IMG/VR virus record: IMGVR_UViG_3300027816_000370
Coordinates: 1-26,009 of that record
Length of the DNA stretch: 26,009 bases
Source of the DNA: a virus
Direction: 5' to 3' (one strand)
Shown here piece after piece: positions 1 through 26,009 of this stretch. Below the pieces are notes generated by a model, which worked only from the letters and a program-made list of their open reading frames with translations, did not search any database and was not told the DNA's origin. Numbering within the stretch: the first letter of the stretch is position 1; the number at the start of each line of letters is the position of its first letter. Position numbers and translations under genes: made by a program.

Positions 1-2
1 CT

Positions 3-146
3 CTTCGTGTTCTTGCTGATAATGTTGCCCCTGAAAATTATGCCTGTTTTTCGGGGCATAGAGAATGGGATGAAGCACTTGAAACAAGAAATGAAAGTAT
101 TCGTGAGGCAATTTTAGATATTGCTACTGAATTGGAGCAAACCTGA
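3..146 (+). CDS. Small hypothetical protein, 5' end outside window
   Basis: An open frame enters from the left edge and ends at TGA 144-146, giving the last 47 residues of a protein ending in ...ATELEQT. The tail is acidic and probably helical. Its stop overlaps the next start by one base (TGATG), the first of a long chain of coupled genes. I do not recognise the family and no start codon is visible, so total length is unknown. Confidence 0.6.
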   Translation, partial: LRVLADNVAPENYACFSGHREWDEALETRNESIREAILDIATELEQT

Positions 147-364
147 TGACTGACGCACAAATCCTAAAACTTGCTAAATCCTGTGGGTTTGATACATTCG
201 TGGGTGAAAAAGATGATGGGACAAACTCCGATTACTGGGAGTGTTGGGAACGACAACTCTTGAAGTTTGCTGCTCTAATCTACACAGAAGGCTTCAAAGT
301 GGGTTATGATGAAGGTTGGGAAAGAAGTAATGTAAGCACCAAATGGAGTTCTGATGATGACTAA
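146..364 (+). CDS. Small acidic hypothetical protein
   Basis: A 72-residue product starting MTDAQILKLAKSCGFDTF and ending in an acidic SSDDD tail. The middle is Trp/Tyr-rich (DYWECWERQLLKFAALIY) and ends in a KVGYDEGWERS segment. ATG 146 sits in a TGATG overlap with the previous gene, which supports the start. Small phage proteins with this Trp-rich helix are common in cyanophages, but I know no function. It overlaps the next start by about 8 bases. Confidence 0.65.
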   Translation: MTDAQILKLAKSCGFDTFVGEKDDGTNSDYWECWERQLLKFAALIYTEGFKVGYDEGWERSNVSTKWSSDDD

Positions 365-557
365 ACTCACAGCACTTGATTTGATGGTAATTTCAGATAC
401 TTTGTATAGAACTCTTTCTATCGCAGGATTTGAGGGAACTCTTGGTGGATATACAAAAGAAGCAAGAGAAAATGTTGCGAATAAGGTTCAAACAATTTTG
501 AGTAATATGGAAGTAGAACTAACTGTGGAGAAAACTGATGCCCAAGATGACTTATGA
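357..557 (+). CDS. MTKLTxLDL-family small protein, copy 1
   Basis: Predicted 66 residues from ATG 357; ATG 354 immediately before it is the alternative. I chose 357 because the paralogue at 858-1034 starts at the same residue (MTKLTALDL here, MTKLTSLDL there). Both share a KEAR segment, then a K(V/L)Q helix, then a MEVE near the C-terminus. That pattern points to a diverged duplication. No function is known. It lies in the overlapping gene chain and shares 11 bases with the next gene. Confidence 0.68.
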   Translation: MTKLTALDLMVISDTLYRTLSIAGFEGTLGGYTKEARENVANKVQTILSNMEVELTVEKTDAQDDL

Positions 558-705
558 AGAATGGTGTGAAAAAAATCCAATTGATTGGGATGAGATTGAA
601 AAAAATGATAATCCAGATATGTTGATTACTAAAACAGGTGTAGAAATGATGCATTATCACCTATACTTGTGGGAATGTAAAAAAGAAGAAGAAACAAATG
701 ACTGA
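547..705 (+). CDS. Small hypothetical protein
   Basis: A 52-residue product (MTYEEWCEKNPIDWDEIEK...) from ATG 547; an in-frame ATG at 538 would add three residues. It is strongly charged, with a Trp/Asp-rich N-terminal half and a Lys/Glu-rich end, so probably a soluble helical protein. It overlaps both neighbours by about ten bases, as expected for translational coupling. Family not recognised. Confidence 0.6.
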   Translation: MTYEEWCEKNPIDWDEIEKNDNPDMLITKTGVEMMHYHLYLWECKKEEETND

Positions 706-865
706 CAAACAACCAACTTGGGATGGGATTTACAAATCTCTTAATGTAGGTATTGTGAATGTTTATGAACTCACCGAACACTTGGATACACTCTACACTA
801 AAATTTCTGAACTTGAAGCACGATTGGATAAAGAGGAAGAATACCGACAGGAGCAAAATGACTAA
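698..865 (+). CDS. Small coiled-coil hypothetical protein
   Basis: A 55-residue product (MTDKQPTWDGIYKSLNVGIV...) whose second half, from TLYTKISELEARLDKEEEY, has the heptad-like spacing of a short coiled coil. It overlaps the gene before by 8 bases and the gene after by 8 bases. No family recognised. The chain position and codon use match its neighbours. Confidence 0.6.
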   Translation: MTDKQPTWDGIYKSLNVGIVNVYELTEHLDTLYTKISELEARLDKEEEYRQEQND

Positions 866-1034
866 ACTCACATCATTAGATTTATACATTCTCACCGATA
901 CTGTGCTACACTCCATAAGTCACGGTGATTATTGGACTGGTTCTGCTACAAAAGAAGCACGGGATGGTGTCATCAAAAAACTTCAAATGATTATGAATGA
1001 AATGGAAGTAGAAGTATCTGTGGGAGAAAACTGA
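858..1034 (+). CDS. MTKLTxLDL-family small protein, copy 2
   Basis: A 58-residue product (MTKLTSLDLYILTDTVL...). It is a paralogue of the gene at 357-557: same N-terminus, same TKEAR(D/E) position, same helix with K(K/V)LQ/VQ, same MEVE(V/L) end. The two copies lie about 300 bases apart with two unrelated genes between. TGA 1032-1034 overlaps the next ATG by one base. Function unknown. Confidence 0.68.
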   Translation: MTKLTSLDLYILTDTVLHSISHGDYWTGSATKEARDGVIKKLQMIMNEMEVEVSVGEN

Positions 1035-1228
1035 TGACTTTACTTGAAACACTTGAATACTTTCTCACAGAAACCGCAGCAGATATGGATGGTTTGTCTT
1101 GGGAAATCCGTGAGGAAACTAACTTTGAGGACAACAACATAGACCATTTGACTGAATGTTATGATTTCAATAAACAACTTTATGATAATCTCAAACAAAT
1201 CAAATCTATTATTGAGGAACTGAAATGA
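1034..1228 (+). CDS. Small acidic helical protein
   Basis: A 64-residue product (MTLLETLEYFLTETAADMDG...) that ends in a helix QLYDNLKQIKSIIEELK. It is acidic and predicted mainly helical. ATG 1034 is in a TGATG junction and the stop overlaps the next start as ATGA. I do not recognise a family. Confidence 0.65.
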   Translation: MTLLETLEYFLTETAADMDGLSWEIREETNFEDNNIDHLTECYDFNKQLYDNLKQIKSIIEELK

Positions 1229-1461
1229 CTGACAAAAAAGAAGTAGCACAAACACTAAAAGATGCTGTAAAAACACTTTATCAGGATGAGAAGTGTGCCG
1301 AAATGGGTTGGGAAACAGATAAACCTACTGTTATTATTGTTCTCCGTGAGTTAGTAGCAGAACTCCAATACTATCAGTTTTGTAGAGAGGAAGGTGTGGA
1401 AGATATGGTGCTTGATGCCCGTGCTATACTTGATGTATGTGATGAATTGGAGAACCTGTGA
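1225..1461 (+). CDS. LREL...DELExL-family small protein, copy 1
   Basis: A 78-residue product. The middle reads IIVLRELVAELQYYQF and the end AILDVCDELENL. The same layout, an (L/I)RE(L/V) helix followed by an ILxxxxDE(L/V)ExL C-terminus, is found in the products of 3317-3502 and 4191-4382. I recall similar small proteins ending in an EILxIAxELE motif from marine phages, with no known function. ATGA overlap upstream and TGATG downstream. Confidence 0.68.
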   Translation: MTDKKEVAQTLKDAVKTLYQDEKCAEMGWETDKPTVIIVLRELVAELQYYQFCREEGVEDMVLDARAILDVCDELENL

Positions 1462-1637
1462 TGAGACATCAACACAACCTCAAACAAACTAAAATGTTGA
1501 TTGATGCTGTTGAGCATTACATTTACACTATCAAAGATGCTGCTCCTCAATATGCTGTGAAAGAATACCAAGAGTTGCTGAAAGAACTTGAAGAAGAGGA
1601 AGCTCTACTTGAAAGAACTATTAAGAGGGATTTGTAA
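1461..1637 (+). CDS. AVExYIY small helical protein, copy 1
   Basis: A 58-residue product with a core DAVEHYIYTIKDAAPQ and a Glu-rich end (YQELLKELEEEEALLERT). The gene at 16017-16166 encodes a clear relative (EAVEYYIYRMKEDN... then YTKFLEELESE), so the family is spread across the window. It is probably a short helical hairpin or coiled coil. TAATG overlap with the next gene. Function unknown. Confidence 0.65.
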   Translation: MRHQHNLKQTKMLIDAVEHYIYTIKDAAPQYAVKEYQELLKELEEEEALLERTIKRDL

Positions 1638-2359
1638 TGACTAACCTTAAATTCACATCACCAAGTGGAGAAACTACCATAAAAGTTGAAGATACTGGTA
1701 GATTGGGAACAGTAGCACCTAAAACACAACTACACATTCGCAAAATGGATGAACCAGTGAAATATGAAACTCCTATGACTGAAATTGAAGAACTGAAAGC
1801 ACAAATCAAAGTGCTTGAAAAGAAGCTCTCATTCCTTGAAGAACTGGAAAAAACAAAATCACCAGTAGAAGAAGCATACAAAGATTGGTGGGGACAATAT
1901 CCTAAATTAGAAACTGATTCCAAGTATGATGTTATAAGGTGGCAAGGTTTCCAAGCAGGATATAATGCTGCTTATGAAGAAAAGGTAAGTGAAACCGCAC
2001 AAGAACGAGGAGAACGAGTTCATAATGAAATGGAAGAAACTATCAAAATCCACGATGGTTATGGTGTAGTTGATTACAAACCAACTCCACAAACACCAGA
2101 ACAAGTTGCTGATGGATTGAAAGAAGCATTTAGAGAAGCAGTCAAACAAGGTGTAGTTTCATCTACTAAATCAAAAACACTCACAGACCTGATTTACGAT
2201 TGGTGGGAAGATGTATTCACAACTCATAGTGATTGGGATATGGAAACTTCCATTGATAATTTGGTAGATGAAATTAGTTTGTGGTTGCCTACAGAACACG
2301 ATACTAACAGTTATAAGTGGAATGAGTGTATCCGAATGATTAGAGAGAAACTACGATGA
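1637..2359 (+). CDS. Hypothetical coiled-coil protein, 240 aa
   Basis: One of the two larger proteins of the left gene chain. Residues 1-45 look like a flexible or beta-rich leader (FTSPSGETTIKVEDTGRLG). Residues 48-75 form a likely coiled coil (TEIEELKAQIKVLEKKLSFL). Two WW pairs (KDWWGQYP, YDWWEDVF) mark helical acidic segments in the middle and C-terminal half. No catalytic motif is visible. The start is fixed by a TAATG junction. It could be structural or scaffold-like, but I cannot name a family. Confidence 0.7.
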   Translation: MTNLKFTSPSGETTIKVEDTGRLGTVAPKTQLHIRKMDEPVKYETPMTEIEELKAQIKVLEKKLSFLEELEKTKSPVEEAYKDWWGQYPKLETDSKYDVIRWQGFQAGYNAAYEEKVSETAQERGERVHNEMEETIKIHDGYGVVDYKPTPQTPEQVADGLKEAFREAVKQGVVSSTKSKTLTDLIYDWWEDVFTTHSDWDMETSIDNLVDEISLWLPTEHDTNSYKWNECIRMIREKLR

Positions 2360-2538
2360 CTGAAAGAAACTTCAAACAAGAGCTCGTTCACTCCTGTTAC
2401 TATGATATGGAGAATGGATACGACAGCGAAACAATTGATTATGATTGTCTGATTGGTATTATCACTGAATTGTGTGATAGAATAGAGCAGTTGGAAAAGG
2501 ACAACGAGCTCCTGAAATCTTATGCTTGGGAACAATGA
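2356..2538 (+). CDS. Small acidic coiled-coil protein
   Basis: A 60-residue product (MTERNFKQELVHSCYYDMEN...) with a C-terminal heptad pattern ITELCDRIEQLEKDNELLK. Two cysteines lie in the first half. It overlaps the neighbours by ATGA on both sides. No family recognised. Confidence 0.65.
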   Translation: MTERNFKQELVHSCYYDMENGYDSETIDYDCLIGIITELCDRIEQLEKDNELLKSYAWEQ

Positions 2539-3320
2539 CTGAATACAATCTACCAGAAAAAGATGATGCTCCCTGGTTAAACACTACTTATGATGGATTT
2601 ATGACCCACGAAGAAATGCTTGAAGTTGCCGCACAACGAGAAGCAGCAAATGAAGTGATTGTTGCTAAGGTATCTGAGGAAGACTATCAGAAAGTTCAGA
2701 AAGAAGTGGCAAACAAAAAAGCATGGGAAGCAGTAAAAAAACTGTATGATGAGAATGGTGATGCTCTCCAACAACTTGCTGATATCGAAAAGGAGGAACG
2801 AATGGATGCTGTGAGAACTGCTATTGCTGGTATTGATAAGTATTCTGATGCTCTCAAAGAACTTAATGAAACTGAAAAAGTAGAACTGCGAGCAGAGTTA
2901 GAAGCAAAGAAGAAAGAAAACTTTCAACTGGTTGCTGATGCTTGTATGAAAGAATATGAGCAGAAGTATCATCGTGATGTATTCCCTGTGGATGAACACT
3001 GGGTTTATATGGTTTCTGAATACTTTGGCACAGGTGAAGGTCAAACCGTGTGTATTATGATGACACAGGCAAATCCTGGTCATCCTGAAGATTTTGAAAC
3101 ATCTACCAATAAGTATGTTGCTTGCACCACTAAACAGTATCGTGCTGTGAGAGCATTCCATGAGCAGTTTGGCACTTGGCATCTTCATGGTCTCAGATTT
3201 CTCAGTAAAGAAGATTTCTTCAGCGAATATTCATACTACATTCCTCCAGCGATGATGAAACTCCTCAATAGAAGTTGCTTCAAAGACTTCTACACTCGTG
3301 TTCACTACAACTTCTCATGA
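2535..3320 (+). CDS. Hypothetical protein with central coiled coil, 261 aa
   Basis: Start ATG 2535 is chosen because it overlaps the previous stop as ATGA; a TTG at 2526 would only add three residues. Residues 30-130 are highly charged and helical (long Glu/Lys runs). Residues 140-261 look globular, with many aromatic residues (HWVYMVSEYFGTGEGQTV, FGTWHLHGLRFL, YYIPPAMMKLL). I see no known active-site motif. It is the largest protein of the left gene chain. Confidence 0.7.
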   Translation: MTEYNLPEKDDAPWLNTTYDGFMTHEEMLEVAAQREAANEVIVAKVSEEDYQKVQKEVANKKAWEAVKKLYDENGDALQQLADIEKEERMDAVRTAIAGIDKYSDALKELNETEKVELRAELEAKKKENFQLVADACMKEYEQKYHRDVFPVDEHWVYMVSEYFGTGEGQTVCIMMTQANPGHPEDFETSTNKYVACTTKQYRAVRAFHEQFGTWHLHGLRFLSKEDFFSEYSYYIPPAMMKLLNRSCFKDFYTRVHYNFS

Positions 3321-3502
3321 CTAAACTTTCTCCAAAAGCAAAGGCAATTATGGATGTTTTTGATAATGAATATTATCATAAAGCAAAATTACGACAAGTT
3401 GCTATTGCTTCTACTCTTCGTGAGTTGATTAAAGAACTCAAGTATATTGGTATTACTGAAAAGAACATTCTTGAAATTGTTGATGAACTGGAGGCATTAT
3501 GA
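3317..3502 (+). CDS. LREL...DELExL-family small protein, copy 2
   Basis: A 61-residue product (MTKLSPKAKAIMDVFDNEYY...) with the family pattern STLRELIKELKYIG then ILEIVDELEAL at the very end. Relatives: 1225-1461 and 4191-4382. The SPKAKAIMD start also resembles cyanophage small proteins that begin SPxAQAVLD, as I recall. ATG 3317 is fixed by the ATGA overlap. Function unknown. Confidence 0.68.
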   Translation: MTKLSPKAKAIMDVFDNEYYHKAKLRQVAIASTLRELIKELKYIGITEKNILEIVDELEAL

Positions 3503-3702
3503 CTGATAAAGAGCTCTACAACCCTGATGAGTTTCTACTGGATAACATCAAAGGGTATCACTATGAGGTGATGGATGAAGGACATCATGTGTGGATGGCT
3601 TTCTATTTTGAGAATGGTAACACAGGGCACTTGAATGTCTTTCTGAATGATGGTAAGATTAACACACGTTATGAAGAGTGGGTGAATGACTTACAAACTT
3701 GA
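3499..3702 (+). CDS. Small hypothetical protein
   Basis: A 67-residue product with an acidic N-terminus and a beta-looking core (GYHYEVMDEGHHVWMAFYF then GNTGHLNVFLNDGKI). It is His/Trp-rich but has no recognisable metal-binding motif. ATGA overlap upstream; the next gene starts 17 bases before its stop. Family not recognised. Confidence 0.62.
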   Translation: MTDKELYNPDEFLLDNIKGYHYEVMDEGHHVWMAFYFENGNTGHLNVFLNDGKINTRYEEWVNDLQT

Positions 3703-3991
3703 TGAAAACGCCAAAGCATTCTCTTATACCAAAGAAGAATTGTTTGATTGCATTACCCGTATTGTTGCACACCCACACACTGCCATTACACATCACGATA
3801 AAACTCGTGCTATGGCAATATTTCTTACGTTTGCCGATTATCTTGGAAACTATACTGAAAGCGACAACAACTTCGGTCATGTTATCTACGAATCAGATTC
3901 TACCGATTTTGAGGGACATGTTCTACAGTTGTTGGGTAAGAATAAGCCGATGGATTTTTATCAACCTGATGTTGATGAGTTACTGAAATGA
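3686..3991 (+). CDS. Hypothetical protein, 101 aa
   Basis: Starts MTYKLDENAKAFSYTKEELF and ends QPDVDELLK. It contains a His cluster (IVAHPHTAITHHDK) and a hydrophobic helix (AMAIFLTFADYLGNY). A second long frame from ATG 3702 to 3986 runs inside it. I prefer this frame because its composition is phage-like and acidic and because its stop overlaps the next ATG as ATGA. Function unknown. Confidence 0.6.
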   Translation: MTYKLDENAKAFSYTKEELFDCITRIVAHPHTAITHHDKTRAMAIFLTFADYLGNYTESDNNFGHVIYESDSTDFEGHVLQLLGKNKPMDFYQPDVDELLK

Positions 3992-4194
3992 AAGAGTGGT
4001 TTGAAGATGCTTGGTGGTCTTGGACTAATTGTATTAACTTTCGACTCGTCAAGTATGGTGACGAGATAGATCGTTTTGCCTTCTTTGAAGAATTAAACAA
4101 CGGTTGGTATCACATGTATATCTACCCTTATGATGACTGGTATCATCCGACTATCTCACAAGAACGAAAAAAGTTTTTAGGCCAAACACCATGA
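3988..4194 (+). CDS. Small Trp/Tyr-rich hypothetical protein
   Basis: A 68-residue product (MKEWFEDAWWSWTNCINFRL...) with an unusual aromatic content, including the segment NNGWYHMYIYPYDDWYHP. It has no membrane segment or known motif. ATGA overlaps on both sides place it firmly in the chain. Family not recognised. Confidence 0.63.
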   Translation: MKEWFEDAWWSWTNCINFRLVKYGDEIDRFAFFEELNNGWYHMYIYPYDDWYHPTISQERKKFLGQTP

Positions 4195-4382
4195 CTACTA
4201 GAGCGTTACAAATCCTGGAATGTACGATGGAACTTTCTATGCGTCCTAAAAGTGGCGATAGACAAAAGTTGATTGCTCGTGTAATTCGTGAGGTTGCTGA
4301 TAGATTATGTACCGATTGGGGAGAACTTGAAGACCCTATTGAGATTTTGCGTGAAATTGCTGATGAGGTGGAGGCACTCTAA
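4191..4382 (+). CDS. IREV...DEVEAL-family small protein, copy 3
   Basis: A 63-residue product. The core RQKLIARVIREVADRLCTDW and the end EILREIADEVEAL follow the layout of the 1225-1461 and 3317-3502 proteins, with more divergence. I recall the EILREIAxE(V/L)E ending from small proteins of marine phages. The stop overlaps the next start as TAATG. Function unknown. Confidence 0.66.
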   Translation: MTTRALQILECTMELSMRPKSGDRQKLIARVIREVADRLCTDWGELEDPIEILREIADEVEAL

Positions 4383-4540
4383 TGTTTGAAACTGAAACAA
4401 CTTGGTGGTTTGAAAAACAAGACCGCAAAACTTGGTTACATCGTGCTCAATCAAAACTTGAAGAAGTTGTAGAACGACATGATGATGATATTGAACAAAT
4501 TGAGAAAAGACTTCGTTATTTGGAGGATAATTTATCGTGA
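4382..4540 (+). CDS. Small coiled-coil protein
   Basis: A 52-residue product starting MFETETTWWFEKQDRKTWLH. The second half is a charged helix (LEEVVERHDDDIEQIEKRLR) with coiled-coil character. TAATG start junction; the stop overlaps a GTG start of the next gene. Not recognised. Confidence 0.6.
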   Translation: MFETETTWWFEKQDRKTWLHRAQSKLEEVVERHDDDIEQIEKRLRYLEDNLS

Positions 4541-4671
4541 CTGAAGAACAAAAAACACTTCTTGAAATGGTTGCAGAGGAACTCGGTGGAAAACTTTACA
4601 CGGTTCTAGTGGCTGATAAGTACAAAGAACACAAAGAAATTGTAATTAGATATGATGAACAAAAACGATAA
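4537..4671 (+). CDS. Very small protein with GTG start
   Basis: A 44-residue frame starting at GTG 4537, which overlaps the previous TGA as GTGA, the GTG form of the ATGA coupling used throughout this chain. Sequence begins MTEEQKTLLEMVAEELGGKL. It is the last gene of the left overlapping chain; a gap of about 120 bases follows. Function unknown. Confidence 0.55.
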   Translation: MTEEQKTLLEMVAEELGGKLYTVLVADKYKEHKEIVIRYDEQKR

Positions 4672-4691
4672 GAACCTAGAAGTTAGACTTT

Positions 4692-4802
4692 ATTATTCTT
4701 ACAAATAAAAAGTTAGATGTTGCAAAAGTTTTCAAAATGTTACAAGACAAGTCAGCTTCAGATCCAAAATATGTTACAATGTTTAAGGAATGGAGATATT
4801 AA
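4692..4802 (+). pseudogene. Possible 5'-truncated gene remnant
   Basis: Between 4680 and TAA 4800-4802 a frame reads like coding sequence (LDVAKVFKMLQDKSASDP, then KYVTMFKEWRY) but has no ATG, GTG or TTG at its 5' end. The first ATG, at 4734, would leave only 22 residues. It may be a gene that lost its start, a tiny gene, or chance. A TACAAT hexamer at 4775-4780 could be a -10 for the next gene, but I see no good -35. Confidence 0.3.
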
Positions 4803-4804
4803 GA

Positions 4805-4993
4805 ATGAATGTAACTGAATACAATGTAACTGACTGGCAACTAACTCAAGATGAGTTTGCTGATGTGATTCATCTTGTAAAGAATGAAATGCAAAAACAT
4901 TCTGATGATAAGTTCAAAGAACTTTATTATGGTTTGATTGCAGGAAAACTATTAATTATGAAGAATGAAACGCAACCGTTCTCAAATAACTGA
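4805..4993 (+). CDS. LT/FT-xxE small helical protein
   Basis: A 62-residue product from ATG 4805, preferred over ATG 4790 because GGAG lies at a suitable distance upstream of 4805. The core LTQDEFADVIHLVKNEM followed by KELYYGLIAGKLLIMK resembles the products of 14235-14411, 15859-16014 and 20817-21017 (LTxxE, helix, Tyr, helix). The C-terminus overlaps the next gene by 29 bases. Function unknown. Confidence 0.6.
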   Translation: MNVTEYNVTDWQLTQDEFADVIHLVKNEMQKHSDDKFKELYYGLIAGKLLIMKNETQPFSNN

Positions 4994-5135
4994 ATTTTAT
5001 AAAGTTGGTTATATTCTAGACGAAGAACAAAAATGGGCTTGTTATTTTGACTTTAATTGTGCTCAAGAAGCTATGATGAAGATGATTCGACTCGGTATAA
5101 ATGTGACTGGAATGGAAACACAAATGATGGTGTGA
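4965..5135 (+). CDS. Small hypothetical protein
   Basis: A 56-residue product (MKRNRSQITEFYKVGYILDE...). The middle WACYFDFNCAQEAMMKMIRLG looks like a small alpha/beta protein with two cysteines. Its stop codon lies inside the leading TGTGACAG of the first regulatory cassette, so gene end and cassette start are fused. The long overlap with the gene before lowers confidence a little. Confidence 0.55.
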   Translation: MKRNRSQITEFYKVGYILDEEQKWACYFDFNCAQEAMMKMIRLGINVTGMETQMMV

Positions 5136-5203
5136 CAGTCTGTTGGCTGTCCACTAACCACGCCGAAGGGGCTCAGATCTTGGTATCTTAGCCATGTTGA
5201 GAC
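5131..5203 (+). repeat. Stem-loop/promoter cassette, copy 1
   Basis: Inverted repeat GACAG...CTGTC (5134-5151), a CGCCGA box at 5161-5166, then 17 nt to TATCTT at 5184-5189, followed by the conserved AGCCATGTTGAGA tail. It matches ten further copies to the right. I read it as a promoter with an upstream dyad that heads the gene at 5257. The leader downstream is about 60 nt. Confidence 0.75.
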
Positions 5204-5256
5204 ACGGATGTGGTCTTGACGCAACACAAACCCCTTTCAAGTAACTTCAAGACAAC

Positions 5257-5640
5257 ATGGCGACTCGTTCTCGCATTGGTGTTCAACTCAAGAATGGCTC
5301 TGTCCTTTCTGTGTATTGTCACTGGGATGGCTATCCGGAGTGGAATGGTAAGAAACTGAAAGAATACTTCAACACTCGGCAGAAAGCTGCGGAATTGGTT
5401 GATGGTGGAGACATCAGTGCTCTGTGGACTGATAAAGATTGGGATGGTAAAGAACAAGAGTTCGGTACTCTTTACTACGAAGGTCGTGGTGATGTAGACA
5501 CTGAACCCAATTTGAGTGAATCTTTCCAAGACTTTATCAAGTCCGTGAATGATTCTTGGGCGGATTATGCTTACCTCTTTGCCGATGGTGAGTGGAAGTG
5601 TTATACTCCTAAAGGTAATGAAGAAAAAATCCCTGCCTGA
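5257..5640 (+). CDS. Conserved phage protein with CHWDGYP motif
   Basis: A 127-residue product starting MATRSRIGVQLKNGSVLSVY, then CHWDGYPEWNG near residue 22. I recall a phage family with the same opening (MATRSRIG, short loop, IYCHWDGYP) from many phages infecting different hosts; no activity is assigned. The rest alternates beta-like stretches and acidic loops. It is the first gene after cassette copy 1. The next gene starts one base after its stop. Confidence 0.72.
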   Translation: MATRSRIGVQLKNGSVLSVYCHWDGYPEWNGKKLKEYFNTRQKAAELVDGGDISALWTDKDWDGKEQEFGTLYYEGRGDVDTEPNLSESFQDFIKSVNDSWADYAYLFADGEWKCYTPKGNEEKIPA

Positions 5641-5641
5641 T

Positions 5642-5779
5642 ATGGAAAACCTCATTCAAGTGAAGTATTACTTCAAGGAACATCCCAACACTACTCTCTC
5701 GGTGTTCCTTAAGACTAAAGAACAAGTTGAGGCTTTCAAGGCTAAACATCCCGACTATGTTTATGTGGAGGCTAAATGA
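5642..5779 (+). CDS. Small hypothetical protein
   Basis: A 45-residue product (MENLIQVKYYFKEHPNTTL...) with a beta-strand start and a KTKEQVEAFKAKHPDY helix. The start directly follows the upstream stop. It overlaps the next gene as ATGA. Probably a tiny alpha/beta protein; family not recognised. Confidence 0.6.
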   Translation: MENLIQVKYYFKEHPNTTLSVFLKTKEQVEAFKAKHPDYVYVEAK

Positions 5780-5916
5780 TTTACGTTGTTGAACTTTATG
5801 TTGGCGGCACTGTCTTCAAAGAAGAAGTGATTGCTACTAATCCTAAAGATGCCCGCGAAACTGCTCTTGCTCGTAATCCCAAAGCAAAAGTTGTTGGTGT
5901 TAACGTTAAATTCTGA
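5776..5916 (+). CDS. Small hypothetical protein
   Basis: A 46-residue product (MIYVVELYVGGTVFKEEVIA...), predicted beta-hairpin, helix (PKDARETALAR), beta. The fold pattern resembles other tiny cyanophage proteins that pair a hairpin with one helix, including the one next to it. ATGA overlap with the gene before. No function known. Confidence 0.6.
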   Translation: MIYVVELYVGGTVFKEEVIATNPKDARETALARNPKAKVVGVNVKF

Positions 5917-5924
5917 AAATTATT

Positions 5925-6332
5925 ATGACTAAACAAAACGGATTTATTGACCCTGCTGTTGCTGCTATTGCTGTCGGTGTGGTTGTGATTGGTGGTCTCA
6001 TCTTCATTGGTGGCCCACAATATAATGTGTGGCAACAATCTCTTGCTGGTAAGGCGGAACTGCAGAAAGCAGAATACACACGTCAGGTTGCTGTTCTTGA
6101 AGCACAAGCAAAGAAAGATAGTGCTCAACAACTTGCTGATGCTGAAATCATTCGTGCTACTGGTGTTGCTAAAGCAAACCAAATCATCGGTGATAGTCTG
6201 AAAGATAACCGTGAGTATCTTCAGTACCTGTATATCACTGGTATTGAAGATGGTGCCAAGAATGGTAACGTGACCATCTATGTTCCCACCGAAGGTGGTA
6301 TGCCAGTTCCTACTCTTCAAATGAATAAGTGA
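5925..6332 (+). CDS. Membrane protein with SPFH/prohibitin-like tail
   Basis: A 135-residue product. Residues 10-30 form one membrane segment (AVAAIAVGVVVIGGLIFIGG). It is followed by an Ala/Glu/Gln-rich helix (EAQAKKDSAQQLADAEIIRA) and then GVAKANQIIGDSLKDN, EYLQYLYI and a YVPTEGG end. This matches the C-terminal helix and tail of prohibitin/stomatin (band 7) proteins without the SPFH domain itself. I recall similar short proteins from cyanophages and other phages. It would oligomerise at the host inner membrane; its role is unknown. The following secreted protein starts within its stop. Confidence 0.72.
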   Translation: MTKQNGFIDPAVAAIAVGVVVIGGLIFIGGPQYNVWQQSLAGKAELQKAEYTRQVAVLEAQAKKDSAQQLADAEIIRATGVAKANQIIGDSLKDNREYLQYLYITGIEDGAKNGNVTIYVPTEGGMPVPTLQMNK

Positions 6333-6718
6333 TGAAACATCTGTTGATTCTTGTGTCTCTGTTGGTAACTTCTCCTGCATTTGCACAAACAAAAGAAGTC
6401 ACTAAACAGAAAGTATATCGTCCTTTTACATACGAAACTGCATGTGCATTGGAAACTCCTCAAGAGTTTCAAGTAGATACATGTAAAGTTGTGGAAACTA
6501 GGGAGTCTACTGGTGCTCTTCGCACTCGTAATATCTTCTCTAATCGTTTCCGTCTTACCATCAAATCTCGTTTTGATAAAGAAAAGGGATTTGTAACTTG
6601 GGATTCTCACAATAAGTTTGAGTACAAGTTTGAATATAAAGTTGGTGGTGTAGATGGCCTTGGTGCCTGGTCTTATGTAATGCCAGGATTCTTACTTGAG
6701 AATGTCTCATGGGACTGA
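6332..6718 (+). CDS. Secreted protein with signal peptide
   Basis: A 128-residue product beginning MKHLLILVSLLVTSPAFA, a typical Sec signal peptide with an A-F-A cleavage site at about residue 18. The mature part has two cysteines (around residues 38 and 51) that could form a disulphide, and a beta-rich Phe/Lys-rich C-terminal half. It is therefore probably periplasmic or envelope-directed. ATG 6332 overlaps the previous stop; a GTG three bases earlier is an alternative. No enzyme family recognised. Confidence 0.7.
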   Translation: MKHLLILVSLLVTSPAFAQTKEVTKQKVYRPFTYETACALETPQEFQVDTCKVVETRESTGALRTRNIFSNRFRLTIKSRFDKEKGFVTWDSHNKFEYKFEYKVGGVDGLGAWSYVMPGFLLENVSWD

Positions 6719-6771
6719 TAAGGATCTTTGATCAATCAGCCCTTGACTTTCTTCCGTTTTTTTCTTATTGT
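6718..6771 (+). promoter_or_regulatory. Sigma70-type promoter with shared upstream block
   Basis: TTGACT (6743-6748), 17-nt spacer, TATTGT (6766-6771). It is preceded by ATAAGGATCT then TGATCAAT (6718-6735), a block that recurs at 8985-9003 before another promoter. It would serve the gene at 6795. The shared block may be a binding site or a recombination footprint. Confidence 0.6.
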
Positions 6772-6794
6772 ACTTTTGTTCAACTGATTCACAC

Positions 6795-6941
6795 ATGAAC
6801 GACGATTTCAATTTTGATTCCTTTGATGAAGGTGATCTCTATGAATCCTTGATGGAATCTAATCCAGAAGATTGGCTTCCTGATGCTGGTATCCGAGAAG
6901 AGTTTGATTCTGAAACTCTTGCCCTTCTACGGAACTTTTAG
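6795..6941 (+). CDS. Acidic mini-protein
   Basis: A 48-residue strongly acidic product (MNDDFNFDSFDEGDLYESLM..., ending TLALLRNF). It stands alone between two promoters. Small, very acidic proteins made early by phages often act as DNA mimics or inhibitors, but nothing in the sequence shows that here. The 3' end overlaps the -35 of the next promoter. Confidence 0.6.
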   Translation: MNDDFNFDSFDEGDLYESLMESNPEDWLPDAGIREEFDSETLALLRNF

Positions 6942-6947
6942 TATAAT
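6919..6947 (+). promoter_or_regulatory. Sigma70-type promoter
   Basis: TTGCCC (6919-6924), 17-nt spacer, perfect TATAAT (6942-6947) right after a stop codon. The following gene starts at 6973 with an AGGTGA ribosome-binding site, leaving a leader of about 20 nt. Confidence 0.6.
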
Positions 6948-6972
6948 AAAATGGGTAAGTAGGTGAGTGTTA

Positions 6973-7479
6973 ATGAAGGTTGTTGAAAGACACCGATACG
7001 AAAACGGAGAAATCTTTGAGACTAGATCTCTGAGGTTTCTCCCTTTTTATTACTCGGAAGAGATTGCTGAATCTCTGATGAAGATCATTCGTAATCAACT
7101 TACACCTGACTTGCTGACTAAAAAGTATCGCAAGGAGAATGAAACAAACCCAATGTACGGGCATTGTTATCATTCAACTCAAGCCCTATTTTATCTCATG
7201 GAACCTCACGATTTGATTCCAATGAGTGGAATAGATTACAGAGGTGATACACACTGGTGGTTGTATGATGACCGAGGAGTTATCTATGACACAACCGCAG
7301 ATCAGTATTACTCTGTGGGACAAGTTCCCCCACATGCTGTTGGAAAGAAAACAGCTTGGTATGGTTGGAAACAACGACCACACCAAAGATCTCTCACTTT
7401 AATCATGAGAGTTCTTGATGCTTGTAACATTGAGTATTGTTACGAAACCATCAAACCTCAGACGGGGGGCTTGACATAG
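6973..7479 (+). CDS. Cys/His protein, papain/transglutaminase-like phage family
   Basis: A 168-residue product from ATG 6973 (GTG 6967 is an alternative; AGGTGA favours 6973). The diagnostic parts are YGHCYHSTQALFYL with Cys65, GDTHWWLYDDRG with His94, and VIYDTTADQY with Asp106. I recall a widespread phage family with GHCYxxxEALYHL, then HWWL, then DPTAxQ. The ordered Cys-His-Asp suggests a papain/transglutaminase-like fold, but no substrate is known. Its last codons overlap the -35 of the next promoter. Confidence 0.7.
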   Translation: MKVVERHRYENGEIFETRSLRFLPFYYSEEIAESLMKIIRNQLTPDLLTKKYRKENETNPMYGHCYHSTQALFYLMEPHDLIPMSGIDYRGDTHWWLYDDRGVIYDTTADQYYSVGQVPPHAVGKKTAWYGWKQRPHQRSLTLIMRVLDACNIEYCYETIKPQTGGLT

Positions 7480-7499
7480 TTCTTTGTCTGATCTATACT
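7471..7499 (+). promoter_or_regulatory. Consensus sigma70 promoter
   Basis: TTGACA (7471-7476), 17-nt spacer, TATACT (7494-7499): the best host-type promoter in the window. It overlaps the end of the upstream gene. Transcription should begin near 7506, giving a leader of about 60 nt to the DUF262-HNH gene. Confidence 0.78.
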
Positions 7500-7565
7500 C
7501 AAAACATCAAAGACACGGACACAATCCCAACTCTTAATTGAGACGGTCAAAACTCCAAGTCCTAG

Positions 7566-8969
7566 ATGCAAACCTTACAAACAAAAACCATGAAAACTAA
7601 CACCAAAACGTACACTCTGACTGTATCTCAACTGGCTTCTCTACAAAAGGACACCAAGATTTATCTTGATGAAGCCTTCCAGTCCAATACACGTTGGAAT
7701 ACTGCAATGAATCAAGCATACATTAAGTCTGTGCTTGAAGGTAAAGCAATTACCCCCATTACTTTAGGTAAAATCTCTGATCTTTTGAGTTCTATTGAAC
7801 TTCATTATGGTCCTACTCATTCTGACTATCAATTTTTTAGGGATCTTCTAGATCAAGATTTCATCTATATCACGATTGATGGAAATAATCGTGATAACTG
7901 CATCTGCAAGTTCCTGAACAATGAGTTTCCCCTCTCTGAAGGGAAATACTATATTGAACACAATAACATTGTGTACTTTGAAGCGACTAAGAACAACAAG
8001 TATTTCAAAGATCTAGATGCAGAAGTTCGCAACTACATTGAGAACATTTCTCTGAACACTCTTGTAGTTTTGCAATCTGATCGTAAGGGTCTTGCTGAAC
8101 TGTTCAGTAACATTAATGAGGGTCTTCCCCTTAATAATCAAGAGAAACGCAACGCTACTCCTTGTCGTTTCGGTGCTCTTGTTAGGAATCTTGTTCAAAG
8201 TCACTTGAATGGATTTTCTATGTTGTATAGTTCTAAGAACATCAATCGTCGTTATCCCGATGAATTGGTTGTGACAATTTCCACAATCGTTGCTCATGGG
8301 ATAAAGAATCTGGATAAGAATACTCTAGATGCTGCTTATGGTGATTCTACGGTTGAGGTTATTTCTTTCAACAAAACCGCAACTATTGTTGAACAACTTT
8401 CTAAGATTGTTGTCAACTATGGTGCTGCTGGATTTGATGTTGGTGGTAAGAAAAACTCTAACCTGATTGACTTTGCAATGTTGTTGAACTATCTCAACAA
8501 TAACTCGATTGTCATCGAAGATTACGAAGCTTTCTACAACTGGTTCACTGAAAGTCAGGGAGAACGAATTGAAGATCCTACCATTCTCTACTATGGTAAA
8601 AAGGGTAATAATCCTCGTAGTTATGCTGGTCTTCTCCGTGGATCTTCTTCCAATTTCCTTCAAATCCGACTCAGTAAGTTGGTTGATTCCATCTCTTCTA
8701 CACCAGACAACGTTCTGACCTTCCGTGACAAAGATCGCAAGTATGATCCTAAGATTCGATTCTCTCTTTGGAAATCTCAGGGTGGGCGATGTGCATTGAC
8801 TGGTGAACCTATTGATGCACGTCACATCTACGATGGATCTGTGACTCATATCGACCATAAAGATCCTTGGTCGAAAGGTGGACAAACTACAGTTGAAAAT
8901 GCACAACTGGTATTTGCAAATGCAAATCTCCGTAAAGGTGCTCAACTCGTAGAAGTTCCCTCTCTTTGA
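7566..8969 (+). CDS. DUF262-HNH endonuclease
   Basis: A 467-residue protein. The N-terminal half shows DUF262 (ParB/sulfiredoxin-like) features: IDGNNRDNCICKFLNNEF (DGNNR at 105-109), where GmrS-type proteins have DGQQRL, and later NEGLPLNNQEKRNA. The last 70 residues form an HNH nuclease: RCALTG, then THIDHKDPWSKGG with His428/His431, VENAQL with Asn445, and ANLRKG. The DUF262-HNH order is that of GmrSD-type restriction nucleases acting on modified DNA. In a phage it may attack host or rival DNA, or act in its own DNA metabolism. ATG 7566 used; ATG 7590 is an alternative. A strong promoter precedes it and a helicase follows. Confidence 0.8.
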   Translation: MQTLQTKTMKTNTKTYTLTVSQLASLQKDTKIYLDEAFQSNTRWNTAMNQAYIKSVLEGKAITPITLGKISDLLSSIELHYGPTHSDYQFFRDLLDQDFIYITIDGNNRDNCICKFLNNEFPLSEGKYYIEHNNIVYFEATKNNKYFKDLDAEVRNYIENISLNTLVVLQSDRKGLAELFSNINEGLPLNNQEKRNATPCRFGALVRNLVQSHLNGFSMLYSSKNINRRYPDELVVTISTIVAHGIKNLDKNTLDAAYGDSTVEVISFNKTATIVEQLSKIVVNYGAAGFDVGGKKNSNLIDFAMLLNYLNNNSIVIEDYEAFYNWFTESQGERIEDPTILYYGKKGNNPRSYAGLLRGSSSNFLQIRLSKLVDSISSTPDNVLTFRDKDRKYDPKIRFSLWKSQGGRCALTGEPIDARHIYDGSVTHIDHKDPWSKGGQTTVENAQLVFANANLRKGAQLVEVPSL

Positions 8970-8984
8970 GAACTTATCTAATCC

Positions 8985-9050
8985 ATAAGGATCTCTGATC
9001 AATGGCCCTCTTGCCCCGCAACGGGTAAGAGGGTATTCTAGCTATGTTGA
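8985..9050 (+). promoter_or_regulatory. Variant cassette: hairpin plus promoter before helicase
   Basis: ATAAGGATCTC...GATCAAT block (shared with 6718), then a hairpin CCCTCTTGCCC/GGGTAAGAGGG (one wobble) with a 6-nt loop. Within it, TTGCCC (9011-9016), 17 nt and TATTCT (9034-9039) form a promoter. It is followed by AGCTATGTTGA, the tail of the repeated cassette. So it is a hybrid of both promoter types. Confidence 0.65.
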
Positions 9051-9061
9051 AACGCAATTCA

Positions 9062-9202
9062 ATGAATCTCCGACCACACCAAGAACGTGCAGTTGAGGTA
9101 ATGCAACTGCATAAAAAGGGTCAAATCATTGTTCCCACTGGTGGTGGTAAAACAATGAAGATGATCAAAGACGCAATGATTCAATTCCAGGAACAGAAAT
9201 GA
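9062..9202 (+). CDS. SF2 helicase, N-terminal part with Walker A
   Basis: A 46-residue frame: MNLRPHQERAVEVMQLHKKG then IIVPTGGGKT, i.e. the Q-like LRPHQ element and Walker A (motif I) of a superfamily 2 helicase. It stops at TGA 9200-9202, while the rest of the helicase begins at ATG 9199 in the -1 frame (ATGA overlap). An in-frame ATG at 9044 inside the cassette tail is less likely. In the cyanophage relatives I recall, the two parts are one protein. Either two coupled subunits are made or one base is missing from the AAA run at 9197-9199. Confidence 0.7.
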   Translation: MNLRPHQERAVEVMQLHKKGQIIVPTGGGKTMKMIKDAMIQFQEQK

Positions 9203-10308
9203 TCGAAATGCAATCACAAACTGAAAAAACGATTGTTGTTGTTGCTCCTCGTATTCTTCTCGCAGAACAACTTTGTTCCGAGTTTCTGGAGTTTATCACC
9301 AACGCAAGTGTGATGCACGTTCACAGTGGTGAAACTCATCACTTTTCGACTACCAAACCCCAAGAGATTTCTAACTGGTGGGTGAATACTCGTGGTCACA
9401 AACTAATCTTCACCACTTACAACTCTCTGGAGAGGTTGCAACAATCTCGCATCAAGGTTGACACCATTTACTTTGACGAAGCTCACAACTCCGTCAAACG
9501 CAACTTCTTCCCTGCAACTGAATACTTCAGTCAGGAAGCTGACCGTTGTTACTTCTTCACTGCGACTCCCAAACATTCACTCGCAGTTGGTAAGCCTGGG
9601 ATGAATGATGTAGAAGTTTATGGCCAAGTCATTTGTAATGTTCCTGCACCTGAACTTGTCGAAGGTGGTTACATCCTGCCTCCGAAAGTTATCGCAAAAC
9701 AACTTCCGATGGTAAAGTCTGGTAAGATTCCTGCAGATCGTGACTGTGAGAATCTGATTGAGACTCTGGATGAATGTGGTAAGGGTAAAGTGTTGATCTG
9801 TGCGAAAGCTACCAAACAGATCTCTGCACTGATGTCTGAGACTGACTTCATTCAACAACTGCAAGATCGCGGATTCTCTTACCTCTACATCACCGCAAAG
9901 ACTGGTGCAATTATTGATGGTAAGAAGGTGAATCGTGAGGTGTTCTTTGATACTCTCTCTGCATGGGGTAAGGATGACTCTAAGAAGTTCGTTGTTCTCC
10001 ACCACTCCATCCTTTCTGAGGGTATCAATGTGTCAGGTCTGGAAGGTGTCATCTTTATGCGTTCGATGGACTACATTGGTATCTCCCAAACCATCGGCCG
10101 TGTGATTCGGATGCACCATGATGATGCAGCTCGCATCCATAGTGGTGAACTTGTCCCTGGTGATGTTGACAACTATACCAAATCTTTCGGTCTAGTTGTT
10201 GTTCCTGTCTTCAACAAAGTTGGGATCTCTACTCACCAGAAGATCCAAGCTGTGGTGGATACGATCTTCCAAAAAGGAATGCCCGCTATTTCTGTCGTAA
10301 AACGATGA
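9199..10308 (+). CDS. SF2 DEAH helicase, main part
   Basis: A 369-residue product with ordered helicase motifs: Ia VVVAPRILLAEQ (about 13-24), IFTTYNSL, II DEAH (93-96), III FTATP (120-124), V SEGINVSGLEGVIF (about 273-286), VI QTIGRVIR (297-304). It lacks Walker A, which is in the overlapping upstream frame. I recall a closely similar single-chain DEAD/DEAH helicase as a conserved cyanomyovirus protein, related in type to UvsW/type III Res helicases. Role probably DNA repair, recombination or replication. The next gene overlaps its stop. Confidence 0.8.
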   Translation: MIEMQSQTEKTIVVVAPRILLAEQLCSEFLEFITNASVMHVHSGETHHFSTTKPQEISNWWVNTRGHKLIFTTYNSLERLQQSRIKVDTIYFDEAHNSVKRNFFPATEYFSQEADRCYFFTATPKHSLAVGKPGMNDVEVYGQVICNVPAPELVEGGYILPPKVIAKQLPMVKSGKIPADRDCENLIETLDECGKGKVLICAKATKQISALMSETDFIQQLQDRGFSYLYITAKTGAIIDGKKVNREVFFDTLSAWGKDDSKKFVVLHHSILSEGINVSGLEGVIFMRSMDYIGISQTIGRVIRMHHDDAARIHSGELVPGDVDNYTKSFGLVVVPVFNKVGISTHQKIQAVVDTIFQKGMPAISVVKR

Positions 10309-10859
10309 TGGAAAAGTGGGAAGTCTACGCTGAAGGCACCTTCAACAATATGAGGGCCAATGCACACAACTGGGAACGATCTTTCGATGACAAACGAAAG
10401 ATCTCCCGTGATTTTTACTACGGGGTTTTTGATGCAGGAAATCCCAACCCTACGAACCTGATCAGTGAACAAGCTTTGGAGAATCAACTCTCCAAACAAT
10501 ACAGGCTAAATACTCTGGATCACTACCACTCTCCACAATTTGTTGGTCGAATGATTATGGAGAATCGAGACAAATATCTAGAGGATTATGAAGAGTTCAA
10601 GAAGATCTTTCTGGTCTGCACACAACAAATTGTTGTGACCAAAAAGGAGAATGAATCTCTGTCATTCTTGACTGCACCTGACAAAGAAGATTATAAGGTT
10701 CTTGTACCTACCAATCTCAAGTACAACCATCTTGGTATCAGATTGTATCAGAGACAAGAGGGTAAAACTAGGTGGAAAAACTCCGATCCAATTGATTCCA
10801 ACATTCTGGAGATTCCTGAAGATCTGTTAGAATATGAGAAAAAGTATCTAGTAACGTAA
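10305..10859 (+). CDS. Conserved cyanophage protein coupled to helicase
   Basis: A 184-residue product (MMEKWEVYAEGTFNNMRANA...; ATG 10308 is equally possible). Recognisable stretches are FDAGNPNPTNLISEQALENQ, LDHYHSPQFVGRMIMENR and, near the end, EDLLEYEKKYLV. I recall the same blocks in a cyanomyovirus protein next to the DEAH helicase. No catalytic motif can be named, although the HYHSPQF segment is a possible active site. The ATGATG junction couples it to the helicase, so a joint role is likely. Confidence 0.68.
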   Translation: MMEKWEVYAEGTFNNMRANAHNWERSFDDKRKISRDFYYGVFDAGNPNPTNLISEQALENQLSKQYRLNTLDHYHSPQFVGRMIMENRDKYLEDYEEFKKIFLVCTQQIVVTKKENESLSFLTAPDKEDYKVLVPTNLKYNHLGIRLYQRQEGKTRWKNSDPIDSNILEIPEDLLEYEKKYLVT

Positions 10860-11299
10860 TGAACTACAAGTTTATACCAGATAAGTACCAACTATGTAAA
10901 AATGTAACTTGGGAAGATGTAATCAATAAAATGGATGTGGAGATCTACAATCAATCACACAAATTGATTGTAGACTATGGAATCGCTCCAACAATTATCT
11001 TACATGAAGACTATTATCCAGGATCTATTTCATCTGCATTTAACGAAGTCCAGCAAGATCTAAATATTGAAGTTCTTCACATTTATACTTCTCTTGGTAG
11101 AAATGCCAAGACTTTTGGTAGACATTGTGATACAATGGATGTAGTAATTGTTCAATCCATAGGGAGAATCTATTACGATTTTGATTGTGGATCTAGGGTA
11201 GAACTTAATCCAGGAGATGCACTCCACATTCCGAAAGGAATCTATCATAACCCCATTGTTTTTGAACCTAGAGTTACCCTGAGCTTTTCTTGGACATGA
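10859..11299 (+). CDS. Cupin/JmjC-like Fe(II) oxygenase-like protein
   Basis: A 146-residue product. The C-terminal half is a cupin pattern: FGRHCDTMDVVIVQSIGRIY with an HxD pair (His89, Asp91), ELNPGDALHIPKGIYH with distal His130, then RVTLSFSW. HxD...H is the metal site of JmjC/cupin-type 2-oxoglutarate oxygenases, and the LNPGDxLHIPxGxxH loop is typical of the cupin_4/JmjC group. Substrate unknown. It is short, so only the core barrel is present. It is directly followed by a second oxygenase-like gene (ATGA). Confidence 0.65.
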   Translation: MNYKFIPDKYQLCKNVTWEDVINKMDVEIYNQSHKLIVDYGIAPTIILHEDYYPGSISSAFNEVQQDLNIEVLHIYTSLGRNAKTFGRHCDTMDVVIVQSIGRIYYDFDCGSRVELNPGDALHIPKGIYHNPIVFEPRVTLSFSWT

Positions 11300-11838
11300 C
11301 CGCAGACTATAATGATTACATGTTTTATGCACCAATTTATCACTACGCAGTGAGAGATTGGAAGAATAAAAAAACTTCTTTGATGGAATTGTATAACAGG
11401 ATTGATAGAAACTTAGAAAGAAAAGATGATGACAGTGTGATTACAAATTATCATAAGGATTCACTTTCTATGATAGAAAGTATTTCCGAAATTTTTACTG
11501 ATGAGATCAATTTGTTTTGTGGTAAAGTTCAATCTCGATTCAAATTAGCCTGTGCATGGTTTGAATTGACTGATAAACATGCTTATCACTCAATGCACAA
11601 TCATGGATGTACGGGATACAGTTCGGTGTGTTACATCAAATACAATAGTGATGAACATAAACCCACACATTTTATGTCTCCTTTTCCAAACTTTTTAACT
11701 GGTCTTCAACTAACTTATACTCCAGAAGTTGATGAAGGCTCAATTATATTTTTTCCATCATATATCAGTCACTTTACTGAACCTAATTTGTCTGATGAGA
11801 ATAGACTAATCGTATCTTTTAATCTACAATCAGTTTGA
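11296..11838 (+). CDS. 2OG-Fe(II) oxygenase-like protein
   Basis: A 180-residue product from ATG 11296. It shows the layout of the phage 2OG-FeII_Oxy_5 group: HSMHNHGCTGYSSVCYIKYN (His101/His103), later DEGSIIFFPSYISHFTEPN with distal His159, and NRLIVSFN with Arg170 for 2-oxoglutarate. Such proteins are common in cyanophages. Targets are unknown; DNA base, protein or small-molecule hydroxylation are all possible. It forms a pair with the cupin-like gene before it. The next gene starts 2 bases after the stop. Confidence 0.75.
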   Translation: MTADYNDYMFYAPIYHYAVRDWKNKKTSLMELYNRIDRNLERKDDDSVITNYHKDSLSMIESISEIFTDEINLFCGKVQSRFKLACAWFELTDKHAYHSMHNHGCTGYSSVCYIKYNSDEHKPTHFMSPFPNFLTGLQLTYTPEVDEGSIIFFPSYISHFTEPNLSDENRLIVSFNLQSV

Positions 11839-11839
11839 G

Positions 11840-12229
11840 ATGATGTACCCCAACACAAGTATTCTTGATCCCGACAATGGCCCTACTGGATTTACCACTC
11901 CAGACTTCCAATTTGCTGCTATTCCATTTGGAAAAGAATACATGATCATTGCAGATGGCCAACAACTTGAAGTAGTCAAAACAAGACAACTTGCAGAGAT
12001 TCGGCTTGAACAATTAAAAAACTCGCATCGGACTCTGAAGAAGGGTACTAAGACCCCTGCACCACCAAAATCACAAAAAAAGGCGAAAACGTCTAGTGGC
12101 CGCAAGGGGTCTCAGGGACCAAAGCCAAAGGCCACCAAGGGTTCTACCAAGTCTCCTAAATCTAAGAGTGTGACAGTCAAGAAACCGTACACTCTTCATC
12201 CAAATCCATTGATGGATGCACTACTCTAG
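11840..12229 (+). CDS. Protein with histone H1-like basic tail
   Basis: A 129-residue product. Residues 1-62 are an ordinary phage-like domain (LDPDNGPTGFTTPDFQFAAI, then a helix QLAEIRLEQLKN). Residues 63-120 are a Lys/Pro/Ser/Thr/Gly-rich tail with blocks such as KKGTKTPAPPKSQKKAKT and KGSTKSPKSKS, like histone H1 C-termini, and probably bind nucleic acid. ATG 11840 or 11843. The last 60 bases double as a degenerate copy of the regulatory cassette. Confidence 0.7.
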   Translation: MMYPNTSILDPDNGPTGFTTPDFQFAAIPFGKEYMIIADGQQLEVVKTRQLAEIRLEQLKNSHRTLKKGTKTPAPPKSQKKAKTSSGRKGSQGPKPKATKGSTKSPKSKSVTVKKPYTLHPNPLMDALL

Positions 12230-12240
12230 CTATAGTTCAG
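12169..12240 (+). repeat. Cassette copy embedded in coding sequence
   Basis: TGTGACAGTC (12169-12178) matches the start of cassette copies 1 and 19106. Fifty bases on, TACTCT (12222-12227) and AGCTATAGTTCAGA match the promoter end (TATTCTAGC.ATGTTGAGA); the spacing is within one base of the 24264 copy. The inverted repeat and CGCCGA box are lost. It heads the gene at 12245. Confidence 0.5.
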
Positions 12241-12244
12241 AAAA

Positions 12245-12496
12245 ATGTCTATCGAAGAAAAACTCTTATCTTTGGGATTTGCATACAATGCAAAGGGGAA
12301 TGTTCTATCAAAACGTGTCTTACGAAAAAGTCAAATCCCCATAGGTTGTTTCTTCAAATCCTTAGAAACTGGTGTTGAGTTTTACTCTCAAAATCCAGAA
12401 GATGATACTAAGTGGGATCATCTTATTATGACAAGAGATTTTGAAGAAGTTCTACTTGACGAAACTGTTACTGCACAATCAATTCTTGAATTATGA
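12245..12496 (+). CDS. Small protein, W..MTxDF family, copy 1
   Basis: An 83-residue product (MSIEEKLLSLGFAYNAKGNV...). The C-terminal part KWDHLIMTRDFEEVLLDETV matches the product of 18483-18704 (LWNYVKMTDDFDVIHEVTF), so these are paralogues. Both start with a helix and a (G)F/Y-x-(Y/F) element, as in a small cyanophage family I recall. No function known. ATGA overlap with the next gene. Confidence 0.66.
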   Translation: MSIEEKLLSLGFAYNAKGNVLSKRVLRKSQIPIGCFFKSLETGVEFYSQNPEDDTKWDHLIMTRDFEEVLLDETVTAQSILEL

Positions 12497-12711
12497 CCAC
12501 AAAAACTAAAATGAAACGAGTTTGTGTTACTCCTCTCTCTAGTAAGGCTAAAAACCGATTCCATAACATTATGGATCAGTTTCATACCTGTACTGTTGAA
12601 CAAGAGAAGACTATTGATGGAGTTCCACATTTGTTTCTAGTTTCGATGAATGGTCAATACTGTTTCTGGGTTCCGAATAAAGGTAACGAACACTGGAAAG
12701 TTGAAAAGTGA
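12493..12711 (+). CDS. Small conserved cyanophage protein
   Basis: A 72-residue product with TPLSSKAKNRFHNIMDQ, then VEQEK, FLVSMNGQYCFWV and HWKVEK. I recall this VTPLxxKAKNR...VEQE...NxxYxFWV layout from several cyanophage small proteins. It is basic and probably a compact alpha/beta fold. ATGA upstream, GTGA downstream. Function unknown. Confidence 0.68.
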   Translation: MTTKTKMKRVCVTPLSSKAKNRFHNIMDQFHTCTVEQEKTIDGVPHLFLVSMNGQYCFWVPNKGNEHWKVEK

Positions 12712-12992
12712 CAGTCGAACTTTTTCATAAAGCTCCTAATGGTTATCATTATGAACAAGAAAAAGATTTCAAGAGAAATGTTACTGCTATCTGGTTACAT
12801 CATCATAGGAAGTATGACTTTAATCTTGGAAAACCAGTTAAAACCATCTGGGGATTCTACAATACAAAAACCAGACAATTCCACGCACCAGTTAATAGTC
12901 AGACAGTGGGAAGTGTAGTTGAGATTGAAAATACTACCCCATATACGGCTATGCCTATCAAAATAACTCCACTTGAAGCTGCATTTGCATGA
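12708..12992 (+). CDS. Hypothetical protein with GTG start
   Basis: A 94-residue product starting at GTG 12708 in a GTGA overlap with the previous gene. It begins MTVELFHKAPNGYHYEQEKD and contains IWLHHHRKYDFNLG and IWGFYNTKTRQFHAPVNS. His and aromatic residues are frequent but no metal motif is clear. ATGA overlap with the next gene. Family not recognised. Confidence 0.6.
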   Translation: MTVELFHKAPNGYHYEQEKDFKRNVTAIWLHHHRKYDFNLGKPVKTIWGFYNTKTRQFHAPVNSQTVGSVVEIENTTPYTAMPIKITPLEAAFA

Positions 12993-13165
12993 TTAAAAGT
13001 AAGAAAGAACTTATCAGGTATCTTGAAAACTACCATGAATCGAGATGTAGTGATCTTGCATCTGAAGGTAGAGAAAAAGATGCAATGTCCATCTACAGTG
13101 AAATTATTGTAGATGAAGAAGATCCAGATTCCTATTTGTTTATTTCCCTCCACAAAGTATTATGA
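12989..13165 (+). CDS. Small hypothetical protein
   Basis: A 58-residue product (MIKSKKELIRYLENYHESRC..., ending SYLFISLHKVL). The start is a basic helix and the middle acidic (VDEEDPDS). ATGA overlaps on both sides support it. Not recognised. Confidence 0.6.
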   Translation: MIKSKKELIRYLENYHESRCSDLASEGREKDAMSIYSEIIVDEEDPDSYLFISLHKVL

Positions 13166-13557
13166 AGTACAAAGTTGATTGGACCTCTCCAACTCAGGGT
13201 GTTCGCTCTACTACAGTTGACGCACTGACTTTGAACACGGCTCGAGAACAAGTTGAGTCAATGTATAGGGATCTTAAAGGATTCAAAGTAGTTTGCATTT
13301 CTCCTGTTTTCGAGAAAAAGGAATACGAAGAACCTGAGACTTACTCTACATCCAGTCAATCAGATAATCGTAGTTCTGATCCTGATGATTTTAATTTGAG
13401 TACGATTGTAGGAACTGCGGGCATTTGTATTGGTGCATTTATCGCACTTATTGGGTTGTTTAGTCTTCCTTCTGGTATCATCGCTCTAGTTATTGGTGGA
13501 CTCATTGGCTGGGGTGGTATGCAACTCGGCTTCTGGATTAGTGACAGAGGTTGGTGA
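13162..13557 (+). CDS. Membrane protein with two C-terminal helices
   Basis: A 131-residue product. Residues 1-50 form a small soluble domain (a beta strand VDALTLNTAREQVES, then YRDLKGFKVVCI). Residues 55-80 are a Ser/Asp/Glu-rich linker. Residues 83-126 hold two hydrophobic Gly-rich segments (VGTAGICIGAFIALIGLF; GIIALVIGGLIGWGGMQLGF) that form a membrane hairpin. It therefore displays a domain at the host membrane. The stop overlaps the next start (TGATG). Function unknown. Confidence 0.66.
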   Translation: MKYKVDWTSPTQGVRSTTVDALTLNTAREQVESMYRDLKGFKVVCISPVFEKKEYEEPETYSTSSQSDNRSSDPDDFNLSTIVGTAGICIGAFIALIGLFSLPSGIIALVIGGLIGWGGMQLGFWISDRGW

Positions 13558-13937
13558 TGGATTACATTACTCCAACGCATCAAGAAATTCTTGACGTATT
13601 AAATAGAGTCAACATTCAAATCATTGTTGACAACCATCCTATCTGTGATAGTAAACAGTATGATGGCTTTGTTATGAGTACCAAAGATTCTCGTAATAGT
13701 TCTGATCGCACACAATTCTTGTTGTGTGTTGAGGCCATGCAACAGAACTATACTGATTGGATTGGAGAAGTGAATCGCACATTAGCTCATGAAGCTCTTC
13801 ATGTAGCACAACTATGTAAATCTAAAGATGGTTTATTTTATCCTCTTGGATTTAGGAATGATGTAGAAAAAGAAGCTTTTGCGGTTCAAGAACAACCGAG
13901 AGAAGTTCTTCGTATTCTCAAAAAGTATTGTCTTTGA
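13557..13937 (+). CDS. HEALH putative zinc metallopeptidase
   Basis: A 126-residue product from ATG 13557. LAHEALHVAQLC contains the HExxH zincin motif (His78, Glu79, His82), and an acidic residue in EKEAFAVQE (about Glu106) could be the third ligand, as in gluzincin-like families. I recall small cyanophage proteins with a (R/A)HEA(V/L)HVxQ motif. Without a signal peptide it should act in the cytoplasm. Substrate unknown. A sigma70 promoter follows it. Confidence 0.7.
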   Translation: MDYITPTHQEILDVLNRVNIQIIVDNHPICDSKQYDGFVMSTKDSRNSSDRTQFLLCVEAMQQNYTDWIGEVNRTLAHEALHVAQLCKSKDGLFYPLGFRNDVEKEAFAVQEQPREVLRILKKYCL

Positions 13938-13941
13938 CCAT

Positions 13942-13970
13942 TGACAAATACGGACAAAACCCTTACACTA
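13942..13970 (+). promoter_or_regulatory. Sigma70-type promoter
   Basis: TTGACA (13942-13947), 17-nt spacer, TACACT (13965-13970), followed by ATAAAAG. It serves the gene at 13993; the leader would be short (about 15 nt) and lacks a clear ribosome-binding site. Confidence 0.72.
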
Positions 13971-13992
13971 TAAAAGTAATTCACAACTTACA

Positions 13993-14238
13993 ATGACACA
14001 AAAATTTCTTTACATCGTTGATCATTATGTTCCCTTTCCCTCTAGTGAGTATGGTGGGCTTTGGAATGTAGTTGCTACCGACGATGATGAATGTTTTGAG
14101 ATGATTGTTGCTGAAGATGATGGCAATTTCAATCAGCCATATTACAATAAACTTCGAGAAAACATTCTTAATTCCCGTACTTTTGCTCTTGCAGAAGATG
14201 GTCTAGATTCTTGCGTTGTAGAAAGTTTTACGACATGA
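13993..14238 (+). CDS. Small acidic hypothetical protein
   Basis: An 81-residue product (MTQKFLYIVDHYVPFPSSEY...). Beta-like N-terminus, acidic loops (VVATDDDECFEMIVAEDDG) and a helix YYNKLRENILNSRTF. It is the first gene after a sigma70 promoter and overlaps the next as ATGA. I do not recognise it with confidence. Confidence 0.65.
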   Translation: MTQKFLYIVDHYVPFPSSEYGGLWNVVATDDDECFEMIVAEDDGNFNQPYYNKLRENILNSRTFALAEDGLDSCVVESFTT

Positions 14239-14411
14239 TAAACTTTACTGAGCACGAATGTGGCATCATCAATGATGCAGTAAGATTTTATCAAATGAAC
14301 AAAAGTACAACAGGAAGTAAATTGTACTGGGATTGTGATTCTATTCTAAGAAAAGTTTTTCCATACAAAAAACTTGATGGTATAGAACCAGGATACAGAT
14401 CAGATACATAA
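14235..14411 (+). CDS. LT/FT-xxE small helical protein, relative
   Basis: A 58-residue product (MINFTEHECGIINDAVRFYQ...). FTEHE followed by a helix, then KLYWDCDSILRKVF, matches the layout of the proteins at 4805, 15859 and 20817. ATGA start. Function unknown; probably a two-helix protein. Confidence 0.62.
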   Translation: MINFTEHECGIINDAVRFYQMNKSTTGSKLYWDCDSILRKVFPYKKLDGIEPGYRSDT

Positions 14412-14434
14412 TTGTTGTTAGTTTTTGAGTTTCT

Positions 14435-14596
14435 ATGTTAGATCCTAGATTCCAAGATCCGGAAAGACAAAAAAGATTAAGACAACAAAAAAGTGATGCT
14501 CTTAAGGTCATTATGAGTGAGATGTTGGATAATCCATCCTCAAAGGAAAATCAACAATTAAAAGATGTAATAGAGTTTCTGGATAAAGTAGAATAG
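14435..14596 (+). CDS. Small charged helical protein
   Basis: A 53-residue product (MLDPRFQDPERQKRLRQQKS...) that is rich in Arg/Lys/Gln in the first half and acidic at the end (DVIEFLDKVE). It lies alone in front of a strong terminator, so its message probably ends there. Not recognised. Confidence 0.55.
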   Translation: MLDPRFQDPERQKRLRQQKSDALKVIMSEMLDNPSSKENQQLKDVIEFLDKVE

Positions 14597-14622
14597 TATG
14601 TGACGCTTTGAGAACTGTCACA

Positions 14623-14647
14623 GGGGCTCTTTACAGAGCCCCTTTTT
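14623..14647 (+). terminator. Rho-independent terminator
   Basis: GGGGCTCT (14623-14630), loop TTAC, AGAGCCCC (14635-14642), then five T: a perfect 8-bp stem with a tetraloop. A second inverted repeat GTGAC...GTCAC lies just upstream (about 14600-14621). The -35 of the next promoter lies inside the loop. Confidence 0.85.
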
Positions 14648-14664
14648 GCATGTATTGTGGCTAC
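14630..14664 (+). promoter_or_regulatory. Promoter overlapping terminator, leaderless type
   Basis: TTTACA (14630-14635), 17-nt spacer, TATTGT (14653-14658), then GGCTAC and ATG 14665. The TATNNT-GGCYAC-ATGAAGAAC end is nearly identical to the cassette copy at 23859-23923. With usual spacing, transcription begins at or next to the ATG. Confidence 0.6.
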
Positions 14665-15609
14665 ATGAAGAACACTCACCTCGAACATCCCGAAGATTCT
14701 GTACTTCTCGGTAAGAAGGCTGTGCAGGATACTATCAACTATCTGCGTAACTGCAAAGGTGATTGTAGTGTGAAGTATGATGGTGCTCCTGCCATTGTGT
14801 TTGGGACGCATCCTGTCACTAATCAATTCTTTGTAGGGACGAAAAGTGTATTCAATAAGAAGAAAGTTAAGGTTAATTATACTCACGCTGACATCGAAAA
14901 GAATCACGGTAATAATTCCAAAGTTGCAGGAATACTTCACACTTGCCTTGAAGTATTGCCTAAGTTGGAGGGTGTTTACCAAGGTGATTTTATTGGGTTT
15001 GGTGGTACTAACCGATTCACCCCTAATACTATCACTTATACCTTCAATACCGATAGCGATTCTTTTCGTAATTGTTCTGTGGTCTTTGCTGCTCATACAC
15101 GGTATTCTGGAGATACGTCATGCGTTGAAGGTTCGGAGAACCCGCTCAACAAACTGAGTGCATCTTTTGATGTTCCTGAGTATCTCAAACACAACTTTAT
15201 GTCAACTTACTTTGTGAATGGTGATGCACAATTTACCTCCCGTCGTCGTAGGATTGATTACCTTCTTGGCCTTGCAAGTTTGGTTAGCAATTTTGTTAGA
15301 TACCCTGAAGAAAAAGAAGTAGCAAATCTCAAAGTTGCGATCAATAAGTGCATCCGAGAGAATGTTCCTGTTGATTGTATTGACGGCAATCTTCTCCTGT
15401 TGTTCAACCTGTTGACCAAAGCCAAGGATTTGATTGTAGAAGGAATCACCGTCACTGGTGATCAAGTTGATGCAGTGATTGATCTCGGTGTGGATTATGT
15501 TGCGTCTGGCCATGAAGGTTATGTTCACTCTAATGATTATGGGACTTTCAAGTTAGTCAACCGTCGTATGTTCTCTTACTTTAACTTCACCAAACCAAAA
15601 GGTTGGTAG
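14665..15609 (+). CDS. KYDGAP nucleotidyltransferase/ligase-like phage protein
   Basis: A 314-residue product. SVKYDGAPAIVFG (Lys37) resembles motif I (KxDGxP) of ATP-dependent DNA/RNA ligases. GTKSVFNKKK follows, then GVYQGDFIGF (motif III-like), and near the end EGYVHSNDYGTFKLV (motif IV/V-like Glu284, Lys296). I recall this KWDGAPA...GTKSVFNK...QGDxM family (DUF6267-type) from many T4-like and cyanophage genomes; its activity is not established. It may be a ligase or mRNA/DNA nucleotidyltransferase. It stands alone between a terminator/promoter and a cassette. An ATG further upstream lies in the terminator and is rejected. Confidence 0.78.
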   Translation: MKNTHLEHPEDSVLLGKKAVQDTINYLRNCKGDCSVKYDGAPAIVFGTHPVTNQFFVGTKSVFNKKKVKVNYTHADIEKNHGNNSKVAGILHTCLEVLPKLEGVYQGDFIGFGGTNRFTPNTITYTFNTDSDSFRNCSVVFAAHTRYSGDTSCVEGSENPLNKLSASFDVPEYLKHNFMSTYFVNGDAQFTSRRRRIDYLLGLASLVSNFVRYPEEKEVANLKVAINKCIRENVPVDCIDGNLLLLFNLLTKAKDLIVEGITVTGDQVDAVIDLGVDYVASGHEGYVHSNDYGTFKLVNRRMFSYFNFTKPKGW

Positions 15610-15680
15610 GGACAGTTGCCTGGCTGTCCACCAGAGGCGCCAGGATCGTTCCTGGCATCGTATCTTAGCTATGTTGAGAG
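15609..15680 (+). repeat. Stem-loop/promoter cassette
   Basis: GGACAG...CTGTCC inverted repeat at the upstream stop, box CGCCAG (15638-15643), 17 nt, TATCTT (15661-15666), AGCTATGTTGAGAGG tail that also supplies a ribosome-binding site. A second hairpin GCCAGG/CCTGGC (15639-15656) lies between box and TATCTT. Confidence 0.75.
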
Positions 15681-15688
15681 GTTCACCC

Positions 15689-15862
15689 ATGACTCGTCTT
15701 GAAATCCAACAGGCACTGTATGAGACTCGCAACAACTATCTCAAAGCAAAAGCTTCGGTAGAGTTCTATCGTAAGGAGATCATGTTCCTCAAGGAATGTG
15801 AAGCAAACCTGGACAAACCTGAAGGTTGGTTGTATCAAGAAATGTTCGGAGCTGAAGTATGA
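15689..15862 (+). CDS. Small helical protein
   Basis: A 57-residue product from ATG 15689 (MTRLEIQQALYETRNNYLKA...), placed 9 bases after the GAGAGG of the cassette. An in-frame ATG in the cassette tail (15671) would add six residues and is less likely. Mostly one long helix with a FLKECEAN segment, then EGWLYQEMFG. Function unknown. Confidence 0.65.
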   Translation: MTRLEIQQALYETRNNYLKAKASVEFYRKEIMFLKECEANLDKPEGWLYQEMFGAEV

Positions 15863-16014
15863 AGGTTGAACTCACCGACTATCAGATCAATTTGATTCTT
15901 TATTGTCTTGAACAACAAACTTATGAGTTTAGTTGGGACGAAAAGAATGACTACACTGGTATCCTAAGGGCTATTGAGTCTGCTGCTAACTTTGAGTACG
16001 ATTTCGGGTATTAA
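15859..16014 (+). CDS. LT-xxE/Y small helical protein, relative
   Basis: A 51-residue product (MKVELTDYQINLILYCLEQQ..., then YTGILRAIESAANFEYDF). Its layout, LT plus helix plus Tyr plus second helix, is that of the small family seen at 4805, 14235 and 20817. ATGA overlap upstream. Function unknown. Confidence 0.62.
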   Translation: MKVELTDYQINLILYCLEQQTYEFSWDEKNDYTGILRAIESAANFEYDFGY

Positions 16015-16016
16015 AG

Positions 16017-16166
16017 ATGACTAACTTTATGACTTGGGATAAGTTGAAAAAGCAGATGACGATTGAAGCTGTTGAATACTACATCTATCGGATGAAGGAA
16101 GACAACTGCAATCAAGCTGCGATTGATGTCTACACAAAGTTTTTGGAGGAACTTGAATCGGAATGA
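16017..16166 (+). CDS. AVExYIY small helical protein, copy 2
   Basis: A 49-residue product with EAVEYYIYRMKEDN, then AIDVYTKFLEELESE. It is a paralogue of 1461-1637 more than 14 kb away. Such small helical proteins with an ELE end are frequent in cyanophages, as I recall. ATGA overlap downstream. Confidence 0.64.
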   Translation: MTNFMTWDKLKKQMTIEAVEYYIYRMKEDNCNQAAIDVYTKFLEELESE

Positions 16167-16348
16167 CCTACACAATTTCAAAAGAAATTAGAATCCACAA
16201 TGATCAAGATGGTTGGGAGTATGTATTTACAACCGATGATTATGGAACTGTAAATGTGCAAGATAGTAATGGTCCTACATTTCAAACCATTCACATTCCT
16301 AGGGATTGTATTCAACACTTCATTGATGCTTTGGAAGAACTGAAATGA
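16163..16348 (+). CDS. Small beta-rich protein
   Basis: A 61-residue product (MTYTISKEIRIHNDQDGWEY...) with alternating beta strands, an acidic loop and a final helix CIQHFIDALEELK. ATGA overlaps on both sides. The strand-loop-helix order suggests a small alpha/beta fold. Not recognised. Confidence 0.63.
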   Translation: MTYTISKEIRIHNDQDGWEYVFTTDDYGTVNVQDSNGPTFQTIHIPRDCIQHFIDALEELK

Positions 16349-16719
16349 ACTATCAATGTCCTCGTTGTCAAGAACGTGTAAAAGATTGGGAAGGTGATGA
16401 TCCCAAATGTGGTTTTGATGAGAATGGCAACTTTCTAGAAAATAACTGGAATTGTGCTACTCTCAATGCTCTGCGTGAGAGAGCAGAAGAGAACACAGTG
16501 TGGAGTAACAATCAACAAAATGTTTCTGTCATTCAAACATATGATGTAGGACATGCTATCCTCTCTTGGTATAAGTGGAGAGGTCAAACTGATGACTTCC
16601 GTGATGGTTACTTTGATCGTGGAACTCTAACGTATGCCCAACAGATTCTAGGTGATAGAGAACCTGACAATGGTTTTGATGGTTGGGAAGATTCTATTTT
16701 TGATGAGGATGAAGAATGA
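16345..16719 (+). CDS. Zinc-ribbon-like conserved cyanophage protein
   Basis: A 124-residue product beginning MNYQCPRCQERVKDWEGDDP, followed by KCGFDENGNF and NWNCATLNAL. Cys5 and Cys8 form a CxxC knuckle, with later Cys22 and Cys37, so one zinc ribbon is plausible. I recall CPRC...VKxWEGxDPxC...NWNCATL as a conserved block in cyanophage proteins of unknown function. The C-terminal half is acidic (DGWEDSIFDEDEE). ATGA overlaps both sides. Confidence 0.7.
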   Translation: MNYQCPRCQERVKDWEGDDPKCGFDENGNFLENNWNCATLNALRERAEENTVWSNNQQNVSVIQTYDVGHAILSWYKWRGQTDDFRDGYFDRGTLTYAQQILGDREPDNGFDGWEDSIFDEDEE

Positions 16720-16979
16720 CTAACTCAAATCTCTCTAAGATCCGTCCCAAACTGAGGACAACTGGGCGTGTTTCTGGTAACTTTGGACGAAACAAAGTTG
16801 TTAGTGGATCTCCCATAAATGATCTAGGTATTACTAAAGTTGAAGTCGTCAAGTGTGCGACACAAGATGAATATCTTGCACGACTTTGGTACGCATTTGA
16901 TAACACTGACGATGATAAACTTCGTCTTTTCCTACATCAAGAAATCCGCAAAATCCACATTCAACGAGGTACATGGTGA
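16716..16979 (+). CDS. Small basic hypothetical protein
   Basis: An 87-residue product with a basic, probably unstructured N-terminus (LSKIRPKLRTTGRVSGNFGR) and a helical C-terminal part (QDEYLARLWYAFDNTDDDKL). No motif recognised. TGATG junction with the membrane protein that follows. Confidence 0.63.
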   Translation: MTNSNLSKIRPKLRTTGRVSGNFGRNKVVSGSPINDLGITKVEVVKCATQDEYLARLWYAFDNTDDDKLRLFLHQEIRKIHIQRGTW

Positions 16980-17194
16980 TGAGAAAAAAGTACAACTTCA
17001 ATAACATGTCTCTTGCAGAGCTTCTGGGAATCTTTGTAGGTATCCTTGCAATCGTGTTTCTCTTTCTCAGTTTTGAAGCTTGGTTGCTTGGACTGATTCT
17101 ATCTTGGTTTGCAGTTCAACTCACCTTCTGGCAATGTTTCGCTATTGTCTTTCTCATTCAGGCCATTTTGGGCTCTGCAAAGAGCAATAACTGA
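16979..17194 (+). CDS. Small membrane protein, two helices
   Basis: A 71-residue product from ATG 16979 (ATG 16973 possible). After a basic start come two hydrophobic segments: LLGIFVGILAIVFLFLSF and LLGLILSWFAVQLTFW running into FAIVFLIQAIL. It is probably an inner-membrane hairpin; small size and gene position could fit a holin-like role, but nothing proves it. A cassette copy follows. Confidence 0.64.
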   Translation: MRKKYNFNNMSLAELLGIFVGILAIVFLFLSFEAWLLGLILSWFAVQLTFWQCFAIVFLIQAILGSAKSNN

Positions 17195-17199
17195 CCTAG

Positions 17200-17270
17200 T
17201 GTGACGGTTGGCGGACTGGACACCAAACCCGCCAACCGCAGCCAGATCCTGTATCTTGGCCATGTTGAGA
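17200..17270 (+). repeat. Stem-loop/promoter cassette, perfect hairpin form
   Basis: Here the first half is CGGTTGGCGG (17205-17214), which pairs perfectly with CCGCCAACCG (17229-17238) across a 14-nt loop. The box is thus part of the stem. TATCTT at 17252-17257, then GGCCATGTTGAGAG. Same position and role as other copies. Confidence 0.75.
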
Positions 17271-17280
17271 GATGAATCAA

Positions 17281-17442
17281 ATGCGAATCGACATCCGTTG
17301 TCCTGCTGCTCCCTGGGAGAATCACACCACTGATCTAGACAGAGCATACGACATCGCATACAATTTGAGTGAAGAATACCAGTGTGATGTTGACCTCTAC
17401 TACAACACCACTGGCACACTTTACACCACTGTTTCTGCCTGA
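17281..17442 (+). CDS. Small hypothetical protein
   Basis: A 53-residue product from ATG 17281 (MRIDIRCPAAPWENHTTDLD...). ATG 17272 is in frame but too close to the GAGAG ribosome-binding site. Strand, helix (DRAYDIAYNLSEEY), strands: a tiny alpha/beta fold. First gene after its cassette. Family not recognised. Confidence 0.6.
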   Translation: MRIDIRCPAAPWENHTTDLDRAYDIAYNLSEEYQCDVDLYYNTTGTLYTTVSA

Positions 17443-17445
17443 ACA

Positions 17446-17610
17446 ATGTCAGTATCTATTCTGCGTCCTGAACAACAATTCCTGTTCACACATGAACAGA
17501 TGGGCTTAATTTATGATCTCTTGAGTGCATATTTGGGAGAGACAAATCATCCTGATGAAGTTGCTCTCACTCAGGAAACTCTAGATGTTATCACCATTCA
17601 ATCCGTATGA
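17446..17610 (+). CDS. Small hypothetical protein
   Basis: A 54-residue product (MSVSILRPEQQFLFTHEQMG...). FTHEQMGLIYDLLSAYLG recalls the LT/FT-xxE helix of other small proteins here, so it may be a distant member. It overlaps the next gene as ATGA. Confidence 0.6.
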   Translation: MSVSILRPEQQFLFTHEQMGLIYDLLSAYLGETNHPDEVALTQETLDVITIQSV

Positions 17611-17771
17611 TCTATAAAGTATTGATTGAGTTCACAGACAACAACTTTGAAGAAAAAATTATAGCATCTAATGCCTCAGCGGGAACTTTATGCGACAAGA
17701 TTTTATGTCAAGATCGCATAGGTAAAATCCGATCTGTAGAAGCAAATCCACTTAAATCTTTAGGAGAATAA
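17607..17771 (+). CDS. Small hypothetical protein
   Basis: A 54-residue product (MIYKVLIEFTDNNFEEKIIA...), with a strand-turn-strand start and a cysteine-containing helix (GTLCDKILCQDRIG). Its opening resembles 5776-5916 (MIYVVEL...). Ends with KSLGE. Not recognised. Confidence 0.6.
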   Translation: MIYKVLIEFTDNNFEEKIIASNASAGTLCDKILCQDRIGKIRSVEANPLKSLGE

Positions 17772-17773
17772 TT

Positions 17774-17911
17774 ATGTTCACATCCTTGACTATATTTGTT
17801 GCATGGTTTGCCTTTGGTTACTGTATTGCTGACATTATCACGAATTGGCGTAGTCAAAAACAAATTGATGAGCTCGTCAAAGAGATTGTAAAAGAAGGCG
17901 ATAAACAATGA
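17774..17911 (+). CDS. Small single-pass membrane protein
   Basis: A 45-residue product with one N-terminal membrane segment (LTIFVAWFAFGYCIADIIT) and a charged helix (KQIDELVKEIVKEGDK). AGGAG at 17762-17766 gives a good ribosome-binding site. It overlaps the RlpA-like gene as ATGA, so it may anchor or assist that protein. Confidence 0.62.
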   Translation: MFTSLTIFVAWFAFGYCIADIITNWRSQKQIDELVKEIVKEGDKQ

Positions 17912-18213
17912 TCCTCGCTGGATTGATGTGTGGAATCGCAACATTTTATGGTGTTGGTGATGGATTCCACGGCCAAACAACTGCAAGCGGAAAATCATTC
18001 AATGCCTATGGTCTGACTGCTGCTCATCCATACTTGAGAATGGGCAGCAAATTACGCATCACAAATCAGGATAACATGAAACAAGTTATCGTGACTGTGA
18101 ATGATCGTGGACCGTACAGCCATGCGGATATTGATCTTTCGTATGGGGCTTTTAGGAGAATTGCTTCACCTTCACAAGGTAACGCAGTTGTATGTTTTAG
18201 GGTGATCGGTTAG
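17908..18213 (+). CDS. RlpA-like double-psi beta-barrel protein
   Basis: A 101-residue product that is almost entirely an RlpA domain: GIATFYG, FHGQTTASGKSFNAYG, LTAAH, then VIVTVNDRGPYSHADIDLSYGAF. RlpA proteins are septal lytic transglycosylases that cut denuded glycan strands. His40 and Asp66 match the catalytic His and Asp (Pseudomonas His131, Asp157) with the same spacing, but the Glu120 position is Lys29. There is no clear signal peptide; residues 1-15 are hydrophobic but short. It may bind rather than cut peptidoglycan. ATGA-coupled to a membrane protein. Confidence 0.82.
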   Translation: MILAGLMCGIATFYGVGDGFHGQTTASGKSFNAYGLTAAHPYLRMGSKLRITNQDNMKQVIVTVNDRGPYSHADIDLSYGAFRRIASPSQGNAVVCFRVIG

Positions 18214-18233
18214 TTACAACAATTCATTTTTGA

Positions 18234-18390
18234 TGAATCTGATTGCAGGGGATGACCTAATCCCCTACTGGGGTAAAATTGCAGAAAAATCATTGTTTGC
18301 TCAAACTCAGATCCCTTGCCACGACAGGGATCTCAAAGAGAGATCGGTGCGACGCTTTGAGGGTTGGACAGATCAGAGGCAAACCGAGCC
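18234..18390 (+). other. Hairpin-rich stretch, coding status unclear
   Basis: Holds two clean inverted repeats: AGGGGAT/ATCCCCT (18247-18266, 6-nt loop) and AGATCCCT/AGGGATCT (18309-18333, 9-nt loop), neither followed by a T run. A frame 18234-18442 (MNLIAGDDLIPYWGKIAEKS...) runs through it but ends inside the next cassette. I favour a structured non-coding segment. Confidence 0.35.
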
Positions 18391-18393
18391 AGA

Positions 18394-18466
18394 GTGTGAC
18401 AATCCCCAAACCGCACACCAATTCAACCAAAGGTGGCCATGAGGATGTATCTTAGCTATGTTGAGA
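18394..18466 (+). repeat. Stem-loop/promoter cassette, degenerate copy
   Basis: TGTGAC start (18395), then a diverged middle without the GACAG/CTGTC repeat, AACCAA in place of the CGCCGA box, TATCTT (18448-18453) and AGCTATGTTGAGA tail. It heads the gene at 18483. The promoter end is well kept while the stem-loop part has decayed. Confidence 0.62.
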
Positions 18467-18482
18467 CAAACACACAAACCTC

Positions 18483-18704
18483 ATGACTTTCGTTGACGCA
18501 CTGATTGCATCGGGTTATGTATTCGATGATGAGAATTATGATGGTTGTTATGTAAAACAAGATTCCGAAGGTTTCATTCATCTTTACCAGGAAAATGTGG
18601 ATGATGATACTGACACTCTCTGGAATTATGTCAAGATGACTGATGATTTTGATGTGATTCATGAAGTAACTTTTGATCCTAATGTTGACACCATTGTTGA
18701 GTGA
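18483..18704 (+). CDS. Small protein, W..MTxDF family, copy 2
   Basis: A 73-residue acidic product (MTFVDALIASGYVFDDENYD..., then LWNYVKMTDDFDVIHEVTF). Paralogue of 12245-12496. I recall cyanophage small proteins that begin with a helix plus GYxF and continue YVK. First gene after a cassette. Function unknown. Confidence 0.67.
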   Translation: MTFVDALIASGYVFDDENYDGCYVKQDSEGFIHLYQENVDDDTDTLWNYVKMTDDFDVIHEVTFDPNVDTIVE

Positions 18705-18707
18705 ATC

Positions 18708-18872
18708 ATGAACGACAAAACTAAACTCATTCTCGCATTGATGCAAATTGATAACATCACCAACCTGATGAAAGAGAATGAGTATGAGCACTTTATGGTG
18801 TCGCATTTAATTCCTCTCAAAGTAGAAATGGAACGACAATTAACTAACTTGAACCGACCCGAATCTAAATAA
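18708..18872 (+). CDS. Conserved small cyanophage protein
   Basis: A 54-residue product with LALMQIDNITNLMKENEYEH, then HLIPLKVEMERQLTNL. I recall nearly the same ALMQIDNITxLM...NEYExF...QLTNL block in many cyanophage proteins, so it is a family of unknown function. It is all helical. Its last codons form the left arm of the inverted repeat ahead of the next gene. Confidence 0.7.
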   Translation: MNDKTKLILALMQIDNITNLMKENEYEHFMVSHLIPLKVEMERQLTNLNRPESK

Positions 18873-18887
18873 TTAAAAATTAGATTC
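18861..18887 (+). promoter_or_regulatory. Inverted repeat with T4-late-like CTAAATAA
   Basis: GAATCTAA (18861-18868) and TTAGATTC (18880-18887) pair perfectly across 11 nt. The left side contains CTAAATAA, close to the T4 late promoter TATAAATA. It lies 4 bases before the capsid-targeted protein gene, a product one would expect late. It may be a late promoter, an operator, or both. Confidence 0.4.
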
Positions 18888-18890
18888 AAG

Positions 18891-19097
18891 ATGAAAACCT
18901 TTCAAGAGTTCGTTGCTGAAATGGCCTATAAGGGAATGAGTAAAGAGAAAGAAAGTAGGATCAAAAAACAAATGACTGCGGCTAAAAAGTCATCGAAGAA
19001 AGCATCACAAGAAGGTGATGATGAGGCTGCAGAGAGACACGATCAAAGGCACAGAGCCCTGCGAGATAGAGTCAAACGCAGCGATCTGCCTTTCTGA
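18891..19097 (+). CDS. Internal-head-protein-like, capsid-targeted basic protein
   Basis: A 68-residue product starting MKTFQEFVAE, nearly the T4 capsid-targeting sequence MKTYQEFIAE found on internal proteins IPI-IPIII. In T4 this peptide takes proteins into the prohead and the gp21 protease cuts after the Glu. Here cleavage would follow residue 10. The rest is highly charged and basic (SRIKKQMTAAKKSSKKASQ; later RHRALRDRVKR), like T4 internal proteins that bind DNA or are injected. I recall many cyanophage proteins with this start. Target after injection unknown. A cassette begins 9 bases after the stop. Confidence 0.68.
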   Translation: MKTFQEFVAEMAYKGMSKEKESRIKKQMTAAKKSSKKASQEGDDEAAERHDQRHRALRDRVKRSDLPF

Positions 19098-19105
19098 TGT
19101 AGCAA

Positions 19106-19180
19106 TGTGACAGTCTGCGGGCTGTCCACTGATCGTGCCGAAGGGGGCTGTGGCCCTGTATCTTAGCCATGTTGAGAGGA
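19106..19180 (+). repeat. Stem-loop/promoter cassette
   Basis: TGTGACAG...CTGTCCAC with inverted repeat GACAG/CTGTC (19109-19126, 8-nt loop), TGCCGA box (19136-19141), 17 nt, TATCTT (19159-19164), AGCCATGTTGAGAGGA. The GAGAGGA lies 10 bases before ATG 19188 and serves as a ribosome-binding site. One of the clearest copies. Confidence 0.78.
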
Positions 19181-19187
19181 ATCACTG

Positions 19188-19427
19188 ATGACTGACCGCA
19201 AGTTTCACAACATGAGCGTCGAAGATCGTGAGATGTTTGCTTACAATGCAGCTTACGAGCGTCGTCAACAACAACTCGCTGCAGTTGCTCCTGAGCTGCG
19301 TATCAAATACTGCTTCGAGTTTCTGAAAGGTTATGTTGCTGATGGTGATGATCTGATGTCAGCTCGTTGTTACGATGGCATCGCAAAGTACAGCGACAAA
19401 CTTGACTGGTCTGAGGCACACTACTGA
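19188..19427 (+). CDS. Small hypothetical protein
   Basis: A 79-residue helical product (MTDRKFHNMSVEDREMFAYN..., then ELRIKYCFEFLKGYVADGDD). It has a good ribosome-binding site from the cassette. The end is joined to the next gene by TGATCATG, a junction that recurs five times between here and 24.5 kb. Not recognised. Confidence 0.65.
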   Translation: MTDRKFHNMSVEDREMFAYNAAYERRQQQLAAVAPELRIKYCFEFLKGYVADGDDLMSARCYDGIAKYSDKLDWSEAHY

Positions 19428-19429
19428 TC

Positions 19430-19621
19430 ATGCACATTCCTTTTTTCACCAAGCTTAACATTGGTGTTGATAGTTTCAAGGATGCTCTTTACTGGTGGAA
19501 TGAGAATGAAATGCCCGCCTTCTGGGTTGAACTGAATAGTGGTTACTATCAGCTACATCCCCAACAATACGCTGAGGTTATGCTGGGGGAAGGTTATGCT
19601 GATGTTGTCTACACTAACTGA
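19430..19621 (+). CDS. Small aromatic-rich hypothetical protein
   Basis: A 63-residue product (MHIPFFTKLNIGVDSFKDAL...) with YWWNENEMPAFWVELNSGYY in the middle. Mixed alpha/beta; no motif. TGATCATG junction upstream. Confidence 0.63.
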   Translation: MHIPFFTKLNIGVDSFKDALYWWNENEMPAFWVELNSGYYQLHPQQYAEVMLGEGYADVVYTN

Positions 19622-19627
19622 TTCGGA

Positions 19628-19804
19628 ATGACTTACAAAGAACTCCTGCAACAGCTTCAACAACTCACCGAAGATCAGCTCAACTCTGATGTTGCTATCT
19701 ATGATGAAGGCACCGATGAGTATTATCAACTCAAAGTTGAGTTGGTATTTACTACCGGAGAATGTGATGTTCTTGATCCTGACCATCCTGTAATTCGTTT
19801 CTGA
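19628..19804 (+). CDS. Conserved small cyanophage protein
   Basis: A 58-residue product (MTYKELLQQLQQLTEDQLNS...). The (L)TxEQLxSDVxVYD block here reads LTEDQLNSDVAIYDEGTDEY, which I recall from a small cyanophage family; then a strand KVELVFTTGE and the end DPDHPVIRF. The stop overlaps the next ATG as TGATG. Function unknown. Confidence 0.68.
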   Translation: MTYKELLQQLQQLTEDQLNSDVAIYDEGTDEYYQLKVELVFTTGECDVLDPDHPVIRF

Positions 19805-20028
19805 TGATGTACGCAACCCTAGCTGAGTTTTACCGTTATGTTTATGCCTTCTATGGTCGTGGTGGTGTGTATCCCATGGGCGCAACTTTAGATGAGATTG
19901 AATCAGCAACTAAGATTCTCATTCGTGAGCTCACCGCAACAGATAAAGACTTTGTGGGTGATAGCATTGATCGTGAGCTTGTGCGGGACATCCTCATTTC
20001 AGAATACGGCTTAGAGTTTCCTGACTAA
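19804..20028 (+). CDS. Small hypothetical protein
   Basis: A 74-residue product (MMYATLAEFYRYVYAFYGRG...). First part is a Tyr-rich helix and a GGVYPMGAT loop; the rest is a helix (DEIESATKILIRELTATDKD) and the end DILISEYGLEFPD. Stop is followed at once by a cassette. I do not recognise it. Confidence 0.65.
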   Translation: MMYATLAEFYRYVYAFYGRGGVYPMGATLDEIESATKILIRELTATDKDFVGDSIDRELVRDILISEYGLEFPD

Positions 20029-20030
20029 GT

Positions 20031-20104
20031 ATGTGCCAGTTGGCGGGCTGTCCACCAAATCCGCCAAAGGGGCTCAGGGCCCTGTATCTTAGCCATGTTG
20101 AGAC
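20031..20104 (+). repeat. Stem-loop/promoter cassette
   Basis: TTGGCGG (20040-20046) pairs perfectly with CCGCCAA (20061-20067) over a 14-nt loop, like the 17200 copy. TATCTT at 20085-20090, AGCCATGTTGAGAC tail. Heads the gene at 20116. Confidence 0.76.
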
Positions 20105-20115
20105 AAACAAACGCA

Positions 20116-20394
20116 ATGAGTCAATTCATTTGTATCACTTTCGGTCCTCGCAATGATGATCCTGCACAATTCTGGAATGAGCGTACTTTCTGGGATCGTC
20201 AATCACAAGCAGAAAAGTGGGGTCTCAAGTCTCTCTCGATTGCAGGAACTTTCGGTTATGTTGTGATCGAAGATTGTGAAGATTCGTGGGAGATTGTTGA
20301 TGAGTGCGGAGCACCTGATCATGCTGTGAGTATTTCCTGCGACAGACTTGGCACCTATTCTGTTCAACCTGCACCTAAACTCATTCTGATCTGA
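20116..20394 (+). CDS. Hypothetical protein, 92 aa
   Basis: From ATG 20116 (MSQFICITFGPRNDDPAQFW...). An in-frame ATG in the cassette tail (20098) is rejected because other copies of that tail are not in frame. Contains WNERTFWDRQSQAEKWGLKS, then GYVVIEDCEDSWEIV. Strand-rich with Trp; no known motif. TGATG junction with the next gene. Confidence 0.66.
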   Translation: MSQFICITFGPRNDDPAQFWNERTFWDRQSQAEKWGLKSLSIAGTFGYVVIEDCEDSWEIVDECGAPDHAVSISCDRLGTYSVQPAPKLILI

Positions 20395-20552
20395 TGAACA
20401 AACAAATGGAAATGATCGACATTCTGCAAGAAGAATGCCGCAAAGATTCTGAACTCCTCGATATGATCATTGAGGAATATGTGATGGGGCTAAATGCTTT
20501 TGAAGAAGCAAATCTTGAAGATTTTATTGTCAACAACTTCGGAGATCTTTGA
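20394..20552 (+). CDS. Small acidic helical protein
   Basis: A 52-residue product (MNKQMEMIDILQEECRKDSE..., ending EDFIVNNFGDL). Acidic and helical throughout. TGATG before, TGATCATG after. Not recognised. Confidence 0.62.
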   Translation: MNKQMEMIDILQEECRKDSELLDMIIEEYVMGLNAFEEANLEDFIVNNFGDL

Positions 20553-20554
20553 TC

Positions 20555-20824
20555 ATGGCTGCTAACAACACTCTCGCACATCTCCGTGATCGTGTGCAGC
20601 GTTTGATTGAACAACAGGGAGAAGATGCTCCTGCTGCTGCATTTATCTTTACCAATGCAGATGTATTCATTTGGGATGAAGGTGACGGAGATCAAATGCC
20701 TGTAGAACGTCAAATTGCTTCCGACATTCTCAATGAGATTGAGGACTATGATCACATTTACACTGAGGTATTTGATCTGATCGAAGAAGAACTCAAGGCT
20801 CGCAATCTTATCGAAAATGACTGA
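20555..20824 (+). CDS. Small acidic hypothetical protein
   Basis: An 89-residue product (MAANNTLAHLRDRVQRLIEQ...), a basic helix, then strands FIFTNADVFIWDEGDGD and a long acidic C-terminal helix (FDLIEEELKARNLIEND). ATG 20555 follows TGATC. It overlaps the next gene by 8 bases. Not recognised. Confidence 0.66.
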   Translation: MAANNTLAHLRDRVQRLIEQQGEDAPAAAFIFTNADVFIWDEGDGDQMPVERQIASDILNEIEDYDHIYTEVFDLIEEELKARNLIEND

Positions 20825-21017
20825 GCACACTGGTTACACTTTCAACCGAGTTAAGTTCACCAAAGATGAGGAAACTTGTCTCTTACGTTTGCTGTTCCAA
20901 GCACGAGATTGTGGGAACTGTAATGTTGATGAAGAATGGCTGCCTTTGTGTAATGATCTGATCACAAAGTATTACAACAGCCAGATCAAAGAAGCTCAAC
21001 CTATCCAAACTCTCTGA
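20817..21017 (+). CDS. FT-xxE small helical protein, relative
   Basis: A 66-residue product. KFTKDEETCLLRLLFQARDC then WLPLCNDLITKYYNS follows the layout of the proteins at 4805, 14235 and 15859: (F/L)TxxE, helix, second helix near Tyr. Three or four cysteines are present. Function unknown. Confidence 0.64.
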   Translation: MTEHTGYTFNRVKFTKDEETCLLRLLFQARDCGNCNVDEEWLPLCNDLITKYYNSQIKEAQPIQTL

Positions 21018-21024
21018 AATTATC

Positions 21025-21180
21025 ATGGTCGTTCACTTCTATGAAGGTCAGTCTTACTCTTGGGAGTATTCCAACCGCAGCTATGATGATAGCGGATGCT
21101 GGGAGGATTATCTGACTGCCGATGAGTATGAAGATGCTCTAGATCGTAAGCGGTTTGAGCAATCAAATCGAGACTGGTAG
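21025..21180 (+). CDS. Small acidic aromatic protein
   Basis: A 51-residue product (MVVHFYEGQSYSWEYSNRSY...), Tyr/Trp/Asp-rich, with YLTADEYEDALDRKRFEQ as a helix. TAG 21178-21180 is the first base triplet of the following cassette. Not recognised. Confidence 0.6.
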   Translation: MVVHFYEGQSYSWEYSNRSYDDSGCWEDYLTADEYEDALDRKRFEQSNRDW

Positions 21181-21250
21181 GCCAATTCACTGGCTGCACA
21201 CTAAAGCTGCCGAGTGCAGCCAGAACCTGTATCTTGGCCATGTTGAGAGG
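21177..21250 (+). repeat. Stem-loop/promoter cassette, perfect hairpin form
   Basis: CTGGCTGCAC (21190-21199) pairs perfectly with GTGCAGCCAG (21214-21223), again over a 14-nt loop, but with different partners than in the 17200 and 20031 copies. TATCTT 21230-21235, GGCCATGTTGAGAGGAA tail with ribosome-binding site for ATG 21263. Confidence 0.75.
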
Positions 21251-21262
21251 AATCGCTCCCCA

Positions 21263-21406
21263 ATGTTTGACGAACTCTGGTCCGAGATTGCTGATGCTCC
21301 TGGTGAGATCTTCGACCGTCCGATGACAGCAGAAGAACGAGCTGAGTTTCAGAGAGTCTGTGAAATGTCTGAAGAAGAGTATTACTATTACATGGAAGCT
21401 GCCTGA
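21263..21406 (+). CDS. Very acidic mini-protein
   Basis: A 47-residue product (MFDELWSEIADAPGEIFDRP...). It is strongly acidic, with a C-terminal RVCEMSEEEYYYYMEAA. GAGAGGAA of the cassette lies about 12 bases upstream. Not recognised; charge would fit a protein or DNA-mimic role, but that is only a guess. Confidence 0.6.
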   Translation: MFDELWSEIADAPGEIFDRPMTAEERAEFQRVCEMSEEEYYYYMEAA

Positions 21407-21407
21407 A

Positions 21408-21587
21408 ATGATGAACGATCTCCGTCAACGTTGTATGGATCTCGCCGATGAAATGTCGGCCGAGATCAATGGCAACCTGTTCTATGTTCCCGACGAAGAC
21501 ATAGAGAACTGCCTCAAAGCTCTGACTGAGGATAACATCCAAGATGTCGCAGCTGAACTTGCAAACCTAGCTCACTGGTTTAACTGA
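21408..21587 (+). CDS. Small acidic helical protein
   Basis: A 59-residue product from ATG 21408 (or 21411). MMNDLRQRCMDLADEMSAEI..., then EDIENCLKALTEDNIQDVAA: helical and acidic. TGATCATG joins it to the next gene. Not recognised. Confidence 0.62.
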   Translation: MMNDLRQRCMDLADEMSAEINGNLFYVPDEDIENCLKALTEDNIQDVAAELANLAHWFN

Positions 21588-21589
21588 TC

Positions 21590-21787
21590 ATGAATCTGAA
21601 CACTCTTGAATTGCTCATTGCTGACTGCTTTGAGTACATCAATGACAACGATCCCAAAGCTGGTGCGTATTGGAGCAACCAACTCTTCACCAAGCAAGGT
21701 GACATCAAACGTCATATGATTACTGAGATGACGCTTCAGCGGCTAGAGAACATCGCTGCTGAACTCTGCGACTATCAGGAAGTCTGA
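21590..21787 (+). CDS. Small helical hypothetical protein
   Basis: A 65-residue product (MNLNTLELLIADCFEYINDN...). Two helices around an acidic loop and GAYWSNQLFTK, then QRLENIAAELCDYQEV. Its end (ENIAAEL) vaguely resembles the ELE endings of other small proteins. Function unknown. Confidence 0.64.
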   Translation: MNLNTLELLIADCFEYINDNDPKAGAYWSNQLFTKQGDIKRHMITEMTLQRLENIAAELCDYQEV

Positions 21788-21815
21788 TTAACACAAACAC
21801 AACACACACAAAACA

Positions 21816-22142
21816 ATGGAACTGACCAAAGCTTTCCCTCCCGCTGACGATCTGATCATGAAACTGCAAGAGATTGATTACAGCAAACACTTCCACAAAT
21901 ACATGGACATTGTTGAAACTATTGTGGTGTGGATTGCCGCAATCGCTACTATCATCTTCGAGAAGCTGCAGACGATGCGATTCAAAACTCCCGACACGAT
22001 TGCTGACTACTTCTACTTCAACATCAACATGATTGCTGCTCCTGGTGATGAGATTGTGGGTCTGAGTGTAGGCAATCGTTACATCGGTTTCTATGGCGAC
22101 TCTCTGAACTGGGGTGTGCTCGACGAGAACGGCTGCCTTTGA
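21816..22142 (+). CDS. Protein with one membrane segment
   Basis: A 108-residue product. Residues 30-48 (IVETIVVWIAAIATIIFEKL) form a membrane segment. Residues 55-108 look like a small beta domain (NINMIAAPGDEIVGLSVGNR, then YIGFYGDSLNWGVLD). The leader (21788-21815) is CA-rich and lacks a ribosome-binding site. A strong terminator follows, so this ends a transcription unit. Function unknown. Confidence 0.66.
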   Translation: MELTKAFPPADDLIMKLQEIDYSKHFHKYMDIVETIVVWIAAIATIIFEKLQTMRFKTPDTIADYFYFNINMIAAPGDEIVGLSVGNRYIGFYGDSLNWGVLDENGCL

Positions 22143-22171
22143 TTTGAGCGAACAATTAAATTGATTTAATT

Positions 22172-22213
22172 CTGGCTGCATGGAGTGATCCAACCTACCA
22201 TGCAGCCAGTTTT
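22172..22213 (+). terminator. Rho-independent terminator
   Basis: CTGGCTGCATGG (22172-22183) and CCATGCAGCCAG (22198-22209) form a perfect 12-bp stem over a 14-nt loop, followed by TTTT. An AT-rich repeat AATTAAAT/ATTTAATT lies just upstream. The stem shares CTGGCTGCA with the 21177 cassette. Confidence 0.8.
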
Positions 22214-22317
22214 AACGCTTTTTCCGGTTTCTGCCGTAGTGGTGGCCATGAGTCTCACCGCTTGCGACTTGAGACTGGCTGGGGGCTGGGTCAGATCCTA
22301 CCAAACCTGGCCGGTGT
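22214..22317 (+). other. Non-coding stretch, possibly decayed cassette
   Basis: No gene. It holds the inverted repeat AGTCTCA/TGAGACT (about 22251-22276, 12-nt loop) and then GTCAGATCCTACCAAACCTG GCCGG, which looks like the CAGATCCTGTATCTTGGCC end of a cassette with its TATCTT destroyed. The functional cassette copy follows at once. Confidence 0.35.
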
Positions 22318-22381
22318 GTGACAATCGGGTGGCTGTCCACTGATCCCGCCGAGAGGGCCCGTTAGGCCCTATATTGGCCAC
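22316..22381 (+). repeat. Cassette, TATATT-GGCCAC leaderless type
   Basis: TGTGACAAT...GGCTGTCCAC, CGCCGA (22347-22352), 17-nt spacer, TATATT (22370-22375), then GGCCAC and ATG 22382. The 5' stem half GACAA no longer matches CTGTC fully. A short GGGCC/GGCCC repeat lies in the spacer. The ATG position equals the expected transcription start. Confidence 0.72.
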
Positions 22382-22432
22382 ATGAGGGAGAGGGAACGAC
22401 CTCCCCCCACCAAACCATTCTCCGCTCAAACC

Positions 22433-22747
22433 ATGCGTAAGATCGAAACTCTGATGAACCAGGCCATCCAGAAAGAAATCGACTGGAAGCTGGACAACAC
22501 TGAAGTAATCAGCTGCTCCAACGTTTCTGATGTCTACCTGCATGGCAACCTGATTGCTCGTATCGGTGAAACTTGGATGGAACTGTTTGACGGTGGCTGG
22601 CAGACTGCTACCACCAAGTCCCGTCTGAATGCTATTCTCTCTGCACACGGCTGCCCTGGTGAGCGTGTCTTCCAACAGAAAGGCCAGTGGTTCATCACCA
22701 TCAACGGAGCTAAGGTTCCTTTCTTCTCGGGTATGCGTCTGAACTGA
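22433..22747 (+). CDS. Conserved cyanophage MRKIE protein
   Basis: A 104-residue product from ATG 22433 (MRKIETLMNQAIQKEIDWKL...). VYLHGNLIARIGETW and DGGWQTATTKSRLNAILSAH match blocks I recall (VYLHGNxIA, GWxTxTTKSRLNA) from a very widespread cyanophage family that starts MRKIE. An in-frame ATG at 22382, next to the promoter, would add a Pro/Arg-rich 17-residue leader. Function unknown. Overlaps the next gene as TGATG. Confidence 0.74.
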   Translation: MRKIETLMNQAIQKEIDWKLDNTEVISCSNVSDVYLHGNLIARIGETWMELFDGGWQTATTKSRLNAILSAHGCPGERVFQQKGQWFITINGAKVPFFSGMRLN

Positions 22748-22905
22748 TGGCTAGAACCAAAACGCTAACATTCAAGTCACCAAACAAAATGAAAACAATT
22801 GGCCTGATCTTTGTGATAGCGTTTCTGATCTTTCCATCAGTTCGCTACACCACTGGGAGCATTCTGCACTCCACTGGTGACTTCATTCAATCCACAGCTG
22901 ATTGA
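22747..22905 (+). CDS. Small membrane or exported protein
   Basis: A 52-residue product from ATG 22747; a second in-frame ATG at 22789 gives the more signal-like MKTIGLIFVIAFLIFPSV. The hydrophobic stretch is followed by a polar Ser/Thr-rich tail (YTTGSILHSTGDFIQSTA). Single-pass membrane or secreted. Function unknown. Confidence 0.58.
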   Translation: MARTKTLTFKSPNKMKTIGLIFVIAFLIFPSVRYTTGSILHSTGDFIQSTAD

Positions 22906-22910
22906 TTACG

Positions 22911-23072
22911 ATGAAGCACACCAACACAGTTCGCATCATTGACCGCCTCGGCTTGTTCCCTGAAACTAGAGGAAAAGCCCGCTACATCTCGGTCAAAACT
23001 TATGCTCATGCAATGGAGATTGTCGATGAGCAAAACAAACTTGGCAACACAGCCACACTGATTAACTGGTAA
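22911..23072 (+). CDS. Small basic hypothetical protein
   Basis: A 53-residue product (MKHTNTVRIIDRLGLFPETR...), with GKARYISVKTYAHAMEIVDE as a strand-helix unit. Not recognised, although the arrangement resembles tiny alpha/beta proteins elsewhere in the window. Confidence 0.6.
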   Translation: MKHTNTVRIIDRLGLFPETRGKARYISVKTYAHAMEIVDEQNKLGNTATLINW

Positions 23073-23078
23073 CAAATT

Positions 23079-23246
23079 ATGGCTAAAGATTCTACAATGG
23101 TTGAAACTGAATACTACGAGCTTCCGCTTGATTTTTATCTGAAGTGTGAGTTCATTGCTGCTCAATTAGAGGTCACAGTTGATTACCTTCTGGAGGAGTT
23201 TTACGATGATGGTGAACTCATTGTGCCAAACTTTGTGCAGGAATGA
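23079..23246 (+). CDS. Conserved small cyanophage protein
   Basis: A 55-residue acidic product with YYELPLDFYLKCEFIAAQLE then VTVDYLLEEFYDDG. I recall the YYELPxDxYxxCEFIAxxLxVTVDYxxEEF block from several cyanophages. The VTVDYLLEEF end looks like a small helix-turn-helix-like pair, but DNA binding is unproven. Confidence 0.67.
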   Translation: MAKDSTMVETEYYELPLDFYLKCEFIAAQLEVTVDYLLEEFYDDGELIVPNFVQE

Positions 23247-23253
23247 GCAACAA

Positions 23254-23326
23254 TAGGACAGTCTGATGGCTGTCCACTAAATACGCCGCACCCAGCCAGA
23301 ACTGGTATCTTAGCCATGTTGAGAGA
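23254..23326 (+). repeat. Stem-loop/promoter cassette
   Basis: GGACAG...CTGTCC inverted repeat (23256-23274), ACGCCG box, TATCTT (23306-23311), AGCCATGTTGAGAG. A second short pairing, TGGCTG with CAGCCA, links the repeat to the spacer. Heads the gene at 23343. Confidence 0.76.
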
Positions 23327-23342
23327 TTCAACCGAACCCCAA

Positions 23343-23474
23343 ATGTTCACAATCACCTATCAAGTTCCCTACAACAACTGTGAGTGGCGGACTCAAAGCT
23401 TCAAGACTCTCGCTGAAGCAGAGTCGATGATAGCTTTCTACCGCTCCTGTGGTTCACCTGCTAAACTTGTCTGA
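23343..23474 (+). CDS. Conserved small cyanophage protein
   Basis: A 43-residue product: strands MFTITYQVPYNNCEW, then FKTLAEAESMIAFYRSCGSP and AKLV. I recall the (A/E)ESMVAFYRSCGT(K/Q)AxLV ending from many tiny cyanophage proteins. Function unknown. TGATCATG joins it to the next gene. Confidence 0.68.
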   Translation: MFTITYQVPYNNCEWRTQSFKTLAEAESMIAFYRSCGSPAKLV

Positions 23475-23476
23475 TC

Positions 23477-23713
23477 ATGAAAACTTTAACTCTTCAAGTT
23501 ACAGACGTTGAGTTTGATTTTGATGATGAAGATTTTACGATTGAAGAGCAACTAGAAGTTATCAGCTCTGTCGTTGGTAACACCTTTGAGGTTGAAGTTG
23601 ATGATGACGATGATGATGAAGCCATCGCACATTGTCTAGTTGAAGAGGTGACAGATGCCACTGGTTGGTGTGTCTTCTCTCTTAATTTTGTTCACATTCT
23701 TAACACTCACTGA
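23477..23713 (+). CDS. Conserved acidic small cyanophage protein
   Basis: A 78-residue product starting MKTLTLQVTDVEFDFDDEDF, with a run of seven Asp/Glu residues in the middle and the end EEVTDATGWCVFSLNFVHIL. I recall the MKTLTLQVTDxEFDF start and the TGWxxxSLxYxHIL end from cyanophages. Very acidic; function unknown. The next gene starts after TGAC. Confidence 0.7.
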   Translation: MKTLTLQVTDVEFDFDDEDFTIEEQLEVISSVVGNTFEVEVDDDDDDEAIAHCLVEEVTDATGWCVFSLNFVHILNTH

Positions 23714-23714
23714 C

Positions 23715-23861
23715 ATGCGAATCGCTCTTCTGATTGCTACTCTTGCTCTTGGGCTGAAGACTGGTCTTGCTGCTCATGCGACTGTGAATGCTTATCAAGA
23801 AGCACAAGCCGAACGGATGTGCCAGATTGATCCAAGCTACTGCGGACTGAAGCAAAAATAG
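23715..23861 (+). CDS. Small secreted protein
   Basis: A 48-residue product with a signal peptide (MRIALLIATLALGLKTGLAA, cleavage near AHA). The mature part is about 25 residues with two cysteines (MCQIDPSYCG). It looks like a tiny periplasmic peptide. A TTG-initiated longer form is unlikely. Its TAG overlaps the next cassette. Confidence 0.63.
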   Translation: MRIALLIATLALGLKTGLAAHATVNAYQEAQAERMCQIDPSYCGLKQK

Positions 23862-23923
23862 GACAGTTGGATGGCTGTCCACTCAATCCGCCGAACCGAC
23901 CCGTTTGGCCCTATATTGGCCAC
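23859..23923 (+). repeat. Cassette, TATATT-GGCCAC leaderless type
   Basis: GGACAG...CTGTCC inverted repeat (23861-23880), CGCCGA (23889-23894), 17-nt spacer, TATATT (23912-23917), GGCCAC, then ATG 23924. Six bases separate -10 and ATG, as in the copies at 14630 and 22316. Confidence 0.76.
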
Positions 23924-24250
23924 ATGAAGAACGAAACCGCTCAAATGTCACTTTTCTCCCAAGGCTGGAAAGCTGAAGTCTACTTCGGTAGCGAGTTGAC
24001 TGCTCATCATATGAACACCCGTTCGGTGTATCGTTTCAAGGAGAATGCCAATGTGAGCATCACTCACTCCGGAAAGTATGCTGAGAATGGAACTGTGGAT
24101 GTGTTCGCAGTTTCTATTCGTGAGGAGATCAATCCTCGTCACTCTGTGACACAAACTGTTGAGACTTTTGATAACTGGTTGGACGCATACTACTGCGGTG
24201 TTCAGTGTGTCAACAATCTGAACAGCGACATTCTCGCTGCTCAATGCTGA
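23924..24250 (+). CDS. Hypothetical protein, possibly leaderless
   Basis: A 108-residue product (MKNETAQMSLFSQGWKAEVY...). ATG 23924 lies at the expected transcription start; ATG 23945 is the alternative if a leader is needed. Strand-rich with SVYRFKENANVSITHSGKY, VDVFAVSIREEI, then a helix (DNWLDAYYCGVQCVNNL). Four cysteines in the C-terminal part count few. No family recognised. Confidence 0.66.
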   Translation: MKNETAQMSLFSQGWKAEVYFGSELTAHHMNTRSVYRFKENANVSITHSGKYAENGTVDVFAVSIREEINPRHSVTQTVETFDNWLDAYYCGVQCVNNLNSDILAAQC

Positions 24251-24263
24251 TCGGTTAGGGTTA

Positions 24264-24339
24264 GGTGGGACAGTCATCTGGCTGTCCACCAAATCCGCCG
24301 AGACCAGCCACCTGATGTATTCTAGCCATGTTGAGAGGA
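24264..24339 (+). repeat. Stem-loop/promoter cassette
   Basis: GGGACAG...CTGTCC (about 24268-24288), CGCCGA (24296-24301), 16-nt spacer, TATTCT (24318-24323), AGCCATGTTGAGAGGAA. TGGCTG/CAGCCA can also pair. The ribosome-binding site GAGAGGAA precedes ATG 24351. Confidence 0.77.
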
Positions 24340-24350
24340 ATCCGAACCGA

Positions 24351-24527
24351 ATGAAAGTCTACGCTGTGATCGCTGGAATTGATTACGAAGGCGAAGTGTT
24401 TGATACTCTGCGCCTGTTCGATTGCAAGTCTGCCGCAGAAGCATATGAGGCAGAACTTGATGCAAACTATGATTATACCCTGATGGAAGCCCGTGAGGTG
24501 ATCATGGAATCTGCAATCGCTGCTTGA
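24351..24527 (+). CDS. Conserved small cyanophage protein
   Basis: A 58-residue product beginning MKVYAVIAGIDYEGEVFDTL, then RLFDCKSAAEAYEAEL and YDYTLM. I recall this MKVYAVIAGxDYEGExFDxLxLFDCKS opening as a typical cyanophage family. Strand-helix fold; function unknown. TGATCATG junction follows. Confidence 0.74.
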   Translation: MKVYAVIAGIDYEGEVFDTLRLFDCKSAAEAYEAELDANYDYTLMEAREVIMESAIAA

Positions 24528-24529
24528 TC

Positions 24530-24691
24530 ATGAAAAACTATCGAGTTCGTGTTGAGACTTATGATGGCTGTGTCACGATTTGGTATGAGAAATCCAAGGC
24601 CAAATCCGCAGACAAATTGATTCTCAATCGTGTCTACAATCAGCTCTGTGGGCTGAATGTCAAAGAAATCGAAGTTACTCCTTCCGTCTGA
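24530..24691 (+). CDS. Small basic hypothetical protein
   Basis: A 53-residue product (MKNYRVRVETYDGCVTIWYE...), strands then the helix KAKSADKLILNRVYNQLCGL, ending EIEVTPSV. A small beta-alpha-beta fold. Not recognised. Confidence 0.63.
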   Translation: MKNYRVRVETYDGCVTIWYEKSKAKSADKLILNRVYNQLCGLNVKEIEVTPSV

Positions 24692-24718
24692 ACTTTTCAC
24701 ACTAATTAACACAAACTC

Positions 24719-24892
24719 ATGAATCGCCAAGAACTTCAAGATCAGCTCATTCAGACAATCCTCGATGGTATGGATCTGAAATGTTTGCTTCAAATGTGTT
24801 ACGATGTGATGGATGAGAATTATGATAAGTATTCGGATGAAGAATTGATTACTGAATGTGAAGAATACTATCCCGAACTTCTAGAGGGCTGA
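24719..24892 (+). CDS. Conserved small acidic cyanophage protein
   Basis: A 57-residue product with MNRQELQDQLIQTILDGMDL and MDENYDKYSDEELITECEEY, ending YPELLEG. I recall the MxENYDKYSxxELxxE...YYPELL end from several cyanophages. Acidic and helical. Leader is CA-rich (AACACAAACTC). Function unknown. Confidence 0.67.
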   Translation: MNRQELQDQLIQTILDGMDLKCLLQMCYDVMDENYDKYSDEELITECEEYYPELLEG

Positions 24893-24963
24893 TTCGCCAT
24901 TCGCAAATAGAGAATGAGATGCGCTCTAAAGACACTCAAACTCACCAACACCAACACACTCAA

Positions 24964-25089
24964 ATGATCGCAACTCGTAAAGACTTCTTCATCGCTGTGC
25001 TTGATCAGTTTGCTACTAATGGTAACGAACTTCTGCAACTTCTGGATGACATTGTGAACGGCGAATGTGAATGCTATCTTGAAGACTGA
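24964..25089 (+). CDS. Mini-protein after CA-rich leader
   Basis: A 41-residue product (MIATRKDFFIAVLDQFATNG..., ending GECECYLED). ATG 24964 follows a CA-rich stretch without ribosome-binding site, like those at 21816 and 24719. An in-frame ATG at 24919 would add a His/Gln/Thr-rich leader translated from that stretch. Not recognised. Confidence 0.55.
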   Translation: MIATRKDFFIAVLDQFATNGNELLQLLDDIVNGECECYLED

Positions 25090-25128
25090 TTAACTGTTCA
25101 TTTCTTACACTTTTTCTTCTTTTCTCTC

Positions 25129-25296
25129 ATGACTCTTCAATCTGCAATCGCTCAACTTCGCGCTGCTCGCAACGGCGCTGAAATGCTCCAAGTTCTCGAC
25201 ATGCTCGCACAAGACTCTGTAGGTTACACCTATGCCGAGTCCCCACAAATCGCCAAGGTTCTCGGAGTGCCCACACTTGAAGCTGTAGAGCTCTGA
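25129..25296 (+). CDS. Small hypothetical protein
   Basis: A 55-residue product (MTLQSAIAQLRAARNGAEML..., then SPQIAKVLGVPTLEAVEL). Two helices, one with an Ala/Arg-rich face. The leader is T/C-rich. Its 3' end carries the -35 of the next promoter. I recall similar Ala-rich helical proteins in cyanophages but cannot name a family. Confidence 0.62.
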   Translation: MTLQSAIAQLRAARNGAEMLQVLDMLAQDSVGYTYAESPQIAKVLGVPTLEAVEL

Positions 25297-25305
25297 TGGT
25301 ATAAT
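25277..25305 (+). promoter_or_regulatory. Extended -10 sigma70 promoter
   Basis: TTGAAG (25277-25282), 17-nt spacer, TGG then perfect TATAAT (25300-25305). It starts transcription inside the terminator hairpin that directly follows, so upstream transcripts should stop while new ones can pass. Serves the gene at 25335. Confidence 0.7.
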
Positions 25306-25332
25306 AAAGGGGGCTCACATCCCCCCCTTTTT
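25306..25332 (+). terminator. Rho-independent terminator overlapping promoter
   Basis: AAAGGGGG (25306-25313) and CCCCCTTT (25323-25330) pair over 9 nt, followed by further T. The expected start of the overlapping promoter (about 25312) lies in the left arm, so new transcripts cannot form the full stem. Confidence 0.8.
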
Positions 25333-25334
25333 GT

Positions 25335-25499
25335 ATGACTGATACGGAGAAACTTCTCGAACTTTCAGAGTTAATCAGACAGATCATCTTTGCTCTAGAG
25401 ATGACACAATACGAAATCTCCGATTCACAACAAAAGAATAATGTTCTAGAACTCTCTGAGATCTATCACCAGAAGATGATTGCTATTCTAACCACATGA
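25335..25499 (+). CDS. Small helical protein
   Basis: A 54-residue product (MTDTEKLLELSELIRQIIFA..., ending YHQKMIAILTT), helical, Leu/Glu-rich. It begins 3 bases after the terminator T run; the leader is about 20 nt. Overlaps the next gene as ATGA. Not recognised. Confidence 0.6.
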   Translation: MTDTEKLLELSELIRQIIFALEMTQYEISDSQQKNNVLELSEIYHQKMIAILTT

Positions 25500-25624
25500 A
25501 GAAACACCATCTGATTGTTGCTTCAATCATCCCAGCTATCCTACTCACATTCGCAACGATTCGTGATAGCTGCGCAAACCCCGATTATGCCAATTACTTC
25601 ACAGAATCATGCAAAACAAAGTAG
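25496..25624 (+). CDS. Small secreted or membrane peptide
   Basis: A 42-residue product: MKKHHLIVASIIPAILLTFA is a signal/anchor, followed by a short tail with two cysteines (IRDSCANPDYANYFTESC). Similar in kind to the peptide at 23715-23861. ATGA junction upstream. It overlaps the next gene by 16 bases. Confidence 0.6.
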   Translation: MKKHHLIVASIIPAILLTFATIRDSCANPDYANYFTESCKTK

Positions 25625-25764
25625 AAAACTGGGTGGACAATCTAACACTCACACAACAACAAAAAGTTTACAACGAGATCGTGGATTATTTCACAAGTGA
25701 GGTGATTAAAGAGGTGTTATCAAAGTATGACAATTCTCTTGACATTGAACATCTAAACGTATAA
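25609..25764 (+). CDS. Small hypothetical protein
   Basis: A 51-residue product (MQNKVENWVDNLTLTQQQKV..., then FTSEVIKEVLSKYDNSLD). Helical with a polar surface. The overlap of 16 bases with the previous gene is unusual here but the frame is clean. Its last codons carry the next promoter's -35. Confidence 0.57.
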   Translation: MQNKVENWVDNLTLTQQQKVYNEIVDYFTSEVIKEVLSKYDNSLDIEHLNV

Positions 25765-25767
25765 AAT
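25739..25767 (+). promoter_or_regulatory. Sigma70-type promoter
   Basis: TTGACA (25739-25744), 17-nt spacer, TAAAAT (25762-25767). Transcription should begin near 25774, with a leader of about 30 nt containing AAGGA before ATG 25806. Confidence 0.72.
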
Positions 25768-25805
25768 AGTAACGTACTTTCATTCACACTTAAGGACACA
25801 CACTT

Positions 25806-25991
25806 ATGCAAACCATCAACAACAAAGTTACACGTTACAGAGTTACCTTGGACTTTACAGTTGATACATCTAACTGTGTAAGTCCTAAAGAATGGAATTG
25901 GGCTTCACTTCTCGAACTCGGTAACAACGAATCAGTCAATGAGGTTTATGTAGAGAACCTCGGAGAATATACCACTCGTAGGAGTAAGTAA
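25806..25991 (+). CDS. Small hypothetical protein
   Basis: A 61-residue product (MQTINNKVTRYRVTLDFTVD...), strands then the helix SPKEWNWASLLELGNNESVN, then a strand EVYVENL and a basic tail. AAGGA lies about 10 bases upstream. TAATG junction with a gene that leaves the window. The TNCVSPKEWNW block looks like a small conserved alpha/beta phage protein, family not named. Confidence 0.66.
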   Translation: MQTINNKVTRYRVTLDFTVDTSNCVSPKEWNWASLLELGNNESVNEVYVENLGEYTTRRSK

Positions 25992-26009
25992 TGGACCTCA
26001 CTACCGCTC
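25991..26009 (+). CDS. Partial gene at right edge
   Basis: ATG 25991 in a TAATG overlap opens a frame (MDLTTA...) that leaves the window after six codons. Nothing can be said about its product. Confidence 0.4.

Follow-up and report, generated by a model that had tools for sequence, protein, structure and literature searches.

T4-type phages reportedly carry PeSL (promoter-early stem-loop) cassettes, which are said to go back to work by Arbiol 2010 and Comeau 2014. For the T4-like cyanophages Syn9 and P-TIM40, Doron et al. 2016 reportedly found a novel element at early genes, with host-like promoters at middle genes. According to the review PMC2984593, cyanomyoviruses lack alt, modA, modB, motA and asiA, and their mode of early and middle transcription was unclear. 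The PeSL papers are cited in PMC4503421; in the literature surveyed, including the results of PMC4503421, no description of the cassette element presented here was found.

A cassette family in a Synechococcus virus

The window, which is the whole stretch of 26,009 nt of a Synechococcus virus analysed here, contains a family of short cassettes. At least 11 copies with a shared order of elements had been listed by a sequence-only reading, and all 11 were found, all on the + strand, together with a variant (-10 at 9034) and a candidate copy at 12165–12227. The 11 share one layout: an inverted repeat comes first, then a C-rich box where a -35 would stand, then a -10 of the form TATNNT, which is followed by GCYATGTTGAGA in nine copies and by TATATTGGCCACATGARG in the other two (cassettes 22316 and 23859). 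In the first cassette (5131–5202), the dyad at 5131–5154 and the C-rich box precede a TATCTT -10 at 5184–5189, and the core extends to 5202. TATCTT is also the -10 of the cassettes at 15607–15679 (-10 at 15661, behind a dyad and CGCCAG), 17197–17270 (17252), 18391–18466 (18448), 19102–19177 (19159), 20028–20103 (20085; the top model match of the window), 21175–21248 (21230) and 23250–23324 (23306). The last cassette, at 24263–24336, has TATTCT at 24318, and the two with a divergent core have TATATT, at 22370 with GGCCACATGAGG (22314–22391) and at 23912 with GGCCACATGAAG (23855–23930).

The pattern TATNNTNGCYAYGTTGAGA, with at most one mismatch allowed, matched the window 10 times forward and never in reverse, and its backwards control had no match; a weight matrix likewise gave 10 matches in the window vs 0 in the reversed window. 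Model R1, which covers the upstream part and whose training included the 11 listed cassettes, found these 11 and the untrained stretch 12165–12203, making 12 matches at E 2e-5 or better, with no further matches in the window up to E=5. The twelfth match (E 2e-5) is the dyad of the candidate copy, which lies on the + strand in the 3' end of ORF 11840–12229 and has by eye a possible -10, TACTCT at 12222–12227, in the 35-nt register.

A position directly after a stop codon had been claimed for every copy and holds for nine of the 11, in three of which the stop (5135, 21180 and 23861) lies within the repeat or on its border. It fails for cassette 18394, which lies 181 nt past the stop at 18213, and for cassette 22316, 174 nt past the stop at 22142. 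ORFs started by TTG or GTG (18230–18442 and 22185–22343) overlap these two cassettes; if they are genes, the stop distances of 181 and 174 nt are void.

The geometry is constant: the first arm lies 49 or 50 nt ahead of the -10, and the second 34 or 35 nt ahead of it, in 11/11 window cassettes. Judged by sequence, all 11 combine a good -10 with a poor -35. The hexamer at a 17-nt spacer reads CGCCGA, CCGCCA or similar, or AACCAA in the copy with its -10 at 18448; throughout, it is NNGCCR-like or AACCAA. The proposed promoter nature is supported, in that the cassettes look promoter-like, are multi-copy and head small-gene operons in one region. In the wider collection of core copies, 192/259 scored for the dyad vs 2/259 after shuffling, 67/259 being without a dyad by the score used, and in 188 of the 192 the distance to the -10 is 49–51 nt. 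TATATT copies have TTG at a 17-nt spacer in 45/149 cases and at 16 nt in 12/149, none at 13–15 or 18 nt and 4 at 19–21 nt, and because of this clustering the -35/-10 register can be regarded as fixed. Marine relatives often have TTGACC, TTGCCA or other TTG hexamers as -35. An ATG follows 26–35 nt past the start of the -10 in 201/247 copies. Among 69 gene families, in segments that are related to each other, 53 never, 14 sometimes and 2 always have a cassette ahead; one of the latter is headed by a cassette in 9/9 cases, with 7 different upstream neighbours.

The inverted repeat as DNA operator or RNA stem

In the window's clade, we read the inverted repeat as a putative operator, a DNA site for a dimeric protein at an early-class promoter, and not as an RNA stem-loop, with about as much confidence as doubt, because covariation is absent, both arms share one half-site and the distance to the -10 is fixed at 49–50 nt (11/11). 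The two arms have the same A/C position, and its variation does not depend on the base that it would pair with (Watson-Crick cells 65 vs 65.9 expected, n=146). The pairing set, analysed by pair counts, RNAalifold and shuffles, comprised 74 of 90 stretches. The 16 left out were by eye mostly not cassettes, but the 9034 variant, three copies like that at 12165, one mis-registered copy and one ordinary copy are also among them. No covariation in the dyad was found in the 74 aligned copies (73.5% of cells paired vs 74.6% when shuffled), a set that leans to the consensus in that its Syn9, DSL-LC02 and S-CREM1 rows were found through the dyad pattern. Selection against pairing, considered for C-G at the A/C position in 1/74 copies, was dropped, as the position was independent in a wider set (24 vs 25.1).

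A repeat of the pairing test used core-anchored copies with the dyad filter off and the TATCTT and TATATT classes kept apart. In the TATCTT class, to which the window belongs, arms paired within copies as they did between copies (5.27 vs 5.27 of 7). In the marine TATATT class, with relatedness uncontrolled, within-copy pairing was 5.27 vs 5.11 of 7 between copies, a difference reached by 1/200 shuffles, and with Watson-Crick pairs only it was 4.76 vs 4.45 (0/200 shuffles). A pairing constraint on the marine TATATT arms, and an RNA role there, is therefore possible. The repeat folded slightly better than shuffles, with a mean z of -1.12 and -1.28 in two runs.

The foremost alternative, that the repeat is a PeSL-like RNA stem-loop which ends or stabilises the upstream transcript and has a promoter behind it, appears unlikely to us. 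It would agree with the nine of 11 cassettes that adjoin a stop codon, with the many single copies that fold well (to -14.3 kcal/mol) and with the slightly raised arm pairing of the TATATT class, where in addition a T-run terminator stands directly before the -10 in 13/92 copies vs 1.2 in shuffles. Against it, the window's clade has no covariation and intrinsic terminators in 2/56 copies vs 1.2 in shuffles, no T-run follows the conserved repeat, and a terminator would need no fixed distance to the -10. Furthermore, 66/200 upstream ORFs, by a mechanical ORF call, end 34–42 nt before the -10 and run through part of the repeat. Rfam models had no match at the gathering threshold in the window. 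The stem-loop of the sequence-only reading, taken as a conserved RNA element, is thus corrected for the window's clade, as neither covariation nor an excess of intrinsic terminators supports it. Some marine copies nest a real terminator ahead of the -10.

According to the same review, PMC2984593, early homologues in S-PM2 and Syn9 have plain sigma-70-like motifs upstream, which we count against the operator reading.

If the repeat is an operator, each cassette would be a portable early-class promoter that drives a single small operon. The host's RNA polymerase, carrying the main sigma factor, would read TATNNT as the -10, and the hexamer 17 nt upstream, NNGCCR-like in the window, would serve as a degenerate -35. 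A dimeric protein, either host-borne or phage-delivered, would bind the rigid operator GTG(g)MCAGTY-N4/5-RRCTGKCCAC, whose centre lies ~53 nt upstream of the predicted start, and would assist the polymerase and offset the poor -35. With a predicted transcription start at the G of GTTGAGAG, most copies would have a leader of about 16–20 nt, in which GAGAGG may act as a weak ribosome-binding site. Dependence on an activator is plausible, given a weak -35 that is accompanied by a dyad kept at a set distance upstream of the -10. The copies, their geometry, the symmetry of the half-sites, the lack of covariation in the window's clade and the distribution are observations; that the cassettes are active as promoters, act early and are bound by a protein which activates and does not repress them is our inference.

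The operator might also bind a repressor or timing factor that switches the promoters off, which we rate as quite improbable. The geometry points to a DNA site and is silent on the sign of its effect, and phages often turn off early genes later. However, a location upstream of the -35, as seen here, is typical of activator sites, and the window copies keep the dyad yet lack a good -35.

To return to the proposed activator-bound operator, a second operator type, TGATAAG...TGATCA, occurs on the + strand at 6716–6771, with a -35 TTGACT at 6743 and a -10 TATTGT at 6766–6771, and without the GTTGAGAG core. It is also present in the variant cassette at 8983–9052 (+), where TTGCCC in the -35 position lies inside a 10-bp hairpin and is followed by TATTCT at 9034 and the core GCTATGTTGAAA; this cassette heads a split UvsW-like helicase. 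Two promoters outside the family have no dyad, namely the sigma-70-like TTGACA-17-TATACT at 7471–7499 (+) and TTGACA-17-TACACT at 13941–13969 (+). T4-like cyanophages, which in this view lack Alt, MotA and AsiA, may mark their early promoters by one conserved operator for a dimer, set at a constant helical position and recognised by a host- or virion-borne activator. The second type, which in the window and its relatives would stand before the same or a similar core, would imply at least two interchangeable upstream control boxes. We put this forward tentatively and lean somewhat against it.

Distribution and module exchange

Cultured Kanaloavirus phages and many contigs of IMG/VR also have the cassette core. 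The range of the upstream repeat is wider and includes S-SZBM1, S-RSM4, S-ShM2, Syn9, DSL-LC02, S-CREM1 and P-SSM2, where the downstream sequence differs. Model R1 had no matches in P-TIM40 and S-SM2. A looser scan of P-TIM40 gave 23 sites over the cut vs 22 in the reversed control, and four candidates with a dyad and a -10 by eye were rejected, as the scan did no better than this control. In contig G003 (162 kb), 13/14 model matches lie on the + strand, from 78284 to 99850. In Syn9 the dyad precedes small genes at 43–49 kb, with the -10 mostly at 34–35 nt. Across seven cultured phages with other downstream sequences, this distance is 34–35 nt at 21 of 30 sites and 36–37 nt at five, four of which also offer NATACT at 35. 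Outliers lie at 42, 45 and 51 nt, and an inspection by eye that takes the true GTCCAC as anchor changes those at 42 and 51 to 35 and 36; the right arm is absent at 1/30 sites.

The promoter class was found in viruses and in no titled cyanobacterial genome. The downstream GCCATGTTGAGAG is not general among cyanophages, and the dyad is more widespread. A search for the core in 84,980 genomes gave 6 matches, none of them titled cyanobacterial, with 7–8 expected by our own estimate, and a host origin of the core was rejected on these numbers. The layout recurs in viruses of other cyanobacteria, both marine and freshwater.

Gene content varies among relatives. In the relative G001, one clean module insertion has both breaks within a cassette (window 21217–21256, at the cassette 21175–21248), and chimaeric copies agree in one half alone, either the upstream or the downstream one. 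Cassette zones make up ~6% of the sequence, and 4/20, 2/15 and 2/19 indel events touch a cassette. Counted from the outer gene in the two closest identity bins, the neighbour is conserved across a cassette in 54/86 vs 51/60 cases within an operon, and in 34/39 vs 39/40. For the two bins of greater distance, and for counts outward from the first operon gene, cross-cassette neighbours are equally or better conserved. A 10-kb deletion in S-PM2 is flanked by a cassette on neither side, and a scan of 30 kb found no core. Support for a role of the cassettes in shuffling modules is weak, with one clean cassette-to-cassette exchange and few indel events that touch them. It is very improbable that the cassette is mainly a recombination hot spot with a secondary promoter role; the clean insertion, the half-copies and the lower conservation in the closest bins speak for this, and the few events at cassettes, the remaining neighbour counts and the S-PM2 deletion against it.

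Comparison with known systems

The putative operator is rigid and symmetric and is present in phages of Synechococcus and, with P-SSM2, in at least one of Prochlorococcus. It could serve as bait for its reader protein, and its profile could help to find operons of this kind in viruses that have not been cultured. Like host sigma-70 promoters, the cassettes have TATNNT 17 nt from the -35 register, and many marine copies have a TTG hexamer; they differ in the NNGCCR-like sequence in place of TTGACA, the extra dyad and the conservation from ~-6 to +8. The T4 middle promoter has a MotA box, TGCTTA, near -30, and the cassette hexamer in the -35 register, the part compared, is NNGCCR-like or AACCAA in 11/11. 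The T4-type late motif is TATAAATA or NATAAATA (PMC2984593), which the cassette -10 (TATCTT, TATTCT or TATATT, with AG or GG next) does not fit.

The cassettes resemble PeSL in being small multi-copy promoter cassettes amid the modules of a variable region, and some marine copies join a promoter with a terminator. In contrast to PeSL, the repeat in the window's clade has no T-run, covariation or terminator excess, and exchange at cassettes was seldom seen. Lastly, the cassette is probably the early-gene element that Doron et al. 2016 reportedly found in Syn9. The phage family is the same, and the two promoter kinds in the window match the reported early/middle split; however, P-TIM40 has no match to model R1 and the downstream core of the window is unlike that of Syn9. 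Beyond the reported element, the present analysis adds the operator geometry, the pairing tests, the nested terminators and the second operator type.

Copies, spacing and distribution of the cassette

All eleven cassettes claimed by the sequence-only reading were located in the window. The core pattern gave 10 matches on the forward strand, none on the reverse strand and none in the backwards control, and a weight matrix found 10 matches in the window versus none in the reversed window. The downstream sequence said to be common to all copies, GCYATGTTGAGA, follows the -10 in 9 of 11, and copies 22316 and 23859 carry GGCCACATGARG instead. Placement directly after a stop codon was also too broad a claim: nine copies follow or overlap one, and 18394 and 22316 would do so only if two overlapping GTG/TTG-started ORFs are genes. 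An extra copy (-10 at 9034) combines the core with an upstream element of another type, and a candidate copy (12165-12227) lies within the end of an ORF.

The spacing of the dyad is nearly fixed. In all 11 window copies the first arm lies 49 or 50 nt and the second arm 34 or 35 nt from the -10. Out of 259 core copies, a set that takes in three or more bacterial contig sequences matching by chance, 192 score for the dyad, and 188 of these have the first arm at 49-51 nt. In seven cultured phages with other cores, the second arm is 34-35 nt away at 21 of 30 sites and 36-37 nt away at five, four of these having an alternative NATACT at 35; three sites have other distances and one lacks the right arm. 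In TATATT copies, TTG peaks at a 17-nt spacer (45/149, with 12 more at 16), and the CGCCGA box of the window therefore occupies the -35 register.

IMG/VR contains 52 stretches with an exact copy of the core TATCTTAGCCATGTTGAGA, and 95, 38 and 13 stretches with three variants of it, on partly overlapping contigs. The core is also present in the cultured Kanaloavirus S-CAM9 (four exact places) and in S-8S53 (five); the bacterial and archaeal genome collection gave six matches, none in records titled cyanobacterial. The upstream dyad is spread wider than the core. A profile scan of cyanophages, as the sequence-only reading had proposed, used model R1 of this upstream part, trained on copies from the window, IMG/VR, S-CAM9, S-8S53, Syn9, DSL-LC02 and S-CREM1. 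It matched the untrained S-SZBM1, S-RSM4, S-ShM2 and P-SSM2 (best E 1e-7 to 7e-5) and was weak in S-CRM01 and S-PM2 (best E 0.006-0.007); P-TIM40 and S-SM2 gave no match. At E up to 1, 14 of 16 records matched. Dyad-bearing phages without the window's core differ in the downstream part, e.g. TATTCTTAAAGAGTCAAAG in DSL-LC02. Among the palindromes TGTGACAGT...ACTGTCACA that S-CRM01 contains (segments L141 and L142, 120-146 kb), the two at 121431 and 140251 are matched by the model on both strands.

Window positions 2843-26009 are 100% identical across 23,167 bases to part of the 162,060-base IMG/VR contig G003, of which 76000 to 106000 was compared. Since 13 of its 14 model matches are on the + strand within 78284-99850, the cassettes mark a single region of this contig. 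The top DNA matches among cultured phages, the Synechococcus phages DSL-LC02 and S-CREM1, covered small parts of the query.

DNA site or RNA helix

In the window's clade the proposed stem-loop did not hold up as a conserved RNA helix. In 74 copies, 73.5% of cells were paired versus 74.6% with shuffled partners, the covariation score was under the shuffled mean, and RNAalifold predicted no pair. Folding was mildly better than in shuffles (mean z -1.12 in 170 non-redundant copies, -1.28 in the 74). Both arms, read from both strands, give the same half-site (TGTG-M-CAGTY, GTGG-M-CAGYY). In 167 non-redundant core-anchored copies chosen without any dyad filter, the variable M position and the base it would pair with varied independently (65 Watson-Crick cells versus 65.9 expected, n=146). 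Within the TATCTT class, the window's own clade (56 copies), own-copy and other-copy arms pair equally (5.27 vs 5.27 of 7; 104/200 shuffles as high). For this clade we therefore prefer to read the dyad as a DNA site whose two halves would bind a dimer, rather than as an RNA helix. In the marine TATATT class (92 copies), own-copy arms pair slightly better (5.27 vs 5.11 of 7; 1/200 shuffles as high), which may reflect relatedness or a weak pairing constraint, and the repeat may have an RNA role there.

Between dyad and -10, 13 of 92 non-redundant TATATT copies contain an intrinsic terminator, T-run included, versus 1.2 in shuffles, and several of these nested terminators have the TTG of the -35 within or beside the hairpin; the TATCTT class showed no such excess (2/56 versus 1.2 shuffled). 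Under a looser criterion, in which the -10 itself may count as T-run, the numbers were 69/259 versus 11 shuffled, and 17/81 for the TATCTT class. Some copies have a TGATAAG...TGATCA-like repeat where others have the dyad, and by eye most of these use TTGACC, TTGACT or TTGCCC for the -35; the window has this second operator at 6716 and 8983. Near-consensus host-like promoters without the dyad (7471-7499, 13941-13969) are possibly a second expression class. A terminator-like hairpin (AGGGGCTCTTTACAGAGCCCCT then TTTTG, 14622-14643) lies close to where the DUF6267 ORF (14608-15609) begins.

Cassettes and gene modules

Cassettes occupy 77 of 844 gene junctions in 24 segments. Of 69 gene families present in at least four segments, 53 never, 14 sometimes and two always follow a cassette; permutation predicts a mean of 0.007 always-families, a comparison that is descriptive only because the segments are related. 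One always-family follows a cassette in 9/9 cases, with seven different upstream neighbours. Where the window has a single cassette, the relative G001 has two that flank an additional module; the breaks lie at window positions 21217-21256. Indel events touched cassettes in 4/20, 2/15 and 2/19 cases, and cassette zones make up about 6% of sequence. Counted from the outer gene, the two closest identity bins show lower conservation of neighbours across a cassette than within an operon (54/86 vs 51/60; 34/39 vs 39/40), an effect absent in the other bins and when counting outward from the first operon gene. The adjacency counts are thus mixed, and overall cassettes tend to travel with their downstream genes and can serve as exchange points. 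The suggested module shuffling is possible, as in the G001 insertion, with no sign of cassettes as its main driver.

Several gene features were noted alongside. Among unknown small genes that follow one cassette, 17908-18213 encodes a small protein with a DPBB_1 (lytic transglycolase) domain (E 2e-19). A UvsW-like helicase is split (9044-9202 and 9199-10308): its Walker-A part (PTGGGKT) is found in an ORF of 52 aa, and the 369-aa remainder begins within that ORF. The short first ORF recurs in the compared sequences L041 and G002; the helicase is one ORF of at least 400 codons in L035, L150, S-CAM9, S-8S53 and S-CREM1, and a search of a piece of G001 did not find PTGGGKT. An ARAGORN tRNA-Gln call (5388-5480) inside ORF 5257-5640 is probably false.

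Comparison with known phage promoters

A review (PMC2984593) describes cyanomyoviruses without alt, modA, modB, motA and asiA, and sigma-70-like motifs ahead of early homologues in S-PM2 and Syn9. The first reading likened the cassettes to the promoter-early stem-loops (PeSLs) of T4-type phages; Puxty et al. (2015; PMC4503421) judge PeSLs an unlikely explanation for the S-PM2 ORFanage because they are sparse there. A scan of the S-PM2 stretch that contains the ORFanage, its first 30 kb, gave no match to the core. Doron et al. in 2016 reportedly described a novel element for Syn9 early genes, and middle genes with host-like promoters. The cassette probably is that early element or contains it.
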